Notes under the pieces: model-generated
What the model was told of the DNA's origin: nothing
The model's database searches: none
What the model saw: the letters and a program-made list of their open reading frames with translations, nothing else
Source: Bradyrhizobium monzae
Lineage (GTDB): Bacteria > Pseudomonadota > Alphaproteobacteria > Rhizobiales > Xanthobacteraceae
NCBI RefSeq assembly: GCF_021458635.1
Contig: NZ_JAIRDQ010000002.1
Location: 186,001-250,000 of the forward strand
Reading direction: 5' to 3'
Length of the DNA: 64,000 nucleotides
Program-made: the position numbers and the translations under genes
Shown here: in pieces, positions 1 through 64,000 of the stretch
Position numbering within the stretch: the first letter of the stretch is position 1
How the letters are laid out: the number at the start of each line of letters is the position of its first letter

Positions 1-360
1 ACCAGCGGGACTATTCGGCTCAAGGCGGTGTTCGCCAACAAGGAACACACGCTGTGGCCGGGGCAATCGGTGTCGACCCGCCTGTTGGTGCGGACCTTGA
101 AGGATGCGACCATCGTCCCCGATGACGCGGTGCTGCATTCGACCGACGGCCTCTACGCCTATACCGTCAGTCAGGACAACAAGGCCGAGGTTCGCAAGAT
201 CAAGGTCAACTACTCCATCGACGGACGTTCGGTCATCGATGGAGGGCTGACCCCCGGCCAGCAGGTGATCACCGGCGGTCAATACAAGGTCCAGCCCGGC
301 AGCCTCGTTTCGACGGCCGTGGCGAGCACGGATCCGGTTCAGAAAAACAAGGTTCAGTAG
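1..360 (+). CDS. RND efflux periplasmic adaptor subunit, C-terminal fragment (cut by window edge)
   Basis: Only the last 119 codons are in the window; the frame is open from base 1, so the gene begins upstream. The visible part reads as the beta-barrel and membrane-proximal domains of an AcrA/MdtA-type membrane fusion protein, including a FANKEHTLWPGQ stretch typical of this region (residues counted from the edge: about 11-22). Such adaptors link the inner-membrane RND pump to an outer-membrane channel in the periplasm. The stop lies two bases before the RND pump start, so the two genes are an operon. The N-terminal lipoyl and hairpin domains and any signal peptide cannot be assessed. Confidence 0.85.
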   Translation, partial: TSGTIRLKAVFANKEHTLWPGQSVSTRLLVRTLKDATIVPDDAVLHSTDGLYAYTVSQDNKAEVRKIKVNYSIDGRSVIDGGLTPGQQVITGGQYKVQPGSLVSTAVASTDPVQKNKVQ

Positions 361-362
361 GA

Positions 363-3300
363 ATGACCGAAGGCGGGATTTCGGCACCTTTCATCCGTTA
401 TCCCATCGGCACATCGCTGCTGATGGCCGGCATTCTTTTTGTCGGTCTCGTCGCCTATCCCCTGCTGCCGGTCGCCCCGCTGCCGCAGGTGGACTTCCCG
501 ACCATCCAGATCACGGCCAATTTGCCGGGCGGCAGCCCGGAGACGATGGCCTCGTCGGTCGCGCAGCCGCTGGAGCGCCAGTTCGCCCAGATTCCCGGCA
601 TCGCGCAGATGACCTCGACGAGCTATCTGGGCACGGCCTCGATCACCATCCAGTTCGACCTCAACCGCAGCATCGACGGCGCCGCCAACGACGTGCAGGG
701 CGCCATCAACGCCGCCAGCGGCCAGTTGCCGAAAAACCTGCCCTCACCACCGACCTATCGCAAGGTGAACCCGGCGGACTCGCCGATCCTGCTGCTGTCG
801 GCGACGTCGGACACGCTGCCGCTGACCACCGTAAGCGACTCGATCGATGCCCAGCTCGCGCAGCAGATCAGCCAGATCTCCGGCGTTGCGCAGGTGTTCA
901 TCGGCGGCCAGCAGAAGCCGTCCGTCCGTGTCCAGATCGATCCGGGCAAGCTCGTCGCCAAGGGCCTGTCGCTGGAAGACGTACGCAGCGCGATCGCCAT
1001 CACCACGGTCGACAGCCCCAAGGGCAATATCGACGGCGACAAGCGAGCCTACACGATCTACGCTAATGACCAATTGTTGCAGTCCAAGGACTGGAACGAC
1101 GTCATCATCGCCTACCGCAACGGCGGCCCCTTGCGGATCAAGGACATCGGCCAGGCGGTCACCGGTCCCGAGGACGCCAAGCAGGCGGCCTGGGCCAATG
1201 GCAAGCGCGGCGTGTTCCTGGTCGTGTTCAAACAGCCGGGCGCGAACGTCATCGAGACCGTCGACCGGATCAAGGCGACCCTGCCCCGCCTCGTCGCGGC
1301 GATCCCGCCCGCGGTCAAGATCGAGGTCATCAGCGACCGCACCACCACCATCCGCGCCGCGGTCGAGGACGTGCAATTCACGCTGCTCCTGACCATCGCG
1401 CTGGTGGTCATGGTCATCTTCGTCTTCCTGCGCAGCTTCTGGGCGACGGTTATTCCCACCATCACGGTTCCGCTGGCGCTATTGGGCGCGTGTGCCCTGA
1501 TGTGGGTGTTCGGCTATTCGCTCGACAATCTGTCGCTGATGGCGCTCACGATCGCGGTCGGATTCGTCGTCGACGACGCCATCGTGATGCTGGAGAACAT
1601 CACGCGCTATATCGAGGAAGGCGACAAGCCGCTCGCCGCCGCCTTCAGAGGCTCCAAGGAAATCGGCTTCACCATCGTGTCGATCTCCATCTCGCTGGTC
1701 GCGGTGCTGATCCCGCTGCTGCTGATGGGCGGCATCATCGGTCGCCTGTTCCGCGAATTTGCGGTCGTGCTGGCGATGACGATCTTCGTCTCGATGTTCG
1801 TGTCGCTGACCCTGACGCCGATGATGGCTTCGCGCTTCCTGCGCTCGCACAGCGAAGTGACCCACGGCAAGTTCTACCAGTGGAGCGAGCGCGCGTTCGA
1901 CGCGATGCTGCGCGGGTATGAATACATACTCGACCACGCCATGGCCTGGCGGCGCACCACGCTCGTGATCTTCTTCGCCACGCTCGCTTTGTCGGTCTAT
2001 CTCTTCATCCTGATCCCGAAGGGCTTCTTTCCGCAGCAGGACGTCGGCCTGATCACCGCGACCTCGGAAGCCTCCCAGGACATCTCCTTCGCCGAGATGC
2101 AGCGCCGTCAGGTCGAGCTCGGCAAGATCGTGATGGAGGATCCCGATATCGCCTCGTCCGCGATGAACATCGGCGGCAGCGGCCGCGCCGGCAATAACGG
2201 CAACATGTTCATCACGCTGAAGCCACGCAACGAGCGCAGCGCGTCAGCGCAGCAGATCATCACGCGGCTGCGTCCCAAGCTCGAGAAGGTCGCCGGCGCC
2301 CGCCTCTATATGCAGGCGGCCCAGGACGTTCGCCTCGGTGGCCGTCCGACCCGCACGCAGTTCGAGTTCACCCTGCAGGACGCCGATCTCGGCGAGCTCA
2401 ATACGTGGGCGCCGAAGATTCTCGCCAAGATGCAGACGCTGCCGGAACTGCGCGACGTCGCGACCGACCAGCAGACCCAGGGCACCACGGTCCAGCTCAA
2501 GATCAACCGCGACACCGCCTCGCGCTACGGCATCCAGCCGCAACTGATCGACGACACGCTCTATGACGCGTTCGGCCAGCGCCAGGTCGCCCAGTACTTC
2601 ACGCAGCTCAACAGCTATCACGTGATCCTGGAAATCCTGCCGGAGATGCAGGGCAACCTGGATTCGCTGAACAAGCTCTACCTGAAATCACCGCTGACCG
2701 GCGACCAGGTGCCGCTGTCGACCTTCGCGACCTGGTCCACTGATCCGGTCCGCTCGCTCTCGATCAGCCATCAGGGCCAATTCCCGGCGATCACGATCAG
2801 CTTCAACCTTGCGCAGGGCGTCGCGCTCGGCCAGGCCACCGAGGCTGTGCAGAAGGCGATGGCCGATCTCGGCGCGCCCGCGACGCTGAACTCGAGCTTC
2901 CAGGGCACCGCGCAGGCGTTCCAGCAGTCGCTCGGCACCGTGCCGCTCCTGATCCTCGCAGCGCTCGTCGTGGTCTATCTGATCCTCGGCATCCTCTACG
3001 AGAGCTACATTCATCCGATCACGATTCTGTCGACCCTGCCCTCGGCCGGCGTCGGCGCGCTCGCGATCCTGATGGCGGCCGGCTTCGAATTCAGCCTCAT
3101 TGCCTTGATCGGAGTCATTCTGCTGATCGGCATCGTGAAGAAGAACGGCATCATGATGGTCGACTTCGCCATCGCCGCCGAACGCGAAGGCAAGACGCCG
3201 GAGGAATCGATCCGGCAGGCCGCGCTGCTCCGCTTCCGCCCGATCATGATGACCACGATGGCCGCGCTGCTCGGCGGCGTGCCGCTGATGCTCGGCCACG

Positions 3301-3500
3301 GCACCGGCGCCGAAATCCGCCAGCCGCTCGGCTATGCCATGGTCGGCGGCCTGATCGTCAGCCAGGCGCTGACGCTGTTCACCACGCCGGTGGTCTATCT
3401 CTATCTCGACAAGTTCTCGAACCTGTTCAAGAGCCACTCGGCCGAGGACGAAGGGCACGAGGCGACCGGGCACGGCACCGTCAAGGAAGCCGCCGAGTAA
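363..3500 (+). CDS. RND multidrug efflux transporter permease (MdtB/MdtC-like)
   Basis: 1045 residues, the normal length for an HAE1-family RND pump, which exports drugs from periplasm or inner membrane using the proton gradient. The protein starts with a cytoplasmic stretch and TM1 (about residues 13-35). A TM4-like segment carries the paired aspartates of the proton relay (VGFVVDDAIV, about 399-408). A second repeat with GIVKKNG and FRPIMMT motifs lies near residues 920-970. The NLPSPPTYRKVNPADSP stretch in the porter domain resembles MdtB/MdtC rather than AcrB. It follows the adaptor gene by two bases. No outer-membrane channel gene follows, so it probably uses a channel encoded upstream or elsewhere. 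The substrate cannot be told from sequence. Confidence 0.93.
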   Translation: MTEGGISAPFIRYPIGTSLLMAGILFVGLVAYPLLPVAPLPQVDFPTIQITANLPGGSPETMASSVAQPLERQFAQIPGIAQMTSTSYLGTASITIQFDLNRSIDGAANDVQGAINAASGQLPKNLPSPPTYRKVNPADSPILLLSATSDTLPLTTVSDSIDAQLAQQISQISGVAQVFIGGQQKPSVRVQIDPGKLVAKGLSLEDVRSAIAITTVDSPKGNIDGDKRAYTIYANDQLLQSKDWNDVIIAYRNGGPLRIKDIGQAVTGPEDAKQAAWANGKRGVFLVVFKQPGANVIETVDRIKATLPRLVAAIPPAVKIEVISDRTTTIRAAVEDVQFTLLLTIALVVMVIFVFLRSFWATVIPTITVPLALLGACALMWVFGYSLDNLSLMALTIAVGFVVDDAIVMLENITRYIEEGDKPLAAAFRGSKEIGFTIVSISISLVAVLIPLLLMGGIIGRLFREFAVVLAMTIFVSMFVSLTLTPMMASRFLRSHSEVTHGKFYQWSERAFDAMLRGYEYILDHAMAWRRTTLVIFFATLALSVYLFILIPKGFFPQQDVGLITATSEASQDISFAEMQRRQVELGKIVMEDPDIASSAMNIGGSGRAGNNGNMFITLKPRNERSASAQQIITRLRPKLEKVAGARLYMQAAQDVRLGGRPTRTQFEFTLQDADLGELNTWAPKILAKMQTLPELRDVATDQQTQGTTVQLKINRDTASRYGIQPQLIDDTLYDAFGQRQVAQYFTQLNSYHVILEILPEMQGNLDSLNKLYLKSPLTGDQVPLSTFATWSTDPVRSLSISHQGQFPAITISFNLAQGVALGQATEAVQKAMADLGAPATLNSSFQGTAQAFQQSLGTVPLLILAALVVVYLILGILYESYIHPITILSTLPSAGVGALAILMAAGFEFSLIALIGVILLIGIVKKNGIMMVDFAIAAEREGKTPEESIRQAALLRFRPIMMTTMAALLGGVPLMLGHGTGAEIRQPLGYAMVGGLIVSQALTLFTTPVVYLYLDKFSNLFKSHSAEDEGHEATGHGTVKEAAE

Positions 3501-3564
3501 GCTTGCGCCGCGGCTTCTGCGACGCTACAGCGAGGCCCTCGGTTCACGCCAACGCGGTCTCGCC

Positions 3565-4140
3565 ATGCCCATGCAATCCAGACTTGCCGCTCTCGCCGCC
3601 GCTGTCCTGTTGTCGACGGGCGCCACCTATGCCCAGCAGAGCGCCAAGAAGAACGCAGCTTCCCCTGCCCCGGCCGCCGCACAACCCGCGCCCGCGCCGA
3701 CCCAGCCACAGGCCGGCGAAGGCGCTCCGGCGCAGCCCGGCTGGATCGCGCGCTGCACCAGCGCGAGCCGCGACGCGCCGCTCGAATGCGCGATCGAGCA
3801 GAACGCGGTCCTGACCAAAACCGGCCAGACCATCGTGTTGATCAATATCCGCATCGCCCCCGACACCCGCACGCCGATTGCCCTGCTCCAGCTTCCGCTC
3901 GGCCTCAACCTGCCGGTGGGTGCCAAGCTTCAGGTCGACGAGGGCAAGACGGTCGATCTCCAGATCCAGACCTGCGAAAACCGCGGCTGCTACGCTTCGA
4001 CGCCGATCGCGCCGGACCTGCTTGCGAGCCTGAAGTCGGGCAAGCAGTTGAAGGTCTCTTTCCAGAACATGGCCAAGGAGACGATCGCGATCCCGATGCC
4101 GCTGAACGATTTCGCCGCGGCCTACGACAAGATCAAGTAA
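3565..4140 (+). CDS. IalB-family (invasion-associated locus B) periplasmic protein
   Basis: 191 residues with a clear Sec signal (MPMQSRLAALAAAVLLSTG, cleavage probably after TYAQ), then an Ala/Pro/Gln-rich linker (about 25-58) and an IalB-type domain. The domain has the family's regularly spaced cysteines (near 65, 75, 133 and 138) and a VDLQIQTCENRGCYA core. IalB proteins are periplasmic or outer-membrane proteins of Bartonella and rhizobia with poorly defined molecular function. The gene lies 64 bases after the RND pump on the same strand and may be co-transcribed, although functional linkage is not evident. A longer out-of-frame ORF starting at 3503 is a shadow. Confidence 0.85.
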   Translation: MPMQSRLAALAAAVLLSTGATYAQQSAKKNAASPAPAAAQPAPAPTQPQAGEGAPAQPGWIARCTSASRDAPLECAIEQNAVLTKTGQTIVLINIRIAPDTRTPIALLQLPLGLNLPVGAKLQVDEGKTVDLQIQTCENRGCYASTPIAPDLLASLKSGKQLKVSFQNMAKETIAIPMPLNDFAAAYDKIK

Positions 4141-4141
4141 G

Positions 4142-4166
4142 GCGCGGTTGCCCCTTACTGCCGCGC
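4142..4166. terminator. Possible bidirectional terminator between convergent genes
   Basis: GCGCGG (4142-4147) and CCGCGC (4161-4166) form a 6-bp GC-rich stem with a 13-base loop, in the 30-base gap between the converging ialB-like and livF stops. The T-run on either side is poor, so this is a weak call. Confidence 0.4.
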
Positions 4167-4170
4167 TTAG

Positions 4171-4890
4171 TCACCCCACTCCCAGATACGCCTTCTGCAC
4201 CTGCGGATCCTCGGCCAGCGCGGCAGCCGTACCCGACAGCACGCTCTTGCCGACCTGAAGCACGGTGGCGAAGTCCGAGACTTCCAGTGCCAACTCGATC
4301 GATTGCTCGGCCAGCAGGATGGTCAGGCCTTCGCGATGCAGGCGATCAAACGTTTCGTACATGGACTCGACCACCGCCGGCGCGAGGCCGAGCGAGGGCT
4401 CGTCCAGCATCAGGAGTTTTGGGTCACTCATCAGCGCGCGACCGACCGCGAGCATCTGCCGCTCACCGCCGGACATGGTGCCGGCACGCTGGTTGCGGCG
4501 TTCCTTCAGCCGCGGAAAAATCTCGTAGACGCGCTCGAGCAGCGCGGCCTGGCACGATTTGTCGTGCAGCGGCGTCGCGCCGAGCATGAGGTTGTTCTCG
4601 ACGCTCTGCTGCACGAACAGCCGCCAGCCCTCCGGCGACAGCGCCAGTCCCTTGCGCACGATCGCAAAGGCCTTTTGGCCGGCGATGTCCTCGCCGCGAA
4701 AGGTGATCGTTCCTGAATGTACGGGGATGAGGCCGGCGATCGCATTCAGCGTCGTGGTCTTGCCGCCGCCATTGGAGCCGAGCAGCGCGACGACGCTGCC
4801 CTCGGGCACCTCCAGCGAGACGTCTGAGACGCCGATGAGGTCGCCGTAGCGCACCTCGAGATGCTCGATCCTGAGCAATGCTCCGCTCAT
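4171..4890 (-). CDS. livF: Branched-chain-type amino acid ABC transporter ATPase (LivF)
   Basis: 239 residues, the usual LivF size. Walker A is GSNGGGKTT (about 38-46), the signature MSGGERQ sits near 139-145, and Walker B LLMLDEPSLGL follows. It powers import of a polar or branched-chain amino acid or related acid through LivH/LivM at the inner membrane. It overlaps livG by four bases, so the two are translationally coupled, and it is the last gene of a leftward livKHMGF operon. The family also transports amides, urea and aromatic acids, so the true substrate is open. Confidence 0.92.
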   Translation of the reverse strand: MSGALLRIEHLEVRYGDLIGVSDVSLEVPEGSVVALLGSNGGGKTTTLNAIAGLIPVHSGTITFRGEDIAGQKAFAIVRKGLALSPEGWRLFVQQSVENNLMLGATPLHDKSCQAALLERVYEIFPRLKERRNQRAGTMSGGERQMLAVGRALMSDPKLLMLDEPSLGLAPAVVESMYETFDRLHREGLTILLAEQSIELALEVSDFATVLQVGKSVLSGTAAALAEDPQVQKAYLGVG

Positions 4891-5654
4891 AGGTCCGGCC
4901 CGCCCATCAGCTCGACCGGTGTGTGGCCGGCGGCCGCCTTCGCGGCACGTTTGCCGAGATAGGCTTCGATCACAGCCGGGTTGGACGTGACCTCGCGCGG
5001 CGAGCCGCGGGCGATCTCCTTGCCCTGGTGAAACACCATCACCCGGCTCGCGAGCGACATGATCACTTCCATGATGTGCTCGACGATGACGAGCGTGATG
5101 CCGGAACGATGGATGTCGCGAACGAGATCGATCGCGAGCTTCACCTCATGCGCGTTGAGCCCGGCCATGGCCTCGTCAAGCAGCAGCACCTTCGGCTCGG
5201 TCGCGAGCGCACGAGCGATCTCCAGCCGCTTGCGTCCGGGCGTGCCGAGCGAGCGCGCCGGTGCGTCCGCAAGCCGGCTCATGCCCACGCGCTCCAGCAC
5301 GGCGCGCGCCTTGGTCTCGGCTTCCTTGCGATGCGAAGCCCGCAGGAACGCACCGATCATGACGTTTTCCAGCACTGTCATGCCCTCGAACGTCTGCGGC
5401 ACCTGGAAGGTGCGGGCAAGCCCGAGCCCGGCGCGCAGTTCCGGCGCGAAATCGGTAATGTCGCGTCCTTCGAACAGGACGCGGCCGGAGGTAGTCTTGA
5501 GATCGCCGGTCAGGCAATTGAAGAAGGTCGACTTGCCCGCGCCGTTCGGGCCGATCAGGCCGAGAATGTCACCCTGCTCCAGCGTCACGGAAGCATCGTC
5601 CACCGCCTTGAAGCTGCCGAACGCCTTGGTAATCCCGCGGGCTTCAAGGAGCAT
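4887..5654 (-). CDS. livG: Branched-chain-type amino acid ABC transporter ATPase (LivG)
   Basis: 255 residues from the ATG at 5654. A longer reading from 5714 would add about 20 residues lying inside livM and is rejected. Walker A GPNGAGKST is present, and VLLLDEAMAGLN is Walker B. The ABC signature is SLGTPGRKRLEIAR instead of LSGGQ, a deviation seen in one HAAT subgroup that suggests a substrate class other than plain leucine (inference). The C-terminus ends with the family's VIEAYLG motif. The start overlaps livM by 11 bases and the end overlaps livF by four. Confidence 0.92.
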   Translation of the reverse strand: MLLEARGITKAFGSFKAVDDASVTLEQGDILGLIGPNGAGKSTFFNCLTGDLKTTSGRVLFEGRDITDFAPELRAGLGLARTFQVPQTFEGMTVLENVMIGAFLRASHRKEAETKARAVLERVGMSRLADAPARSLGTPGRKRLEIARALATEPKVLLLDEAMAGLNAHEVKLAIDLVRDIHRSGITLVIVEHIMEVIMSLASRVMVFHQGKEIARGSPREVTSNPAVIEAYLGKRAAKAAAGHTPVELMGGPDL

Positions 5655-6615
5655 GGCCAGCTCCCGTGTCGGATGTCGGTTTCCTGCGCCGCGTGAACAG
5701 GCTGAGCAGGCCACCGGGCTGGAAGCGCGCGATCAGCACGATGATCGCGCCATAAAGCACGAAGGTGAGGCCTGCGCCCTTGCCGCCGAGCCAGCTGTTG
5801 GAGATTTCTTCCAATGGCACGAGGATCGCCGCGCCCACCAGCGGCCCGAACAGAAGCCCCGCCCCGCCAAGCGCCGCCATGATCAGGATTTTCACCGAGA
5901 TCAGGATGCCGAAGCCTGATTCGGGATCGACAAAGCCGAACATCATCGCATAGAGCGCGCCGGAGACGCTGGTGAATGCCGCGCTCAGCATATAGGCGTA
6001 AAGCTTGGTGCGGCTCGCGGGTGCGCCGAGCGAGCGCGCGGCGCGCTCGGAATCCTTGATCGCACGCAGGTAAAAGCCCATCCGGCTGTTGGTCATCCAC
6101 CAGGTGATGAACAGCGTGATCGCGAGGATGACGAGGAAGAGATAGTAGTACGGCAGCGACGACAGGAACGAGAGATCGAAGATGTTGCGCGGAACGGTCG
6201 GGCCCGAGAGGCCGACCGCCGCGCCCAGCCAGTCGGTGTTGGTGACGATCAACCGCATCGTCTCGGCGACTGCGATCGTCGCCATGCTGAAATAATGGCC
6301 CGACAGCCGCAGCGTCGGCACGCCGATGATCGCGGCGAGCCCCACCGCGATCACGATGCCGCCGGGAATGCCCAGCAGCGGCGACAGTCCGAACTTGGCG
6401 TAGGACCCCATGGCGGCATAGGCACCGCAGCCGAAGAACACGACATGGCCGACCGAGACCTGGCCGGCATAGCCGCCGACGATGTTCCAGGCCGACGCCG
6501 CGATCGCGTAGAGCAGCACCAGCGCGCCAAGGCGCTGCTGGAACGGCGAGGACAGGAGCAACGGGTAAGCAATCGCAACGGCCACGACGACCGAAAGCCA
6601 GATCAGGCGCCGCAT
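5644..6615 (-). CDS. livM: Branched-chain-type amino acid ABC transporter permease (LivM)
   Basis: 323 residues starting at the ATG at 6615 (MRRLIWLSVVVAVAIAYPLL), which overlaps the livH stop by one base. The open frame extends to 7392, but that part is a shadow of livH. About nine to ten hydrophobic segments are visible, together with the family block GGYAGQVSVGHVVFFG (about 47-62) and a cytoplasmic EAA-like loop RAIKDSERAARSLG. Together with LivH it forms the membrane channel of the importer. Confidence 0.92.
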   Translation of the reverse strand: MRRLIWLSVVVAVAIAYPLLLSSPFQQRLGALVLLYAIAASAWNIVGGYAGQVSVGHVVFFGCGAYAAMGSYAKFGLSPLLGIPGGIVIAVGLAAIIGVPTLRLSGHYFSMATIAVAETMRLIVTNTDWLGAAVGLSGPTVPRNIFDLSFLSSLPYYYLFLVILAITLFITWWMTNSRMGFYLRAIKDSERAARSLGAPASRTKLYAYMLSAAFTSVSGALYAMMFGFVDPESGFGILISVKILIMAALGGAGLLFGPLVGAAILVPLEEISNSWLGGKGAGLTFVLYGAIIVLIARFQPGGLLSLFTRRRKPTSDTGAGHAP

Positions 6616-7478
6616 CACATCTTCCCCATCAGGCCCTGTGGCCGAAACCAGAGGAAGAACAGGAACAGGACATAGACGACAATGTCCTTGTAGACCGCAC
6701 CGATGAGATAGCCGGACAGCGACTCGATCACGCCGATCAGAAGGCCCGCGACCAGCGCGCCGGGCACACTGCCAAAGCCGCCGAGCGATACCGTGACGAA
6801 GGCGACGATGCTGAGCGTCTCGCCGACCGTCGGCACGATGTAGAAGAAGTTCGCGACCAGCGCACCGGCAAGCCCCGTGGCGCCGGCTGCGATCGCCCAG
6901 GCGATCGCCTGCATGGTGTCGGGCCTGATCCCCATCAGCTGCGCCGCAGTCTGGTCCTCCGCCACCGCCAGCATCTTCGAGCCGAGCGAGGTACGCGTCA
7001 GCAACAGATGCAGGCCGAGCGTCACCAGCAACGCGACGACGCCGGCCAGCAGCCGCGAGGCTTCGATGCGCAAGCCCGCAAACGCATAGGTGCCGCCGAC
7101 GATATCCTGCGGCATCGACAGGAAATTGGCGCCGAACCACCAGAACACGGAATAACGTAGCAAGAGCGCGAGCCCGAAGGTGCCGAGGATCTGCGCCAGC
7201 ATCGGCCCCTTCATGATGTCGCGGATCAGGGCGAAATAGACGACGACGCCGACGGTTGCGAGCACCAGCGTTGCGAGCGGCGCGCCGAGGATCGGCCCGC
7301 CTCCCATCAGGGTGTAGACGACATAGGCGACATACATGCCGAGCATGACGAAATCGCCATGCGCGAAATTGACGATGTTCATCATGCCCCACACCAGCGT
7401 GAGGCCGGAGGAAAACAGGGCGTAGACGGCGCCAAGCAGAAGCCCGCCGACGATCACCTGTACGAGGACAAAGGACAT
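6615..7478 (-). CDS. livH: Branched-chain-type amino acid ABC transporter permease (LivH)
   Basis: 287 residues from the ATG at 7478 (MSFVLVQVIVGGLLLGAVYA); an in-frame ATG at 7499 is possible but adds a polar, non-family stretch. About eight hydrophobic segments are present, with the LivH hallmark GMMNIVNFAHGDFVMLG near residues 32-48 and an AVAEDQTAAQLMGI cytoplasmic loop. It sits 67 bases downstream of the binding-protein gene and one base before livM, so the five genes form one leftward operon. Confidence 0.92.
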   Translation of the reverse strand: MSFVLVQVIVGGLLLGAVYALFSSGLTLVWGMMNIVNFAHGDFVMLGMYVAYVVYTLMGGGPILGAPLATLVLATVGVVVYFALIRDIMKGPMLAQILGTFGLALLLRYSVFWWFGANFLSMPQDIVGGTYAFAGLRIEASRLLAGVVALLVTLGLHLLLTRTSLGSKMLAVAEDQTAAQLMGIRPDTMQAIAWAIAAGATGLAGALVANFFYIVPTVGETLSIVAFVTVSLGGFGSVPGALVAGLLIGVIESLSGYLIGAVYKDIVVYVLFLFFLWFRPQGLMGKM

Positions 7479-7545
7479 GAGCCGCGCTGCTCTGATCAAA
7501 TCATTTGGGGACAGGCGGGGCGCGCGGTCCCGCCTTCAAAAAATC

Positions 7546-8799
7546 TCACCAGCCCTTGTAGGGCAGCGCCGGCGGCTTTTCGGCATTCGCCTTTGGCCAC
7601 ACCGAGACGTAGTTCTCGCCGTCCTGAAGCTGAATGATCGCGCCGGACGCCAGGATGTTCTGGCCCTTGTCGTCGAACTTCACGCCCTTGTAGCCGATCA
7701 TGAGCTGGTCGGCCTTCAGGTCCGTCGCCTTCAATGCGGCCTGGACTTTTGCCGGATCGGTCGAGCCAGCGCGGTCGATGGCGTCGGCCAGCACGAAGAA
7801 GCCCTGCATCTGGCGAGCGACCGTGTCGTCCATCTCCTCGCCGCTCTTCTTCTTGTACATGTCGGCGATGACGGCCGACGCCGAGCCCGGCGGGCCGACG
7901 ACCCAGGACGAGCGGTTGAAGACGCCCTGCGAAATCTTGCCGACCGCCTTGATGAAGGACGGGTCGGAATAGCCGGCATCGTCGGCAAGCAGGATCGCCG
8001 GCTTGTAGTCGAGCGACTGCATGGTCTTGGCGAACAGGATCGCATCCGACGTGTAGCTGATCATGATGATCACGTCGGGCTTCTTGTCCTTGAGCTGGAG
8101 CACCTGGCCCTGCACGTCGGTGGCATTGACGGGATAGGCGACGTCGAGCGCGACCGGCTGCCCCTTCTCCTTGAAGGCGGCGCTGATCGTGTTGGCGACC
8201 GAGGTGCCGTATTCGGTGTTGTCATGGACCAGCGCGATCGCGTCGGTCTTGGCGCCGGTCGCCTTCATGTCGGCGAGGAAATCAACGTAGATCCTGGCGA
8301 AATCCGTCGCGATCGGCGTGGTGCGGAAGAACCATTTGAAGCCCCGCTCGGTGAGATTGGCAGCGACCGATTCCGAATTCAGGAAGGGAATGCCGTATTT
8401 CTCGGCGATCGCGCTCGAGGTCAGCGTCACGCCGGATTGATACGAGCCGAACACGGCCGCGACCTTGTCCTCCGTGATCAGCCGCAGCGCCTGGTTCTGT
8501 CCCGTCGCCGGGTTGCCCTGGTTGTCGGCGAACACCGCCTCGATCTTGGCGCCGCCGAGGCCGGCAAGGCCTGCGTTCTTGGCCGACGGCAGATTGCCGA
8601 GCTCGGGATGTGGGTTGTTGATGATGTCCATGGCGACTTCGATGGCCGCCTTGGCATGCGCGCCGATCGAGGCGGTGCCACCCGACATCGGCATGATGAC
8701 GCCGATCTTGACCACCTTGTCCTCGGCACGCGCGCCGGCGGCGAGCACAAGGGACATCGCGGCCGCGCAAAGCAGCCCCGTGACGTGCTTCAATGTCAT
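7546..8799 (-). CDS. Periplasmic substrate-binding protein of the Liv-type ABC importer
   Basis: 417 residues, first gene of the operon. The start at 8799 is set by a strong Shine-Dalgarno (GGGAGG at 8809-8814, minus strand); a start at 8829 would lie upstream of it. A signal peptide is clear (TLKHVTGLLCAAAMSLVLAA, cleavage near ARA). The mature protein opens with VKIGVIMPMSGG, the standard Peripla_BP_6 start, and carries NSESVAANLTERGFKWFFR in the cleft region. Ligand specificity is not predictable. Its position next to the inositol genes allows, but does not show, a polyol-related substrate. Confidence 0.9.
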   Translation of the reverse strand: MTLKHVTGLLCAAAMSLVLAAGARAEDKVVKIGVIMPMSGGTASIGAHAKAAIEVAMDIINNPHPELGNLPSAKNAGLAGLGGAKIEAVFADNQGNPATGQNQALRLITEDKVAAVFGSYQSGVTLTSSAIAEKYGIPFLNSESVAANLTERGFKWFFRTTPIATDFARIYVDFLADMKATGAKTDAIALVHDNTEYGTSVANTISAAFKEKGQPVALDVAYPVNATDVQGQVLQLKDKKPDVIIMISYTSDAILFAKTMQSLDYKPAILLADDAGYSDPSFIKAVGKISQGVFNRSSWVVGPPGSASAVIADMYKKKSGEEMDDTVARQMQGFFVLADAIDRAGSTDPAKVQAALKATDLKADQLMIGYKGVKFDDKGQNILASGAIIQLQDGENYVSVWPKANAEKPPALPYKGW

Positions 8800-9052
8800 G
8801 AAATCAGACCTCCCAAAGGGTTTCCCCAACCAGGATTTTTTGGAAAGCTTGGGCGAACGCCCGCTTCCGTTTGATTATGCCTGGCGAAGAGAGGATGGCA
8901 TGCCAGCGGGACACCGGCAAGGTGAAACGGATTGCGACGATGCCGCACAAGGAAGCACCAATTGCGCAACGTGGGCGCGGCACGCGTTCTATCTGTCGTC
9001 GTTTATTGCAAGCGAAACAACTGCTGCGGCGCGCCGGCAGGCGACTCTTGGC

Positions 9053-9952
9053 TCAGGTAAGCCCGGCGTCCTTCAAGCTCTTGCGCAGATGGGCGATCCC
9101 CTTCTTGGCATAGGTCAGCGGATGCGCCTTCTGCGGATCCTGCTCCGCCTCGACGACAACCCAACCTGAATAGCCCGGCAGCGCGCGGAAGACCGAGGGA
9201 TAATCGACCATGCCGTCACCGGGCACGGTGTAGACACCGAGATCGCTGCCCTGCCCCAACACGGCATCGAGGAAGCTCCAATCCTCGCGGCGCGCCTGCT
9301 CCATCACCGCCTGACGCACATCCTTGGCGTGGACATGGCTGATGCGGGCGCGGTAGCGCCGGGCCAGCGCAGCGGGATCGGCACCGCCCCAAGTGGCGTG
9401 GCCGGTGTCGAGCAGGAGATGAGCCGCCTCGCCGGTCGCCGCCATGAAGGCGTCGATATCATCAGCGCTCTCCACGATGGTGCCGATGTGATGATGGTAG
9501 ACCAGCCTGACGCCCTCGGCGAGCGTGCGCTCCGCCACCTCTGTGATGCGGCGGCCGAACTCCGCCCAGTCGTCCGCCTTCATGACCGGCCGCTGCGACA
9601 GCGGCTTGCTGCGATCGCCATGGATCGCATTCGAGGTCTCGGCAAAGACCAGCACGGTCGATCCCATCGCCTTCAACAGATCGAGATGCGGACGCAGACG
9701 CCGCATCTCCTCATCGGCGTCGCGCCTCAAAAGCTCCGCCGAATACCAGCCGGAGATGCAGGCCATATCGAACGGCGCGAGCGCAGCCTTCAGCGCTTGC
9801 GGCTCGCGCGGAAATTTGTGGCCAAGCTCCATGCCCTCGAAGCCCGCCTCGCGCGCTTCAGCCAGGCAGGTCTCGAGCGGCGTCTTGCCGCCAATCTCCT
9901 GCAGATCGTCGTTCGACCAGCCGATGGGGTTGGCGCCGATACGGATTGGCAT
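9053..9952 (-). CDS. iolE: Myo-inosose-2 dehydratase (IolE)
   Basis: 299 residues, typical of IolE, a xylose-isomerase-like TIM barrel that dehydrates 2-keto-myo-inositol to 3D-trihydroxycyclohexane-1,2-dione with a divalent metal. The N-terminal IGANPIGWSNDD block (about 4-15) is diagnostic of IolE. Metal-ligand residues fall in VYHHHIGTIVE, LLDTGHATWGG and HVHAKDVR. It follows iolD by 15 bases on the same strand, and the next pathway enzyme is that neighbour. About 250 bases separate it from the Liv-type operon downstream. Confidence 0.94.
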   Translation of the reverse strand: MPIRIGANPIGWSNDDLQEIGGKTPLETCLAEAREAGFEGMELGHKFPREPQALKAALAPFDMACISGWYSAELLRRDADEEMRRLRPHLDLLKAMGSTVLVFAETSNAIHGDRSKPLSQRPVMKADDWAEFGRRITEVAERTLAEGVRLVYHHHIGTIVESADDIDAFMAATGEAAHLLLDTGHATWGGADPAALARRYRARISHVHAKDVRQAVMEQARREDWSFLDAVLGQGSDLGVYTVPGDGMVDYPSVFRALPGYSGWVVVEAEQDPQKAHPLTYAKKGIAHLRKSLKDAGLT

Positions 9953-9967
9953 GTCGTCCTCGTTCGA

Positions 9968-11812
9968 TCAAATATTGCGGCGCGCGAGCGCCTCGACGTA
10001 ATTGTTCCTTGCGTCCTCGACCTCGGCGCGATCCGAGACCTCGGGCACCGCGACATCCCACCAATGGCCGCCGGCATCGGTCGAGCGCAGCGGATCGGTA
10101 TCGATTACGACCACGCTGGTTCGATCGTGCCGTCGTGCCTCGTCGAGCGCGGCTTCCAGTTCGGTGATATCAGCGACCTTGCGCGCGATCGCCCCCATCG
10201 CGGTGGCGTGGGCTGCGAAGTCGACCGCAGGCAAGGTCTCGTGACGGGTGTCGCGCAGGAGGTTGTTGAACGAGGCGCCGCCTGTCGCGTTCTGGAGCCG
10301 GTTGATGCAGCCGAAGCCGCGGTTGTCGAGCACGACGATGATGAGCTTAGCACCAAGCATCACCGACGTGGCGATCTCGGAATTCATCATCAAATAGGAA
10401 CCGTCACCGACCATCACGACGACTTCGCGTGTGGGATCGGCGAGCTTGACGCCAAGCCCGCCGGCGATCTCGTAGCCCATGCAGGAATAGCCGTATTCCA
10501 TGTGGTAGCCGCCGGGCGCGCCGGGCTGCCAGAGCTTGTGCAGCTCGCCGGGCAAGCCGCCGGCGGCGCACAGCACGACGTCGCTCGGCCGGCTGCGGCG
10601 CTGAACGGCGCCGATGACCTGCGCGTCGCTCGGCAAGGTCTCGTTGCCGGCCACGGTGTAGCGTGCTGCCGTTTCGAGCCAAGCGGTGCGGCCACTTCTG
10701 GCCTGGCCGGTCCAACTGGCAGGTGCTGCCCAACCCTGAAGTGCGGCGCCAAGCTCCGCCAGCGCGGCCTTGGCATCGGCGACGAGCGGATGCGCACGAT
10801 GCTTGCCGGCATCGAAGGCCTGCGTGTTGAGGCCGACGATGCTGCACGCGGGATCGGCGAAGAGCGAGCGCGAGCCAGTGGTGAAATCTTGCAGCCGGGT
10901 GCCGATCGCAAGAACGAGATCGGCCTGCCGCGCCGCATCGTTGGCCGCGCCCGTGCCGGTCACGCCGATCGCGCCGAGATTGAGTGGATGGTGGTGAGGC
11001 AGCGCGCTCTTGCCCGCTTGCGTTTCCGCGACCGGGATGCCGTGCGCCGTGCAAAAGGCTGCGAGATCGCCTTCCGCCTCACTGTAGAGGACGCCGCCGC
11101 CGGCGACCACGAGCGGACGCTTGGCCGCCTTGATCAGGGCTGTGGCTTGTGCCAGCTGCGTCTCGTCGGCCCGCGGCCGGCGCGCCTGCCAGACGCGCTC
11201 GGCAAAGAACCAGTCGGGATAGTCGAAAGCTTCCGTCTGCACGTCCTGACACAGCGCGAGCGTCACGGGCCCACATTCCGCCGTATCGGTCAGCACCTGC
11301 ATCGCGCGCTCGAAGGCCGGCATGATCTGCTCGGGCCGGGTGATGCGATCGAAATAACGTGAGATGGGTCGGAAGCAGTCATTGGCGGAAACGGTCCCGT
11401 CGCCGAAATCCTCGACCTGCTGCAGCACCGGGTCAGGGCGGCGACCGGCAAAGACGTCGCCCGGCAGCAGCAACACCGGCAGGCGATTGACGTGCGCGAC
11501 GGCAGCGGCCGTCACCATATTGGTCGCGCCTGGCCCGATCGAGCTCGTCACCGCCATCATGCGCCGGCGGCGCGAGGCCTTGGCGAAGGCAATCGCGGCA
11601 TGTGCCATCGCCTGCTCGTTATGGGCGCGCAAGGTCGGCAGACGGTCGCGCGCGGCATACAGCGCCTCGCCGAGGCCCGCCACATTGCCATGCCCGAAGA
11701 TCGCCCAGACCCCGGCGAAGAGCGGCAGCTCCTGCCCGTCGACCACCGTCCTCTGCGCAGCCATCGCGGCGACGAGCGCCTGCGCCATGGTGAGCCTGAT
11801 CGTCGCCATCAT
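9968..11812 (-). CDS. iolD: 3D-(3,5/4)-trihydroxycyclohexane-1,2-dione hydrolase (IolD)
   Basis: 614 residues, a ThDP-dependent enzyme of the acetolactate-synthase fold that opens the inositol ring product to 5-deoxy-glucuronate. The N-terminal Pyr domain carries the activating glutamate region RAHNEQAMAHAAIAFAK. The C-terminal PP domain has the ThDP motif GDGS...N (VGDGSYLMMNSE to VVLDNRGFG, about 475-505). GGHWWDVAVPEVS near the C-terminus is IolD-specific. The start at 11812 follows a GGGAGCG ribosome site. It is the first gene of the leftward iolDE unit, divergent from iolG. Confidence 0.95.
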   Translation of the reverse strand: MMATIRLTMAQALVAAMAAQRTVVDGQELPLFAGVWAIFGHGNVAGLGEALYAARDRLPTLRAHNEQAMAHAAIAFAKASRRRRMMAVTSSIGPGATNMVTAAAVAHVNRLPVLLLPGDVFAGRRPDPVLQQVEDFGDGTVSANDCFRPISRYFDRITRPEQIMPAFERAMQVLTDTAECGPVTLALCQDVQTEAFDYPDWFFAERVWQARRPRADETQLAQATALIKAAKRPLVVAGGGVLYSEAEGDLAAFCTAHGIPVAETQAGKSALPHHHPLNLGAIGVTGTGAANDAARQADLVLAIGTRLQDFTTGSRSLFADPACSIVGLNTQAFDAGKHRAHPLVADAKAALAELGAALQGWAAPASWTGQARSGRTAWLETAARYTVAGNETLPSDAQVIGAVQRRSRPSDVVLCAAGGLPGELHKLWQPGAPGGYHMEYGYSCMGYEIAGGLGVKLADPTREVVVMVGDGSYLMMNSEIATSVMLGAKLIIVVLDNRGFGCINRLQNATGGASFNNLLRDTRHETLPAVDFAAHATAMGAIARKVADITELEAALDEARRHDRTSVVVIDTDPLRSTDAGGHWWDVAVPEVSDRAEVEDARNNYVEALARRNI

Positions 11813-11979
11813 TCGCTCCCGTTCAATCGCGCCGCCCGGTTTGGACGAGCCCGCCGAAATGTTCCATCATTGCGCTGACCGAGCGCGCGCTCGCGCAACT
11901 GAGTCGCGAATGCGTCGTCGTCCAATCTGAGACGATGCTGTGACGCGGTGGGGGACATCGAGAAGGGCGCGCTCCGACC

Positions 11980-12015
11980 TTGACTAGGCGGCGCAGAGAA
12001 TGGAATGCTTATTCC
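11980..12015 (+). promoter_or_regulatory. iolG promoter region with IolR-type operator GGAA-N6-TTCC
   Basis: TTGACT at 11980-11985 could be a -35 box. About 17 bases on, the perfect inverted repeat GGAATGCTTATTCC (12002-12015) covers the expected -10 region. A GGAA-N6-TTCC element is, as I recall, the motif proposed for the rhizobial inositol repressor IolR. Its placement over the -10, 13 bases before the first iolG ATG, fits repression. No IolR gene is in the window. No second copy is seen close to the iolD start. Confidence 0.6.
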
Positions 12016-12027
12016 AATAGTCAAGCA

Positions 12028-13038
12028 ATGATGATGGCAATGCGGTTTGGACTTCTCGGCGCCGGAAGGATCGGGCGCATTCACGGGCTCAATGTCGCGG
12101 CGCGCGGCGATGCAAGGCTCGTCGCGGTGGCCGACGCCTCGGCCGAGGCGGCATCCTCGCTGGCGCAGGCCGCCGATGCGAAAGTGGCCGATGCGAATGC
12201 GATTTTGGGCGATGCCGGCATCGATGCCATCCTGATCTGCACGCCGACCGACACGCATGCCGACCTGATCGAAGCCGCCGTCTCGGCCGGCAAGGCGGTG
12301 TTCTGCGAGAAGCCGGTCGATCTCGATTCAGACCGGATCCGCCGCTGCCTGGCCACGGTCGAGAAGACGGGCAAGCCGCTGATGATCGGCTTCAACCGCC
12401 GCTTCGATCCGAACTTTGCCGCATTGGAGCAGCGGCTGCGCCAGGGCGAGGCCGGCGAGATCGAGATCGTCAACATCATCTCGCGCGATCCAGGGCCGCC
12501 GCCGCTCGACTACGTGAAACGCTCGGGCGGGCTCTTCCGCGACATGATGATCCATGATTTCGACATGGCGCGCTTCCTGCTGGCGGAAGAGCCGGTCGAG
12601 GTCTTCGCGCTCGGCTCGGCACTGGTGGACAAGGCCATTGGTCAGGCCGGCGACGTCGATACCGCCGCGGTGCTGATGAAGACGGCGAGCGGACGCATCG
12701 CGCAGATCTCGAATTCGCGCCGTGCGACTTACGGCTACGACCAGCGCGTGGAAGTACATGGCGCAAAGGGAATGCTGAGGGCCGGCAACATCCACGAGAC
12801 AACCGTTGAGATCGCCACCGGTGCGGGCTTCCGCGCCGATCCGGTGCAAAACTTCTTCCTCGAACGCTATGCGGCCGCTTATCGCGCCGAGCTTGCTGCC
12901 TTCATCGCCGCCTGCGCCGGAAAAGCGCCCCCTTCCCCAAGCGGTCTCGACGGGCTGCGTGCTCAGATGCTCGCCGATGCTGCCACTGAATCGGCCCGCA
13001 CTGGTCGCCCTGTCGCCATCAAGGCCGCCCGATCATGA
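12028..13038 (+). CDS. iolG: Inositol 2-dehydrogenase (IolG)
   Basis: About 336 residues, a Gfo/Idh/MocA oxidoreductase that oxidises myo-inositol to scyllo-inosose with NAD. The Rossmann motif FGLLGAGRIGRIHG is at the N-terminus. The catalytic CEKPVDLD (EKP) and the GGLFRDMMIHDFDMARFL block, with the active-site D and H, follow. Four ATG codons (12028, 12031, 12034, 12040) are all possible starts with no strong ribosome site; the one at 12040 gives the most canonical N-terminus. The end overlaps the phosphatase-family gene by four bases. Confidence 0.93.
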   Translation: MMMAMRFGLLGAGRIGRIHGLNVAARGDARLVAVADASAEAASSLAQAADAKVADANAILGDAGIDAILICTPTDTHADLIEAAVSAGKAVFCEKPVDLDSDRIRRCLATVEKTGKPLMIGFNRRFDPNFAALEQRLRQGEAGEIEIVNIISRDPGPPPLDYVKRSGGLFRDMMIHDFDMARFLLAEEPVEVFALGSALVDKAIGQAGDVDTAAVLMKTASGRIAQISNSRRATYGYDQRVEVHGAKGMLRAGNIHETTVEIATGAGFRADPVQNFFLERYAAAYRAELAAFIAACAGKAPPSPSGLDGLRAQMLADAATESARTGRPVAIKAARS

Positions 13039-13817
13039 CGCCCGCCGAGCTCATGCTGCGGCGCTACGCGGCCCAGGGCCTCGTTGCCGAGGCGGGACGC
13101 ATGGCGCTCGGCTATTTCGGCCGCAAGGAAACCCTCGGCGTCACGATGAAGGGGACGCAGGATTGGCTCACCGTCGCCGACGGCGCCGTCGAGGACTTTT
13201 TGCGTGAGCGGCTGACAGAGCTTTTCCCGGGCGACACGGTGATCGGCGAAGAAGGCGGCGGCGAGGCCAGCGATGCGGTCTGGATCCTTGATCCGATCGA
13301 CGGCACGTCGAACTTCGCGCGTGGCGATCGCAACTGGTGCATCTCCATGGGCTTCCTGCTGGACCGCGAGCCGACGATCGGCATCGTCGCCGCACCGGCG
13401 CTGGACGAGCTCTATGTCGCGCAACGTGACCAAGGCGCGACGCTGAACGGGCGGCCGATCGTCGTCTCGGGCGCCGACGACATCCGCCGCGCTTATGTCG
13501 AGCTGGGTTGGTCGGCCCGTATACCCTCGCGGCGCTATCTCGACATGATCGACCGCGGCTATTCCGCCGGCTGCTCGATCAAGCGCGGGAGCTCGGGCAC
13601 GCTGGGCCTCTGTCATGTCGCGAACGGGCGCACCGACGCCTATGCCGAGCTGCACATCAACGCCTGGGACGTCGCCGCCGGTATTGTGATCGTCGGCGAG
13701 GCCGGTGGCTGGGTCAGCGACTTCTTCGCCGGTGACGGTATCAGCAAGGGCAATCCGATTCTGTGCTGCACGCCGGCGCTGGCGGCGCAGCTCTGCGAAA
13801 TCACGGGGATTTCCTAG
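13035..13817 (+). CDS. Inositol-monophosphatase-family phosphatase
   Basis: 260 residues. Metal-binding motifs of the family are intact: GEE (71-73), DPIDGTSNF (86-94) and the C-terminal NAWDVAAG (about 219-226). Family members hydrolyse inositol-1-phosphate, fructose-1,6-bisphosphate, histidinol phosphate or 3'-phosphoadenosine phosphates. The ATGA overlap with iolG argues for an inositol or sugar phosphate substrate here (inference). It also sits directly before an AfuABC-type importer, which would fit dephosphorylation of an imported sugar phosphate. Confidence 0.88.
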   Translation: MTPAELMLRRYAAQGLVAEAGRMALGYFGRKETLGVTMKGTQDWLTVADGAVEDFLRERLTELFPGDTVIGEEGGGEASDAVWILDPIDGTSNFARGDRNWCISMGFLLDREPTIGIVAAPALDELYVAQRDQGATLNGRPIVVSGADDIRRAYVELGWSARIPSRRYLDMIDRGYSAGCSIKRGSSGTLGLCHVANGRTDAYAELHINAWDVAAGIVIVGEAGGWVSDFFAGDGISKGNPILCCTPALAAQLCEITGIS

Positions 13818-13909
13818 CCGGCGTGACACTTATTGCTGTGGTGCGGTGGAGACACCACCGTCGCAGCCAATCGCGAAGAACGCAAAGTTCTCGTTCCGGG
13901 GAGGTGACC

Positions 13910-14950
13910 ATGATTTTGAGATCTCTGACCTTCAGAGTTCTGTTCGGCGCCGGCATCCTCGTCGCGGGCGCAGCCTCTGCGCCCGCGACGGCGCAGGGTT
14001 CGCTCGTCGTGTATTGCGGCGTGCAGGAGGAATGGTGCCGCGCCATGTCGACCGCCTTCGAAAAGGAGACCGGCATCAAGGTCGCGATGACGCGGAAATC
14101 CGCTGGCGAGGTCTATGCGCAGCTCAGGGCCGAAGCCTCGAACCCGCGCGGCGATATCTGGTGGGGCGGCACCGGCGACCCGCATCTTCAGGCCGCCGAA
14201 GAGGGCCTGACGCTCGAATACGAATCTCCCGCCAACAAGGATCTGCACGACTGGGCGCTGAACCAGTGGAAGGCGGCGAAGCAGGGCTCGATCGGCATCT
14301 ATGCCGGCGCGCTCGGCTTCGGTTACAACACGGAGCAGATCAAGGCCAAGGGTATCCCGGAGCCGAAATGCTGGGCCGATCTCCTCAATCCCAAGCTCAG
14401 GGATGACGTGCAGGTCGCCGACCCGAACTCATCCGGCACTGCCTATAACCTGCTTGCCACGGTCGTGCAGCTGATGGGCGAAGACAAGGGCTTCGACTAT
14501 CTCAAGGCCCTGCACAAGAACGTCAGCCAGTATACAAAGTCCGGCGCGGCACCGGCCAAGGCGACAAGCCTCGGCGAAACCGCCGTCGGCATCGTTTTCA
14601 TCCATGACGCCGTTGTCTTCGCGGTGCAGGGTGATCCGATCAAGGCCGTCGCTCCATGCGAGGGTACGGGCTACGAAATCGGCTCGATGTCGATCATCAA
14701 GGGCGCCCGCAATCTGGAGAACGCCAAGAAATTCTACGATTGGGCGCTGACGCCCGCCGCGCAGGCCCTTGGCGCCGCCGCGAAGTCGTATCAGGTACCA
14801 TCCAACAAGAATGCGCCAGTGCCGACGCAGGCGCCGAAGATGAACGAGATGAAGCTGATCGATTACGATTTCGTCAAATACGGATCGTCAACCGAGCGCA
14901 CGCGGCTGCTGACAAAATGGGACAAGGAGGTCAAGGCGCTGCCGAAATAG
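13910..14950 (+). CDS. AfuA/FbpA-type periplasmic binding protein of an ABC importer
   Basis: 346 residues from the ATG at 13910, which has a GGGGAGGTG ribosome site at 13898-13906. A signal peptide runs to about residue 29 (PATAQG). The mature N-terminus SLVVYCGVQEEW and the GDIWWGGTGDPH block (about 81-92) are those of the iron(III)/hexose-phosphate/2-aminoethylphosphonate group of cluster-D binding proteins. The tyrosine pair that binds ferric iron in FbpA is not obvious. AfuA of Actinobacillus binds hexose phosphates; that analogy and the neighbouring phosphatase favour a phosphorylated sugar ligand (inference). The permease and ATPase follow directly. Confidence 0.85.
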   Translation: MILRSLTFRVLFGAGILVAGAASAPATAQGSLVVYCGVQEEWCRAMSTAFEKETGIKVAMTRKSAGEVYAQLRAEASNPRGDIWWGGTGDPHLQAAEEGLTLEYESPANKDLHDWALNQWKAAKQGSIGIYAGALGFGYNTEQIKAKGIPEPKCWADLLNPKLRDDVQVADPNSSGTAYNLLATVVQLMGEDKGFDYLKALHKNVSQYTKSGAAPAKATSLGETAVGIVFIHDAVVFAVQGDPIKAVAPCEGTGYEIGSMSIIKGARNLENAKKFYDWALTPAAQALGAAAKSYQVPSNKNAPVPTQAPKMNEMKLIDYDFVKYGSSTERTRLLTKWDKEVKALPK

Positions 14951-14972
14951 CCGCCGGTTACGGAGAGACCCG

Positions 14973-17153
14973 ATGCGCCCTTCGACTCGGCTTGCTCTGT
15001 TACTCGGCTGGTTTGGTTACACGCTCGTGCCTTGGTACCTGCCGGAGGGGTGGAATCTTTCCGGCTATCCGTTCGAGCGGGCCGGCACTGCCCTGGCATT
15101 TGTGATAACAGGCGCGGCGCCGTGGCTCTGCCCAATCGGACTCGCGCTTCTCGCGGCGACGCTCCTCGCGTCTCGTGCCGAGACCGCTTTCGGTGGCCGG
15201 GCACTGATCGCCGTCGGGTTTTTTGGTCTCGTCCTGTTTTTCGTTCAAGGCTTTGCGATCACGCTGCCTGACCAGGGCATTCCGCGGCTCGCTGTGTTGC
15301 TCGGTGGCGGAGGCGCCGCGCAACCAGGCATGGGTTTCGGCGCGCTGCTGACGCTGTTCTCGCTGCTCCTGCTGCTCTGCCACGGCCTGGCTTATCGCGG
15401 CTTTTGTCGGGGCGACCTTTTCACCACATCCACCGTGGGTGTCGTGGTGCTGCTGATCGGCGTCTTCATCTTCCTGCCGGTCGCAACGATCCTGCGCAGT
15501 GCACTGGTCGACAGCAATGGCAGCTGGGCGCTGGGCGAGTTCACCGACCGCCTGCTCTCCTCGACGATCTGGGGACTGGGCTGCCTCGGTGGCGGCATCG
15601 CCTGCGGCGTTGCCTGGAATACGCTGATCCTCGGCGTGCTGACCGGGATCATCACCACGCTGCTCGGCCTTGCCTGTGCCCTGCTCGTCCTGCGCACGGC
15701 GATGCCGGGCAAGCGGCTGATGCGCGCGATGACGGTGCTGCCGATCATCACGCCACCCTTCGTCATCGGCCTTGCACTCATCCTGCTGTTCGGCCGGTCG
15801 GGCGTCGTGACCGGCCTCATGTTCGAATGGTTCGGCATCCCGCGCTCGCGATGGATCTACGGCCTGCCAGGCGTGCTGCTGGCGCAAGTGCTGGCCTTTG
15901 CGCCGATCGCCTTCCTCGTCCTGATGGGGGTGGTCCAAGGCATCGCACCGAGCCTCGAAGAGGCCGCACAGACGCTTGGCGCCAGACATTGGACGACGTT
16001 CCGCACCGTCACCTGGCCACTGCTGCGGCCGGGACTCGCCAACGCGTTTTTGCTCGGCTTCGTCGAAAGCATGGCCGACTTCGGCAATCCGCTCGTGCTC
16101 GGCGGCAATTTCGAGGTGCTCTCGACCAAGATCTTCTTTGCCGTGGTCGGCGCCGCGCACAATCAGGGCATGGCGGCGGTGCTGGCCATCGTGCTGCTCG
16201 TCTTCACGCTCGGCGCTTTCTGGCTGCAGCAGGGCTGGCTCGGCGGCAAGAGCTACACCACCGTCTTCGGCAAGGGCGATGCCGGCGTTTCGGCGAAGCT
16301 GCCGACCTCCGCCACCGTACTCTCCGCCGCGGTGATCGGGCCCTGGGTGCTGCTGACGGCGGTGATCTACGCAGTCATCCTGATCGGCGGCTTCGTCAAG
16401 ACGATGGGTCGCGACCACACGCCGACGCTGGAGCATTACCGCACCGGCTTCGCCATCGATTTCAGCCACGGCTTGTTCTTCGAGGGCGCGGCCTGGCCCT
16501 CCTTGTTCACGACGCTCAAGGTCGCGGCGATCTCGGCACCACTGACGGCGCTGATCGGCCTGCTCACCGCCTATCTGCTGACCCGACAGCGCTTCGCTGG
16601 CCGGCGTCTGCTCGAATTCACGACCATGCTGAGCTTCGCCATTCCCGGCACCGTGCTCGGCGTCGCCTATATCCTCGCCTTCAACGTCCCGCCGGTCGAG
16701 ATTACCGGGACCGGACTGATCCTCGTTCTCGCCTTCGTCTTCCGCAACATGCCGGTCGGCGTGCGCTCGGGCATTGCGGCGCTGGCACAGATCGACAAGA
16801 GCCTCGACGAGGCCTCGGCGACCCTCGGGGCGCACAGCTTCACGACTCTACGCCGTGTGGTGCTGCCGTTGCTCAAGCCGGCACTCGTCGCGGCATTGAT
16901 CTACAGCTTCGTGCGCAGCATCACCTCGGTCAGCGCGGTGATCTTTCTTGTGTCGGCCGAGTACAACCTTTCCACCGCCTACATCGTCGGACGGGTCGAG
17001 GCCGGCGAGTTCGGCCTCGCCATCGCCTATTCCTCGGTGCTGATCGCCGTCATGGCCGCGGGCATCGCGCTTATCCAGTTCGGCGTCGGCGAGCGCAAGC
17101 TCGGCCGCAGGCCCGTCGCGCTCGCGGCCTCGGCCGCCGAGCCCGCCAGATAG
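14973..17153 (+). CDS. Fused two-domain ABC importer permease (AfuB/FbpB type)
   Basis: 726 residues with two permease domains in one chain. The two EAA loops are visible: EEAAQTLGARHWTTFRTV (about 329-346) and DEASATLGAHSFTTLRRV (about 611-628). About 150 extra N-terminal residues with four hydrophobic segments precede the first domain, making it longer than a plain FbpB (about 500-560) and close to the AfuB size. A GGAGAG ribosome site precedes the ATG. It lies 22 bases after the binding-protein gene. Confidence 0.88.
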   Translation: MRPSTRLALLLGWFGYTLVPWYLPEGWNLSGYPFERAGTALAFVITGAAPWLCPIGLALLAATLLASRAETAFGGRALIAVGFFGLVLFFVQGFAITLPDQGIPRLAVLLGGGGAAQPGMGFGALLTLFSLLLLLCHGLAYRGFCRGDLFTTSTVGVVVLLIGVFIFLPVATILRSALVDSNGSWALGEFTDRLLSSTIWGLGCLGGGIACGVAWNTLILGVLTGIITTLLGLACALLVLRTAMPGKRLMRAMTVLPIITPPFVIGLALILLFGRSGVVTGLMFEWFGIPRSRWIYGLPGVLLAQVLAFAPIAFLVLMGVVQGIAPSLEEAAQTLGARHWTTFRTVTWPLLRPGLANAFLLGFVESMADFGNPLVLGGNFEVLSTKIFFAVVGAAHNQGMAAVLAIVLLVFTLGAFWLQQGWLGGKSYTTVFGKGDAGVSAKLPTSATVLSAAVIGPWVLLTAVIYAVILIGGFVKTMGRDHTPTLEHYRTGFAIDFSHGLFFEGAAWPSLFTTLKVAAISAPLTALIGLLTAYLLTRQRFAGRRLLEFTTMLSFAIPGTVLGVAYILAFNVPPVEITGTGLILVLAFVFRNMPVGVRSGIAALAQIDKSLDEASATLGAHSFTTLRRVVLPLLKPALVAALIYSFVRSITSVSAVIFLVSAEYNLSTAYIVGRVEAGEFGLAIAYSSVLIAVMAAGIALIQFGVGERKLGRRPVALAASAAEPAR

Positions 17154-17161
17154 GATCTGCC

Positions 17162-18208
17162 ATGCCCAAATCCGGCCCCGCCTCCGTCGAGTTCAGACAT
17201 GTCACCATGCGCTACGGCACCGTGACGGCAGTGCACGATGTCAGCTTCACGATCCATGCCGGCGAGCTCGTGACGCTGCTCGGCCCGTCCGGCTGCGGCA
17301 AGACGACGACCTTGCGCATGATCGCGGGGCTCGAGATCGCCAGCGAAGGAGAGATCCTGATCGGCGGCCAGAATGTAACCCGGCTCTCGGCGGCGGACCG
17401 CGACGTCAGCATGGTGTTCCAGTCATACGCGCTGTTCCCGCATATGAGTGTGCTGGAGAACGCATCCTTTGGGCCGACGGTGAAGGGGCTCGGCAAGGCC
17501 CAGGCCGAGGCAATGGCGCTGGAGAAGCTAGCTCTGGTCGGGCTCAAAGGTTTCGAGAAGCGCTACCCGGCCGAGCTGTCCGGCGGCCAGCAACAGCGCG
17601 TCGCCGTGGCACGCGCCCTCGTGCTGGAGCCGCAGGTGCTGCTCTTTGACGAGCCGCTGTCCAATCTCGATGCCAAGCTCAGGCGCAAGGTGCGGCAGGA
17701 AATCCGCGAACTCCAACAGTCGCTGAACCTCACCGTCGCCTATGTCACGCATGATCAGGAGGAGGCGCTCGCCGTCTCCGACCGCATCATCGTGATGTCG
17801 AATGCGAGGATCGCGCAGCAAGGATCACCGCGCGAGCTCTACGAGGCCCCGGCCAACAGCTTCGTCGCCGATTTCATCGGCGATGCCAATCTTGTCGAGG
17901 TGACGATCGATGCGGTCGAGGACGGGCAGGCGCGGGTCATGGTAGGGCCAATCTGCCTGACGCTGCCGGCGCGCGGGCTCACCCCGGGACCAGCGCAAGC
18001 TGCCATCCGGCCCCACGACATCTTGCTCGGGGATGGCTTTCCGGGAATCGTCAGAAAATCCTCTTACCTAGGCGACCACGTCGAGATGATCGTAGCGACG
18101 GCGATTGGCGAGCTCTTTGTCATCAGCAGGCAAACCGATCGGATTCCGGCAGCTGGCGCGTCGGTCAATTTGTCATTCGCCCCACAAGGCATTGCTCTCG
18201 TTCGGTGA
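17162..18208 (+). CDS. ABC importer ATPase (AfuC/FbpC/PotA type)
   Basis: 348 residues from the ATG at 17162; the frame is open upstream, but that part is a shadow of the permease gene. Walker A is GPSGCGKTTT (about 41-50), the signature LSGGQQQRVAVARAL, and Walker B LLFDEPLSNLDAKLR. A C-terminal extension of about 110 residues looks like a TOBE-type regulatory domain. The gene starts eight bases after the permease stop and closes the iolG-phosphatase-importer series of rightward genes. Confidence 0.92.
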   Translation: MPKSGPASVEFRHVTMRYGTVTAVHDVSFTIHAGELVTLLGPSGCGKTTTLRMIAGLEIASEGEILIGGQNVTRLSAADRDVSMVFQSYALFPHMSVLENASFGPTVKGLGKAQAEAMALEKLALVGLKGFEKRYPAELSGGQQQRVAVARALVLEPQVLLFDEPLSNLDAKLRRKVRQEIRELQQSLNLTVAYVTHDQEEALAVSDRIIVMSNARIAQQGSPRELYEAPANSFVADFIGDANLVEVTIDAVEDGQARVMVGPICLTLPARGLTPGPAQAAIRPHDILLGDGFPGIVRKSSYLGDHVEMIVATAIGELFVISRQTDRIPAAGASVNLSFAPQGIALVR

Positions 18209-18226
18209 CGAGAGCTTTGCCAAAAT

Positions 18227-18257
18227 TGGCTTGGGAACCCGGATTCGAATCTACGCA
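18227..18257 (-). other. tRNA 3'-end-like relic
   Basis: This stretch reads TGGCTTGGGAACCCGGATTC then GAATCTACGCA and matches about 25 of the 31 terminal bases of the tRNA-Gln at 32902-32975, in the same orientation, including CCA and the TTCGAAT loop. The T-stem cannot pair (for example A-C and G-G oppositions), and no anticodon arm follows, so it is not a working tRNA. It may mark an earlier integration event 600 bp left of the present element. Chance similarity is possible. Confidence 0.35.
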
Positions 18258-18297
18258 GGGAGGATTGCCCTGCGGACCGCGCTTGGTACAGGCAAGG

Positions 18298-18672
18298 CTA
18301 ACTCACCTCCGAAGCCCGCACATCACGCGCCTGAAGCAGCGTCGTGAAGCCGCCATAGATCATGCGCTTGCCGTCGAACGGCATGTCGGAGCCCTTGAGA
18401 CGCGGATCGGCCATCACCTTGGCGTTGACGGCATCACGGCTCGCTCGATCGCGGTAGACGATCCACGAGAACACCACGACCTCATCCTCCGTCGCCATCA
18501 CCGCGCGCGGAAAGGATGTGAGCTCGCCATAGGGCACGTCATCGCCGATGCATTCGACGTAGTCGAGCGCACCATGCTCCATCCACACCGCGCAAGCCGT
18601 TCGGGCCAGCGCCTTGTAGGCCTCGATCTTGTCCTTCGCCACGGCCAGCACGAAACCATCGACATAGGGCAT
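18298..18672 (-). CDS. DUF1428-family protein
   Basis: 124 residues from the ATG at 18672, which has a GGAG site a few bases upstream. The N-terminus MPYVDGFVLAV and the pair FSWIVYRDRASRDAVN and MPFDGKRMIYGGF are the conserved blocks of DUF1428, small alpha/beta ferredoxin-like dimers of unknown role. The gene converges on the ABC ATPase and sits between a tRNA-like relic and attL. It may therefore be ordinary chromosome or cargo of an older insertion. Confidence 0.85.
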   Translation of the reverse strand: MPYVDGFVLAVAKDKIEAYKALARTACAVWMEHGALDYVECIGDDVPYGELTSFPRAVMATEDEVVVFSWIVYRDRASRDAVNAKVMADPRLKGSDMPFDGKRMIYGGFTTLLQARDVRASEVS

Positions 18673-18827
18673 CACGGATCTCCCTGGGTTGTACCTCCCA
18701 AGGACGATCGAATGCGCGCCGATCCGACCGGCGACGGCAATGTCGGGATGAGGCAAACCGTCGCGAACCGCGACCCGGCGGGCGGCCGGGGCAGAGGCAA
18801 TTCAGACCTGTGGGAGGCGCCTTGAAT

Positions 18828-18844
18828 TGGCTGGGGAACTAGGA
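18828..18844 (+). repeat. attL core: TGGCTGGGGAACTAGGA
   Basis: 17-bp perfect direct copy of 32902-32918, the last 17 bases of tRNA-Gln including CCA, read on the opposite strand. The identity ends at 18845 (C versus T). The surrounding bases are not tRNA, so this is the left attachment remnant. Confidence 0.85.
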
Positions 18845-18915
18845 CCCTGGGGACCCCCAGCAAAAATTCAACGATTTCAACAACCGCATGATTTAAAACA
18901 CCTTTTCAGGCTGAG

Positions 18916-18954
18916 CGGTTACGAGTAGTGGTTACGAGTCACGGTTACGAGGAC
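18916..18954 (+). repeat. Three tandem 13-bp iterons, left end (putative integrase arm sites)
   Basis: Three 13-mers in exact tandem share the core GGTTACGAG (18917, 18930, 18943): CGGTTACGAGTAG, TGGTTACGAGTCA, CGGTTACGAGGAC. They lie 72 bases inside attL and directly before the integrase ATG. The same core recurs at the right end of the element. The position and regular phasing fit arm-type binding sites of a tyrosine recombinase, possibly also regulating int. Confidence 0.7.
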
Positions 18955-18958
18955 TCGA

Positions 18959-19705
18959 ATGTCGATCGCCACGAACATCCAAAAACGTCCTGGTCGCACG
19001 TCCTACTATGTCCGCGTCGGGGTGCCGCTGAAGCTCCAGCCGGTCCTCAAGCGCAAAGAGATCTGGCAATCCCTCAAGACCACGGATCCACGGCAGGCGC
19101 GCGATAGAGCCGCGCCAGTGATCGCTTCCTACCGCGCGCAGTTCGCCGACCTTGAGCAGCGCCGGGAGCCCTCCCCTGCGGACCTTCAGGCAGCCGTGTG
19201 GACGCACTATGAGACCGAGCTGGACCAGGACGGCCGGGCGCGCGCGGCGCTCCCCACGGACGCCATGGTGCGAGAGGCGACCGACAATCTCGCGGCCGAT
19301 ATCCAGGCCGGCCGCATCCCCTGGTCTGCGGACCCGTTGGTGCAACTCAACGCAACCATCGATCTGGTCGTCATGAAGGACGCCGCGAAGATGGACCGCG
19401 AGCGTCGCGCTATCCAGCTCGCGGAGCTCCGGAAGCACCTCGCCGCCGGCGAGACAGCCCTGATCGAATGGAAAGCCGACGAGGTGATCCAGAGCGAGCG
19501 GCTGCTGATCGTGAAGGGCTCGCCGGCCTATCGCGATCTGTGCCAGCGTTTGCAACGCGCCCAGGTCGAGATCCTACAGCGGGCCGCCGAGCGCGATGCT
19601 GGCACCTGGGCCGGTGCGCCGTCTGATCCGATCGTGGTGCCGGCCGATCTCACCCAGGGTAAGCGGATTCTCCCTCCAGAGACAAGCAGAGAGCAACAGC
19701 TCTAG
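18959..19705 (+). pseudogene. Tyrosine-recombinase integrase, truncated before the catalytic domain
   Basis: 248 residues. The N-terminal RPGRTSYYVRVGVPLKL and KEIWQSLKTTDPRQAR blocks (about 10-48) are those of DUF6538-type phage integrases, which then run through a helical core-binding region. The chain stops at ILPPETSREQQL. The Arg...His-x-x-Arg...Tyr catalytic domain, about 170 residues in relatives, is absent in all frames downstream as far as I can read. Position and orientation, beside attL and reading inward, are normal for an integrase. The remaining product could still bind DNA but should not recombine it. Confidence 0.75.
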
Positions 19706-20213
19706 TGCTTGTCCCGAAGGGAGAGAGGTTTCGAGGTTCATTCCATCGAAGGTTAATCTGGAGCGTAGCGTTCGTGATGACAAACGCAGCGAGGTGGCGT
19801 CCATTGACCTCGCCCTAAGCTCCGCATCTCGATTGCAAGCAATCACGCGGTTATCTGGCCGTAGCCGGATGCCCAACCCTCTGCCAGATGTCCATCAACA
19901 GTGGGGTGGAGAAGGATGCCGCAAGGCAGGGCCTTCATCTTTTTGGCGCGTTCGACGATCATAGATCGTCCGGTGTAACCTAGCCAAGGCGTCCTGCTCT
20001 TCACAGGGGAGCGCTTGGCCCGATATCCCGTTCGCCTGCGGCTGGCTCATAGGTGGCGTCATGTTCCGCCACACCGTTCAATTGGGCCGCTATACTGCTG
20101 CGCAGGGCGCAACAGGGTCTCATCAACTTACGCATATAGCGATCTGCACTCGGATCACGCGCACTTTTCTTCGAGGCTGAGTTGAAAAAACAGCGCGTGA
20201 CCGGCAGTGTGAT
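19706..20213. other. Gene-free stretch after the integrase fragment
   Basis: About 500 bases with no convincing coding frame; the short ORFs here have no family features. It is the likely scar of a deletion that removed the integrase C-terminus and probably the regulatory and early genes of the element. A promoter and terminator pair lies at its right end. Confidence 0.5.
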
Positions 20214-20222
20214 TGCTATAAT
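20214..20222 (+). promoter_or_regulatory. Extended -10 promoter (TGCTATAAT)
   Basis: TG at 20214-20215 and a perfect TATAAT at 20217-20222 form an extended -10 on the plus strand, rare in this GC-rich DNA. No good -35 is seen at 17 bp; GTGACC lies only 14 bp upstream. Transcription would start near 20229 and meet the hairpin at 20258-20291. Confidence 0.5.
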
Positions 20223-20228
20223 GATCTC

Positions 20229-20292
20229 GACACCGACGCCGTGTGTCTCATCAGGGAAAGCCTCCGGTGTGCAACTCCACCGGGGGCTTTTC
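20229..20292 (+). ncRNA. Candidate small RNA, about 64 nt
   Basis: Defined only by an extended -10 promoter upstream and a strong 12-bp stem terminator ending in TTTT. It runs opposite to the tail and head genes and holds no ORF. It could instead be the remnant leader of a deleted rightward gene. No known RNA family is recognised. Confidence 0.3.
20258..20291. terminator. Strong hairpin terminator after tape-measure gene
   Basis: AAGCCTCCGGTG (20258-20269) pairs over 12 bases, including one G-T wobble, with CACCGGGGGCTT (20278-20289); the loop is 8 bases. TTTT follows on the plus strand. It begins four bases past the tape-measure stop at 20295, so it also ends the leftward structural operon, with a shorter U-run (TTT) in that direction. 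Confidence 0.8.
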
Positions 20293-20294
20293 TC

Positions 20295-22520
20295 TTACCG
20301 GAGGATGCCTCCAGGACGCCGCTGCGTCCTTAGCTCCTGGGCGATCAGCGTCATGATGTGATGGCGGGCCGACTCCGCGACCGTCTTGCCCATGCGTTCA
20401 TGATCCTGTGTCGATTGGCCGGGGCTGCCCTGGACGGTTACGGCAATCTGCGGCGCGATAACATGCTGCGGTCCGATCATGGGCGCTGCCGTGCCGCCAG
20501 CGCCGCCGACCAAGCCGCCATCGGCGAACCTGGGAATGCGGTCGCTGTTGATCGCCTCAAGGGTCGCGCGGTGCTGCGCGGTCGCAGCCGCGTTGACCAC
20601 GAATTCACCGTGCGACAAGCGCGCCAAAACCCGGTCATCGCGCGGGCCACCTGGGCCGGTCACTTCGCCGCCGTCGGCGAACATCGGGAAGCTCAAGCCG
20701 CCGGTGCCCGCCCCAAGGCCCGACGACATGGCCGGCGCCGCTCCCGAGCCCAGGCCGAACACGCCGCCGATGCCGTTGAGCAGCGGTTTAATGATCAAGG
20801 CCTGGTTTGCCATCTGCAACAGCGAGCGTCCAAAGCTCGCCGCGAAGGATTGCAGCGACTGTGTCGCGGTCTTCGTGCCCATCTCGAAATCGGTGAGCGG
20901 GCCGTTCAAGCTGCTGGAGAACGAGTCACCGAGCCCCTTCAGGGCATTGTTAACCCGGATAGCCGCCGCCTCGGTGGAAGCGAGCGCGCGCGGAACGTCG
21001 TTCCCATAGATGCCGCGAAGTTCCTGGGCGATTTGCACGTCCTCCGGCGACATAAGCGCGGTCTGGCGGCTGAAATCGATCTGGGACTGAACCTTGGCCT
21101 TTGCCAGTGCATCCGCCGCATCGCTTGCGCGGCTCTGTAGCTCCTTAAACTTGGCCGCTTGGTCGGCAGTCTCTTTGCCGCCGTTCGCCTGCACGGCAGC
21201 CGTTTCCTGAGCCTCCGCGCGGAAGCGGGCCAGTGCCGCTTCACCCAGGCCTACCGCCTTAGTGTCGGCCTCCATTTGCTGGGTATGCCGGCGCAGCGAG
21301 TTGATCGCCGTATCAACCTTGTCGTCCTGGTTGGTCGTCGGTGCGCCTGGGGCCTTGGACGTATCGCGGCGAACGCCCGACTGAATGTTCGTCGCCTCTT
21401 GCATGGCGCGCTGCTGATTGGCCGGGTTCATCATGCCCGCCCGCAACCTGTTCACGCCATCAAGGCGCCGCGCATCGAGACCAGTCTCGATGCCGAGCGA
21501 AGCCGGGTCGGAATTCAGACCCAGCGCGCCGGTCATCTCGGTCATGCGGGTCCAGATCGACGAGCTACCCAGGGCCGCGAAGGCGTCGGGAATCTGCTTA
21601 AGCAGGCCGTAAAGCTTGTCCGCCAACCCGACCAATTCGGCGAAGGTCTCGACAACCGAGACCCAGTTGTCTTTGAAGTTGATACCGAGCTGGGCCATGT
21701 CCTGTTGGATCGGCTTCCATTTGTCGGCGAGGATCTTCTGGGCTTCGTCCATGCGGTCGCGCAGCTGGATTGCCCGGCCGATGTCGTCTTGGCTGACGAT
21801 CTCAGCCTTGGACATGGCGTCGGCCTTCTGGAGCATCTGATCCAGATAGCCGTTATCGGCGCGCAACGCCGCGGCGACGGGCTCGCCGAAAGCCTTGCCG
21901 GCAATGTCGAGGGCGGCGACCCGCTCGCCTTTCTGCATCGCCTGGTCAATCAGCGCGACGATCGCGCGAAGCCTGGTCTCGGTGTTCGTCGATCGCGCAA
22001 ACTGGCCAACCCCGGCATTGCCGGCGAAGTTTTCGGCCTTCACGAGCGCGTCGATCCGCTGTTGGAGCTCGCTTCCGCCAAGCTGTTCGGTTGACGCCTG
22101 ATTGAAGTGCTGTAGCGCCTCGGTGACCTGATCGATGGACAGCGCGGCACTAGGCGCGCTCTTGGTGAAGCGCTGAAAGAAGTCAGTTCCGACGCCGCTC
22201 GAGCCGGCCTTCGCTGCGATCGCGTTGAACGCTTCGATCTGCTGGCCGGCAAGCTCAACGCTCTTCTTTAGGAAAGCGAACGTATCGACGACGGCGGTGA
22301 CGCCCAGGGCGATCGGCCGGAGGGCCGTAAGCAGCCGCCCAAACGCAAGCGTTGCGGCGCCAGCCGTGCCCTGGGACGCCAGGAAGCCGGCCGACATTTT
22401 GATGGTAGTCGCGGTGACCGCGCGCGCTGCATTCGCCGCGAGCACGGAGGTTTCGTTCATCTGGCTCTTGAAGGTATCGAGGCCGGTGACTTTGATGGGG
22501 ATATTAAGCGCGGGCGTCAT
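20295..22520 (-). CDS. Phage tail tape-measure protein
   Basis: 741 residues. It is rich in alanine and helices with long amphipathic stretches, hydrophobic segments near 45-85 and coiled-coil-like regions around 380-480. The C-terminus carries the common tape-measure block FADGGEVTGPGG...HGEFVVNAAAT (about 625-665) with a second FADGGLVGG. Tape-measure proteins set tail length, at roughly 0.15 nm per residue, so a tail near 110 nm would be expected. It is the last gene of the leftward run and ends at the hairpin terminator. It overlaps the preceding small tail gene by 17 bases. Confidence 0.88.
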   Translation of the reverse strand: MTPALNIPIKVTGLDTFKSQMNETSVLAANAARAVTATTIKMSAGFLASQGTAGAATLAFGRLLTALRPIALGVTAVVDTFAFLKKSVELAGQQIEAFNAIAAKAGSSGVGTDFFQRFTKSAPSAALSIDQVTEALQHFNQASTEQLGGSELQQRIDALVKAENFAGNAGVGQFARSTNTETRLRAIVALIDQAMQKGERVAALDIAGKAFGEPVAAALRADNGYLDQMLQKADAMSKAEIVSQDDIGRAIQLRDRMDEAQKILADKWKPIQQDMAQLGINFKDNWVSVVETFAELVGLADKLYGLLKQIPDAFAALGSSSIWTRMTEMTGALGLNSDPASLGIETGLDARRLDGVNRLRAGMMNPANQQRAMQEATNIQSGVRRDTSKAPGAPTTNQDDKVDTAINSLRRHTQQMEADTKAVGLGEAALARFRAEAQETAAVQANGGKETADQAAKFKELQSRASDAADALAKAKVQSQIDFSRQTALMSPEDVQIAQELRGIYGNDVPRALASTEAAAIRVNNALKGLGDSFSSSLNGPLTDFEMGTKTATQSLQSFAASFGRSLLQMANQALIIKPLLNGIGGVFGLGSGAAPAMSSGLGAGTGGLSFPMFADGGEVTGPGGPRDDRVLARLSHGEFVVNAAATAQHRATLEAINSDRIPRFADGGLVGGAGGTAAPMIGPQHVIAPQIAVTVQGSPGQSTQDHERMGKTVAESARHHIMTLIAQELRTQRRPGGILR

Positions 22521-22845
22521 CGGGCTTTCCTACGTAAAGGGCCATGAGGAGATCGGCGGCAGCGGCAGCATTGGCGGCGACGGGCTTGCCCCGAACGTGC
22601 TGATCTAGAAGCTTGTCGGCGTCACGTTCCGGCATACCGGAGCCGACCAAACCAAGCTCCAAAATGCGTTCGATATCGTCGATCGAATAGGCGCCGGTCT
22701 CAAAACCGAGCAAGAGCGATGCCGCCGGCTTGCTGTTGATGCCGCGATAGCTCAGCACGCGGCGAACCCAGGGATGGTTGAGGTTCAAGCCATAGGTTTC
22801 CTCGCCCCAGGTGATCGTTCGGGCGCACGGGTCGATTTCACTCAC
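22504..22845 (-). CDS. Tail assembly chaperone-like protein (Phage_TAC_11 / GTA gp10-like)
   Basis: 113 residues. The block SIDDIERILELGLVGSGM and the later helix ending LLMALYVGKP resemble the pattern of GTA gp10-type tail assembly chaperones, which normally precede the tape measure, as here. It overlaps both neighbours (4 bases with the gp10-like gene, 17 with the tape measure). A second protein of this type is encoded at 30425-30745. The assignment rests on pattern and position only. Confidence 0.6.
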   Translation of the reverse strand: MSEIDPCARTITWGEETYGLNLNHPWVRRVLSYRGINSKPAASLLLGFETGAYSIDDIERILELGLVGSGMPERDADKLLDQHVRGKPVAANAAAAADLLMALYVGKPDDARA

Positions 22846-23234
22846 TTCAGAACCTCACTAACTGCATCATTGATTGCTTCCTGGATCTCGGGTTTGAGCG
22901 CACGGTAGGTTGGCCAAAAGAACGGCTGCGCGGTTTGGTGCGAGGTCCCGTATTCGAACGCCTCGGCGTAATCGTATGGCTCTCCGCTGCCCTCTCGCAC
23001 TTCCTTGGTTGTCATGTCGCCGCCGGCCTGCACGATGTATTCGAGATCGTTGGCGCCGGGGGCGACGGAGCACGACGCTTCCAAGGCGCCCGACTCCGGC
23101 GACTGCTCAAGCGCGCGCAATGCTTCGCGCTGGGAATCCGAAAGACGGAAGGCTTGTTCGCGGAGAACGTCCGATAGCTGCTCGGTGAGCTTGTCGGGCA
23201 GAGATGTGAGGTAGGTTTCGAGATCATCAGCCAT
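22842..23234 (-). CDS. HK97 gp10-like tail completion / neck protein
   Basis: 130 residues. The C-terminal half YAEAFEYGTSHQTAQPFFWP then TYRALKPEIQEAINDA is the hallmark of the HK97 gp10 family, which sits at the head-tail joint of siphophages. The start at 23234 is three bases after the terminase stop, and the end overlaps the next gene by four bases. Confidence 0.85.
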   Translation of the reverse strand: MADDLETYLTSLPDKLTEQLSDVLREQAFRLSDSQREALRALEQSPESGALEASCSVAPGANDLEYIVQAGGDMTTKEVREGSGEPYDYAEAFEYGTSHQTAQPFFWPTYRALKPEIQEAINDAVSEVLK

Positions 23235-23237
23235 GTG

Positions 23238-24884
23238 TCACCACGAAAGCAGGTCCGCCGTCACGGCGGGGTTGCTGTAAAGGGAAAGATTGGTGTCACC
23301 GGCAGCGGCGCGCGACACGGCCATCCAGGTCGCCGCGACGCCGTCAACGCGATCGGTGCTCTTGTCCTTGTGAATTGTGCGGTTGTCGTTTGCGTCGGTG
23401 CGGATGGCGACGTTGGCGAAGTTCCAGCGTAATACCGGATGGCCGCCATGCTGGAATTTGCCGCTGATGATAGCTGCCTCAAGAGTGTTGAGCGCAGGCG
23501 ATTGAAACTTCCAATACTGCGGGATGGTGACGACTGGGAAACCCTCCTGCGTCAACGGAGCTATCACGGCCTGGGCATAGGCCACGTCAAAGCCGATCTC
23601 TTGGACCTGGAAACGCTCCGCGAGCGATCGGATGTAGTCCGCCACCGCAGCGTTATCGATGACGTTGCCGGGCGTGGCTGTAATGAAGCCTTGCTTAGCC
23701 CAGGTCACGTAGTCGACGCCGTCGAGGTCGCCGCGCTTGCGGATATCGGCCTCGGGGCAAAAGAAGTGCGACAGCACGGTGTAGGTCTCGCCGTCTTTGA
23801 AGCACGCGACGACCGACGAAAGGTCGGTGGTCTTGGACATATCGACGCCAACCCAGCAGGGCGCACCGCGCAACGCCTCATAGTCGATCGGGTGGGCGCC
23901 CTTGTCATAAGTCGCCATATCGACAAAGGGTGAGGTCGAGTGGTCGAGCCAAACATTGAGCTTGTATTGCAACAGGCTGTTGCGTTCGGTCGGGCTGTCC
24001 TTTGCCGTTGCCACGTGTCGCCGAAAGCCCGCGATCGACGGATATCCATGGACGCTGCCGGGGTTCACGCGGCGCCATGCTTCCTCGCTAGTGTAATCAA
24101 CATCTGATGGGGATTCGAGCAACACCGGCAGCCACGTCGGGTCAACGATATCGCCGCGTGCGATCTTGCGGGCGCGCTCGATTACCTCATAGGCGATGTT
24201 GTCCTGTCCGCGACCGGCCGTCGTCGCAACGACAAGCAAGCTATTGTCGATCTTGTCCAGGCCATTGGCGAGAACAGTCCAAAGCGCAGTGCCCCGCCAG
24301 ACATGGATCTCGTCTGCCAGCACGAATGAAGGGGTCCGCCCGTCCTGGGACGGCGCGTCGGACGAGATCACTTCCAACTCGGTGCTGTCGTCGGGATAGC
24401 TGATCTTTTTGGCGCTGTTGAAGGCGTCATAGATTTTTGTCGCCGGGACAAGGTGCTTCGGATCTGCCTTGATGATCCCGCGCGCCTCTTTGAATGCGAT
24501 ACCCGCCTGCTTACGATCGCTGGCAGCAAAGATCACTTCGCCGCCGGCCACGCGCTCGGGGCCGATCGTGTGAAGCAGCGCCAATGCCGCGGATAGGCTG
24601 GTCTTGCGATTGCCTTTTGCGATGAGAATGACGACGCGCGAGATGATCCGGTTGCCGGCGTCGTCGCGCGGTCCATAGATCGCGCGGACGATACGCTCTT
24701 GCCAGGGATCAAGTTGGAATTGCTTTCGGGGCAGCGTCGATTTTGGATGCTTAAGCCGCCGGAGGAATTCGACCGCTCGCTCGCCATAGCCGAACGGGTC
24801 GGGAATTGGCGAGTCGTCGAAAATCCAGTGCGGATAGGTGTCCTTAGAGGGCGAGCGGATTGTCATCGTCGCCTTCGTTGTCAT
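23238..24884 (-). CDS. Terminase large subunit (HK97/Terminase_1 type)
   Basis: 548 residues. Its ATPase domain has a Walker-A-like VILIAKGNRKTSLSAAL (about 85-101), Walker B LADEIHVW (about 188-195) and the coupling motif VVATTAGRG. The C-terminal RNase-H-like nuclease begins VGVDMSKTTDLS, with further acidic residues in IGFDVAYAQ and STDRVDGVAA. It cuts and pumps DNA into the prohead through the portal. All motifs appear intact. The start overlaps the small subunit by 41 bases; an internal ATG at 24866 is an alternative. Terminase is normally the first structural gene, but here it comes late, after the capsid genes. Confidence 0.93.
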   Translation of the reverse strand: MTTKATMTIRSPSKDTYPHWIFDDSPIPDPFGYGERAVEFLRRLKHPKSTLPRKQFQLDPWQERIVRAIYGPRDDAGNRIISRVVILIAKGNRKTSLSAALALLHTIGPERVAGGEVIFAASDRKQAGIAFKEARGIIKADPKHLVPATKIYDAFNSAKKISYPDDSTELEVISSDAPSQDGRTPSFVLADEIHVWRGTALWTVLANGLDKIDNSLLVVATTAGRGQDNIAYEVIERARKIARGDIVDPTWLPVLLESPSDVDYTSEEAWRRVNPGSVHGYPSIAGFRRHVATAKDSPTERNSLLQYKLNVWLDHSTSPFVDMATYDKGAHPIDYEALRGAPCWVGVDMSKTTDLSSVVACFKDGETYTVLSHFFCPEADIRKRGDLDGVDYVTWAKQGFITATPGNVIDNAAVADYIRSLAERFQVQEIGFDVAYAQAVIAPLTQEGFPVVTIPQYWKFQSPALNTLEAAIISGKFQHGGHPVLRWNFANVAIRTDANDNRTIHKDKSTDRVDGVAATWMAVSRAAAGDTNLSLYSNPAVTADLLSW

Positions 24885-25242
24885 TCTCGCGCACGGCCGG
24901 CCGCGAACGCGAAACCGGGGTTAGCCCCAGCTCAGCGGCGAGCTGGCGAGCGGTCATCATGCTCTTGTCCTGGGCGCGGAGCAGCTTCAGGTCGATCTCG
25001 GTGCGCAAGAGCGCTTCCAACTGACGGACCCTACCCATGGCGACGCAGTAGCTCTCCAATGAGCCCAGGTCCGCAATGGTCAGGATGCGGCGTTTGGCAA
25101 GCTCGGGCATGACGCGGCGCCATTCGGCCTTCGCGTGCTTGCTCAACCAGGACGGCGGCCGGGTCGAGGCATCGAGAGCGTGCGAGCTTGGCGCCAACTC
25201 TGGCTTTCTGCCTCTCACTGTGACAATCTCTGAGTGAGACAT
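24844..25242 (-). CDS. Terminase small subunit, P27 family
   Basis: 132 residues. The block PPSWLSKHAKAEWRRVMPEL (about 28-47), followed by DLGSLESYCVAMGRV, is the standard P27 small-terminase signature, and the AARQLAAELGLTPVSRSR helix resembles its C-terminal part. Small terminases recognise the packaging site. It lies directly before the large subunit and 26 bases from the divergent moron start. Confidence 0.88.
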   Translation of the reverse strand: MSHSEIVTVRGRKPELAPSSHALDASTRPPSWLSKHAKAEWRRVMPELAKRRILTIADLGSLESYCVAMGRVRQLEALLRTEIDLKLLRAQDKSMMTARQLAAELGLTPVSRSRPAVRENDNEGDDDNPLAL

Positions 25243-25268
25243 CGGGCTGATGAGGGACTTTGGGCGTA

Positions 25269-26006
25269 ATGAAGGAAATTGGAGTTAGGCTTACTGTTGC
25301 TATCGTTGCTTTCTTCTCTGGAATGGCCGCTACACTCTTCCTGATTCCCTTCTGGGCGGGACCATTGATTTCCGCTGTTCAAGAAGGGAAGCCTGCCGAC
25401 TGGATCGGCTTCGCTGGCAACTTTGGGGCGGGGCTGATGACGCTCATTGCTGCGGGCGCGGCCATTTATGGCGCCACGTTCGCGGCCCGACCTGTTTACG
25501 ACCAACTTCTGGAGTTGGCGCGGCAAAACGACGTTGGCAGTCTCGGAGTGTTGAGCAAACGATCGTTGGACCTCAACAATGAGCGCATCTTGATTCATCG
25601 AATCATCACCGGTGTGGTGATGATCGACACGCACCTTAAGAACTTGTTGGCAAATTCGCTCATACCGGAGACGGGTGAACTTGTTGTGAGCATCGACCGG
25701 TTTGAAGAAGCTGTCGACGATCTCAGAGCTAGCGCCGGAATCATTTGGGGAACGGTAGCGGTTCAGAAGACGAAGCGCGTTTTTTTGGATGCGGCATTGG
25801 ATGCTGCGACGAATATCATGAACATCAATCGTCTGAATCCCCCAGCTCATCCGCAACGGATCGCTGCGTTCAGAAGCAACGCCGTTCACTGGCAGAAACT
25901 GAGCAAGCATGTGAAGGACCTTGGTCACTTGCTGCACGATGCCGTCGACGTCAGCGCCGACCGAACGTCTGCGATGCTGGCCGACCTGGAGCATCGCGTA
26001 TTCTAA
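25269..26006 (+). CDS. Membrane-anchored protein of unknown function, prophage moron
   Basis: 245 residues from the ATG at 25269. It is the only rightward gene among the 17 leftward structural genes. Two N-terminal hydrophobic segments (about 6-28 and 42-66) flank a short loop with KPADWIGFAGNFGAGL. The remainder is a soluble, mostly helical cytoplasmic domain of about 170 residues. The DNA is visibly poorer in GC than the head genes on both sides. No enzymatic motif is recognised. Placement, orientation and composition are those of phage morons (superinfection exclusion or defence cargo), but the function here is inference only. It is separated by 11 bases from the head-closure gene end. Confidence 0.7.
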   Translation: MKEIGVRLTVAIVAFFSGMAATLFLIPFWAGPLISAVQEGKPADWIGFAGNFGAGLMTLIAAGAAIYGATFAARPVYDQLLELARQNDVGSLGVLSKRSLDLNNERILIHRIITGVVMIDTHLKNLLANSLIPETGELVVSIDRFEEAVDDLRASAGIIWGTVAVQKTKRVFLDAALDAATNIMNINRLNPPAHPQRIAAFRSNAVHWQKLSKHVKDLGHLLHDAVDVSADRTSAMLADLEHRVF

Positions 26007-26017
26007 GAAAGGCCTGT

Positions 26018-26332
26018 TCATCCGCCCCTCCGACAATTGAGGTCCAGGCCAACGCGGCGGCCGATCTCGCTGACGCCGATGATCTCGAATTGCTGCCCCT
26101 GATACGTGACGCGGTTCTCAAGCGTAACGCCGTCCAGGAAGCGCGTGCGGAACGTCAGCAAGGCATTGGTGGTCTCCCCGCGCTGGCCTTCCTGATTGTC
26201 GGTCGCGTTCTTCAGGAGCTGGGCGCGCATGGTCGCAACCAGCGTCCAGGTCTCTACGGGTGTGCCGTAGAGGTCTAGGCCGGTGGTGCGGCGCTGGATT
26301 TCAATGACGCGGTCGAGGTTGCCGGCCCTCAT
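26018..26332 (-). CDS. Phage head closure / head-tail adaptor protein
   Basis: 104 residues. It starts MRAGNLDRVIEIQR and has a central WTLVATMRAQLL block and the terminal VTYQGQQFEIIGVSEIGRR, the normal layout of the SPP1 gp16/HK97 gp7-like head-tail joining family. It overlaps the DUF3168 gene by four bases. In a complete virion it closes the portal after packaging. Confidence 0.85.
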   Translation of the reverse strand: MRAGNLDRVIEIQRRTTGLDLYGTPVETWTLVATMRAQLLKNATDNQEGQRGETTNALLTFRTRFLDGVTLENRVTYQGQQFEIIGVSEIGRRVGLDLNCRRGG

Positions 26333-26751
26333 GCTGCCCTCGCGGTCATGATGCCGGTGACCGTGACGATGCCATGGCTATAGGACCCGTGTGGGTCGCG
26401 CATAAACCGGGTCTGGGTCACCATGAGGTCGTGGCAGGTGAAGTGATCCAGGACCAGGACGCCGCTGACCTGGGCATCCACGCGCAATGCCTCGACGATC
26501 GCCGAAACAGCCTGCTTGCATTGGACCAAGCCCGGCTCTTGAAACCAGACGTGCAGCGTGGCGTGTGTCGTCGCATTCCAGCGCCGGAAAATGGTCTGTC
26601 CTTCGCCGATCTGGACGCAAGGCATGCGCTCAGGTCGGCCGTTGGCGTCGATGATGGCACCGGGATCGACCAGCGCAGTCAGCTCAGCACTCGCCAATAG
26701 ACGTTGCCGAATGGCCTTCTGAAGGTCCAGGGAGGGGTCGGAAACGGTCAT
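26329..26751 (-). CDS. DUF3168-family tail/neck component
   Basis: 140 residues from the ATG at 26751, one base after the connector stop; a start at 26799 would lie inside that gene. Blocks SLDLQKAIRQRLLA, RMPCVQIGEGQTI and THATLHVWFQEPGL fit DUF3168, the tail terminator-like protein found between head-tail joining and tail-tube genes. No tail-tube gene follows here. Confidence 0.8.
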   Translation of the reverse strand: MTVSDPSLDLQKAIRQRLLASAELTALVDPGAIIDANGRPERMPCVQIGEGQTIFRRWNATTHATLHVWFQEPGLVQCKQAVSAIVEALRVDAQVSGVLVLDHFTCHDLMVTQTRFMRDPHGSYSHGIVTVTGIMTARAA

Positions 26752-26752
26752 T

Positions 26753-27040
26753 TTAGAACGCAAATGCGCGATAAGGCGCGAGTAAATCGAGGAAGCCAAA
26801 GGGGAGAGCGCTGGCCGTCAGCCCGACAAGGCTGGCTTCGCGGTTTTCGTAAAGGTGCGCGGTCAATTGCAGCACGGCCTCATTCACCGGCGCCGGCGTG
26901 CCATTTACGTCGGGATCAGAGGCCGTATAGGCGCCAATCCAGGCCTTCGCCGCCGCCAGCTTGTCGGTAAGCAGGGTATCGTCGGCATCGATCGTGACGT
27001 TTAGATGGGCCTTGGCTTGGTCGAGGGTGATCCCGGGCAT
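26753..27040 (-). CDS. Head-tail connector protein (HK97 gp6-like)
   Basis: 95 residues, short for the family but complete. ITLDQAKAHLNVTIDADDTLL, with the later AVLQLTAHLYENREAS, is the gp6/DnaT-like connector pattern that forms the ring under the portal. It is followed one base later by the DUF3168 gene. Confidence 0.85.
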   Translation of the reverse strand: MPGITLDQAKAHLNVTIDADDTLLTDKLAAAKAWIGAYTASDPDVNGTPAPVNEAVLQLTAHLYENREASLVGLTASALPFGFLDLLAPYRAFAF

Positions 27041-27057
27041 GGTCGAAAAAACTCCAA

Positions 27058-27462
27058 TTAGACTCTGTCTTGCATCGAGGGAATGGACCGGTCGTTCGCG
27101 TTTTCTGAGAGGTGTTGACCCACCCCCGGGGTATTCGCGGCCATGTGCTGGTCCAGGCTGTGGCGTAGCTCAGCCATCTGTTCGTCCATCTGGCGGATGA
27201 GAGAACGAGCGAGGCGCGTCATCCGCCGATGTGCTGCATGCATGTCGCGCTGCCAGTCGCGAAGAGCGGGCAAGGCATGGACGAGCGACGATGAAGGTAG
27301 CGACATGGCCTTGCGGCCCTGCTTGCCTACCGGCTTGGTCAGTGCATCTTCCACCGACCAGCCCGCATCGAGCCGCTTGGTGAGAGTGTCCGAGCTGATA
27401 CCGGCAAGACGTGCCCAATCAGCGAGCGGGCGAGATACACCATTGAATTGGATCGGGCGCAT
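27058..27462 (-). CDS. Small phage protein with HTH-like segment
   Basis: About 134 residues from the ATG at 27462; ATG 27504 is an alternative that overlaps the HNH gene. The block RPLADWARLAGISSDTLTKR followed by LDAGWSVEDALTKP resembles helix-turn-helix segments common in phage head-region proteins of unknown role. The C-terminal half is helical with many Met, Arg and Gln residues. It lies between the HNH nuclease and the connector. Function unknown. Confidence 0.6.
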   Translation of the reverse strand: MRPIQFNGVSRPLADWARLAGISSDTLTKRLDAGWSVEDALTKPVGKQGRKAMSLPSSSLVHALPALRDWQRDMHAAHRRMTRLARSLIRQMDEQMAELRHSLDQHMAANTPGVGQHLSENANDRSIPSMQDRV

Positions 27463-27466
27463 GGGA

Positions 27467-27808
27467 CTAAATTGACCTTTCGAGGGATTGTTTGCGGCTG
27501 GCATGGCAGGGCGAGCTTGCAAGCGGCTGCCAATTGGAGCGCGACCAGAAGAGCTTCTTGTCGCCGCGATGGGGTATCTTGTGATCGACGCAGTCGGCGT
27601 GCCGGCCACAGCCGCATGCACAGAAGCGGTTCTCTGGCAGCGCCAAGAAAGCTTTGCTCTCGCGGCGCCACTTGCTGTCATAGCCGCGATCGTTGGCGTT
27701 CAGCCTGCGCTTGTCGTCTTCCTTGCGGCGCTGGCTTTGGCAGACACAGCGAGCATCGCCGGTGACGATCCGACCGCAAGCGCAGACACGACCACATTTG
27801 TAGGGCAT
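27467..27808 (-). CDS. HNH endonuclease
   Basis: 113 residues. Cysteine pairs near the N-terminus (CGRVCACG, CVC) and CACGCGRHADCVDHKIPH probably bind zinc. VDHKIPHRGD...NWQPLASSPCH gives the H-N-H core. Cos-packaging phages of the HK97 group use such a protein with the terminase for DNA cleavage. Here it sits among the capsid genes, about 2.6 kb upstream of the terminase genes in transcription order. It overlaps the stop of the preceding gene by one base. Confidence 0.85.
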   Translation of the reverse strand: MPYKCGRVCACGRIVTGDARCVCQSQRRKEDDKRRLNANDRGYDSKWRRESKAFLALPENRFCACGCGRHADCVDHKIPHRGDKKLFWSRSNWQPLASSPCHASRKQSLERSI

Positions 27809-28356
27809 TAGCGCGGCCTCACGTGGTTGGTGAGATCGCCGATGGCGTTGAGGTCATCCTTGATGCCGGATACATTGCTAGCGTCGGCGGACTGTTCCTT
27901 GCTGCCGAAAACAGCCGCGAGAATATCCTTCAGCAACTCCATACGGCCTTCGCGCGCAGCGAGGATTTCGGCCGGCGTCGCATCCCACACAACGTCCGGC
28001 GCCCAGCCCAATTGGCCGGCACCGATCTTGTAAAGATAGGTGACATGCTCTTCGAAAGAGATGAACTCGCCCGACTGCGGCTTGTCGTTTGAAGTATCGC
28101 CGCCGCGCAGGATCAGGATGAATTCGAGAAGCTGATCGCGCGCGTCAAGGATGCTGCGAATCGAGGCCGGCGGCACGTCTGCGCATGTTGCCGTGATCAG
28201 ATCCATGCTGGCGGTGTAGTCGCCGTCTAGGATGGCCTGATAGAGCCCCTGGAAACTATACTTCTGATGGAGGTGGAATGCAGCACGCAACGTTGGACGC
28301 AAGGTGATGACCTTGCTTCCGACCTGGAGGGCAAATGTTGCGTGCTGCATGTTCAT
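27808..28356 (-). CDS. Probable tail assembly chaperone-like phage protein
   Basis: 182 residues. The N-terminal part (FALQVGSKVITLRPTLRAAF, about 8-27) and following helices resemble the N-domain of GTA/TAC-type tail chaperones. The part with LGWAPDVVWDATPAEILAAR resembles GTA proteins of the rcc01693 type, and the tail is low-complexity. It follows the major capsid gene by two bases. The identification is tentative; it would be the third TAC-like gene in the element. Confidence 0.5.
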   Translation of the reverse strand: MNMQHATFALQVGSKVITLRPTLRAAFHLHQKYSFQGLYQAILDGDYTASMDLITATCADVPPASIRSILDARDQLLEFILILRGGDTSNDKPQSGEFISFEEHVTYLYKIGAGQLGWAPDVVWDATPAEILAAREGRMELLKDILAAVFGSKEQSADASNVSGIKDDLNAIGDLTNHVRPR

Positions 28357-28358
28357 AA

Positions 28359-29486
28359 TTAGGTCGCCGAGACCTTGAGCTTCACGAACCGGTCAGGGTT
28401 GGTGATCGAGCCGCCCACGCGCTTGCGCGAGTGGAAGCGGGTCTGGCCCTTGGTCGCCATGCTGTAAGGGTCACGAAGCACCTGGAACGAGATGCGATCG
28501 ACAATGCGGTAGCCGGACAGGTCACCGAACAAGATCGGGAACTTGTTCGCGCCGATATCGTCCATATCGATGGCTTCGACGATCGGACGGCCGAGCAGCG
28601 TCGGCGCGGCGCCGTTGTTGAGATCGTCGATCAAGAGGTAGCGGCCCATGCCGTCTTTGAACTGGCGGATGGCCGAGATCGTGTTGCGGTTCATCAACCA
28701 TGCACCGCGCTGAGCCCAGAGCGTCGGGATGGCGTGGAACATGCCGATCAGCACGTCTGCCGGCGTCGAGGTCGGGAAGTTGGCCGCGGCACCGGTGATG
28801 ACCTGGGCGATGCCGCTGGCGGTCATCAGGCCGGCCGGCTGGGTGGTCCCGTTGCCCTTCACAAAGGCGGTGCCTTCAGCAATAGCGAACGACTCCGCCG
28901 TATCGGAGGCCAGCTCGCCTTCCAGATTATAGGCCTGATCTTCCAAGAGCTGATTGCTAACGTCCGTGTAGGTCGCGGCTTCGTAGGGCGTGATGGTCAC
29001 GCCTGCGTAAGACGGATCACTCGGGGTGCGGTCGGCAGTGTCGGCGACCCAGGTGGCCGCCGTGCTGCCGGTGCGGCTCGGATACTGAACCTGTGCGGCG
29101 CCGACGGTCACGACGCGCGCATACTGGCGGATCGGCGAGAACTGGCGGAGAAGCTTCAGAACTTCGGCGCCGAATTCCGGCGGCGTCAGCACAGTGTTGC
29201 CGGCGGCGGCGAGTGACTTCTTTTCGATCTCGCTGAGGGTGTCGGGACCGGTGCGAAGGAACCTCTCGAAAGACTTTCGTTCGATGTCGTCGGTGACAGC
29301 GCCGTGGCCCTGCCGGTTCAACTTGGCTTCCAGGCGGTCGAGGCGTTCGGCCGACTTGGTCTCGATCGCCTTGATACGATCTTCGAACGAGCCCTGGAAG
29401 CCCTCAAGGGCCTTGGTCACGATCGCGGCCGGATCGTCGTTACCGGCGCCGGTGTCTTTCAGTTCGAGGGGAGAAACATGCTTCAT
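28359..29486 (-). CDS. Major capsid protein, HK97 fold
   Basis: 375 residues from the ATG at 29486; the frame is open to 29633 without family similarity. The first about 95 residues form a charged, coiled-coil-like delta domain (ETKSAERLDRLEAKLNRQG), which in HK97 is removed by the protease. The mature shell protein then starts near AAAGNTVLTPPEFGAEVL and carries the E-loop and spine blocks VQYPSRTGSTAATWVAD, NRNTISAIRQFKD and GRYLL. The end VGGSITNPDRFVKLKVSA is typical. It directly follows the protease gene by 31 bases. Confidence 0.93.
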   Translation of the reverse strand: MKHVSPLELKDTGAGNDDPAAIVTKALEGFQGSFEDRIKAIETKSAERLDRLEAKLNRQGHGAVTDDIERKSFERFLRTGPDTLSEIEKKSLAAAGNTVLTPPEFGAEVLKLLRQFSPIRQYARVVTVGAAQVQYPSRTGSTAATWVADTADRTPSDPSYAGVTITPYEAATYTDVSNQLLEDQAYNLEGELASDTAESFAIAEGTAFVKGNGTTQPAGLMTASGIAQVITGAAANFPTSTPADVLIGMFHAIPTLWAQRGAWLMNRNTISAIRQFKDGMGRYLLIDDLNNGAAPTLLGRPIVEAIDMDDIGANKFPILFGDLSGYRIVDRISFQVLRDPYSMATKGQTRFHSRKRVGGSITNPDRFVKLKVSAT

Positions 29487-29517
29487 GGTAGAGGACTTGC
29501 CTTTCAGAGGGGTGGGT

Positions 29518-30015
29518 TCACTTGGAGGATGACGCCGCCGTGAAGCGTCGAATGATTGCGGCCAAGGCTTGCGCCTCGTCGTAGCTTTTGGCGGATGTAA
29601 CGCGCGCCCTCGGGTGCGCTGGATTGCGGACAAGAGAGACTTCGACCAGGTCGAGCGCGCTGATGACGCGGTTGCGGCCTTGCTGCTTTGCCTCGCGCGT
29701 GCGGAAGCCGATCGACAAACCGGAGACCAGACCGGACTTCACCATTGAAAGAATGGAGCGTGCGCGAGGCTGGTCTTTATGGATCGCGCCTTTAACGATC
29801 AGGCCGTCATTGGTCTCCGAAACTTCGGACCAACTGCCGACAAGGTCAGAGGGATCGTGCGAGAATAGCATCGGCAAGTCGGCGGCGACGTTGAAGGCGC
29901 CCTTGGTGATCGTGTCGCCGACGCTGTCCGGGCCGGCATTGAACGGCCAAGCGGTGCCGACGATCGTCCCTTCGGCGTCCACGCTCAGCGTCGCTTTGAT
30001 CTCTAGGCGGTCCAT
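29518..30015 (-). CDS. HK97-family prohead protease
   Basis: 165 residues from the ATG at 30015. MDRLEIKATLSVDAEGTIVG, then a MLFSHDPSDLVGSW block carrying the catalytic-type His (about residue 52), and VKSGLVSGLSIGFR with the nucleophile Ser region, are family hallmarks. It cleaves the delta domain of the capsid protein during head maturation. It overlaps the preceding gene by one base. A longer frame to 30252 lies over that gene and is rejected. Confidence 0.9.
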   Translation of the reverse strand: MDRLEIKATLSVDAEGTIVGTAWPFNAGPDSVGDTITKGAFNVAADLPMLFSHDPSDLVGSWSEVSETNDGLIVKGAIHKDQPRARSILSMVKSGLVSGLSIGFRTREAKQQGRNRVISALDLVEVSLVRNPAHPRARVTSAKSYDEAQALAAIIRRFTAASSSK

Positions 30016-30428
30016 CAGTTGTTCCGATAGGCGCTGTAGAGATTGATGACGCGATCGGCGGCTTGCGCGACTGGCGTCGCTGAAGTGCCGCTGCGGATTT
30101 TCAGGTAGCGAATGGCAAACCAGCTCCATGACGCAATGCGAATGGCGCGATTGGCTGCGGCCTGAAATGAGACTTCGCCATTTTCGTCCCAGAAGTCGCG
30201 ATAGGTCACACCGTCGCTGCTCACTTGGAATGTAATCACGGCGGAGGTCCAAGCGCTCGGCATCTCGATACCCGCCAGCGCGTGGTTAGCCAGATCGATT
30301 GGCGCTGAAAGATTTTGGCCGCTCAGAATGGTCGCTGGCGCATTGTAGTCGATGCGCGAGCCATCACCGGTCACAATGATCGGTAGAGGATTGTTGTCGG
30401 CGATGGGGGTGCCGGTGGCGAAGCTCAC
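30015..30428 (-). CDS. Hypothetical phage structural protein
   Basis: 137 residues, not recognised. It has no signal or membrane segment and is rich in Ser, Ala and Ile in short strands. The motif ITFQVSSDGVTYRDFWDENG suggests a beta-sandwich, as in head decoration or receptor-type phage proteins. It overlaps both neighbours (1 and 4 bases), in the slot between a tail-chaperone-like gene and the protease. Confidence 0.6.
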   Translation of the reverse strand: MSFATGTPIADNNPLPIIVTGDGSRIDYNAPATILSGQNLSAPIDLANHALAGIEMPSAWTSAVITFQVSSDGVTYRDFWDENGEVSFQAAANRAIRIASWSWFAIRYLKIRSGTSATPVAQAADRVINLYSAYRNN

Positions 30429-30745
30429 TTAGATGTTTCCTTTTCGTTGGGGTTGCCGAAGAGCGTCCGCTCGATGATTTTCGTGGCTAATTCGTAGGTT
30501 TCGATCAGTGGCCGACCGTCGACATAGGCGACGATCAGCTCATAGGCGCGTTTCGGGGCGGTGCCGCCGCCGATCAGCGCAAGGCGAATGGTTTCGTTGA
30601 TGTCGGCCTGGGCGAAGTTGCGCGCAAAAAGTCGATTGCTGAGCGCGCCGATGGGACCACACTGCTTTTCAAGCTCCTGAATCAGGGGCTTGGTAAGATG
30701 GAAGGCGTGCTCGCCGTCGCCGAAAAAGGTTGTGTATGAGGTCAT
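30425..30745 (-). CDS. Tail assembly chaperone, GTA gp10 type (Phage_TAC_11-like)
   Basis: 106 residues from the ATG at 30745; the open frame to 30820 overlaps the tail I gene and is rejected. FFGDGEHAFHLTKPLIQELE (about 6-25) and TIRLALIGGGTAPKRAYELI fit the GTA gp10/TAC_11 pattern closely. Such proteins normally sit next to the tail tube and tape-measure genes. Here it is close to the portal, 8 kb from the tape measure, without a tail-tube gene. Confidence 0.75.
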   Translation of the reverse strand: MTSYTTFFGDGEHAFHLTKPLIQELEKQCGPIGALSNRLFARNFAQADINETIRLALIGGGTAPKRAYELIVAYVDGRPLIETYELATKIIERTLFGNPNEKETSK

Positions 30746-30747
30746 GG

Positions 30748-31419
30748 TCACTGCCCGAAAGCCGTCTCGATTGAACCGGCGCTGTCGGCATAGACGCTGA
30801 TGTCTTCCACGTCGGACCACGCTTCCACTGGCGTCGATCCGACCATGACCTCGCCGTAGATCAGCGGGACCGCGTCGCCTTGCTTGCCTGAATTGCCGAT
30901 GTTGCCGCCGTTTACGGTGAGGCCATTGGAGGCCTGCGGTGACGGACTGGCGGGCTTTGTGAGGAGCGTTGAGGCGCCGGACAGCGCGAGACCCAGGCCG
31001 ATCGCTGCCACGGTGCCGTAACTCATGCCGCCGACCAGCGGAACGCCACTGAGCGCGCCGATGGGCGTCGCCAGCATGCCGCCAGACAGAAAGATTGCAC
31101 CGCCGACCAGGGCCGCACCGAGAACGATCTTGGTGGTGCCCTTCGCGGTGCTGGATTTCGCGCCTCGGATCACCGGATAGATATGCAGGTCCGCAGCGCC
31201 CAGATTGAACTGATTGACGAGATCGAGATCAAGCTGCATGCCGGAGCGCTTGTCGCCGCGAACGATCCTGTAATACCCTTGCTGAATCGTTTTGACGAAA
31301 CGACCAGGGAAAGCGCAGTTGAGCGCGCGCAGCGCCTCGCCGGCCGTCATCACGTCGAAACGATGTGACGAACCGAAGTCTTTGCCGAGCCGGCCGTGCA
31401 GATGGATGGTTCGAAGCAT
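30748..31419 (-). CDS. Tail assembly protein I (lambda TapI-like)
   Basis: 223 residues. The N-terminal domain MLRTIHLHGRLGKDFG...FDVMTAGEALRAL is the lambda tail assembly I signature, here with ISP-like RGDKRSG. A glycine-rich hydrophobic stretch (about 98-150) follows, then GKQGDAVPLIYGEVMVGSTP. In lambda-like phages it acts at the tail tip next to genes K and J, which are missing here. Its location directly after the portal gene (one-base overlap) is unusual. Confidence 0.85.
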   Translation of the reverse strand: MLRTIHLHGRLGKDFGSSHRFDVMTAGEALRALNCAFPGRFVKTIQQGYYRIVRGDKRSGMQLDLDLVNQFNLGAADLHIYPVIRGAKSSTAKGTTKIVLGAALVGGAIFLSGGMLATPIGALSGVPLVGGMSYGTVAAIGLGLALSGASTLLTKPASPSPQASNGLTVNGGNIGNSGKQGDAVPLIYGEVMVGSTPVEAWSDVEDISVYADSAGSIETAFGQ

Positions 31420-32681
31420 CAGGCGGCCTCTTTGTTGTTGTCGGTGTTGTCGTTGGCGCTGAGGGCGCCGCCAGCATGTGCGGACGACGTATTGGGGTTC
31501 TCAAAGGTGTCGCCGCCCTCATAAGCAGGCAGGCCAAAGCCAATCGAGCGCGCTTCATTCGGATTGAGGATCCGGGCCGCAACGGCAACGGAAAGGGCCT
31601 GCGCGCGAGCGAGCAGATCAGCGCGGGCGAAGGCGTCGAGGTTGAACTCGATGCAGAACTGGCCGCGCTCTTCTTTCGCGAGCAACTTCAACTCAAGAGC
31701 CTGCTCCCAGCGCTTCAGCCAGGGCAGCAAGGTCATGGTGACGAATTCTTGGCCCAGCGCCTCGATGCTACGCGGCATTGCGCGGTCGGCTTCCATCAGC
31801 ATGTGCAGCGGCACACGGAAAAGGCGGGCGATCTCCGCGATTGCGAATTTGCGTAGCTCCAGGAATTGGGCGTCCACGCTGGAAAATGTCATCGCCTGCC
31901 AGGAGGCGTCGCTTGGCAATACTGCGGTGCCGCCGGAGCTGGTCCCGCTGTGCGCGGCCTGCCACGCGGTTTTGGCCTTGCCGAGCGCGTCGGCCGTAAG
32001 GTTGCCCTTCAAGCTCAAAACACCGGACGGGCGGGCGCCGTTACCAAAGAGTCGAGCGGCGTGTTGCTCCAGGACCATGCACAGAGCGATGGCTTCGCGA
32101 CCCTCGCCGACCAGGCCGCGCGTCGGGCGGTAGGCCGGACTGTGAATGTGGATGATGTCGGCGGCGGGAATTTCGCGCGCGGGGTTTTTGCCGTCCGCTT
32201 TGATTGCGTAGGCCGGCTCAAAATTCGAGTAGTCGACGACGATCGAGGAAAGCTGCGGGTCGAGCCGGATCAGTTCATACGGCTTGCCGTCCACGCGCAC
32301 GATCTGGGCGAACCCACCGTAGGGCTGCAACAGCGCGTCGGCGGTGACCTGGGAACGGAACACCGAGGCCGGCGTCCAAGCATTCGGTGCATCACCGAGA
32401 AGCGAGAACAGGGGATGGTCGGTAGCGGGCTCTTTGCCGCCGTCGGGCAGCCGCTTGTAGACGCGCAAGGGAAGCTGGCCGACCGCCTCGGAGATCGAAC
32501 GGACGGCGCACGCAACCGGCGCGCACGACATGGCGCTGGCCGGGGTTACGGAGGCGCCAGCGATGGTCTGGGCGGCACCGAACAGGGACAGCAGAAAGTC
32601 GTCGGGCTCAGCGAGGCTGGCCTTGGTCTCGATACCGAGAAGGGATTTGAAGCGGGAAGCGATCGACAAAAGGGCACACAA
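31419..32681 (-). CDS. Phage portal protein, HK97 family
   Basis: 420 residues. The portal core is evident: SEAVGQLPLRVYKRLPDGGK (about 63-82), HIHSPAYRPTRGLVGEG, FSSVDAQFLELRKFAIAEIA then RLFRVPLHMLM, and LPWLKRWEQALELKLLAKEE. The start is uncertain: the frame opens with a TTG at 32681, there is no early ATG and no clear ribosome site. It is the first gene of the leftward structural run, so its promoter should lie at 32682-32900 beside the right-end iterons. Confidence 0.9.
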   Translation of the reverse strand: MCALLSIASRFKSLLGIETKASLAEPDDFLLSLFGAAQTIAGASVTPASAMSCAPVACAVRSISEAVGQLPLRVYKRLPDGGKEPATDHPLFSLLGDAPNAWTPASVFRSQVTADALLQPYGGFAQIVRVDGKPYELIRLDPQLSSIVVDYSNFEPAYAIKADGKNPAREIPAADIIHIHSPAYRPTRGLVGEGREAIALCMVLEQHAARLFGNGARPSGVLSLKGNLTADALGKAKTAWQAAHSGTSSGGTAVLPSDASWQAMTFSSVDAQFLELRKFAIAEIARLFRVPLHMLMEADRAMPRSIEALGQEFVTMTLLPWLKRWEQALELKLLAKEERGQFCIEFNLDAFARADLLARAQALSVAVAARILNPNEARSIGFGLPAYEGGDTFENPNTSSAHAGGALSANDNTDNNKEAA

Positions 32682-32802
32682 GAGACGTTGGCCCGCTGGT
32701 CAGGCGAGCGAAGAACGGGTTCTCTGTGTGCAATTTTGTTTCGGAAACTAATCCGATGACGCAAGAATATGATGCGCGCCAATTGTGGCGGAAGTGAGTC
32801 GC

Positions 32803-32841
32803 GGTTACGCTCTGCGGTGCCGAAAAGCGGTTACGAGTGGC
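32803..32841 (+). repeat. 13-bp iterons, right end (putative integrase arm sites)
   Basis: CGGTTACGCTCTG, CGGTGCCGAAAAG and CGGTTACGAGTGG follow one another in the same 13-bp phase and orientation as the left set; the middle copy is degenerate (6 of 9 in the core). A fourth weak copy may precede them at 32790. They end 60 bases inside attR. Matching iterons at both element ends argue for recombination arm sites. Confidence 0.65.
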
Positions 32842-32901
32842 ACCGTTTTTAGGTCACCGATATCCGCCTAAGTGTCTGATTTCATTGACGAAATATCGAT
32901 A

Positions 32902-32918
32902 TGGCTGGGGAACTAGGA
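32902..32918 (+). repeat. attR core within the 3' end of tRNA-Gln
   Basis: Second copy of the 17-bp repeat TGGCTGGGGAACTAGGA. It is the CCA end, acceptor 3' strand and start of the T-arm of tRNA-Gln, so the element restored an intact tRNA on integration. Confidence 0.85.
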
Positions 32919-32975
32919 TTCGAACCTAGACAAACAGAGTCAGAGTCTGTTGTGCTACCGTTACACCATTCCCCA
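32902..32975 (-). tRNA. tRNA-Gln (anticodon CUG)
   Basis: 74 bases with encoded CCA. Acceptor TGGGGAA pairs with TTCCCCA. The anticodon stem ACAGA/TCTGT encloses the loop CTCTGAC with anticodon CTG, and the T-loop is TTCGAAT on a CTAGG/CCTAG stem. Only the U1-A72 start and Gln-type features are needed for the call. It is the attachment site of the prophage-like element and appears fully functional. Confidence 0.95.
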
Positions 32976-33148
32976 ACGGAATAGCCGAACAAATTCAATA
33001 TCTTACTGATCTGTCCGGCTGTGGCCGGAAGCGCGTTTGGCGCAAATCACGGCTCAGGCGTGAAGCCTTCTACCTGCTCGGCTATGGGCTGGCAAGCGTT
33101 GCGGTGGACGGATCAAGGTGCGCCGGCGAAGGGCACAATCACCGTCAC

Positions 33149-33349
33149 CTACTTCGGCGTACTCTCATCCTGCGCGTTCGCCGGCAGGATTGCCGACGCA
33201 ACGCCAAGCCACATCGATCTCATCGATGTTTCCTCGACGCCGGTGGCGGCCGTGATTTCCTTCGGCACAGTCATGGTGAGATCAGGGTCGACGCCGAACT
33301 CCAGGATGGTGGGACGGAGGATTTCGATGGGCGTGAAGTCGTTGGTCAT
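33149..33349 (-). CDS. Small hypothetical protein
   Basis: 66 residues (MTNDFTPIEILRPTILEFGV...), acidic, with no signal or membrane segment and no recognised family. It lies 13 bases after the pdxA-like stop, same strand, and could be the last gene of that operon. The ribosome site is weak. The coding call rests on orderly amino-acid composition and position. Confidence 0.45.
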   Translation of the reverse strand: MTNDFTPIEILRPTILEFGVDPDLTMTVPKEITAATGVEETSMRSMWLGVASAILPANAQDESTPK

Positions 33350-33362
33350 CGTGGACTCGATC

Positions 33363-34400
33363 TCAGGACTTGGACGCGGTGCTGCCTGTGGACAGCCGCT
33401 CGGCATAGTCGATGGCCTCGATCAGGCTGTGCTCGTTGGCGATGCCCTTGCCGGCGATGTCGAAGGCAGTGCCGTGATCGACGGAGGTGCGGGTGATCGG
33501 CAGGCCCAGCGTGATGTTGACGCCGGAGAGCTCCTGCCAGCGGCCGGTGGCGGGATCGACCTGGAAGCCAAGCAGCTTGACGGGGATGTGCCCCTGGTCG
33601 TGATACATCGCGACCGCGGCATCATACTGGCCGGCGCGCAGCTTGACGAAGATGGTGTCGCCGGGCACGGGACCGACGACGTCGAGCCCGTCGGCGACCG
33701 CCTTCGCGATCGTCGGCGCGGAGACGTCGATATCCTGCCGGCCGAACAGACCGCCCTCGCCCGCATGCGGGTTGAGCGCCGCGATCGCGATCTTCGGCTT
33801 GGCGATGCCGAGCCGCAGCAGCGCATCGTTGGTGAGATCGATCACCATGCGCAGCCGCTCGGGCGTCAGGCGTTTTGGCACGTCCTCCAGCGCGACGTGG
33901 GTCGAGACATGACTGACGCGCATGTTGCCGTGGGCAAGCAGCATCACCGAGCCGCGCACGCCAGTGAGATGCGCCAGCATCTCGGTGTGCCCGGGAAAGT
34001 GATAACCGGCCTTGTTGAGAGCTTCCTTGTTCAGGGGCGCCGTGACGATGGCTCCGGTTCGGCCGGCCTGCGTCAGTCGCACGCCCTGCTCGATCGCCTT
34101 GTAGGCAAAGCGGCCGCCGTCGGCGCTGAGCACGCCGGGCTTGATCGGGTCGCCCTCGACGTCGGCTTGCAGGTAGCAGAGGTTGGGCCATTCGCGATCG
34201 TCGGCCTTGACTTGCGGGATCGCAACGTCGCTGCCGAGCGCGGCCTTCGCGCCGTCCAGCGCAGCGCCGCTGCCGATGATCAGCAGGCGCAGATCGCCAC
34301 TCGCGATCCGCTCCTTCAATCCGACGCAGGCCTTGACGATGATCTCGGGTCCGATCCCGGCGGGATCGCCCATGGTGATGGCAAGATGACGCGAGGTCAT
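33363..34400 (-). CDS. pdxA2: PdxA2-type 4-phospho-D-threonate/erythronate 3-dehydrogenase
   Basis: 345 residues from the ATG at 34400 (frame open to 34589 in shadow). PdxA-family blocks are clear: TMGDPAGIGPEI (about 9-20), APLNKEAL, GHTEMLAHL, ALNPHAGEGGLFG and AMYHDQGHIPVK, which supply the metal-binding histidines. True PdxA acts in vitamin B6 synthesis. The four-base overlap with a DUF1537 kinase instead points to the PdxA2 role, oxidising phosphorylated four-carbon acid sugars to dihydroxyacetone phosphate and CO2. That pairing is established for D-threonate and D-erythronate pathways. Confidence 0.85.
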   Translation of the reverse strand: MTSRHLAITMGDPAGIGPEIIVKACVGLKERIASGDLRLLIIGSGAALDGAKAALGSDVAIPQVKADDREWPNLCYLQADVEGDPIKPGVLSADGGRFAYKAIEQGVRLTQAGRTGAIVTAPLNKEALNKAGYHFPGHTEMLAHLTGVRGSVMLLAHGNMRVSHVSTHVALEDVPKRLTPERLRMVIDLTNDALLRLGIAKPKIAIAALNPHAGEGGLFGRQDIDVSAPTIAKAVADGLDVVGPVPGDTIFVKLRAGQYDAAVAMYHDQGHIPVKLLGFQVDPATGRWQELSGVNITLGLPITRTSVDHGTAFDIAGKGIANEHSLIEAIDYAERLSTGSTASKS

Positions 34401-35503
34401 GTCGAACTCCCCAGATTGAGCAAATGATTGTCCCGAAGCAGATCGCGCCAGAGATCGCGCGCGCCGAACGCTCCGGATTTCGAGATGACATCGACGCCGG
34501 CCCAGCGGCCGCCTTGCAGCGTCGAGCGCGGCAGGCCCGGCACGATACGCCCCGTCACCTGCAGCGCGTGCGCGCCGAGTGCAAGGCATACGGCCTTCAG
34601 CGTCTCTCCGCCAGCAACGATCAGGGTTCCCGGCGGATCGAGCGCCGCGATCAGCGCCATCAGCTCGCGCGCGATCCGTTGCGCGGCATCAGTGCGCGAC
34701 AGTCCTTCGGCAAGCGAGAACTTCACCAGCGCCACGCCGTCGTCGGCCAGCTTGCGTTGAACGACCGCGCTGCCCTCACCCTCGGCGAGCGCAAGAGTGG
34801 CGTCGCCACACGCATCCAGCTGCGAGGCGGTGGCGGCCTGGTCCGAGCCAAACAGGCCGAGCACCGGGCGCTTCAATTTCGAAGGCGCATCTGCGCGGTG
34901 GCCACGCGCAAGTGCGCCGGCCAAACCGCCGCTGCCGCACCACAGCACCGGCCCCGGCATCCGCCGCGCCATCTCGACAACGCGATCGAGATCGAGGTCG
35001 CTCTCGGCATCGAAGACCTGAACGCCGCCTTGCGCCAGCGTGTCGGCGCTGCCGCGCTGCGCCTCGACGCCATCCCGTCTCAACTGGTCCAGCAGATTGT
35101 CGCCGACGCGATGCCAGTCGCCTTCCACGTTGCGCGCATATTGTTGGGCATCGACGGTGCGGCGTCCCTGATAGTCGAAGGCAGGCGCGACCACGCATGA
35201 CGCCCAGTGGCCGGTGCTCATGCAGGCGCCGAGCTCGGCCGCCCAAGCGCCACGTAGCAGGCTGTCCACCTTCTTGTAGGCGATCGTCCCATCGCACAGC
35301 AGCGGCGCCAGCCGCCCGGCGATCGCGACGCTTTCGGCCTTTGAACGCTCGCGGGTGCCGCTGTCGATCGCCAGACTTGGGAAGCCTGACCCCGCGGGCG
35401 TGTCCGCCCAGATGACGTCGAACGGTCCGCACAGGCCGACAAACTCCGCCGCGGTGTCGAGTGCACCGGTAAGATCGTCAGCAAGCAGGCGAACGCGCGT
35501 CAT
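34397..35503 (-). CDS. Four-carbon acid sugar kinase (DUF1537 family)
   Basis: 368 residues. The N-terminal RLLADDLTGALDTAAEFVG block (about 4-22) is the DUF1537 substrate-domain signature. The C-terminal nucleotide-binding domain shows TLIVAGGETLKAVCLALGA and GRIVPGLPRS. These kinases phosphorylate D-threonate, L-threonate, D-erythronate or related acids for the adjacent dehydrogenase. The gene overlaps pdxA2 by four bases and follows the DapA-family gene by 24 bases. Confidence 0.85.
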   Translation of the reverse strand: MTRVRLLADDLTGALDTAAEFVGLCGPFDVIWADTPAGSGFPSLAIDSGTRERSKAESVAIAGRLAPLLCDGTIAYKKVDSLLRGAWAAELGACMSTGHWASCVVAPAFDYQGRRTVDAQQYARNVEGDWHRVGDNLLDQLRRDGVEAQRGSADTLAQGGVQVFDAESDLDLDRVVEMARRMPGPVLWCGSGGLAGALARGHRADAPSKLKRPVLGLFGSDQAATASQLDACGDATLALAEGEGSAVVQRKLADDGVALVKFSLAEGLSRTDAAQRIARELMALIAALDPPGTLIVAGGETLKAVCLALGAHALQVTGRIVPGLPRSTLQGGRWAGVDVISKSGAFGARDLWRDLLRDNHLLNLGSST

Positions 35504-35527
35504 CGTGATGCGGCTCCCGCTTCAGCC

Positions 35528-36463
35528 CTAAGCGGCTTTCGCGAATGCCGCCGCATTCGCGAGCAGCTCTTTCAATTGAGCAGCCGGCAAGGTCTCCAGC
35601 GGCGGCCGCAGGCGCTGCCACTCGGCATGACCGGTGCGCTCGGCCATCAGCGCCTTCAGGGAGGGCATCTGCGCGAAGCGCGACACCAGTTCGCGCGCCT
35701 TGACGATGCGCGCCTGCGCAGCTGCGAGGTTTGCGTCGTCGTCGCTGTCCCGGAAATGCTTGAAGACATAGGCGAGATCGCGCGCGACGAGGTTCGAAGT
35801 CGCGGTGATGCAGCCCGCGCCGCCCTTGCGCAGCAGCGGCAGCAGCAGCGGGTCGGCGCCGGTCAGCACCGAAAAGCCCGGGAACCGCTCGACCATCGCG
35901 GTCATGTTGGCGAAGTCGCCCGAGGAATCCTTGATGCCGACGATGGTCGACGGATAGGCCGCGCGCAACCGCTCGATCAGCGCGTGCGAGATCGGCTGCA
36001 TCGACATTTGCGGGATATGATAGAGCACGATCTTGAGGCGCTTGTCGCCGATGCGCTGGATGATCTCGCTATAGGCGGCATAGACGCCGTCGTCGCTGAC
36101 ATTCTTGTAGTAGAACGGCGGCAGCATCACCACGGTATCGACGCCAACCGACAGCGCATGGCGCGTCAACGCGATGGTGTCGGTGAACGCGGCGACGCCG
36201 GTGCCCGGCAGCAATTGGTTCGGCTTGATGCCTCCGGCGATCACGGCCTCCAGCAGCGCGGTACGCTCGGAGACCGAGAATGAGTTCGCCTCCCCCGTCG
36301 TGCCAAGCATCGCAATGGCATCACAGCCTTCATTCAGCAAATAGCGGCAATGCGCGACAAAGCGCGCATGATCCGGGGCAAGCTCGCCGTCGAGCGGCGT
36401 CAACGCGGCGGAGAACACGCCATGTGGGTGCAAGGACTGGGGGTGTAGCGATGATGTCGACAA
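35528..36463 (-). CDS. Dihydrodipicolinate synthase (DapA)/N-acetylneuraminate lyase family aldolase
   Basis: 311 residues with TIM-barrel class I aldolase features: LGTTGEANSFSVSER (about 53-67), the Tyr in VLYHIPQ (about 146-152) and the Schiff-base Lys in VGIKDSSGDFANM (about 175-187). Given the acid-sugar operon, it more likely cleaves or forms a 2-keto-3-deoxy sugar acid than makes lysine precursors (inference). It is the first gene of the leftward operon; a palindromic operator lies 28-51 bases upstream of its start. Confidence 0.85.
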   Translation of the reverse strand: MSTSSLHPQSLHPHGVFSAALTPLDGELAPDHARFVAHCRYLLNEGCDAIAMLGTTGEANSFSVSERTALLEAVIAGGIKPNQLLPGTGVAAFTDTIALTRHALSVGVDTVVMLPPFYYKNVSDDGVYAAYSEIIQRIGDKRLKIVLYHIPQMSMQPISHALIERLRAAYPSTIVGIKDSSGDFANMTAMVERFPGFSVLTGADPLLLPLLRKGGAGCITATSNLVARDLAYVFKHFRDSDDDANLAAAQARIVKARELVSRFAQMPSLKALMAERTGHAEWQRLRPPLETLPAAQLKELLANAAAFAKAA

Positions 36464-36490
36464 AGCTTCCTCCGATTAACCGATCGATGT

Positions 36491-36514
36491 TGTTCGGAAT
36501 GCGAACATTTGTTC
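36491..36514. promoter_or_regulatory. Nested palindromes, probable IclR-type operator
   Basis: TGTTCGGAATGCGAACA (36491-36507) has 6-bp arms around 5 bases. The overlapping GAACATTTGTTC (36503-36514) has 5-bp arms around 2. Three TGTTC/GAACA half-sites are therefore phased in 24 bp between the acid-sugar operon start and the IclR remnant. This fits a regulator site controlling the leftward operon. Confidence 0.6.
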
Positions 36515-36545
36515 CAACCTGATCCGTTGGTAGGATCGGGCTGCC

Positions 36546-37013
36546 GTGGCGTCAAGGTCGCTCGGCATCCTCGATGGCGGCGATGTGTTCTATCTCGCGC
36601 GCGCCAGCGCGGGCCTCGACCGCTACAAGATGGATCGCCGGCCCGGCACGCGCATCCCCGCCTACAGCGCCGCACTCGGCCATGCCATGCTGGCGCATCT
36701 TGCGCGCAACGAGCAGATCGAGCGGCTGGAATCACGGCCCCGCGTCAAGCTGTCTGAGCGCACGCTGACCGGTCTCGACGCCCTGCTCGCCCGGCTCGAT
36801 CAGGTGAAGAAGAAGGGCCACGCCGTCTCCGGCGGCGAGAACGCCTACGGCCTGCGCACACTGGCGATGCCGATCCTGGACGCGCAAGGTTGTGTGATCG
36901 CCGGACTGAGCGTCACCGTGGATGCGATGCGCATGGGCATGCCGACCTTTCGCGATCAGGCGCTGCCGAAGCTGATGCGGCTGACCGGCTCACGATCAAG
37001 TCGGGCCTGTTGA
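36546..37013 (+). pseudogene. IclR-family regulator lacking its DNA-binding domain
   Basis: 155 residues from a GTG. The sequence is a clear IclR effector domain: GDVFYLARASAGLDRYKMD, RPGTRIPAYSAALGHAML, SGGENAYGLRTLAMPIL and IAGLSVTV. Full IclR proteins have about 90 more N-terminal residues with the winged helix. Here a stop (36531-36533) closes the frame just upstream, and the operator lies there instead. A deletion of the HTH part is likely. If translated, the fragment could still bind ligand or form mixed dimers. It is divergent from the acid-sugar operon. Confidence 0.75.
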
Positions 37014-37054
37014 GCTGAGCGCGCCGTTGGCGGAAGCGCGATCTCCCAAGACGG

Positions 37055-37258
37055 CTATTCCGGGACGAGTGTCGCAAGTCCGGCTTCGATAATGGTGATT
37101 TCCTCGCTCACCTGCGCGATGGAGTGCTGCGGGTCGACGCCGGTCACGGCCACCAGCTGCCGCAGCAGGTCCTGGCGATGCGCCAAAATATCTTCCAGGG
37201 CATCGCGATCGTTCAGCCGCACATAACCCTCAACGATCAATTCAACGGAACGCGACAT
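37055..37258 (-). CDS. Small hypothetical protein
   Basis: 67 residues (MSRSVELIVEGYVRLNDRDA...), strongly helical and acidic, with a GAGAG ribosome site just before the ATG. It has no membrane segment and no recognised family. It lies between the IclR remnant and RNase Z, separated by about 120 bases from the latter. Confidence 0.65.
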   Translation of the reverse strand: MSRSVELIVEGYVRLNDRDALEDILAHRQDLLRQLVAVTGVDPQHSIAQVSEEITIIEAGLATLVPE

Positions 37259-37376
37259 GATACTCTCGATACAATCTGATTTCTAATCTCGCGAAAATAT
37301 CGCGCCGGCGCGCGGCTGCGGGAATGAAGTCGCGTAAACCTTGACAGATAAGATTAATGGCCGTGCAACGCACTGC

Positions 37377-38282
37377 CTAAACAGTGATGCGATCGAAGTC
37401 TGCGGCGATCCGGACGTCCGGAAAGATCTTTGCCGCCTCGGCCAGGATCTCTCCCTCCTCATAGCGACCCGACAGATGGGTCAGCACGAGCTGCCGGACG
37501 TTATTCGTGGCCGCGAACTGAGCCGCCTCGGCCGCGGTGAGATGACCGTAATCCCGCGCGGTCGGCGCATCCCGATCCAGGAACGTCGCCTCGATCACCA
37601 GCAGGTCCGCATCCGCAACATGTTTCGATAACCCATCGGTGGTCTCGGTGTCGCCGATCACGACCAGCTTCTTGGCCCCGCTCGGCGGACCCAGGACATC
37701 CTCCGGATCGATCGTCCGGCCACCGTCAATCGTGACCGGCCGACCTGCGGCAAGCTCGCCGCGCATGGGACCATCGGGCACACCGAGGGCAGAGAGACGA
37801 TCGGACAAGAGATGGCGGCGCGCGGGGCTTTGGAACGAGAAGCCAAAGCTGTCGGTGTCACGATGACGGACCGGAAAACAGCCGACGACGAAGTCGCCGG
37901 CGTCGGCGACCTGCTCTTCAGAAAGGGGGGCGAATTGCACCGCAATCGGCGCCCGCCCCTCGCCCCACAGGCCCGTAAGCATGCGGATGACGATATCGAG
38001 CGTGCGTGGCCCGCCATGGATCGTCATGACATCGGAGGTCTGCCGCAGCCCCAATGTCGAGAACAGGCCGGGGATGCCGAGCACGTGGTCGAGATGCCCG
38101 TGCGTCAGAAGAATGCGATCGAGCCGCCGAAAGCCGGCGCCGCTTCGCAGCAGCTGGCGCTGCGTGCCCTCGCCGCAATCGATCAGCATGCGCTGGCCCG
38201 CGACCTCCAGAAGAAGCGCGGGATGGTTGCGCTCTGCGGATGGAACGCTGGCCGAGGTCCCAAGAAATGTCAGGGCGAACAT
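37377..38282 (-). CDS. rnz: Ribonuclease Z-like metallo-beta-lactamase protein
   Basis: 301 residues, typical for bacterial RNase Z (tRNase Z), the cytoplasmic endonuclease that matures tRNA 3' ends. MFALTFLGTSASVPSAERN at the N-terminus and the zinc motif LLTHGHLDHVLGIPG (about 58-72) are diagnostic. Further zinc ligands occur in VIGDTETT, EATFL and the C-terminal LVLTHLSGRYEEG. The exosite arm region LTGLWGEGRAPI is short. No operon partner is evident. Confidence 0.88.
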   Translation of the reverse strand: MFALTFLGTSASVPSAERNHPALLLEVAGQRMLIDCGEGTQRQLLRSGAGFRRLDRILLTHGHLDHVLGIPGLFSTLGLRQTSDVMTIHGGPRTLDIVIRMLTGLWGEGRAPIAVQFAPLSEEQVADAGDFVVGCFPVRHRDTDSFGFSFQSPARRHLLSDRLSALGVPDGPMRGELAAGRPVTIDGGRTIDPEDVLGPPSGAKKLVVIGDTETTDGLSKHVADADLLVIEATFLDRDAPTARDYGHLTAAEAAQFAATNNVRQLVLTHLSGRYEEGEILAEAAKIFPDVRIAADFDRITV

Positions 38283-38327
38283 TGTTGACTCTTGTGCAAG
38301 GTCGAAAGGGCTGATCCGCCCTTATAG

Positions 38328-38525
38328 CCGAGCGCGGACCGCCCGCGCCCCCACACGCAGGCAGATATGGTTCCCGTCGCGCCGCCTCCTCAGCCCATCG
38401 GCGTCCAGATCATCGGGCCGTATCTGGAGGACCGCACGACGATTGCGCTGGCCGGGCTGATCGAACGCGAATTCGGCGGCTTTGTGCTGCCGCCGGTGCT
38501 GTCTGCAAATCAGTCCGCGAGCTAA
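38328..38525 (+). pseudogene. C-terminal remnant of an amidase-signature enzyme
   Basis: The plus frame open from 38328 (ATG at 38367) encodes PIGVQIIGPYLEDRTTIALA then GLIEREFGGFVLPP. This is the closing segment of GatA/AmdA-type amidases, where it follows the catalytic domain by hundreds of residues. The Ser-cisSer-Lys triad region is missing. A stop at 38325 precedes the frame. It is a gene fragment left between RNase Z and the TetR regulator. Confidence 0.7.
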
Positions 38526-38533
38526 CCGAGCTG

Positions 38534-39139
38534 TTACGTTCGATCGGCCGACTGCGCCTCGACCGCCTGCACCGCCACGGTCGCGACTTGCCGCAGTGCT
38601 TCGCGGTCGGAGCCGGAAGATGCCATCACGCCCATGCCGACCGAGACGGCCGACACATAACGCGCGAGGGCCGCAGGATCCGACGTCGGCTTGAGATCAC
38701 CGTCGGCCTTGGCGCGCACAAAACGGTCGCGCAGCTGGTCTTCGTTTTGCGCGCGGCGGGCGGCGAGCTCGAAGGGGACATTCTCGGAGCCGGTGCCGCA
38801 GGCGATACCGCCTTGGACGAGCAGGCAGCCGGGCGGATTGGCCGGATCGGTCTGCTTTTCGGCGATGCCGATCAGCATCCGCTCGGCGACATCGCGGGCG
38901 GTCGGTGCGGCGACCACCACGTCCATCCAGGCGCCGCGCAATTTACTGTAGCGATCGAGCGCGGCCTTGAGCAGGCCTTCCTTGTTGCCGAAGCAGGCAT
39001 AGAGGCTCGGCGGGTTGATACCCATGGCCTCGGTGAGCTGGGCAATTGTGGCGCCCTCATAGCCATGGCGCCAAAACACTTCCATCGCCTGATCCAACGC
39101 CACTTCGGCGTCGAATTCGCGGGGGCGTCCCATGCCCAT
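38534..39139 (-). CDS. TetR-family transcriptional regulator
   Basis: 201 residues. The N-terminal HTH is GYEGATIAQLTEAMGINPPS then LYACFGNKEGLL (about 27-58), preceded by GRPREFD. The C-terminal part resembles the TetR_C group found in efflux repressors. It is divergent from a MexEF-type RND operon across about 200 bases containing a 16-bp palindrome. It therefore most likely represses that pump and is released by a pump substrate. Confidence 0.9.
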   Translation of the reverse strand: MGMGRPREFDAEVALDQAMEVFWRHGYEGATIAQLTEAMGINPPSLYACFGNKEGLLKAALDRYSKLRGAWMDVVVAAPTARDVAERMLIGIAEKQTDPANPPGCLLVQGGIACGTGSENVPFELAARRAQNEDQLRDRFVRAKADGDLKPTSDPAALARYVSAVSVGMGVMASSGSDREALRQVATVAVQAVEAQSADRT

Positions 39140-39308
39140 ATGCCTGTCTCCTCAGGAATCAGCGTCGCCCCTCGGACTAACGCCTGATCCTATCTATTTG
39201 TTCTGTCTTTCTTTTCTATTCCGCCTTCCCATTCTTGCGGTAAGCGGCTACAATTTTCTTAGCGAACGGTACATAAGTATCTTGCGCTGCGATATCCAGC
39301 TCCACATC

Positions 39309-39324
39309 TGTAGTGAACACTACA
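39309..39324. promoter_or_regulatory. TetR-type operator palindrome
   Basis: TGTAGTGAACACTACA has perfect 7-bp arms around AA. It lies 17 bases before the adaptor ATG at 39341 and about 170 bases from the TetR start, in the divergent control region. A perfect palindrome of this size and place is the expected TetR site. Confidence 0.75.
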
Positions 39325-39340
39325 TTTCTGGAGCGCGCAA

Positions 39341-40582
39341 ATGCCCCCGTCCCAAAATCCCTCTCGTCCCGGCCGTATCCGTCGCCTTCTCGGCGGTGTT
39401 GCTGTTGTGGGCGCCCTCGCCGTAACTGGCTCGATCGCGACCGGCCACTATTTCCGTGCCGCGCAAGCGACCGCAACGGCGGCCGCGGCTGAGCAAGCCG
39501 TCTCCGTGACGGTCGCGATGATCGAGCCAAAGCAGACCGTGCTGTGGGACGATTTCTCGGGCCGGCTCGAGGCCATCAACCGCGTCGAGCTTCGCCCGCG
39601 CGTGGCAGGCGCGATCCTGTCGACCAATTTTACCGAAGGCGCACTGGTGAAGGCCGGTGATGTCCTGTTCAAGATCGATCCGGCGCCTTACGAGGCCGAG
39701 GTCGACAAAGCCAACGCACAGCTCGAGGCTGCGAAGGCGCGCGTGGTGTTCACCCAGAGCGAGCTCGAACGCGGGGCGCAGCTTGTCGGCAATGCCGTCG
39801 TCACGCGGCGTGACTACGACCAGCGCGACAACGCCAATCGCGAGGCCATTGCCAACGTGAAGGCGGCGGAAGCGACGCTCCAGACCGCAAAGCTCAATCT
39901 CGACTACACCGAGGTGCGTGCGCCCGTGGACGGCCGCGTCGGCAAGTTCGAGATTACTGTCGGTAACCTCGTCGCCGCCGGCACCGCCTCGCCGGTCCTG
40001 ACATCGCTGGTCTCGGTCAATCCGATCTACGCCTCGTTCGATGCGGATGAAGAGGTCGTGCTGCGCGCGTTGAACTCGATCGCGGATGCCTCAGGCAAGC
40101 GTGGCAATCTCGATCAGATCCCCGTGGAGATGGCGACTTCCGGCGGCCTCTCGGCCAAGGGCCACATCCAGCTCATCGACAACCAGGTCAATGGACAGAG
40201 CGGCACCATCCGTGTCCGCGCGGTTTTCCAGAATGAGGACGGGCGTCTCATCCCCGGCCAGTTCGCCCGCGTGCGCATGGGCCAGCCGAAGCAGCAGACG
40301 CTGGTGATGATCGACGAGCGTGCGATCGGCACCGACCAGGACAAGAAGTTCGTGATGGCAGTCGGCGACGACAGCCGTGCCGTCTACCGGCCGATCACGC
40401 TCGGCGGCTCGGTCGACGGACTGCGCATCGTGACAGCGGGCCTGAAAACCGGTGATCGCATCGTCGTCAACGGCCTGCAGCGCGTGCGTCCCGGCGCTCT
40501 CCTCAAGACCGAGGTGGCAGCGATGGGTGCGCGCGGGCAGCAGGCCTCCAACCACAGCAACCAGGACGTGGTGCAACGCTAG
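39341..40582 (+). CDS. RND efflux periplasmic adaptor subunit (MexE-like)
   Basis: 413 residues. It has an N-terminal membrane anchor or signal (about 14-35), then the barrel-sandwich opening VELRPRVAGAILSTNFTEGA and the lipoyl motif LFKIDPAPYEAEVDKA. A coiled-coil hairpin follows (about 110-165), closed by LNLDYTEVRAPVDGRVG, with the beta-barrel GRLIPGQFARVRMG after it. It connects the RND pump to an outer-membrane channel. It starts the TetR-controlled operon. No channel gene follows. Confidence 0.92.
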   Translation: MPPSQNPSRPGRIRRLLGGVAVVGALAVTGSIATGHYFRAAQATATAAAAEQAVSVTVAMIEPKQTVLWDDFSGRLEAINRVELRPRVAGAILSTNFTEGALVKAGDVLFKIDPAPYEAEVDKANAQLEAAKARVVFTQSELERGAQLVGNAVVTRRDYDQRDNANREAIANVKAAEATLQTAKLNLDYTEVRAPVDGRVGKFEITVGNLVAAGTASPVLTSLVSVNPIYASFDADEEVVLRALNSIADASGKRGNLDQIPVEMATSGGLSAKGHIQLIDNQVNGQSGTIRVRAVFQNEDGRLIPGQFARVRMGQPKQQTLVMIDERAIGTDQDKKFVMAVGDDSRAVYRPITLGGSVDGLRIVTAGLKTGDRIVVNGLQRVRPGALLKTEVAAMGARGQQASNHSNQDVVQR

Positions 40583-40590
40583 TTACATGT

Positions 40591-40656
40591 CCGGGACGCG
40601 CGGCGTGTCGCGCCGAAGCTCCAAGAGCGTAGGCGGAGCCGCGCGCCCGGAATGAC
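40591..40656. repeat. Interspersed palindromic (REP-like) element
   Basis: CCGGGACGCGCGG (40591-40603) and GCTCC pair with GGAGCCGCGCGCCCGG (40634-40649), leaving a long imperfect hairpin followed by AATGACGACG. The CGTCATTCCGGG-type edge is the form seen in palindromic repeats scattered in Bradyrhizobium genomes. It sits between the adaptor and pump genes of one operon, where it could stabilise or attenuate the message. Confidence 0.5.
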
Positions 40657-40759
40657 GACGTCATAACGACCAAGACATCGCATCTCGATTCCGGCCTTCG
40701 TGGGTGTTCGCCCGCGTCCCGGAGTACGGGAGAGCTGTCTCTCGCGCAGGGGCAAAGCC

Positions 40760-43700
40760 ATGAATCTCTCGAAGTTCTTCATTGATCGTCCGATTTTCGC
40801 CGGCGTGCTGTCGGTCCTGATTTTCCTCGCAGGCCTGATCTCGTTGTTCGCGATGCCGATCTCGGAATATCCGGACGTCGTGCCGCCATCGGTGCTGGTG
40901 CGCGCGACCTATCCCGGCGCCAATCCCAAGGTGATCGCGGAAACGGTGGCAACGCCGATCGAGGAGCAGATCAACGGCGTCGAAGGCATGCTGTACATGT
41001 CGAGCCAGGCCACCACCGACGGCGCGATGACGCTGACGGTGACGTTCCGGCTCGGCACCGATCCCGACAAGGCGACGCAGCTGGTGCAGAACCGCGTACA
41101 GCAGGCCGAACCACGCCTGCCGGCCGTGGTGCGCCAGCTCGGCATCATCACCAAGAAGTCGTCGCCCGACCTCACCATGGTCGTGCATCTGTTGTCGCCG
41201 AACAACCGCTACGACATGACGTATTTGCGCAACTACGCGGTCCTCAACGTCAAGGACCGTCTGGCGCGAATCGACGGTGTCGGCGACGTCCAGCTCTATG
41301 GCGCCGGCGATTATTCGATGCGAGTCTGGGTCGATCCGCAGAAGGCGGCCGAGCACGGCCTGACCGCGAGCGACATCGTCAAGGCGATCCAGGCGCAGAA
41401 CGTCGAGGCCGCCGCCGGCGTGGTCGGCTCCTCCCCCAACGTCAAGGGCATCGACCTGCAGCTCTCCGTCAATGCGGAGGGGCGGCTCGCCAACGAAGAA
41501 CAATTCGGCGACATCGTGGTCAAGACCGGCACGCGTGGCGAAGTCGTGCGCTTGCGCGACGTCGCCCGCATCGAATTGGGCGCTTCGGAATACGGCCTGC
41601 GTTCGCTGCTCGACAACAAGCAGGCGGTTGCAATCCCGATCTTCCAGGCGCCGGGGTCGAACGCGCTGGAGATTTCCGATCACGTCCGCGCCACCATGGC
41701 CGAAATCAAGAAGAACATGCCGGAGGGCGTGTCCTACCAGATCGTCTACGACCCCACTCAGTTCGTGCGCTCCTCGATCGAGGCGGTGATCCACACGCTA
41801 CTGGAGGCGATCGCGCTGGTCGTGCTGGTCGTGATCCTGTTCCTGCAGACCTGGCGCGCCTCGATCATCCCGCTGCTCGCGGTGCCGGTCTCGATCGTCG
41901 GCACGTTTGCGGTCATGCACGTGTTCGGCTTCTCCATCAACGCGCTCAGCCTGTTCGGCCTGGTGCTCGCGATCGGCATCGTCGTTGACGACGCCATCGT
42001 CGTGGTCGAGAACGTCGAGCGCAACATCGAGGGCGGGCTGTCGCCGCGCGATGCCACCTATCAGGCCATGCGCGAAGTCTCCGGCCCGATCATCGCGATC
42101 GCGATGGTGCTGATCGCGGTGTTCGTGCCGCTGGCCTTCATCTCCGGGCTCACCGGGCAATTCTACAAGCAGTTCGCGCTGACGATCGCGATTTCGACCG
42201 TGATCTCGGCCGTCAACTCGCTGACGCTGTCACCGGCCCTGTCGGCCCTGCTGCTCAAGGGCCACAACGAGCCGAAGGACCGGCTGACGCTGATCCTCGA
42301 AAAGGCGCTCGGCTGGTTCTTCCGCGGCTTCAACAAGGCGTTTACGCGCTCCTCGGAGAACTACAGCGGCACTGTCACCAAGGTGATCTCGGGCAAGGCC
42401 GCGGTGATGGGCCTCTATGTGGTGCTGGTCGGCATCACCGCCTTACTGTTCCAGCAGGTACCGAGCGGCTTCGTGCCGGGCCAGGACAAGCAATATCTGG
42501 TCGGCTTCTCGCGGCTGCCCGACGGGGCCACCCTCGACCGTACCGAAGAGGTGATCCGCAAGATGAGCGACGTCGCGCTGACCCAGCCTGGCGTCGAAAG
42601 CTCGGTCGCCTTCCCCGGCCTGTCGATCTCGGGTTTCACCAACTCGTCCAACGCCGGCATCGTGTTCTCGACGCTAAAGCCTTTTGACGAGCGCAAGGGC
42701 CCGGCACTGAGCGGCAATGCCATCGCGGCCGATCTCAACAAGAAATACGCGGGCATCCAGGAAGCCTTCATCGCCATGTTCCCGCCACCACCGGTCAACG
42801 GTCTCGGCACTATCGGCGGCTTCAAGCTGCAGATCGAGGACCGTGCCGGTCTCGGCTACGAGGCGCTGAACGACGCGACCAAGGCCTTCATGGCGGCCAT
42901 GCAGAAGGCACCGGAGATTGCCGGCGTGTTCTCGAGCTTCCAGGTCAACGTGCCCCAGCTGTTCGCCGATATCGATCGCACCAAGGCGCTGCAGCTCGGC
43001 GTGCCCGTGACCGAGGTGTTCAACACGCTCCAGATCTACCTGGGCTCCTACTACGTCAACGACTTCAACAAGTTTGGCCGCACCTACTCCGTCTATGTCC
43101 AGGCCGACGCGCCGTTCCGCGCGCGTGCCGACGACATCCGGCAGTTGAAGGTGCGTTCGTCCTCGGGCGACATGGTGCCGTTGTCGGCGCTGCTGACGAT
43201 CCGCCAAAGCGCGGGGCCTGAGCGGGCAATTCGCTACAACGGTTTCCTGTCATCCGACATCAACGCGGCCGCTGCCCCCGGCTTTTCCTCGGGCCAGGCG
43301 CAGGAGGTCGCGACGCGGATCGCGGCGGAGACGTTGCCGCCGGGCTTTGCTTTCGAATGGACCGACCTGACCTACCAGGAGTTCATCGCCGGCAATTCCG
43401 GCCTCTGGGTGTTCCCGCTGGCGATCCTGCTGGTGTTCCTGGTGCTGGCGGCGCTTTACGAGAGCCTGACCTTGCCGCTCTCGATCATCATGATCGTGCC
43501 GATGGGTCTGCTGGCGGCGATGTTCGGCGTCTGGATCTCCAAGGGCGACAATAACGTCTTCACCCAGATCGGCCTGATCGTGCTCGTCGGCCTCTCCGCC
43601 AAGAATGCGATCCTGATCGTCGAATTCGCGCGCGAGCTCGAATTCGCCGGTCGCACGCCGATCCGGGCCGCGATCGAGGCGAGCCGGCTGCGGCTACGCC

Positions 43701-43948
43701 CGATCCTGATGACGTCGATGGCCTTCATCATGGGCGTGCTGCCTCTGGTGCTCTCGACTGGCGCCGGCTCGGAGATGCGGCGGGCCATGGGCGTCGCCGT
43801 GTTCTCCGGCATGATCGGCGTCACCGTGTTCGGCCTGTTCCTGACGCCGGTGTTCTATGTGCTGCTGCGGACCGTCACCGGCATGAAGCCCCTGGTGCAT
43901 CACGGCAGCGACGTCAGCGCAGCACCGGTTCAGGGGGCCGGGCACTAG
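40760..43948 (+). CDS. RND multidrug efflux transporter permease (MexF-like)
   Basis: 1062 residues from the ATG at 40760, with an AGGGGC site upstream; the same length as MexF. The chain starts MNLSKFFIDRPIFAGVLSVL (TM1). The proton-relay aspartates are in LAIGIVVDDAIVVVENVERN (about 404-423). The second-half motifs GLSAKNAILIVEFA and LRLRPILMTSMAF are intact. MexEF-type pumps export phenolics, quinolones or chloramphenicol-like compounds. The 177-base gap after the adaptor gene is longer than usual and holds a palindromic repeat. The stop overlaps the convergent TauE-like gene. Confidence 0.93.
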   Translation: MNLSKFFIDRPIFAGVLSVLIFLAGLISLFAMPISEYPDVVPPSVLVRATYPGANPKVIAETVATPIEEQINGVEGMLYMSSQATTDGAMTLTVTFRLGTDPDKATQLVQNRVQQAEPRLPAVVRQLGIITKKSSPDLTMVVHLLSPNNRYDMTYLRNYAVLNVKDRLARIDGVGDVQLYGAGDYSMRVWVDPQKAAEHGLTASDIVKAIQAQNVEAAAGVVGSSPNVKGIDLQLSVNAEGRLANEEQFGDIVVKTGTRGEVVRLRDVARIELGASEYGLRSLLDNKQAVAIPIFQAPGSNALEISDHVRATMAEIKKNMPEGVSYQIVYDPTQFVRSSIEAVIHTLLEAIALVVLVVILFLQTWRASIIPLLAVPVSIVGTFAVMHVFGFSINALSLFGLVLAIGIVVDDAIVVVENVERNIEGGLSPRDATYQAMREVSGPIIAIAMVLIAVFVPLAFISGLTGQFYKQFALTIAISTVISAVNSLTLSPALSALLLKGHNEPKDRLTLILEKALGWFFRGFNKAFTRSSENYSGTVTKVISGKAAVMGLYVVLVGITALLFQQVPSGFVPGQDKQYLVGFSRLPDGATLDRTEEVIRKMSDVALTQPGVESSVAFPGLSISGFTNSSNAGIVFSTLKPFDERKGPALSGNAIAADLNKKYAGIQEAFIAMFPPPPVNGLGTIGGFKLQIEDRAGLGYEALNDATKAFMAAMQKAPEIAGVFSSFQVNVPQLFADIDRTKALQLGVPVTEVFNTLQIYLGSYYVNDFNKFGRTYSVYVQADAPFRARADDIRQLKVRSSSGDMVPLSALLTIRQSAGPERAIRYNGFLSSDINAAAAPGFSSGQAQEVATRIAAETLPPGFAFEWTDLTYQEFIAGNSGLWVFPLAILLVFLVLAALYESLTLPLSIIMIVPMGLLAAMFGVWISKGDNNVFTQIGLIVLVGLSAKNAILIVEFARELEFAGRTPIRAAIEASRLRLRPILMTSMAFIMGVLPLVLSTGAGSEMRRAMGVAVFSGMIGVTVFGLFLTPVFYVLLRTVTGMKPLVHHGSDVSAAPVQGAGH

Positions 43949-44691
43949 TACAGCGAGAGCCCCGATAGCAGCAACAGAACGAGCACGGTCTTGCGAAAGA
44001 CCGTCTCGTTGACCCGGTGAAAGGCGATCACACCGAGCGCCGATCCCGCGAACAGCGCCGGCAGGCTGACCGCAAGGTCGACAAAGACCCTTGGCGACAG
44101 ATCCTGATGTCCGAGCAGCAGGGCAATCGCAAAGACCTGCATCGCGGCAATGAATGGCTGCACGAGGCCGCGCTGCTCGCTCTTGGGCATGCCGCGCATG
44201 TCGCACCAGATCGTCGGAATCGCGCCGGGCATGGCGGTGAGCCCGCCGACGAGCCCTCCTCCGAATCCGATCAGCGCAACCCAGTGACGGCCGACGGCCT
44301 CACCGGCAGTCACCAGCGTCGGCCGCAGCAGCATATAGGCGGCATAGAGCGCAACGACGACACCAAAGCCGCGCCGAAGCAGATGCGTGTCCGTGCTCTG
44401 CAACAGCGAGACTGCAATGGGAACGCCGATCAAACCACCGATGATCAGGAACAGGCTTCCCTCCCAGCGGATGCTGCGCCGGAGCGCCCACAGATTGGTC
44501 GCCTGCACGCCGATGCTGCACGCCATCATCAGCGGCACGGCCTCCAGCGGCTGGAACACGCGCAGCAGGATCGCACCCGCCACGGCGGAAAATGCGAAGC
44601 CCGAGAGCCCCGAGACGAAGGCCCCGGCGAATACGGCGGCGCTGAGAAGCAGCAGTGTCGTGATGTCAGGCACAGTTTTCCCTCTACTCAA
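43945..44691 (-). CDS. TauE/SafE-family membrane permease
   Basis: 248 residues with about seven to eight hydrophobic segments. The paired family motifs FAGAFVSGLSGFAFSAVAGA (about 21-40) and GFGGGLVGGLTAMPGAI (about 142-158) identify TauE/SafE, a group exporting or importing sulfite, sulfoacetate or related anions. It is convergent with the RND pump (4-base overlap). Its start overlaps the upstream small gene by four bases, so it is the last gene of a leftward unit. Confidence 0.88.
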   Translation of the reverse strand: MSRGKTVPDITTLLLLSAAVFAGAFVSGLSGFAFSAVAGAILLRVFQPLEAVPLMMACSIGVQATNLWALRRSIRWEGSLFLIIGGLIGVPIAVSLLQSTDTHLLRRGFGVVVALYAAYMLLRPTLVTAGEAVGRHWVALIGFGGGLVGGLTAMPGAIPTIWCDMRGMPKSEQRGLVQPFIAAMQVFAIALLLGHQDLSPRVFVDLAVSLPALFAGSALGVIAFHRVNETVFRKTVLVLLLLSGLSLY

Positions 44692-44921
44692 TCATAGGGA
44701 ATCTGCGAGACCGGTGCGGCGGCGCTTTCTACGCAACTCGCAGGCTCGCGCGGAAACGACACCTGCATCGCATGCGCGTGCGATCGTTCCAGCATGATGA
44801 GCCCCGCCAACTGAAGGGTGACGAGCGCGGCGGTAAGCGCTATCGCGACAATGTTGCCGTTACGCGCGCGCGAGACTGGGGTGGCTGGCTCCGTGCTCGC
44901 ACGCATCGGGTTGATCGGCAT
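44688..44921 (-). CDS. Small single-pass membrane protein, unknown
   Basis: 77 residues from the ATG at 44921, or 93 from 44969. One membrane segment is clear (NIVAIALTAALVTLQLAGLIML). The rest is polar, with three charged residues before the segment. It overlaps TauE/SafE by four bases (ATGA) and the upstream small gene by about 60 bases. Function unknown; it may accompany the permease. Confidence 0.55.
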   Translation of the reverse strand: MPINPMRASTEPATPVSRARNGNIVAIALTAALVTLQLAGLIMLERSHAHAMQVSFPREPASCVESAAAPVSQIPYD

Positions 44922-45123
44922 TTTTCCAAAGTTCCTCTTCACTGTCACTGCAGACAGAAATGATTTCATTCAAAAGCAACGTGTCGTGCTGCTCTTCCAG
45001 CAGGTCACGATAGCGTTGCAATACGCGCCGCGCCTCGATCGCACGCTGCTGATGCAGCGTCGCGACCATGCGATCGACGACGTCGTGGAACTTCCCGACC
45101 AGGCTCCGTGCCCTTGTTCGCAC
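44860..45123 (-). CDS. Small hypothetical protein with GTG start
   Basis: 87 residues. A strong GAGGAG ribosome site lies eight bases before a GTG at 45123, which decides the start. The sequence is helical (RAIEARRVLQRYRDLLEEQH) with an acidic middle and no membrane segment, of a type seen in Bradyrhizobium. It overlaps the next small gene, so the three leftward genes form one unit. Confidence 0.6.
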   Translation of the reverse strand: MRTRARSLVGKFHDVVDRMVATLHQQRAIEARRVLQRYRDLLEEQHDTLLLNEIISVCSDSEEELWKNADQPDACEHGASHPSLARA

Positions 45124-45324
45124 GATGATCTCCTCTCAACCTGAAAGCGAGATTGATTGAACTCACCTCCAGTCGCTATGAGTTGCTTCACACAAGACTC
45201 GAACGCGACGAACAACAAGTCGTATGGGTTCTCGTAGGAGAGAACGCAGCAACTCGCGTCACCCAAACGAATGACGCGCGATAATATTCCGATGATGAAA
45301 TGCGGGCGCGGCGCTGACGATGCC

Positions 45325-46458
45325 TCAGTGAACCAGCGGGTTGGAAAATCCTGCCGCGAGCTTGACGAGGTCGGCCTGGCGGCTCGTACCGGTCTTGGCG
45401 AACACACGATGCAGATGCGTCTTCACCGTCGTCTCTGCGATTCCTAGCGCGGCGGCCGTCTCGGGCACGCCGCCGATTTCGACGATGGACTGCAGAACCC
45501 TGAGCTCCGCGGGCGTCAGCTCGAACGTGCGGTCGATCAGCCCGGCACAAGAGCGCGCATCGAGCTTCGCCTTCCAGACGAACAGGGCGCCGATGGCGCC
45601 ACAGGCGCGCCCTGCACTCCCCTCCCGCAGCAGCGAGGGCAGCGCGATCACATGGGCGACGTGATACGACCCGTCGCTTGATGTCAGCAAAATGTTGCGA
45701 TCCGCGGCCGCAGCTGCGACCACCTCCGCTTCGTCACGAAAGACGTTGCGCAGCGCTGCGTTCGCGTCAGGCGATCTCGCCAGCAGGCGACCATTGACGG
45801 ACCTCAAGACGTCGCCCCCGTCCAGGATCGCCTCGGCCGCCGGATTGCTGTGGACGATGTTGCAGGCGGCATCGAGCAGGATCACGCCGGCACTCAATTG
45901 ATCCACGACATCGGCAAGCGCGATTGCCTTCTGCTGCTTCCGTTCGATGGTCCGGTTGATCATCAACGCTCGGCTTGCATGGGGGACGACGAGCTGCATG
46001 CGCGCACGCATCTTCGCGTCCAGCATCTCTCTGCCCGGGATGACGGTCATCAGCATCGGGCAGGACGAACTCGCCTGTTCCAGCACCACATTCGCGACAT
46101 CGGCACATCCCTGGGGACGCAGCCATTCCTGATAGAAGCGCCCGCGGCGATATTCGTCGAAATTCACGAGGTCCGGAATGTTGCGGACCTCGCCGTAGCG
46201 CGGCAGCCTGGCGAGCGGGTCATGCTGGGCGTATTCGTCGGCATAGAGCCGTATGAAGTGCGGATCGACCCCACAATAATAATGCGTCGATCCGGACTTG
46301 CTGATCTTGTTCTTTGAGATCAGGCCGCAGGCCCGGCTGCCGAAGAATCCGTTGAGCATGACGACGACATCCGACCACAACTCGGGATTGAGCCCGGCAT
46401 CATAGATGCTCTCGATCAACTCGGAGCGTTCTGCGGTCAGCTGCATTGAAAGAGCCAA
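45325..46458 (-). CDS. LuxR-type regulator with PAS-like domain (first paralog)
   Basis: 377 residues. The C-terminal HTH is LTPAELRVLQSIVEIGG then AALGIAETTVKTHLHRVFAK (about 313-365). The middle part (LLDAACNIVHSNPAAEAILD, about 197-216) is PAS-like. The N-terminal 170 residues (THYYCGVDPHFIRLY, VNFDEYRRGRFYQEWL) are shared with the next gene and not with acyl-homoserine-lactone binding domains. It is therefore a LuxR solo sensing an unknown signal. A tandem duplication with the neighbour is evident. Confidence 0.85.
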   Translation of the reverse strand: MALSMQLTAERSELIESIYDAGLNPELWSDVVVMLNGFFGSRACGLISKNKISKSGSTHYYCGVDPHFIRLYADEYAQHDPLARLPRYGEVRNIPDLVNFDEYRRGRFYQEWLRPQGCADVANVVLEQASSSCPMLMTVIPGREMLDAKMRARMQLVVPHASRALMINRTIERKQQKAIALADVVDQLSAGVILLDAACNIVHSNPAAEAILDGGDVLRSVNGRLLARSPDANAALRNVFRDEAEVVAAAAADRNILLTSSDGSYHVAHVIALPSLLREGSAGRACGAIGALFVWKAKLDARSCAGLIDRTFELTPAELRVLQSIVEIGGVPETAAALGIAETTVKTHLHRVFAKTGTSRQADLVKLAAGFSNPLVH

Positions 46459-46545
46459 TAGTCCGGCGCGGATTTGAGACGTTGATGCCCTGAGGCTTTT
46501 CTATGGAGTCTCCCAATCGACCGAAAGGTTCAACGGTTCCGGCGA

Positions 46546-46563
46546 CAACTAACCAATTAGTTG
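46546..46563. promoter_or_regulatory. Palindrome CAACTAA-N4-TTAGTTG upstream of first LuxR gene
   Basis: Perfect 7-bp arms around CCAA. It lies 88-105 bases before the ATG at 46458 and covers the stop codon of the second LuxR gene. It is AT-rich against the background and is the only evident symmetric element in this gap, so it is a candidate binding site. Confidence 0.4.
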
Positions 46564-47675
46564 ACAAGCGGATTGGAAAATCCAGCCGCGAGCTTGACGA
46601 GGTCCGCCTGGCGCGAGACGCCCGTCTTGGCGAACACGCGATGCAAATGCGTCTTCACCGTCGTCTCCGCGATTCCGAGCGCGATGGACGTCTCAGGAAC
46701 GCCGCCGACCTCGACGATCGACAGGAACACGCGCAGTTCCGCCGGCGTCAGATCGAAGGTCCGCGCAATCAGCTCGCCGTAGGACTGCCCGCCGAGCGTG
46801 ACCTTACGCAGCAGCAGCGCGCCAACGGCGTCGGACGACCGTTCGCTGCCGTTCCGCAGCACCGACGACAGCGGCAGGATATGCGCCACGTAACGTTCGC
46901 CCTCGAGCGAAAGTAGCGGAATCGCGTGCCCGCCTGCGAGAAGCGAGGCAGCATCGCCGCGGGCCGCAAAGGCATCGCGCAACGTCTGATTGGCCTCGGT
47001 GCCGCTGGTCACGAGCTGGCCGGCAACGACGCGGACCACGTCGTCAGCCTCGAGCAGCGCGTACCCGCTCGCATTGGCATGCACCACGTGGCAGAAGGAA
47101 TCGAGCAGGAAGATACCGGATGACAGATTGTCGAGGACATCTGCGAGCGCCGTGGCCAAGGTCAGCTTCGAGCTGATGGCGCGGTTGACGAGCAGCGCGC
47201 GGCTGGCGTGCGGCACGATCAGCGACATCCGGTGCTTCATCCCGGCGTCAACCATGCGCCGGCCCGACAGCACCGTCATCATCACCGGGCAGTGCGCGTT
47301 CGATTTCTCGAGCACGACATTGGCGGCATCGCTGGCGCCCTGCGGCCGCATCCATTCCTGATAGAAGCGCCCGCGGCGATATTCGTCGAAATTGACGAGA
47401 TCGGGGATGCTTGCGATCTGGCCGTGAGGCGGCAGGATCGTCAGCGGATCAAACTTGGAATGGGTCTCCGAATAGAGTTGGATGTAGTGCGGATCGGCCC
47501 CGCAATAATAGTGCGTGACGCCGAACTTGCTGATCGAATCCTTGGAAAACAGCCCGCAGGCCTGGCCACCGACGAAATCGCGGATACCCACGACGACGTC
47601 GTTCCAGAGCGAGGGGTCGAGACCGGCATCGTAGATGGACTCGACCAGATCAGGCAGCTTTCGCGCTCTCGGCAT
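46557..47675 (-). CDS. LuxR-type regulator with PAS-like domain (second paralog)
   Basis: 372 residues from the ATG at 47675; the frame reaches 47828, but that would place coding over a perfect 20-bp palindrome, so the inner start is preferred. HTH: LTPAELRVFLSIVEVGG then ALGIAETTVKTHLHRVFAK. PAS-like region LLDSFCHVVHANASGYALLE. The N-terminal blocks CGLFSKDSISKFGVTHYYCG and LVNFDEYRRGRFYQEWMRPQ match the first paralog almost residue for residue, so the two arose by tandem duplication. Confidence 0.85.
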   Translation of the reverse strand: MPRARKLPDLVESIYDAGLDPSLWNDVVVGIRDFVGGQACGLFSKDSISKFGVTHYYCGADPHYIQLYSETHSKFDPLTILPPHGQIASIPDLVNFDEYRRGRFYQEWMRPQGASDAANVVLEKSNAHCPVMMTVLSGRRMVDAGMKHRMSLIVPHASRALLVNRAISSKLTLATALADVLDNLSSGIFLLDSFCHVVHANASGYALLEADDVVRVVAGQLVTSGTEANQTLRDAFAARGDAASLLAGGHAIPLLSLEGERYVAHILPLSSVLRNGSERSSDAVGALLLRKVTLGGQSYGELIARTFDLTPAELRVFLSIVEVGGVPETSIALGIAETTVKTHLHRVFAKTGVSRQADLVKLAAGFSNPLVN

Positions 47676-47735
47676 GGTGTTGAATGGCTTCGGATGAACA
47701 ATGCCGGGCACAATACCACAACCGGGGTACGCCCT

Positions 47736-47755
47736 CATCCTCCGATCGGAGGATG
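47736..47755. promoter_or_regulatory. Perfect 20-bp palindrome, lux-box-like
   Basis: CATCCTCCGATCGGAGGATG is a perfect inverted repeat with no spacer, 61-80 bases upstream of the second LuxR start. The size and location match the 18-20-bp boxes bound by LuxR-type dimers. It could be the autoregulatory site of this regulator. Confidence 0.6.
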
Positions 47756-47824
47756 GTGCCGGCTCAGAGCGAACTGATAGCCTTTCACCCGCAGTGGTGC
47801 AGAATTGCGACACTACCCCACCCG

Positions 47825-48073
47825 TCACGCCTGGTCCCAGCCTGCCTTCTCGACACTCTCGGCCCAGACCGCAGCGCGATAGATCTCGCGCCCGCCAGCG
47901 TCCCTGACGCGGATCCAGGCATCGCGATCGCGCAGATCATCGCGCCAGACGAAGAGGTGCTTGGCCATCTCGTCGGCGACCACGAATGTCGCGCTCGCAT
48001 GCTCGAACACCATGCCGCCCGGATCGATCTTCACGACATTGCCGACCAGGAGGTCGAAGAAGAAACGCCGCAT
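47825..48073 (-). CDS. DUF6894-family small protein
   Basis: 82 residues from the ATG at 48073. MRRFFFDLLVGNVVKIDPGG and the later RDAWIRVRDAGGREIYRA are the normal ends of DUF6894 proteins, abundant in Bradyrhizobium and of unknown role. It starts two bases after the DUF3455 stop, so the two are co-transcribed. The frame upstream of 48073 is a shadow. Confidence 0.8.
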   Translation of the reverse strand: MRRFFFDLLVGNVVKIDPGGMVFEHASATFVVADEMAKHLFVWRDDLRDRDAWIRVRDAGGREIYRAAVWAESVEKAGWDQA

Positions 48074-48075
48074 GC

Positions 48076-48609
48076 CTACTCCACGCGCCAGAACACGTAG
48101 TCGGCCGAATACGGCACGCCGCGATAGGCGCCGGCCTGCTGGCACGCGCCGCGGGTCATGCCGCCTTGGGTATTGACCCGCTGGACATGGTTGACGCCGT
48201 AGAACAGGCCGTCGCCGCTCCGGGTGATCACGCCGAATTTGAGCCACGGCAAATCGTCGGCGCTCCGGGCCGCCGCTTGGGCAACGATCTTTGCCACCAC
48301 GGAGCTGCCGTCCTTGTGCTCCCACATCAGCGTGCCGGCATCGACGGTGTCCCAACGCAGCGCAGCGGAGTGGCGCCCGACGGAATTGCCGCGGTCGATC
48401 AGCGTCGCCGTCGGCTCGCGCGCCTGCCAAATGAGCTGATTTGCAGCGTCACGCCGGCATTCGTAGATCTGCGCGCCTTCGGCATGGAGCACCGTGCCCG
48501 GAATCTCTCCGGGAACCCTGATCTCGTCCGGTGTGCCCGCCAACACCGACGCGCCTGAGAGCACGCTCGCAACAACGGCACTTCGGCTCAATAAGCTGGC
48601 GACAGTCAT
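48076..48609 (-). CDS. DUF3455-family secreted protein
   Basis: 177 residues from the ATG at 48609, where a Sec signal starts (TVASLLSRSAVVASVLSGAS, cleavage near VLAG). The mature part has the DUF3455 blocks AEGAQIYECRRD (about 42-53), HSAALRWDTVDAGTLMWEHK, DLPWLKFGV and VQRVNTQGG. Function unknown; often found with stress-related genes. It lies 80 bases after the AraC-type gene on the same strand and may be its target. Confidence 0.8.
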   Translation of the reverse strand: MTVASLLSRSAVVASVLSGASVLAGTPDEIRVPGEIPGTVLHAEGAQIYECRRDAANQLIWQAREPTATLIDRGNSVGRHSAALRWDTVDAGTLMWEHKDGSSVVAKIVAQAAARSADDLPWLKFGVITRSGDGLFYGVNHVQRVNTQGGMTRGACQQAGAYRGVPYSADYVFWRVE

Positions 48610-48689
48610 GACTTCACGATCAAGGATCACGTGAAAAATTCCCTGCTCGGGATCGAAATCGATCGCGCGCTCAAATTCGTCGGATGCGA

Positions 48690-49769
48690 TCACTCCGCCG
48701 CGCCGCTCCGGACGTCGCTTGGCGTGGCGCCATAGGCCCGCCGGAAAGAGCGGTTGAAATAGGAGAGATCGCCGAAACCGACGTCGTAGGCGATCGAGGA
48801 GACCGGACGTTCGGCGAATTCCGGTTCCCGCAGCATGCGATGGGCGCGTTTCAGGCGTTGCTCGATCAGGAACGAGGAAAATGTCTTGCCTTCGGCCTCG
48901 AACAGACGCTGGAGATAGCGCGGCGTGACGCCGAGCTCCTGCGCAACGCCGGCGACTGACAGGTCCTGGCGCCAGCAATTGTTGACGATCAGGAATTTGG
49001 CCTTGCGCAAGCGGGCGGCCTTCGCGCCGCGCCGGCCGGCCCCCTCCCTGACCTCATCGGTTGGACCGAGCACGAGCGCCAGGAGATCGTGCAAATGCCC
49101 GACGCCGAGCTCACGCAACGCCGGCGTTGCCAGCGCGTTCTCCCGCACCAGCGACGTTGCGTAGTCGACGAGCACCCTGATCTCGGTCTGGCGGTCCCGG
49201 ATGACGCGCATCACCGAATCGTCGACGTCCATGATGATCGGCGCGAGAACCCGCCGCGGTACGCGCAGCGAGAAGCAATCTCCGGCCACGAACCGTTCGA
49301 AGGTCGTGGCGTCCTCCGCGCTGGTCAGCACGGCGTCTCCGGGACCGAGCAGCAGGTCTCGTCCCCGCCCCGTGACCCCGACGGTTCCGGACCGGTTGAA
49401 GACCAGCGCAAGGCTGTCGTCGCCGTCGACGACGAGCTGCCGGGAGCGAACGACCCTGGCGCCGAACAGCGTGCCGAGCAGCAATTGTGCATCCGGCAGC
49501 GAATGCGCGGTGAGGCTTGCCACGATGGGCTCGCCATCCCGAACGTCGAGCTCGGCCTTGAGCACGCCGCGGCAGTAGAAGTCGCGCAGCATGGTAACGC
49601 GCTCGCTTTCCGGAATGTCGCTCGACGAAATCTTCAGAATGGAAACATCGTCCTTGCCGGTCACTGCAATCCCTCCAACCGACGAGCAGGCCTGGCCACG
49701 CGCTGTTGTTTCCCCATACTTGTATCCGATGCCGCGCATTGTCCTGCTGCCGCGCATTGCCTCTCCCAT
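48690..49769 (-). CDS. AraC-family transcriptional regulator
   Basis: 359 residues; the start could also be a GTG further in. Two C-terminal HTH motifs are visible: LSVAGVAQELGVTPRYLQRL and VSSIAYDVGFGDLSYFNRSF then RRAYGATPSDVR. The N-terminal about 200 residues resemble the AraC_binding_2 (cupin-like, OxyS/FeaR type) sensor domain, with GPGDAVLTSAED. The ligand is unknown. It is upstream of and co-directional with the DUF3455/DUF6894 pair. Confidence 0.88.
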   Translation of the reverse strand: MGEAMRGSRTMRGIGYKYGETTARGQACSSVGGIAVTGKDDVSILKISSSDIPESERVTMLRDFYCRGVLKAELDVRDGEPIVASLTAHSLPDAQLLLGTLFGARVVRSRQLVVDGDDSLALVFNRSGTVGVTGRGRDLLLGPGDAVLTSAEDATTFERFVAGDCFSLRVPRRVLAPIIMDVDDSVMRVIRDRQTEIRVLVDYATSLVRENALATPALRELGVGHLHDLLALVLGPTDEVREGAGRRGAKAARLRKAKFLIVNNCWRQDLSVAGVAQELGVTPRYLQRLFEAEGKTFSSFLIEQRLKRAHRMLREPEFAERPVSSIAYDVGFGDLSYFNRSFRRAYGATPSDVRSGAAE

Positions 49770-49798
49770 GTCAGAAAATGCCTATACGAAAGTACCAA

Positions 49799-49812
49799 AT
49801 GACAAGCGTCAT
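49799..49812. promoter_or_regulatory. Short palindrome upstream of araC-type gene
   Basis: ATGACAAGCGTCAT has 5-bp perfect arms, extended imperfectly by flanking CCAA and TTGG, 30-43 bases upstream of the regulator start. It is weak on its own but correctly placed for an operator. Confidence 0.3.
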
Positions 49813-49891
49813 ACGTTTGGAGGACGAATGCGGTCTGGCCTTCACAATGGATTGAAATCGCGCAATCTCGTCGCACACGATGTGAATTGGA

Positions 49892-51046
49892 TCACACGGC
49901 GTCGTCTGGGCCGGTCGCCTGCACGAACGGAGCAGCAAAGCCCGCCGCGATCTTCACGAGGTCGGCCTGTCTGCCGGCGCCGGTCTTCTCGAACAGGCGG
50001 CCGAGATGGGTCTTCACCGTCGTCTCGGCAATTCCAAGCTTTGCCGCGATGTCGGGAACTCCACCAAGCTCGACGATGGCCAGCAGCACGCGCATTTCAG
50101 ACGGCGTCAGCCTGAATGCCGCGGCGATCGCGTCCGTTGCAAGCTGAGGCACCATCGCGGCTTTTTGCAGGAACATCACCGTGGCTGCGGCATCGCGTTG
50201 CAGGCTGCGTTGGCGCGTCAGCGAAAACGCGTGGGCCAGATAGTGCTGGCCGTCGGCCGACGTCATCAGCTCGATCCTGCGCCGAACGACCGAACTGGTT
50301 CCGACATCGGCAACGACATCGAACAGGCGGCGGAATATTTTGTCGGCCTGGGTGTTACGCGCCACAATGCGATCGCCGACGATCGCAAGCAGATCGCCGT
50401 CGGCGAGCATTTGCCGACACGACGCGTTGGCGTGAACGACCCGCCCGTCCGCGTCGAACAGGCAGATCGCCGTGCTCAGGGCGTCGAGGACCTCCGCGAG
50501 GTCGGCCACGGTGTGGGAGCGCGCCCTGATCTGCCGGCCCATGATGCGTGAGCGCTGGATATGAGGCGCGAGCAACCGCATGCGCTCGCGCATCGAATCG
50601 TCGACGGTTCCGCGTGACCGCCCGCGCATGACCTGCAGAATCGTCGTGCGCGCATTCGATTGCTCGAGCGTGACGGTCGCGAGGTCGACGGCGCCCTGCG
50701 GTTCCACCCACTCGCGATAGAAGCTCGTGGCCACGAAGTCCGAATAGGGCATGACGTCGGCCACGCCGATGATCTGCTCAACGGGCAGATCCAGGTGGCG
50801 ATCGAGCAATGGATCCAGCTCGACATATCGATCCCGATAGAGCTCGCGGAAGCGGGACTCCGTTCCATAGTGCTGGTGGATTTCGATCGAGAGCCTGGCT
50901 GCGTCGCGCGAGAGAATGGTCACGGCCGAGCCGCCGACAAAACCCGCGACCTGCTCCAGCGCGGCGCTTCGCTGAGCGGGATCGACCGCCGCATCGTAGA
51001 TCTCGCCGACGAGCGAAGAGAACCTGTTCGCCTCGAGGATTGTCAT
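49892..51046 (-). CDS. LuxR-type regulator with PAS-like domain (third, divergent paralog)
   Basis: 384 residues from the ATG at 51046. HTH: FRLTPSEMRVLLAIVELGG, KLGIAETTVKTHLGRLFEKT (about 325-370). PAS-like block CLFDADGRVVHANASCRQML. The N-terminal half follows the same plan as the two neighbours (REWVEPQGAVDLATVTLEQS) but is much more diverged. It ends AAGFAAPFVQATGPDDAV. The ligand is unknown, and no autoinducer synthase is in the window. Confidence 0.85.
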   Translation of the reverse strand: MTILEANRFSSLVGEIYDAAVDPAQRSAALEQVAGFVGGSAVTILSRDAARLSIEIHQHYGTESRFRELYRDRYVELDPLLDRHLDLPVEQIIGVADVMPYSDFVATSFYREWVEPQGAVDLATVTLEQSNARTTILQVMRGRSRGTVDDSMRERMRLLAPHIQRSRIMGRQIRARSHTVADLAEVLDALSTAICLFDADGRVVHANASCRQMLADGDLLAIVGDRIVARNTQADKIFRRLFDVVADVGTSSVVRRRIELMTSADGQHYLAHAFSLTRQRSLQRDAAATVMFLQKAAMVPQLATDAIAAAFRLTPSEMRVLLAIVELGGVPDIAAKLGIAETTVKTHLGRLFEKTGAGRQADLVKIAAGFAAPFVQATGPDDAV

Positions 51047-51153
51047 CGGCGGGGGAATGCGGTCTGGAGGCTGACGATGAGGACAGACCGGCCGATCGTC
51101 GTGGTCGACGGCGAGAAAACGTCGGAGAAAAATGCTGGAATCTCGAACATCGT

Positions 51154-51177
51154 CCCTGCGTAACGTCAACCGCAGGG
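51154..51177. promoter_or_regulatory. Inverted repeat CCCTGCG-N10-CGCAGGG
   Basis: 7-bp perfect arms around TAACGTCAAC, about 110 bases upstream of the third LuxR start, in a 250-base gap that otherwise shows no gene. It could be a regulator site or a hairpin. Confidence 0.35.
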
Positions 51178-51298
51178 TGCGGCTTGGACGTTTTCGCCAA
51201 AGACTAGGATAAATGCGAACAGCGGACGGGCTGTGTGCCGTGCATCACGCGCCCACTCGCTGCTTGCTCAATCGCCCGCACCTGAGGCGCGCGGCATT

Positions 51299-51796
51299 TT
51301 ATTTCCGGTTCTCCTCGCAGAACTTCAGCGCGGCGAGCGCCTCGCCGGCGCGCGGGATCTGCATCTCGATGCTGTCGTCGTCATCGTCCTCGAAATCGAG
51401 CGTGAGGCGCTTGGCTTTCGACAGCCGTTCCATGATGGACTGATCGTATTCGAAGATGCCGCGCACGGTGGTCTTGTCCATGACTTCCCATTTCGCCTTC
51501 GACATGATGTCGGCGTCGTCGGTGCCGACGTCGGCTTTCAGGATCTCTCCGACCTTGTCCCACTCCCAGCCATCATAGATCATCACGATCACGATGGCCT
51601 TGTCGGAATAGGTGATGACGATGACGTAGTCGCGATTCTCGTCATCCTTGTCCTTGTAGCCGCGGCTGGCGTTGCAGTGGGTGTCCTGGGTGCGCTTCTC
51701 GATGGTCCAGTCACCCACCTTGGACTGTTGCGCGACCGCAGGCCCGGCACTCAAGGCGCCGGCCAGCAGCGCAGCGGCAAGACAAAATCGTTTCAT
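51299..51796 (-). CDS. Periplasmic protein of unknown function
   Basis: 165 residues from the ATG at 51796, which has a GGAGG site nine bases upstream. Signal peptide KRFCLAAALLAGALSAGP, cleavage near AVAQ. The mature part is acidic with a DFEDDDDDS run (about 138-146), a conserved-looking VGDWTIEKRTQDTHCNASR start and a cysteine near the end. The layout (tryptophan, early Cys, late Cys) recalls IalB-like or DUF1176-like proteins, but no firm family is seen. Confidence 0.65.
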   Translation of the reverse strand: MKRFCLAAALLAGALSAGPAVAQQSKVGDWTIEKRTQDTHCNASRGYKDKDDENRDYVIVITYSDKAIVIVMIYDGWEWDKVGEILKADVGTDDADIMSKAKWEVMDKTTVRGIFEYDQSIMERLSKAKRLTLDFEDDDDDSIEMQIPRAGEALAALKFCEENRK

Positions 51797-51877
51797 GTCA
51801 GCCTCCAGCATTTTCCCCGGCTCAAGCTGACCACCTCTCCCGCCAGGCCGCAAGAGCTTCAGCTCGACCGGGCTGCC

Positions 51878-52324
51878 CTAGGCGCGGCGCGGCACGATCG
51901 CGATCGGGGTGAAGGTGTAAACCTCCTCTCCGTTCTGGTTGAACATCGTCCATTTCACCAGCGCGATGCCTTGCGGCTTCGACTTCGACGGCGTCAGGCT
52001 CATGACCTCGCCGACCAGATGCAGGCGGTCATTCGGCCGCACCGGGATCGTCCAGCGCAGTCCGTCGACGCCCGCGCCAATCAGCGGATGCGGGCCGAAG
52101 GGACGGGCCTGGATCGCGAGGTTCATGGCGATCGCCGCGGTGTGCCATCCCGACGCAGCCAGACCGTTGAACAGGGTCGCCTTGGCGGCCTCGTGGTCGA
52201 GATGCATCGGCTGCGGGTCGAACTCGGCAGCAAACCGCTTGATGTCGGCCTCGGTGACCTCGACCTCCGGGGATTTGAAACGCATGCCGACGGTGAGATC
52301 GTCGAACCAGGCGACCTGTGCCAT
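51878..52324 (-). CDS. MaoC-family dehydratase/hydratase
   Basis: 148 residues from the ATG at 52324. Single hotdog fold with the hydratase-2 active site FAAEFDPQPMHLDHEAAKAT (Asp and His, about 32-51) and GLAASGWHTAAIAM. Family members hydrate enoyl-CoA thioesters. PHPLIGAGVDGLRW is a common C-terminal half motif. It stands alone on its strand with no obvious operon. Confidence 0.88.
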   Translation of the reverse strand: MAQVAWFDDLTVGMRFKSPEVEVTEADIKRFAAEFDPQPMHLDHEAAKATLFNGLAASGWHTAAIAMNLAIQARPFGPHPLIGAGVDGLRWTIPVRPNDRLHLVGEVMSLTPSKSKPQGIALVKWTMFNQNGEEVYTFTPIAIVPRRA

Positions 52325-52520
52325 GAATTTGCCTCGAAATGTGATGCGACGCGCGCGATACGCACGACCAAAAGGATGGATCGGTAGTGGCATGTAGCGA
52401 TTTGCCCGCTCACAGGCCAGCCCCGGGGTTCCCCGCGAAACCCCTTTCCCAAATCGACGAAACACGCCTGAAACAGAGGGCCGGTTAACTGCTTGTCAAA
52501 ATCGTACAGGGACGTGCGTC

Positions 52521-52604
52521 ATGCAATTCTTCCTCGACCTGATCAGCGAATATGCCTGCTGCCAGCATCTCGTCGCCCAGCCGCTTCGGGAGGACGAGCG
52601 ATGA
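52521..52604 (+). CDS. Mini-ORF, 27 residues
   Basis: MQFFLDLISEYACCQHLVAQ, ending REDER. An AGGGA site lies about nine bases upstream, and the stop overlaps the next ATG (ATGA). Its start and coupling make it a plausible leader or small protein. Low information content keeps confidence modest. Confidence 0.4.
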   Translation: MQFFLDLISEYACCQHLVAQPLREDER

Positions 52605-52693
52605 TCGAGCTGATCTCAGCCCTGCTTGCCCTTTGCGCCATCGGCGTCTTCGCTGCCCATGCGGTGGATGCTTATCGCACCACGCACGACTGA
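52601..52693 (+). CDS. Small single-pass membrane protein, 30 residues
   Basis: MIELISALLALCAIGVFAAH then AVDAYRTTHD: one membrane helix with a short charged tail. A GGGAGG ribosome site sits in the end of the previous mini-ORF, and the ATGA overlap implies coupled translation. It resembles very small membrane proteins seen in Bradyrhizobium genomes. Function unknown. Confidence 0.5.
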   Translation: MIELISALLALCAIGVFAAHAVDAYRTTHD

Positions 52694-52708
52694 CCGGCGC
52701 CCGCGCCG

Positions 52709-53131
52709 CTAGAACGGCCGCCGGTAGAAATGCTCGGAATGCGTTGCCGGTGGAAATCGGTTGGCGAGCGCCAGCGCGCCCTTCTCGTCCGTCTCGAGCG
52801 CGATCTTCTGCGCCAGCATCACGTCGCCCGGCACCAGGAAGCCCGACGGGACGAAACACCACCCCATCGTTGCATTTCCCGCGTCGTCGACTTCGTGGAC
52901 GTTGGCCGCGGTGCCGTAGTGAATGCGATAGCGCTTGCCGCTGTCGCAACCGATGACGTCGAAATGCCGGTGCTGCTCGAATTGCGCACGCTGCTCTGCA
53001 GACAGCCATTCGGACAAAAGCCGGCGACCGCGCGCCTCGGGCGTGTTCTCGCCGAAAAAGCGCCGGTAGAGCTCGCGGAGCGCGTGCAGACGCGCTCGCG
53101 CGGGCGCGCGAAGCCTGAAGACCGCGATCAT
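52709..53131 (-). CDS. Conserved hypothetical protein
   Basis: 140 residues. No signal; Arg-rich N-terminus. The central block LLSEWLSAEQRAQFEQHRHF then DVIGCDSGKRYRIHYG and the later MGWCFVPSGFLVPGDVMLAQ look strongly constrained, with two cysteines. I recognise it as a type common in Bradyrhizobium but not its function. It follows the 73-residue gene by 12 bases in the same direction. Confidence 0.75.
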   Translation of the reverse strand: MIAVFRLRAPARARLHALRELYRRFFGENTPEARGRRLLSEWLSAEQRAQFEQHRHFDVIGCDSGKRYRIHYGTAANVHEVDDAGNATMGWCFVPSGFLVPGDVMLAQKIALETDEKGALALANRFPPATHSEHFYRRPF

Positions 53132-53143
53132 GGGCCGTTCAGA

Positions 53144-53365
53144 TCAACCGCCGACCAGGCGGGGATAGAACAGCGTTTCGTGCGCGGTCGGGTCGAACGA
53201 TTTGATACGGGTGACTTCGCCGGGCCCGGTCCGGTACGCGGCGGTAAAGCCCGCGCCGGTCAGCTCCCGAAAGCGTTGTTCGGCCCGCGCCAAAGCTTCG
53301 GCATTTTCAGGATCAAACTCGTGGCGTGTATCGCCGGTCTGGTCCATCACGATCTGGGTAGCCAT
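53144..53365 (-). CDS. Small hypothetical protein
   Basis: 73 residues (MATQIVMDQTGDTRHEFD...). The region AEQRFRELTGAGFTAAYR and the GEVTRIKSFDPTAHETLFYP end suggest a small alpha/beta fold. It forms a two-gene unit with the following hypothetical gene. No membrane segment. Confidence 0.65.
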   Translation of the reverse strand: MATQIVMDQTGDTRHEFDPENAEALARAEQRFRELTGAGFTAAYRTGPGEVTRIKSFDPTAHETLFYPRLVGG

Positions 53366-53475
53366 GTTGAGTTCTCCTCATGCCAGCCCCGAACTTGATC
53401 TAAGCAAACCTCGTGCCGTCGGTTCCTGAAAGCAACAACTTTCTCTGACAAACAGGTCACGCCTTCTGGAGTACC

Positions 53476-54291
53476 TCAGCGCGCCGCCGTCCCGCTACCC
53501 CCGTCGATCTGCCGGCCCATCAGCGCGATGGCCTTCTGGTAGACGCCTGCCGCATTCCAGGCCTGGATGGCGGCGAAATTCGGCTCGCCCGGCTGGTAAC
53601 CGGCTCCCGCACGCCAGCCATTGGCTTTCAGGAAGTTAGCGGTCGAGCTCAACGCGTTGGCGGCGACCTCGAGATTGCCGGTGCCGTAGGCCAGGATATT
53701 CTTGGGCATGAACTGGGTCTGGCCGACCTCGCCATGCATGGAGCCGCGGGTGGATCCCGACAGCGTGCCGCGGTCGACCAGCTTCAGCGCCGCATAGAGC
53801 TGCTCGGTGAAGAATTCGGGACGGCGGCAGTCATAGGCCAGCGTCGCGATCGACGAGAGCATGTTCTGGTTGCCGCGCTGGCTGCCAAAACCGGTCTCCA
53901 TGCCCCAGATCGCGATCAACGGCCCCGGCGGCACGCCGTAGCGCTGCTCGATCGAGGCGAACATCGCGGCCTGCGACTGCTTCAGCGACCGGCCGCGCGC
54001 CACGATGGTGGTGGCGCCGCGCTTGGCCAGGAACTGGTCGAGCGAGAGCGAAAAGCTGTGCTGGCTGCGGTCGGCCCCAATGGTCGCGCTGGCATAATTG
54101 GTCTGCATCAACGCCGAGATCGCGGCCTGACCGATGCCCTTGCCCTGCGCCTCCGCGCTGAATTCACGCTTCCAGGCCTCGAAGCCGCCGGGTCCGTTGC
54201 CGCATTGCGCGGCACGGGCCGTAGGCATCAGGGAAAGCAGCAGCGCAGTCGCGCCAATCATGGCCGTCGCAACGGTCCTGCCCTTGGTCAT
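53476..54291 (-). CDS. Lytic murein transglycosylase (MltB/SLT_2 type)
   Basis: 271 residues from the ATG at 54291 (an upstream ATG at 54342 adds a polar stretch before the signal peptide). Signal peptide through PTARAAQ. The catalytic glutamate is in IAIWGMETGFGSQRG (about 128-142). The LAYDCRRPEFFTEQLYAALK and GEVGQTQFMPKNILAYG blocks are typical of the MltB-like domain. It lacks the C-terminal peptidoglycan-binding domain often seen. It cleaves peptidoglycan glycan strands in the periplasm. Confidence 0.9.
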   Translation of the reverse strand: MTKGRTVATAMIGATALLLSLMPTARAAQCGNGPGGFEAWKREFSAEAQGKGIGQAAISALMQTNYASATIGADRSQHSFSLSLDQFLAKRGATTIVARGRSLKQSQAAMFASIEQRYGVPPGPLIAIWGMETGFGSQRGNQNMLSSIATLAYDCRRPEFFTEQLYAALKLVDRGTLSGSTRGSMHGEVGQTQFMPKNILAYGTGNLEVAANALSSTANFLKANGWRAGAGYQPGEPNFAAIQAWNAAGVYQKAIALMGRQIDGGSGTAAR

Positions 54292-54351
54292 TCCTGCGTT
54301 CCCTTCTCTCGATTTTTGCGCGACAGGCTCGCGCGGGCGCATAATCCTACG

Positions 54352-55227
54352 TCAGCCGCGCTCGCTCAAGCCCCGACCGACGCTATCAATGCAGGCAATG
54401 CGCTTGACATGAATCAAACGCTTAGCGTCCGCCATCGGTCCCGAGCAGGAAATCCACGTGATGCCTTGGTGCTGCCGGTACATGTCGGTGCCGGTCGCGG
54501 TAACGCAGCCGAGCGTGCGGGCTTCGACGATGAACGGCGAGATTTCGGGCTTGGTGATCACGCAGCCGCAATAGGCCGACGGCGCCAGCCGCGTGACATC
54601 GACCGGCAGCGGATCGCCGTCCTTCATTCCGGCCGGCGTGGCATTGGCGACGAAGTCGAAACCTGAGGGGTCGATGGTACCTGCCCGCACGGGCGCCTTG
54701 CCGAGCCCGTTGAGCCGACCGATCAGCGCGTCACGGCGCTCCGCCTCGCTGTCGTGAACGGCGAGCTCCCTGACACGGGCCTCGACCAATGCCAGCGCGA
54801 TGGCCGAGCCGGCACCACCCGCGCCGACCAGCAGCGCCCGCATGCCGCGGGGATCGATCCCCTTCGCCCGCGCGGCGCCGACGAAGCCGAGACCGTCCAC
54901 CATGTCGCCGTGCCACGAACCATCGGCGCGCCGGCGCATCAAATTGACGGTACGGAGGAAGTGCGCACGTTCCGTCGCGCTGGCGCAGGCCTGGTAGCAG
55001 GCGAATTTGTGCGGAATGGTCACCACGATACCGTCGAGGTTCTTCAACCGGCTCGCCACCGAGAGAAAGTCCGGCAGATCGGCGGTGGCAACCTGTACCG
55101 GAACGAGAATGCCGTCATGGCCGCGCGCTGCGAACTCAGCAGATACCCCCGCAGGCGAACGTACCTGGGCGATGGGATCGCCGACGATGACGTAGAGCCG
55201 CGTCGCACCTGACGGCGCCGGGATCAT
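54352..55227 (-). CDS. Shikimate dehydrogenase family (AroE-like) oxidoreductase
   Basis: 291 residues from the ATG at 55227. Substrate domain: YVIVGDPIAQVRSP (about 12-25) and VVTIPHKFACYQ with the catalytic Lys. NAD(P) domain: LLVGAGGAGSAIALAL. C-terminal YRQHQGI in place of the usual Q-rich motif. The start is five bases after the monooxygenase stop, so the pair is an operon. This context and its divergence suggest a catabolic quinate/shikimate-like or other hydroxy-acid substrate rather than the housekeeping AroE (inference). Confidence 0.83.
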   Translation of the reverse strand: MIPAPSGATRLYVIVGDPIAQVRSPAGVSAEFAARGHDGILVPVQVATADLPDFLSVASRLKNLDGIVVTIPHKFACYQACASATERAHFLRTVNLMRRRADGSWHGDMVDGLGFVGAARAKGIDPRGMRALLVGAGGAGSAIALALVEARVRELAVHDSEAERRDALIGRLNGLGKAPVRAGTIDPSGFDFVANATPAGMKDGDPLPVDVTRLAPSAYCGCVITKPEISPFIVEARTLGCVTATGTDMYRQHQGITWISCSGPMADAKRLIHVKRIACIDSVGRGLSERG

Positions 55228-55232
55228 GCCGC

Positions 55233-57065
55233 TCAAGGCGACACCTCGGAGGTCAACTCCAATCCGTCCAGACTGCCCTCCTTCCGCCATTTGGCGAGCA
55301 GCCGGAGGAACGCCATCGGCCCGCGCCAGTACTGGCTGTTGCGCGCCGCGATCGGATCGAACACGCCTTCATTGTTGTAGTAGCCGGGCGTGCATTCGGC
55401 GAGATAGGTCTGGCGGCCAACCGCGGCCTTCACGACCTCGTCGACCCAGGCATTCTCGGCAGCGACCGTCGGCTCCAATGTCCTTGCACCGCGCTTGCGC
55501 GCCTGATCGATGACATAAGCAATGTGCCGCGATTGCTCGTCGATGATGTGCGGAAAGTTGGCGCTCTGGCCGGCCTGCACGGTCACGATCAGGAAGCAAT
55601 TGGGAAAGCCGCGGCTGTAGAAGCCGTGCATCGTCTTGACGCCATCGCGCCAACGCTCGGACAGGCTGACGCCGTCGCGGCCATAGACCTCAAAACCCAT
55701 GCGGCGCGCATAGTCGGTGCCGACCTCGAAACCGCTGGCATAGATCAGACAGTCGAGCTCGTAGGCCTTGCCATCGACGACGACCGCATTTTCGGTGAGG
55801 CGCTCGACGCCCCTGCCCCCGGTGTCGACGAGATGAACGTTAGGGCGATTGAACGTATCGAGATATTCGTCGTGGAAGCACGGCCGCTTGCAGAACGCCT
55901 TGTACCAGGGCTTTAGCGCCGCTGCGGCCGCTTCGTCCTTCACCACGGCGTCGACGCGGGCCCGGATCTCCTCCATCTTGCGATAGTCGGCCTGCTCGAT
56001 CACCTTCAGCGCCTCTTCCATCGAGGTCACCGGCTGTGGCTGACGACGCGGCGCCAGCAAAATCTCGCCGAGCAGGCCGGTCCAGCCGTCCTGCACCAGA
56101 TCCTGCTCGAACGGCTCGCCCGAAATCACAGCGGTGAAATTGTCCATCCGCTCGCGCTGCCAGCCGGGCTTCAGGCCATCAGCCCAGGACTGATCCGTCG
56201 GCCGATCGCCGCGCACGCCGATCGCCGAGGGCGTGCGCTGGAACACGTAGAGCTCCTTCGCCGAGCGGCCGAGATGTGGCACGCATTGCACGGCGGTGGC
56301 ACCAGTGCCGATGATGCCGACCCGCTTGTCGACAAGACCGTCGAGATCGCCCTCGGCGCTGCCGCCGGTGTAGGAATAGTCCCACCGGCTGGTATGGAAA
56401 CTGTGGCCTTTGAAGCTTTCGATGCCGGGAATGCCAGGCAGCTTCGGCCGGCTCAACGGACCTCCGGCCAGGATCACAAAGCGCGCGCGGATGCGATCGC
56501 CGCGGTCGGTCTCGACGAGCCAGCGTCCCTCGCTCTCCTGCCACGCCATGCGCGAGATGACGGTCTGAAACAGCGCGCGTTCGTAGAGGCCGAAGTGACG
56601 ACCGATGCGGCGCGAGTGTTCGTAGATCTCCGGCGCGCGTGCATATTTGCGCACCGGCATGTAGCCGGTCTCTTCCAGCAGCGGCAGATAGATGTAGCTT
56701 TCGGTGTCGCAGGCCGCACCGGGATAGCGATTCCAGTACCAGGTGCCGCCGAAATCGGCAGCCTTTTCCACGATGCGGAAATCAGTGATGCCGGCCGCGC
56801 TCAGACGCGCACCACACAGCAAGCCGCCGAAGCCGCCACCGACGATGACGACCTCGGTCTCCTCGGTGACGGGCTCGCGCGCAAATCCTGCATCGGCCCA
56901 GGGATCGTCGAGATAGCGGGCAAAGCCTGCGGCCATCTCGACATACTGCGCCTTGCCCTCGGAACGCAGACGGAGGTCGCGCTCGTCACGATAACGCGCA
57001 CGCAAAGCCTGAATATCGATCGTAGGTGCGCCGGCTGCGCCGGTCTTGTGTCTTTCCGCTGACAT
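55233..57065 (-). CDS. Flavin-containing (Baeyer-Villiger-type) monooxygenase
   Basis: 610 residues from the ATG at 57065, with a strong GGAGGAG site just upstream. FAD Rossmann motif [16 protein letters not shown] (about 73-88). The BVMO fingerprint [13 protein letters not shown] (F-x-G-x3-H-x3-W, about 205-217). The NADPH motif [33 protein letters not shown] is also typical. Such enzymes insert oxygen into cyclic or linear ketones. Divergent from the acyl-CoA ligase, and first gene of the pair with the AroE-like enzyme. Confidence 0.92.
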
Positions 57066-57130
57066 CGATCTCCTCCACGGCGGGCGCGGCTTCGGCCTGC
57101 AGCGCGCGCCAGTTAGCCCTGAAAAAGTGA

Positions 57131-57164
57131 CACACGCAATCGCACCGGCCGCTTTTTGCGTGTG
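57131..57164. promoter_or_regulatory. Inverted repeat in the monooxygenase/ligase divergent promoter
   Basis: CACACGCAA (57131-57139) and TTGCGTGTG (57156-57164) are perfect 9-bp arms separated by 16 bases, in the 175-base gap between two divergent starts. It is a candidate operator controlling both operons. Confidence 0.5.
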
Positions 57165-57240
57165 CGCCGCACGGCCTTCCGCTACTTTGAATACAAGCGC
57201 AGAGACGTCATGCAGCGACGTGGCTTTTTCGGAGGGGACA

Positions 57241-58866
57241 ATGCAGGGATTGATGATGGACATGCCGCTGCTGATCAGTGGCCTGATCCAGTATGCTGCC
57301 GACTATCACGGCGAGGCGGAGATCGTCGCGCGCGAGATCGAGGGCGACATTCATCGCTACACCTATGCCGAGGCTCACCCGCGCATCAAGCGCATGGCGC
57401 TGGCGCTCAAGCGGCTCGGCATGAAGCAAGGCGATCGCGTCGGGACCCTGGCCTGGAATACACATCGCCATTTCGAGATGTTCTATGCGGCGCCCGGCAT
57501 GGGCTATGTGCTGCACACCGTCAATCCGCGGCTGTTCCCCGAACAACTCGTCTACATCATCAACCACGCCGAAGATCGCGTCCTCTTCGTCGACCGCGCG
57601 ACGCTGCCGATTGTCGAGGCCATCGCACCGCAACTGACGACGGTCGAATCCTATGTGATCATGTCGTCGCGCGAGCGCATGCCGGAGACGACGCTTGCGA
57701 ACGTGCATTGCTACGAGGAGCTGCTGGACAAGGAGAGCGACGCCGGCTTCGCCTGGCCAGAGTTCGACGAGAAATCCGCCTCCACCATCTGCTACACATC
57801 GGGCACGACGGGGAATCCCAAAGGCGTGATCTATTCGCACCGGGCCGCGATCCTCCAGACCATGACGTGCTGCAACTTCGACTTCATTCCCGGGCATCTC
57901 GAAGGGGTGCGCGAGGTGATGATGCCGATGGCGCCGCTGTTTCACGGCAACGGCTGGAACATGCCGTTCACCGCACCGTATACCGGCTCGAAGCTGGTGC
58001 TGCCCGGCCGCAATTACGAGCCCGACAAGCTCTATGAGCTGCTGGAGGGCGAGAAGGTGACGCTGTCGGCGGGCGTGCCGAGCTTCTGGCTGATCCTGCT
58101 CGACTGGCTAGGCCGCACCGGCAAGACATTCTCGACGCTGCGCGCGACGCTGTCGTCGGGCTCTGCGCCGCCCCGCGCCATGGTCGAGAAGCTCAAGCGC
58201 GACTACGACGTCGACTACATCCAGGCCTGGGGCATGACGGAGGCGCTGGGCTGCTCCATGCCGGGGTTGCGGCCCGGCTCGGAGCATCTCAGCGAAACCG
58301 AAAAGTTCGACCGACGCCAGGTCTCGGGCCGGGCCTGCTTCGGCACGACCTTGCGCATCGTCGACGACGGCGGCAGCGAGCTGCCGCGCGACGGCACGAC
58401 CGTCGGCCATCTGCGCGCCCGCGGCCCCTGGGTCGCCTCCGGCTACATGAAATTGGAGGAAGGCCTCGATCGCGACGGCTGGCTGATCACGGGCGACATG
58501 GCTGTGATCGACCAACACGGCCATGTGACGCTCACCGACCGTTCCAAGGACGTCATCAAGTCGGGCGGCGAATGGATCTCCTCGATCCAGCTCGAGGACA
58601 TCGCGCTGTCCCACCCCGACGTGCTGCAGGCCGCCGTGGTCGCCATCGCGCACGAAAAATGGCAGGAGCGCCCCCTGCTCCTGGTCGTCCGCAAAAAGGG
58701 CGCGACCATCGACGGCAAGACCCTGCTCAACCACATGCGTCCCAGGATCGCGAGCTGGTGGATGCCGGATGCGGTCGAATTCCTCGACGAATTCCCGATG
58801 ACGGGCACCGGCAAGGTGCTCAAATCGGCATTGCGCGAGAAGTTCAGAGGGTATCGCGTCGGGTAA
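57241..58866 (+). CDS. Acyl-CoA ligase (long-chain fatty-acid-CoA ligase type)
   Basis: 541 residues from the ATG at 57241 after a GGAGGGG site. AMP-binding P-loop [19 protein letters not shown] (about 182-200), adenine motif [12 protein letters not shown], the hinge [15 protein letters not shown], and the catalytic Lys in [15 protein letters not shown] near the C-terminus. It activates carboxylic acids to CoA esters for degradation. First gene of a rightward unit with a DUF2961 protein and an acyl-CoA dehydrogenase. Confidence 0.93.
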
Positions 58867-58958
58867 TCTCAGCCCTCTCGGTACGCGATCATCTTCATCT
58901 TTTGGTAGATTCGGGGGCGATATATCCGAGGCATCGCTAACCCCTGATCGAGGTCGTC

Positions 58959-60077
58959 ATGGCGTTTTCCGGATTGGGTCTGCATCTCGGCAATCTGTCG
59001 CGCTTGTCGAACGCGCAAACGCGTTCGATCAGTCCTGAGAATTTCACCGGCGAAAAGGGCAAGGGCGGCATGTCCGTCGACGGGCCCGCGGCACCTCAGG
59101 CCCGCGATCTTGGGCAAGGCTGGAAGGTTTCGCCGTTTGTCGTGATCGAGCCCGGCGCGACGTTCACGCTCGCCGACATTGAGGGCCAGGGCGCCATCCA
59201 GCAGATCTGGATGACGCTGGCGCGCGGGCGTCTGCGCCATTCGATCCTGCGGGTCTACTGGGACGGCCAGGAGCATCCGAGCGTGGAATGCCCGGCCGGC
59301 GACTTCTTCGCCTGCGGATGGGAGGAGTTTGCACAAGTGTCGTCGCTCGCAGTTTGCGTCAATCCGGGCCGCGCCTTCAACTGCTATTGGGAAATGCCGT
59401 TCCGCAAGCACGCGCGCTTCACGATGGAGAACCGCAGCGAGGAAGCGCTCACCGTCTACTACCAGATCAACTATACCCTGACCGAAGTGCCCGAGGACTG
59501 CGCGTATTTTCATGCGCAGTTTCGCCGCACCAATCCGCTCCCCTACAAGGAGGTCTACACCATCCTCGACAGTGTCAGCGGGCGCGGCCAGTATATCGGC
59601 ACCTACATGGCCTGGGGCGTCAACAACAATGGCTGGTGGGGCGAAGGCGAGATCAAGTTCTTCATCGACGGCGATGGTGAATTCCCGACCATCTGCGGCA
59701 CCGGCACCGAGGATTATTTCTGCGGCGCGTACAATTTCGATCCCTATGTGGCGCATTCCGGCCGCGGCGCCGTGCAGCAATCGCGCTACCAGGAATTCAC
59801 CACGCCCTATGCCGGCCTGCCGCAGGTGATCCGTCCCGACGGCGTCTACAAATCGCAGCAGCGCTTCGGCATGTATCGCTGGCACATCCCGGACCCCATC
59901 CGCTTCCAGAGCGACCTCCGCGTCACCATCCAGGCTTTGGGCTGGCGAACGGGACTCAAGGAGGCGAAATATCTCCCGCTACAGGACGACATCGCGTCCG
60001 TGGCGTTCTGGTACCAGACGCTGCCGGCCGCGCCGTTCCCCAAACTGGCCGACCCGGAATATCTCGAGATCGACTAG
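58959..60077 (+). CDS. DUF2961 / GH172-family protein
   Basis: 372 residues with no signal peptide, so probably cytoplasmic. The jelly-roll blocks [11 protein letters not shown] (about 79-89), [30 protein letters not shown] (about 227-239) and [15 protein letters not shown] (about 247-260) define DUF2961, now glycoside hydrolase family 172 (alpha-fructo- or arabinofuranosidases). Glu229 and Glu251 are at the spacing expected for the catalytic pair (inference). Finding it between fatty-acid-type genes is odd. It starts 92 bases after the ligase and ends 23 before the dehydrogenase. Confidence 0.85.
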
Positions 60078-60100
60078 CCCGACGCCTGAGGAGGTCCACC

Positions 60101-61312
60101 ATGCTCTACCCGATGTCGCCAAAGGTCGTCGAGCTCAAGCACAAGCTCGAGAGCTTCATGGACCGGCACATCTACCCCAACGAGGAGCGATTTTATCGCG
60201 AGGCGGAAGAGCTTGGTCCGTGGAAGGTCTATCCTGTCGTCGAGGAGCTGAAGCCGCTCGCACGCGCGGAGGGCCTGTGGAATCTGTTCCTGCCGGAATC
60301 GAGCCACGGCGCGGGCCTCACCAATCTCGAATATGCTCCGCTCTGCGAGGTGATGGGCCGCTCGCACTTGGCGCCGGAGGTGTTCAACTGCTCGGCGCCC
60401 GACACCGGCAACATGGAGGTGCTGGAGCGCTACGGCACGAAAGAGGACAAGGAGCGCTGGCTGAAGCCGCTGCTCGCAGGCGAAATCCGTTCCTGCTTCG
60501 CCATGACCGAGCCTGCGGTCGCCTCATCCGACGCGACCAACATCGAGAGCTCGATCGTACGCGACGGCGACCATTACGTCGTCAACGGCCGCAAATGGTA
60601 CACGACCAACGCGACCGACCCGCGCTGCAAAATCTGCATCTTCATGGGCAAGACCGATCCTGACAATGCCGACCGCCACAAGCAGCAATCCATGATCCTC
60701 GTGCCGATGGACACGCCCGGCATCGAGGTCAAGCGGCCCCTGCCCGTGTTCGGCTTCTACGGCGTGCCCGACCGCGCCTCGGAGGTGATCTTCACCAATG
60801 TGCGGGTCCCGAAGGGGAACATGCTGCTCGGCGAAGGCCGTGGTTTCGAGATCGCACAGGGCCGCCTCGGCCCCGGCCGCATCCATCATTGCATGCGGCT
60901 GATCGGACTTGCCGAACGCACGCTGGAAAAGATGTGCCGGCGCGTTCGCAGCCGCGTCGCCTTCGGCAAGCCGGTCTCGGAGCAGACGGTGACCCAGGAG
61001 CGCATTGCCGAAGCCCGCATCATGATCGAGCAGGCCCGGCTATTGACGCTGAACGCCGCCTACGCGATGGACACCGTCGGCAACAAGGTCGCGAAAGCCG
61101 AGATCGCGATGATCAAGGTCGCCGTTCCCAACATGGCCTGCCAGGTCATCGACTGGGCGATCCAGGCCCATGGCGGCGGCGGCACCTCGAACGATTTTGG
61201 CCTGACGCAGGCCTACGCCACCGCACGCCTGCTTCGCCTCGCCGACGGGCCGGACGAGGTGCACCGAAACCAGATCGCGCGGTTCGAGCTGAAGAAATAT
61301 TCGAACGCGTAG
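60101..61312 (+). CDS. Acyl-CoA dehydrogenase
   Basis: 403 residues, FAD enzyme that desaturates acyl-CoA. Blocks: [19 protein letters not shown] (about 131-149, FAD and substrate), GRKWYTTNA, the [11 protein letters not shown] helix and the C-terminal [20 protein letters not shown]. The Glu in [15 protein letters not shown] is the probable catalytic base, as in the ACAD10/11-like branch. GAGGAGG precedes the ATG. It is the last gene of the ligase unit; the stop is seven bases from the convergent HlyD stop. Confidence 0.92.
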
Positions 61313-61318
61313 AGACGA

Positions 61319-62185
61319 CTAGTTCAACACCTCCACCGTCGCCGAGCGGCCGGCGACCAGCGACATTCCGTCGGGCACAGGATCCAGCGCGATGCGCACG
61401 GGCACGCGCTGGGCGAGCCGCACCCAGCTGAAGGTCGGGTTGACGTTGGCGAGCAGGTTTGCGCCCTCGGCGCGGTCGCGGTCCTCGATGCCGGCGGCGA
61501 TACTCTCGACATGGCCCGACAGCGTGCCCTTCTCGCCCATCAGGCGAACCTGCACCTTGTCGCCGATGCGGATACGCGCGAGTTTCGTCTCCTCGAAATA
61601 GCCTTCCACATGCAGCGTGTCGCTGTCGACCAGCGCCATCACGCCCTTCCCGGCGGTGACGTAGGCGCCGGGTCGCAGATCCATGTTGGTGATCACACCG
61701 TTCACGGAGGCATGGACCTCGCTGCGATCGAGATTGAGCTGGGCGACTGCGCGGTCGGCAACTGCCTGATCGAAGGCCGCCTTGGCCTGGAGCTGGGTCG
61801 CGAGCACCTGCTCCTGCTTCTGTTGCGAAACGGCATCGGTGGTCAACGTGCTGTAGCGCTTCAGATCGGCATTGGCCTGATCCAGCGTGGCCTGATGACC
61901 CGCCACCGACGCATCAGCCTGCCGCAACGCCAGCGCGAACCGCTCACGATCGATCTTGAACAGCACATCGCCGCGATGGACCTTCTGGTTGTCCTTGACC
62001 AGCACGTCGGTGACGAAGCCGGAGACGTCCGGCGCGACCTGCACCACGTCGGCGCGCACGCGGCCGTCACGAGTCCAAGGCGACTCCATGTAATAGACCC
62101 ACAATTCGCGACCCACGCCGAGCGCCGCGATGACCACGATGACCGTGACCACCAGCCGGCCGATCCAGGCAAAATTCCCTTTCAT
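61319..62185 (-). CDS. HlyD-family membrane fusion protein (AaeA/EmrA-like)
   Basis: 288 residues from the ATG at 62185 (the frame upstream is shadow). One N-terminal membrane helix (WIGRLVVTVIVVIAALGVGR), then VAPDVSGFVTDVLVKDNQ lipoyl half, a helical hairpin (about 85-150) and the second half SVNGVITNMDLRPGAYV. It bridges periplasm to the FUSC permease. It overlaps the DUF1656 gene by four bases. Together the three genes match the AaeXAB p-hydroxybenzoate efflux layout. Confidence 0.9.
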   Translation of the reverse strand: MKGNFAWIGRLVVTVIVVIAALGVGRELWVYYMESPWTRDGRVRADVVQVAPDVSGFVTDVLVKDNQKVHRGDVLFKIDRERFALALRQADASVAGHQATLDQANADLKRYSTLTTDAVSQQKQEQVLATQLQAKAAFDQAVADRAVAQLNLDRSEVHASVNGVITNMDLRPGAYVTAGKGVMALVDSDTLHVEGYFEETKLARIRIGDKVQVRLMGEKGTLSGHVESIAAGIEDRDRAEGANLLANVNPTFSWVRLAQRVPVRIALDPVPDGMSLVAGRSATVEVLN

Positions 62186-62388
62186 GAGAGACACTCCGAG
62201 AGATAGACGACGCCGCCGAGAAGGCAGACGAAAATCGCGAAATCGAACAATGCGCGGTGCCAGACCAGTCGGTAGAGGTCGAAGCGCTGCATCAGCCGGC
62301 GCAGAAGCGCGCTCAGCACATAGGCGACGATGACCCAGAGCAGAAGCGCCGGCACGAGCACACCATAGATGTCGACCACATATCTCAT
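62182..62388 (-). CDS. DUF1656-family small membrane protein (AaeX-like)
   Basis: 68 residues from the ATG at 62388. MRYVVDIYGVLVPALLLWVI starts with the usual DUF1656 pattern and has two membrane helices, the second FDFAIFVCLLGGVVYL. It sits between the permease and adaptor genes with four-base overlaps on both sides. It is a common but poorly understood third component of AaeAB-like efflux systems. Confidence 0.88.
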   Translation of the reverse strand: MRYVVDIYGVLVPALLLWVIVAYVLSALLRRLMQRFDLYRLVWHRALFDFAIFVCLLGGVVYLSECLS

Positions 62389-64000
62389 GCCGCCACACTC
62401 GCATCTGCGCGCGGCCGATAGGCCGGCGCGTCCGGGAACAGGCCGCGGCGGATGCCGACCAGGCCGATCAGCGCATCTTCGCGCGCGCTGTCGTTGGGAT
62501 CCTTCACCGCCTGCGCCAAAGCCCGATCGACGCTGGTCAGGAGTTCGCGCGGCATTCCGCCGCCCGCATAGTTGCGGCAGGCGATGGCGAGCTGGTCGAG
62601 CATGTCGTCGATCACGGAGATGGTCATCGCCGCAAGCCCATAGCGCGCACGGCGCAGATCGATGATGTTGATCCCGATGCGGAGCTGCACGAGACTGTCG
62701 GCGTCGCGCCGGTCGCTCTCCGACAGGAAGGCGATGCGCTGCACCAGAAGCCCGAGACGGTGCAGCATGAGGCCGGCAAACTCCGCGCGGTCGCGCTTGC
62801 CCCGCCGTTCGGCGGCAACCGCGATCGTGATCCAGCTCGACAGCACCAGGCGATTGGCGATCCACTCCGCGCCCACCCCGCGCGCGATCCGCGTCACCAC
62901 CTCGGCGATGAGGACGCCGACGAAGAAGGCGACGGCGGAATTGGCGTAGGAGGCGAAATCCGCGATGTAGGTCGATTGCAGCGCAAGCAGCGTCGCGGTG
63001 TTGGCCGCGAGCGCCATGCCGGTGCCCGCCGTTGCCGGCCGCGCGATCAGGAAACCATAGAGCAGGAAAGTCGGTGCCAGCGCGACGACCAGAACCTCGA
63101 TATGGGAGATCGCAGGAACCAGCGCGAACAGATAGATCGCAACGACCACGATCGCGACCAGCGACCACAGGCCAAAACTGCGGATGAAGCGCGCGGGTTC
63201 GTCCTGGGCCGCGAAGAACGAGCAGGCCACCGCCGCCATCATCGGCGCCGAGGAGCCATCGGGCCAACCCGTGCCGATCCAGAACGCGCAGCAGATCAGG
63301 ATCGCCACGGCCGCACCGGCCGCCGACCACAGCGCGAGCCCGCGATCCCGGTGGCGCACGGGCGCGGCGCCGGCTTCGGAATGGAAGGCCAGATCGAGGC
63401 TCGAGACATTGTGGTTCTCGGCGATCGCCTGGGTCAGCTCGCGACAGTCGCGCGAGAGATCGACGAGCTCGCGCAGTCGCGACAGCAGGCTCGTGACAAT
63501 GATCCGCTCCCAGGATGCGCCGTCATCGAGCACCGCCTGCCGTTCCGCAATCATCGCGCGAATCCGCTCGGCCGGTTGTCGTGCGCCGACGTCGCTGACG
63601 ATCCACTGCGCGAGATCCTCCAGCAATCGCTTCAGCTCCGGCTGCCGGCGCAGAGCCTCCTCCCCCAGCGCAGACAGCCGGTCCTCCAGGGAGGCGATCA
63701 CGGGCAGCAGCATCAGCATGCGCAGCCGGATCTCACCGAGGCCGGTCACCGCATTGCGATCGGTCAGCCGGTCATAGGCGAGATGGGCGGAGAGCGTGTC
63801 GATCTCGACGATATCGGTCGCGAGCTTGAGGCGCTTGCCGCGGCGGGTTTCGTTGGTACCCTCACGCAGCAGGACGGCCTGACTGAGACGACGCGCATCC
63901 AGGAGCCAGCTGCCGACACGGCCGGCGACCGCCGGCGCGACGCTGCGGGGAAACACGATGGTGGAGACCAGGCTGGCGCAGATGATGCCCAGCGAGATTT
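62385..64000 (-). CDS. FUSC-family (AaeB-like) aromatic acid efflux permease, N-terminus outside window
   Basis: At least 538 codons; the frame stays open to the window edge, and hydrophobic residues upstream of 63956 show that the start lies beyond. The visible part has the loop between the two membrane bundles (helical, about 65-180), then a second bundle starting IGTGWPDGSSAPMMAAVACS (the FUSC 2 motif) with six segments, and a helical C-terminus. Exports hydroxybenzoic or other aromatic acids with the HlyD protein. No regulator is visible before the edge. Confidence 0.9.
   Translation of the reverse strand, partial: ISLGIICASLVSTIVFPRSVAPAVAGRVGSWLLDARRLSQAVLLREGTNETRRGKRLKLATDIVEIDTLSAHLAYDRLTDRNAVTGLGEIRLRMLMLLPVIASLEDRLSALGEEALRRQPELKRLLEDLAQWIVSDVGARQPAERIRAMIAERQAVLDDGASWERIIVTSLLSRLRELVDLSRDCRELTQAIAENHNVSSLDLAFHSEAGAAPVRHRDRGLALWSAAGAAVAILICCAFWIGTGWPDGSSAPMMAAVACSFFAAQDEPARFIRSFGLWSLVAIVVVAIYLFALVPAISHIEVLVVALAPTFLLYGFLIARPATAGTGMALAANTATLLALQSTYIADFASYANSAVAFFVGVLIAEVVTRIARGVGAEWIANRLVLSSWITIAVAAERRGKRDRAEFAGLMLHRLGLLVQRIAFLSESDRRDADSLVQLRIGINIIDLRRARYGLAAMTISVIDDMLDQLAIACRNYAGGGMPRELLTSVDRALAQAVKDPNDSAREDALIGLVGIRRGLFPDAPAYRPRADASVAA

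Follow-up and report, generated by a model that had tools for sequence, protein, structure and literature searches.

Autonomous HK97-type prophages carry their genes in the order terminase, portal, protease, capsid, neck, tube, tape measure and tip, and RcGTA, which has canonical order and both tail tube and tip genes, has neither an integrase nor att sites; GTAs of this type fill their particles with random host DNA. Among satellites, PICI regulation is of the AlpA/Stl type, and cf-PICIs are reportedly the subject of the study by Alqurainy et al. 2023. As described in PMC10690885 and PMC11389934, cf-PICIs encode their own capsid, protease, portal, connectors, HNH, TerS and TerL and need a helper tail, while the satellite MulchRoom has a tail of helper length that is thought to be helper-derived (PMC10690885). 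According to the account in PMC12987554, hybrid tails were reported in 2026 for one Vibrio satellite family, the PLE satellites of V. cholerae, which use the helper capsid. Here we compare with these systems an element in a 64,000-nucleotide stretch of Bradyrhizobium monzae DNA (the window), together with its relatives.

A truncated element at a tRNA-Gln gene

The element occupies 14.07 kb of the window between exact 17-bp copies (TGGCTGGGGAACTAGGA) of the 3' end of its integration site, a tRNA-Gln(CTG) gene (32902-32975, minus strand): the tRNA-side att repeat lies at 32902-32918 and the distal one at 18828-18844. To the first-pass annotation we add an integrase remnant at the far end (18959-19705, plus strand), a truncated DUF6538 tyrosine integrase that aligns only to residues 1-240 of a 591-aa relative; its catalytic domain is absent, and the window copy should therefore need a relative's integrase to move. 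Beyond the tape measure gene, a 589-bp stretch is left (19706-20294), with 83-84% identity in two relatives and partly inverted in two others. In seven relatives, the distance between the exact tRNA-end repeats (17-20 bp) is 17.7-18.7 kb; compared with these, the window copy has lost ~4 kb beside its integrase. Judged by this comparison, the window region is a truncated copy of an ~18-kb integrative element family of Nitrobacteraceae.

Pfam and PHROGs profile searches of the window proteins bore out the gene content and leftward order noted at first pass: between the att repeats lie 17 genes in non-standard order (20295-32681, all on the minus strand), every one of them open and free of internal stops with the start codons that we chose. 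They begin with an HK97-type portal (31419-32681; PF04860), for which the RcGTA portal was a weaker third match among solved structures, the lambda gpI-like tail assembly protein TapI (30748-31419; assigned by PHROG, with Pfam below cut-off), tail assembly chaperone 1 (TAC1, TAC_11 type, 30425-30745; PF11836, predicted hairpin and helices) and a 137-aa protein without an assigned role that only some family members have (30015-30428). There follow an S78 prohead protease (29518-30015), an HK97-fold major capsid protein whose nearest solved structure is RcGTA Rcc01687 (28359-29486), a PF09550-type chaperone (TAC_6, 27808-28356; a short match of 31 residues, predicted beta-hairpin and helices), an HNH endonuclease (27467-27808; phrog_2323) and an adjoining HTH-like protein (27058-27462; phrog_3377 / phrog_1065). 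Next come the head-tail connector Ad1 (26753-27040; PF05135), a gp17/DUF3168-like tail completion protein (26329-26751; PF11367), a head closure or head completion protein (26018-26332; PF05521), the small terminase subunit TerS (24844-25242; PF05119) and the large subunit TerL (23238-24884; PF03354 and PF20441). The series ends with a gp10-like tail completion/neck protein (22842-23234; phrog_5), tail assembly chaperone 2 (TAC_11, 22504-22845; PF11836, GTA-gp10 like) and a 741-aa tape measure protein with a C-terminus resembling those of lambda-tailed phages (20295-22520).

The first-pass annotation was right about tight packing as such, although overlaps of 1-4 bases between most neighbors, as it put it, were found at only 6 of the 16 junctions. 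Two more junctions overlap by 17 and 41 bp (8/16 overlapping in all), seven have gaps of 1-31 bp, and the last is a 775-bp gap containing an oppositely oriented accessory gene (25260-26006, plus strand), a slot occupied by different genes in different relatives. The single terminator that it proposed comes down to a hairpin with a weak T-run after the tape measure gene, read by eye; it was not among the hits of a terminator consensus scan, and the nine terminator-like sites in the region were not above chance (shuffled mean 12.2).

A mobile family with a conserved gene order

The same noncanonical order recurs in 43 of the 45 distinct relatives from Bradyrhizobium, Tardiphaga, Rhodopseudomonas and virus records, 25 of which had all 15 marker genes. 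Capsid identity among relatives ranged from 34 to 90% at this fixed order, making very recent copying an unlikely source of the conservation. In the pairs tested, dN/dS was 0.11-0.31 for eight genes, and TapI gave 0.08-0.13 among elements (four of the ratios rest on dS over 1); by these values, the element genes are under purifying selection.

As in satellites, integration at att sites is associated with a tyrosine integrase in the family, the window's own being truncated. Exact tRNA-end repeats bounded all eight elements tested (the window copy and seven relatives), the repeat-bounded relatives were inserted at tRNA-Gln, -Pro and -Leu genes, and the integrase of one relative (G130) carried PF00589; no homologue of the window-type integrase was detected in G150 or G213b within the sequence stretch examined. 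Empty sites were also seen, a DUF1428 gene adjoining tRNA-Gln without an insert in four of six other loci examined.

Functions absent from the elements

Profiles recognised no tail tube, tip, fibre or lysis gene in the window copy or in the fuller relatives, in line with the first-pass statement on lysis and tip genes; a diverged tube could escape such profiles, while PHROGs did recognise the tip genes of one candidate helper. Since the fuller relatives likewise lack tip and lysis genes, this absence is a family trait, and the earlier idea of a gene-losing prophage holds for the ~4 kb lost locally in the window and for the broken relatives G012, G121 and G213b, but not for the missing tip and lysis genes.

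The accessory set comprised 88 ORFs from nine relatives plus one window gene, some of them overlapping, and contained no tail, lysis or replication family (PHROGs E<=0.001; Pfam E<=0.01). Neither PICI-type regulation and replication genes nor, at these thresholds, lysogeny-control genes were recognised there. Weak sub-threshold matches linked one accessory protein of G223 to holin (E 0.0083), spanin (0.017) and minor tail protein (0.057), and one relative had a weak REP_ORF2-G2P match (E 0.016). No baseplate-hub gene was recognised in the family, and the two of the three chaperones that were modelled (TAC1 and the PF09550-type protein) are mainly helical. At the thresholds used, the particle and lysis gene set is incomplete, as in a satellite, and the elements have neither the gene order nor the lysis and lysogeny-control genes of an HK97-type prophage.

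Tail pieces in common with large phages

The elements do carry genes for head, packaging and neck, for chaperones, for a short tape measure and for TapI. The TapI of the window has 67-74% identity to its counterparts in candidate helper phages, the nearest of which are metagenomic fragments whose host is not shown; in 265 Bradyrhizobium genomes, J of the helper type was almost absent. When 19 element proteins were compared with the stretches around 21 TapI genes lacking element head genes, only TapI and the C-terminal part of the tape measure matched, the latter in 9 of the 21. On the TapI tree, the label switches between element and phage five times, each switch being forced by supported branches.

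In the genomes of two relatives, elements combine a phage-type tape-measure C-terminus with a family-type body (G150, G213a/b): the body is 63-91% identical to the main family type, whereas the last 52 residues have 58-75% identity to phages L104/L105/L109 and 25-42% to other elements. Bodies of these proteins scored near the best of 20 shuffles against the same phages; comparisons above shuffles were G150-L105 (97 vs 72) and window-L138 (123 vs 86). Element tape measures are 719-789 aa long (13/13), against 1361-1618 aa at nine phage loci whose TapI is 42-74% identical. Short tape measures are not unique to elements, since candidates in three more distant phages (L143, L146, L150; TapI 31-37%) have only 751-754 aa. 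The window C-terminus is 35-40% identical to most phage C-termini compared; it had no match in the phage collection, in which no helper of the window's tail type was found. At the level of sequence, the TapI and tape-measure C-terminus that the elements have in common with large lambda-tailed phages show exchange, not assembly.

A probable hybrid-tail satellite and the alternatives

A helper-dependent satellite, one of the options raised at first pass, is supported by the conserved order, the purifying selection and the lack of a recognised tube, tip or lysis gene. We consider it probable that the family consists of phage satellites that form their own capsids and build hybrid tails using the tube and tip of a helper. 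In a cell where a compatible large phage or phage-plasmid is active, an intact element would excise, build its own small head and package its own DNA with its own HNH/TerS/TerL. Its chaperones and short tape measure would direct the helper's tail-tube protein, and the tape measure would dock on the helper tip complex via a helper-matched C-terminus and TapI. Helper lysis would then release hybrid particles with head and neck from the satellite and tube and tip from the helper, their tails ~half as long as those of candidate helpers. We give roughly even weight to a further proposal, that TapI and the last ~52 tape-measure residues form a swappable "tail adapter" that sets the usable helper and has been repeatedly exchanged with large siphophages or phage-plasmids.

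Alternatively, a capsid-forming satellite might take complete tails from the helper, with its own tape measure, chaperones and TapI serving as decoys that poison helper tail assembly and are not built in. Satellites and prophages that block tail assembly are described (PMC11364771; Rta in PMC12987554), and the truncated G121 element persists with portal, TapI and part of TAC1. Yet the tape measures are of full length, show purifying selection in the pair tested and carry phage-type C-termini, as expected of built-in parts, and neck and tail-completion genes are also retained; decoys seem unlikely.

We see only a slim chance that these are small autonomous temperate siphophages whose tip is minimal and whose tail tube escaped recognition. 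They do have terminase, head and neck genes, chaperones and a tape measure as well as integrase and att repeats, some phages have short tape measures, and the 137-aa and accessory proteins without an assigned fold could be invoked; however, each family-wide gene has an assignment, in no case to tube or tip, the genes without one are variable, no lysis family was found in the 88 accessory ORFs at the thresholds used, and 18 kb would be a very small genome for a complete siphophage.

A gene transfer agent or domesticated particle gene cluster, the GTA-like particle of the first-pass annotation, is very improbable. The family has a capsid related to that of RcGTA and the same GTA-type chaperone families, PF11836 and PF09550, and the window integrase lacks its catalytic part. 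But the fuller relatives, unlike RcGTA, have an integrase and att repeats and no recognised tube or tip, and the elements, present in 16 of 265 genomes, sit at three kinds of tRNA gene, with empty sites elsewhere. A one-off decayed prophage with genes shuffled by recombination, which the first-pass annotation would have favored had no relatives kept the order or had selection been relaxed, is scarcely credible and for the family refuted by the conserved order (43/45, with dN/dS 0.08-0.31 in pairs tested, tight packing and no internal stops), even though the window copy is truncated on the integrase side and three relatives are also broken.

Relation to described satellites and implications

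Read as hybrid-tail satellites, the rhizobial elements would resemble PLE in bringing their own tape measure and chaperone, of a length unlike the helper's, with other tail parts from the helper (described for PLE in PMC12987554; here from genes alone). The fold of TAC1 weakly matched the PLE1 chaperone 5ir0 (Foldseek E 3.5; Z 2.9 over 81 residues, rmsd 4.9). In the PMC12987554 account, PLE uses helper capsid proteins, whereas the rhizobial family has its own capsid, protease, portal and packaging genes, as well as TapI, no recognised baseplate-hub gene and alphaproteobacterial hosts. The complete capsid and packaging set is shared with cf-PICIs, from whose descriptions the elements differ in adding tape measure, chaperones and TapI and in having the terminase after the capsid. 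They thus fall outside a definition of cf-PICIs by a whole helper tail and no tail genes, which may not be strict given that some cf-PICIs are said in PMC12987554 to carry putative tmp genes. Mulch/Flayer Streptomyces satellites likewise encode capsid and packaging, with another gene set, direct terminal repeats and Streptomyces hosts, and the passages on MulchRoom in PMC10690885 report no tail genes. On our best reading, the combination of a putative PLE-like hybrid tail and a cf-PICI-like own head, plus TapI, sets the rhizobial family apart.

Small rhizobial "incomplete prophages" of odd gene order can therefore be an ordered mobile family. If the hybrid-tail reading is true, this would be a separate satellite family in nitrogen-fixing soil bacteria, bringing head, neck, chaperones, tape measure and TapI and needing only tube, tip and lysis from its helper. 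If the tail adapter is real, an own head, neck and short tape measure would be grafted onto a foreign tube and tip, and changing two small pieces would change the reachable helper and thus the hosts. The swapping of the C-terminus and of TapI points to the siphophage tail components on which compatibility may depend.

Layout and ends of the element

The region at 18828-32918 is probably a truncated copy of a capsid-forming satellite family whose members would assemble a hybrid tail on a helper's tube and tip. In the 8.28-Mb genome around the window, TGGCTGGGGAACTAGGA lies at 18828-18844 and has an exact copy within the 3' end of a tRNA-Gln gene at 32902-32918. Pfam and PHROGs profiles delineated 17 minus-strand genes between the two copies, in transcription order: portal, lambda gpI-like tail assembly protein (TapI), a TAC_11 tail assembly chaperone ("chaperone 1"), an unknown 137-aa protein, S78 protease, HK97 capsid, a TAC_6-type chaperone (PF09550), HNH, an HTH-like protein, Ad1 connector, gp17/DUF3168, head closure, TerS, TerL, a gp10-like protein, a second TAC_11 ("chaperone 2", PF11836 like chaperone 1), and tape measure. 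None of the 17 reading frames is interrupted, and neighboring genes overlap or lie ≤31 bp apart at 15 of the 16 junctions; a single opposite-strand gene (25260-26006, +) separates head closure from TerS. The integrase at the far end is a remnant: it aligns to a 591-aa relative over residues 1-240, and the catalytic domain (PF00589, residues 417-567 in Bradyrhizobium genome G130) is missing from the window copy.

Gene order is conserved across a family of elements

The first-pass annotation had argued that so unusual but tidily packed an order is not what random decay gives, and had proposed seeking it in other Bradyrhizobium. The order does recur: it is kept in 43 of 45 distinct elements (those with capsid and TAC_6, duplicates removed and the window itself excluded), including records from Tardiphaga, Rhodopseudomonas and IMG/VR, and 25 of these 43 carry all 15 marker genes. 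Within the genus, a capsid search matched 46 of 265 genomes. Element-type neighbors were found at 15 of the 30 capsid loci viewed (one of the 30 being the window's own), the other 15 being portal-protease-capsid prophages or unresolved loci that were left aside. Across 15 longer stretches from 14 genomes, order was identical over the length each covers; some are cut off by a contig end, that of G012 breaks off inside the connector, and TerL is split in G213b. At locus L042 (G213:C1), TerL is interrupted by ~1.2 kb of inserted sequence at about 5046-6240. Two different family elements occur in one genome or isolate record in two cases, L100 with L131 and L041 with L042 (G213). TapI searches of the same 265 genomes yielded 17 copies in 16 genomes at 56-100% identity and weak matches in two more, while a TapI profile detected 59 loci in IMG/VR and 13 in species genomes (ten Bradyrhizobium, a Tardiphaga MAG, Rhodopseudomonas palustris JSC-3b, and a Methylocystis MAG, the last with TapI only). 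Many of the loci compared come from metagenomes. No description of this element family was found among the top matches in open-licence literature.

In both exceptions among the 45, L135 and L147, TapI is located elsewhere. In these variant elements, and in L134, it lies beside TAC_6/HNH rather than after the portal, a placement suggesting that it is mobile as one unit. Looking beyond the family, we screened 397 genomes of the taxonomic order and found TapI in 8 others. Five TapI stretches, taken from four of these eight genomes, had no element-type gene block; one of the five, L164, also had a chaperone-1-like match. In a strongly deleted relative (L076, G121:C325, 7731-9861), the integrase comes directly after portal, TapI, and a fragment of chaperone 1.

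Sequence divergence within the family is considerable, with capsid identities to the window's ranging from about 34% to 90% across loci. The capsid of the G082 element matches the window's at 90% identity, against 61-62% for the protease and 46% for TAC_6, indicating that alleles recombine while gene order stays. The proposal that relaxed selection would mark a one-off decayed prophage was evaluated through dN/dS, which pointed instead to purifying selection: between the window and G082, seven genes had ratios of 0.11-0.19 and TerL one of 0.31, with the values of TerL, connector, gp17, and TerS being rough since their dS exceeds 1, and TapI ratios among elements were 0.08-0.13 in four pairs. 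These low values speak for long use of the proteins, and not for continued activity of the window copy since its truncation.

Fuller relatives, integration sites, and accessory genes

In all eight elements for which a tRNA was found and both ends were available, a copy of the tRNA's final 17-20 bp lies past the integrase, with the repeat extending 3 bp beyond the tRNA in one of them. Length between repeats was 17.7-18.7 kb in seven relatives, versus 14.07 kb in the window, and integration sites comprised tRNA-Gln, -Pro, and -Leu. Bradyrhizobium sp. RP6, cir1, and NAS80.1 are among the carriers of a full-length copy. The window's flank was matched in 15 of 21 genomes, giving 12 loci, seven of which were examined (one being the window's own). 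Four of the other six (L169, L170, L171, and L173) represented an empty site, in which the DUF1428-like gene that also flanks the window's element lies no more than about 60 bp from tRNA-Gln. In L172 the tRNA was absent within the stretch, and in L174 tRNA-Gln was in opposite orientation about 200 bp away.

Variable small genes occupy the region between tape measure and integrase, amounting to about 3.7 kb in G130 and 3.9 kb in G133, and 589 bp of this region is left in the window copy. The 589-bp stretch (19706-20294) is 83-84% identical in the G213a and G213b elements, and G098 and G232 have ~430 bp of it in inverted orientation. A repeat-mediated deletion of the integrase was considered and rejected, the 589-bp remnant being single-copy in its own genome. 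No homolog of the window-type integrase was detected in G150 and G213b within the stretches available. In G223, the protein after the tape measure (L046, 164-1273) has a weak Pfam match to REP_ORF2-G2P (E 0.016) and a PHLHG stretch similar to the HUH replication motif; some other relatives carry an unrelated 147-182-aa protein at this position. Between head closure and TerS, relatives carry either differing opposite-strand genes, several of which by eye have a membrane-like N-terminus, or genes on the same strand that are like the HNH/AP2 family; the slot looks like a cargo hotspot. A PADLOC search (E ≤ 0.1) with 10 proteins from the accessory slots recovered no known defense gene.

The elements appear to lack a tail tube, a tip, and lysis genes

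By profile, no family-wide gene falls under tail tube, tip, fiber, or lysis; each was assigned some different role. The accessory set, drawn from nine relatives plus one window gene, comprised 88 partly overlapping ORFs (81 picked, of which 3 at joins were left out, leaving 78, and 10 added by hand). In this set, PHROGs (E ≤ 0.001) returned 13 families, all HNH/endonuclease or unknown, and Pfam (E ≤ 0.01) returned 10 families, none linked to tail or lysis. At a laxer limit, one G223 protein weakly matched holin (0.0083), spanin (0.017), and minor tail protein (0.057). PHROGs did pick up the tip genes on a candidate helper contig.

Three candidates for a hidden tail tube were set aside. The head closure-TerS gap is the slot of variable opposite-strand or HNH genes, and the 137-aa protein is an improbable candidate, as it occurs in only part of the family. 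The PF11836 proteins, a tail tube by Pfam and PHROGs name, were set aside on the predicted structure of chaperone 1: its model is a beta-hairpin plus five helices (pLDDT 87.9), and the PF09550 model has the same start with extra helices (pLDDT 79.6). Chaperone 1 had no clear fold match in the PDB (best Foldseek E 0.38, best Z 2.9), a result which carries no weight either way. The elements may nonetheless encode a very diverged tail tube.

Tape measure and TapI connect the elements to candidate helper phages

Next to the elements, we analyzed 21 TapI loci picked as being without element head genes. When 19 element proteins were searched against the stretches around TapI at these loci, the only matches (E ≤ 0.01) were to TapI (21 of 21) and to the C-terminal part of the tape measure (9 of 21). 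At loci L104-L111 and L114, whose records measure 7.9 to 67 kb, TapI was 67-74% identical, and in L109 its position is lambda-like, with a long tape measure and M/L/K-like proteins ahead of it and J, the helper-type tail-tip protein, behind it. Among the matches listed from 50,697 phage records, TapI reached at best 41% identity, and portal and TerL 32-36%.

Element tape measures, counted from the first possible start, span 719-789 aa (13 of 13), those at nine phage loci with TapI 42-74% identical span 1361-1618 aa, and the candidates in three distant phages (L143, L146, and L150, TapI 31-37%) are just 751-754 aa, as short as those of the elements; L106, L110, and L142 held no complete candidate. 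If tail length scales with the tape measure, two references give a rough range: in PLEs, 95 aa correspond to about 10 nm (PMC12987554), and the Bradyrhizobium phage ppUSDA122Bd-1 has a reported 125-nm tail (PMC10127595) and a tape measure of 692 aa by coordinates. On this basis, the window's 741 aa would give an estimated 80-135 nm, and the phages at L104, L105, and L109 roughly 155-280 nm.

The C-terminus of the tape measure appears exchangeable. Over the body, the G150, G213a, and G213b tape measures share 63-91% identity with the main family type, whereas the window, G082, and G133 differ from it in body type. Over the final 52 residues, the G150 and G213a/b proteins show 58-75% identity to L104, L105, and L109 but only 25-42% to other elements, with 56% shared between G150 and G213. 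Against the same three phages, their bodies scored 69-105, the best of 20 shuffles being 72-104; G150-L105 was the one body pair above its shuffles (97 versus 72). The window's C-terminus belongs to a different type, with 35-37% identity to L104, L105, and L109 and no match at E ≤ 1 among the 50,697 phage records. In IMG/VR this type occurs at 22 loci, namely 18 elements (11 on records typed in the TapI survey and 7 typed separately) and four phage contigs forming two near-copy pairs, each of the four with a TapI match and a large downstream frame that is J-like by eye. We infer that the tape-measure C-terminus would be a docking end fitting a lambda-like tip, swapped to fit the helper.

The TapI tree comprised 64 rows (44 elements and 20 phages, with L134 counted as an element and L143 as a phage), leaving out L073, L147, and L150 for long branches and L057 as a duplicate. 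Element and phage labels changed five times, all five forced by supported branches, versus a mean of 17.3 for shuffled labels. The main element clade, including the window, is nested among phage rows L104, L105, L107, L108, L110, and L111 at a 26-row fork (100/99), and the G232 element clusters with L089, L124, and L128. TapI has passed between elements and phages on more than one occasion; as the tree was drawn from its midpoint, it gives no direction of transfer.

As to the identity of the helpers, the nearest relatives of the L109 J are those of 115-117-kb Rhizobium phages (43-44%) and, more distantly, of SSU5-type phages. Three ~117-kb records with a lambda-like TapI (L136, L141, and L128) had an AAA_31 match above cut-off (ParA-type, a broad family), and several 106-119-kb plasmids bear TapI relatives. 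Together, these observations suggest that some candidate helpers may be phage-plasmids, a reading based on the ~117-kb records rather than on the fragments nearest the window's TapI. Element TerL was found in none of eight candidate helper records, a search run without a positive control on records that may be fragments. No resident helper was evident in Bradyrhizobium, where helper-type J matched 7 of 265 genomes, mostly partially or off-frame: G044 was the sole match to the main part (37%, on a 4-kb contig), and four were C-terminal (27-29%). The matches in G121 and G122 (about 40 residues) were discarded, since they fall in a different frame over the end of tapI in the elements themselves.

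Relationship to known satellites and gene transfer agents

PLEs join their own tape measure and chaperone to helper parts in hybrid tails and take capsid proteins from the helper (PMC12987554). The family likewise has its own tape measure and chaperones but differs in encoding its capsid rather than drawing on that of a helper. cf-PICIs provide their own head and packaging and obtain the tail from a helper (PMC10690885, PMC11389934), and a figure legend marks putative tmp genes in some of them (PMC12987554). The family shares own head and packaging genes with them, while its tail genes set it apart from that description. With RcGTA it has capsid and chaperone relatives in common, while its integrase, its att repeats, and the tail parts it lacks distinguish the two. 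Many virus-like particles are known to be shed by Bradyrhizobium strains, and the passages reporting them do not describe this element (PMC10127595, PMC11599138). We consider the family to work like PLEs and cf-PICIs yet to be filed under neither. Taken together, this family would merge traits of PLEs and cf-PICIs, and add to them TapI, a distinct gene order, and a distinct host group.
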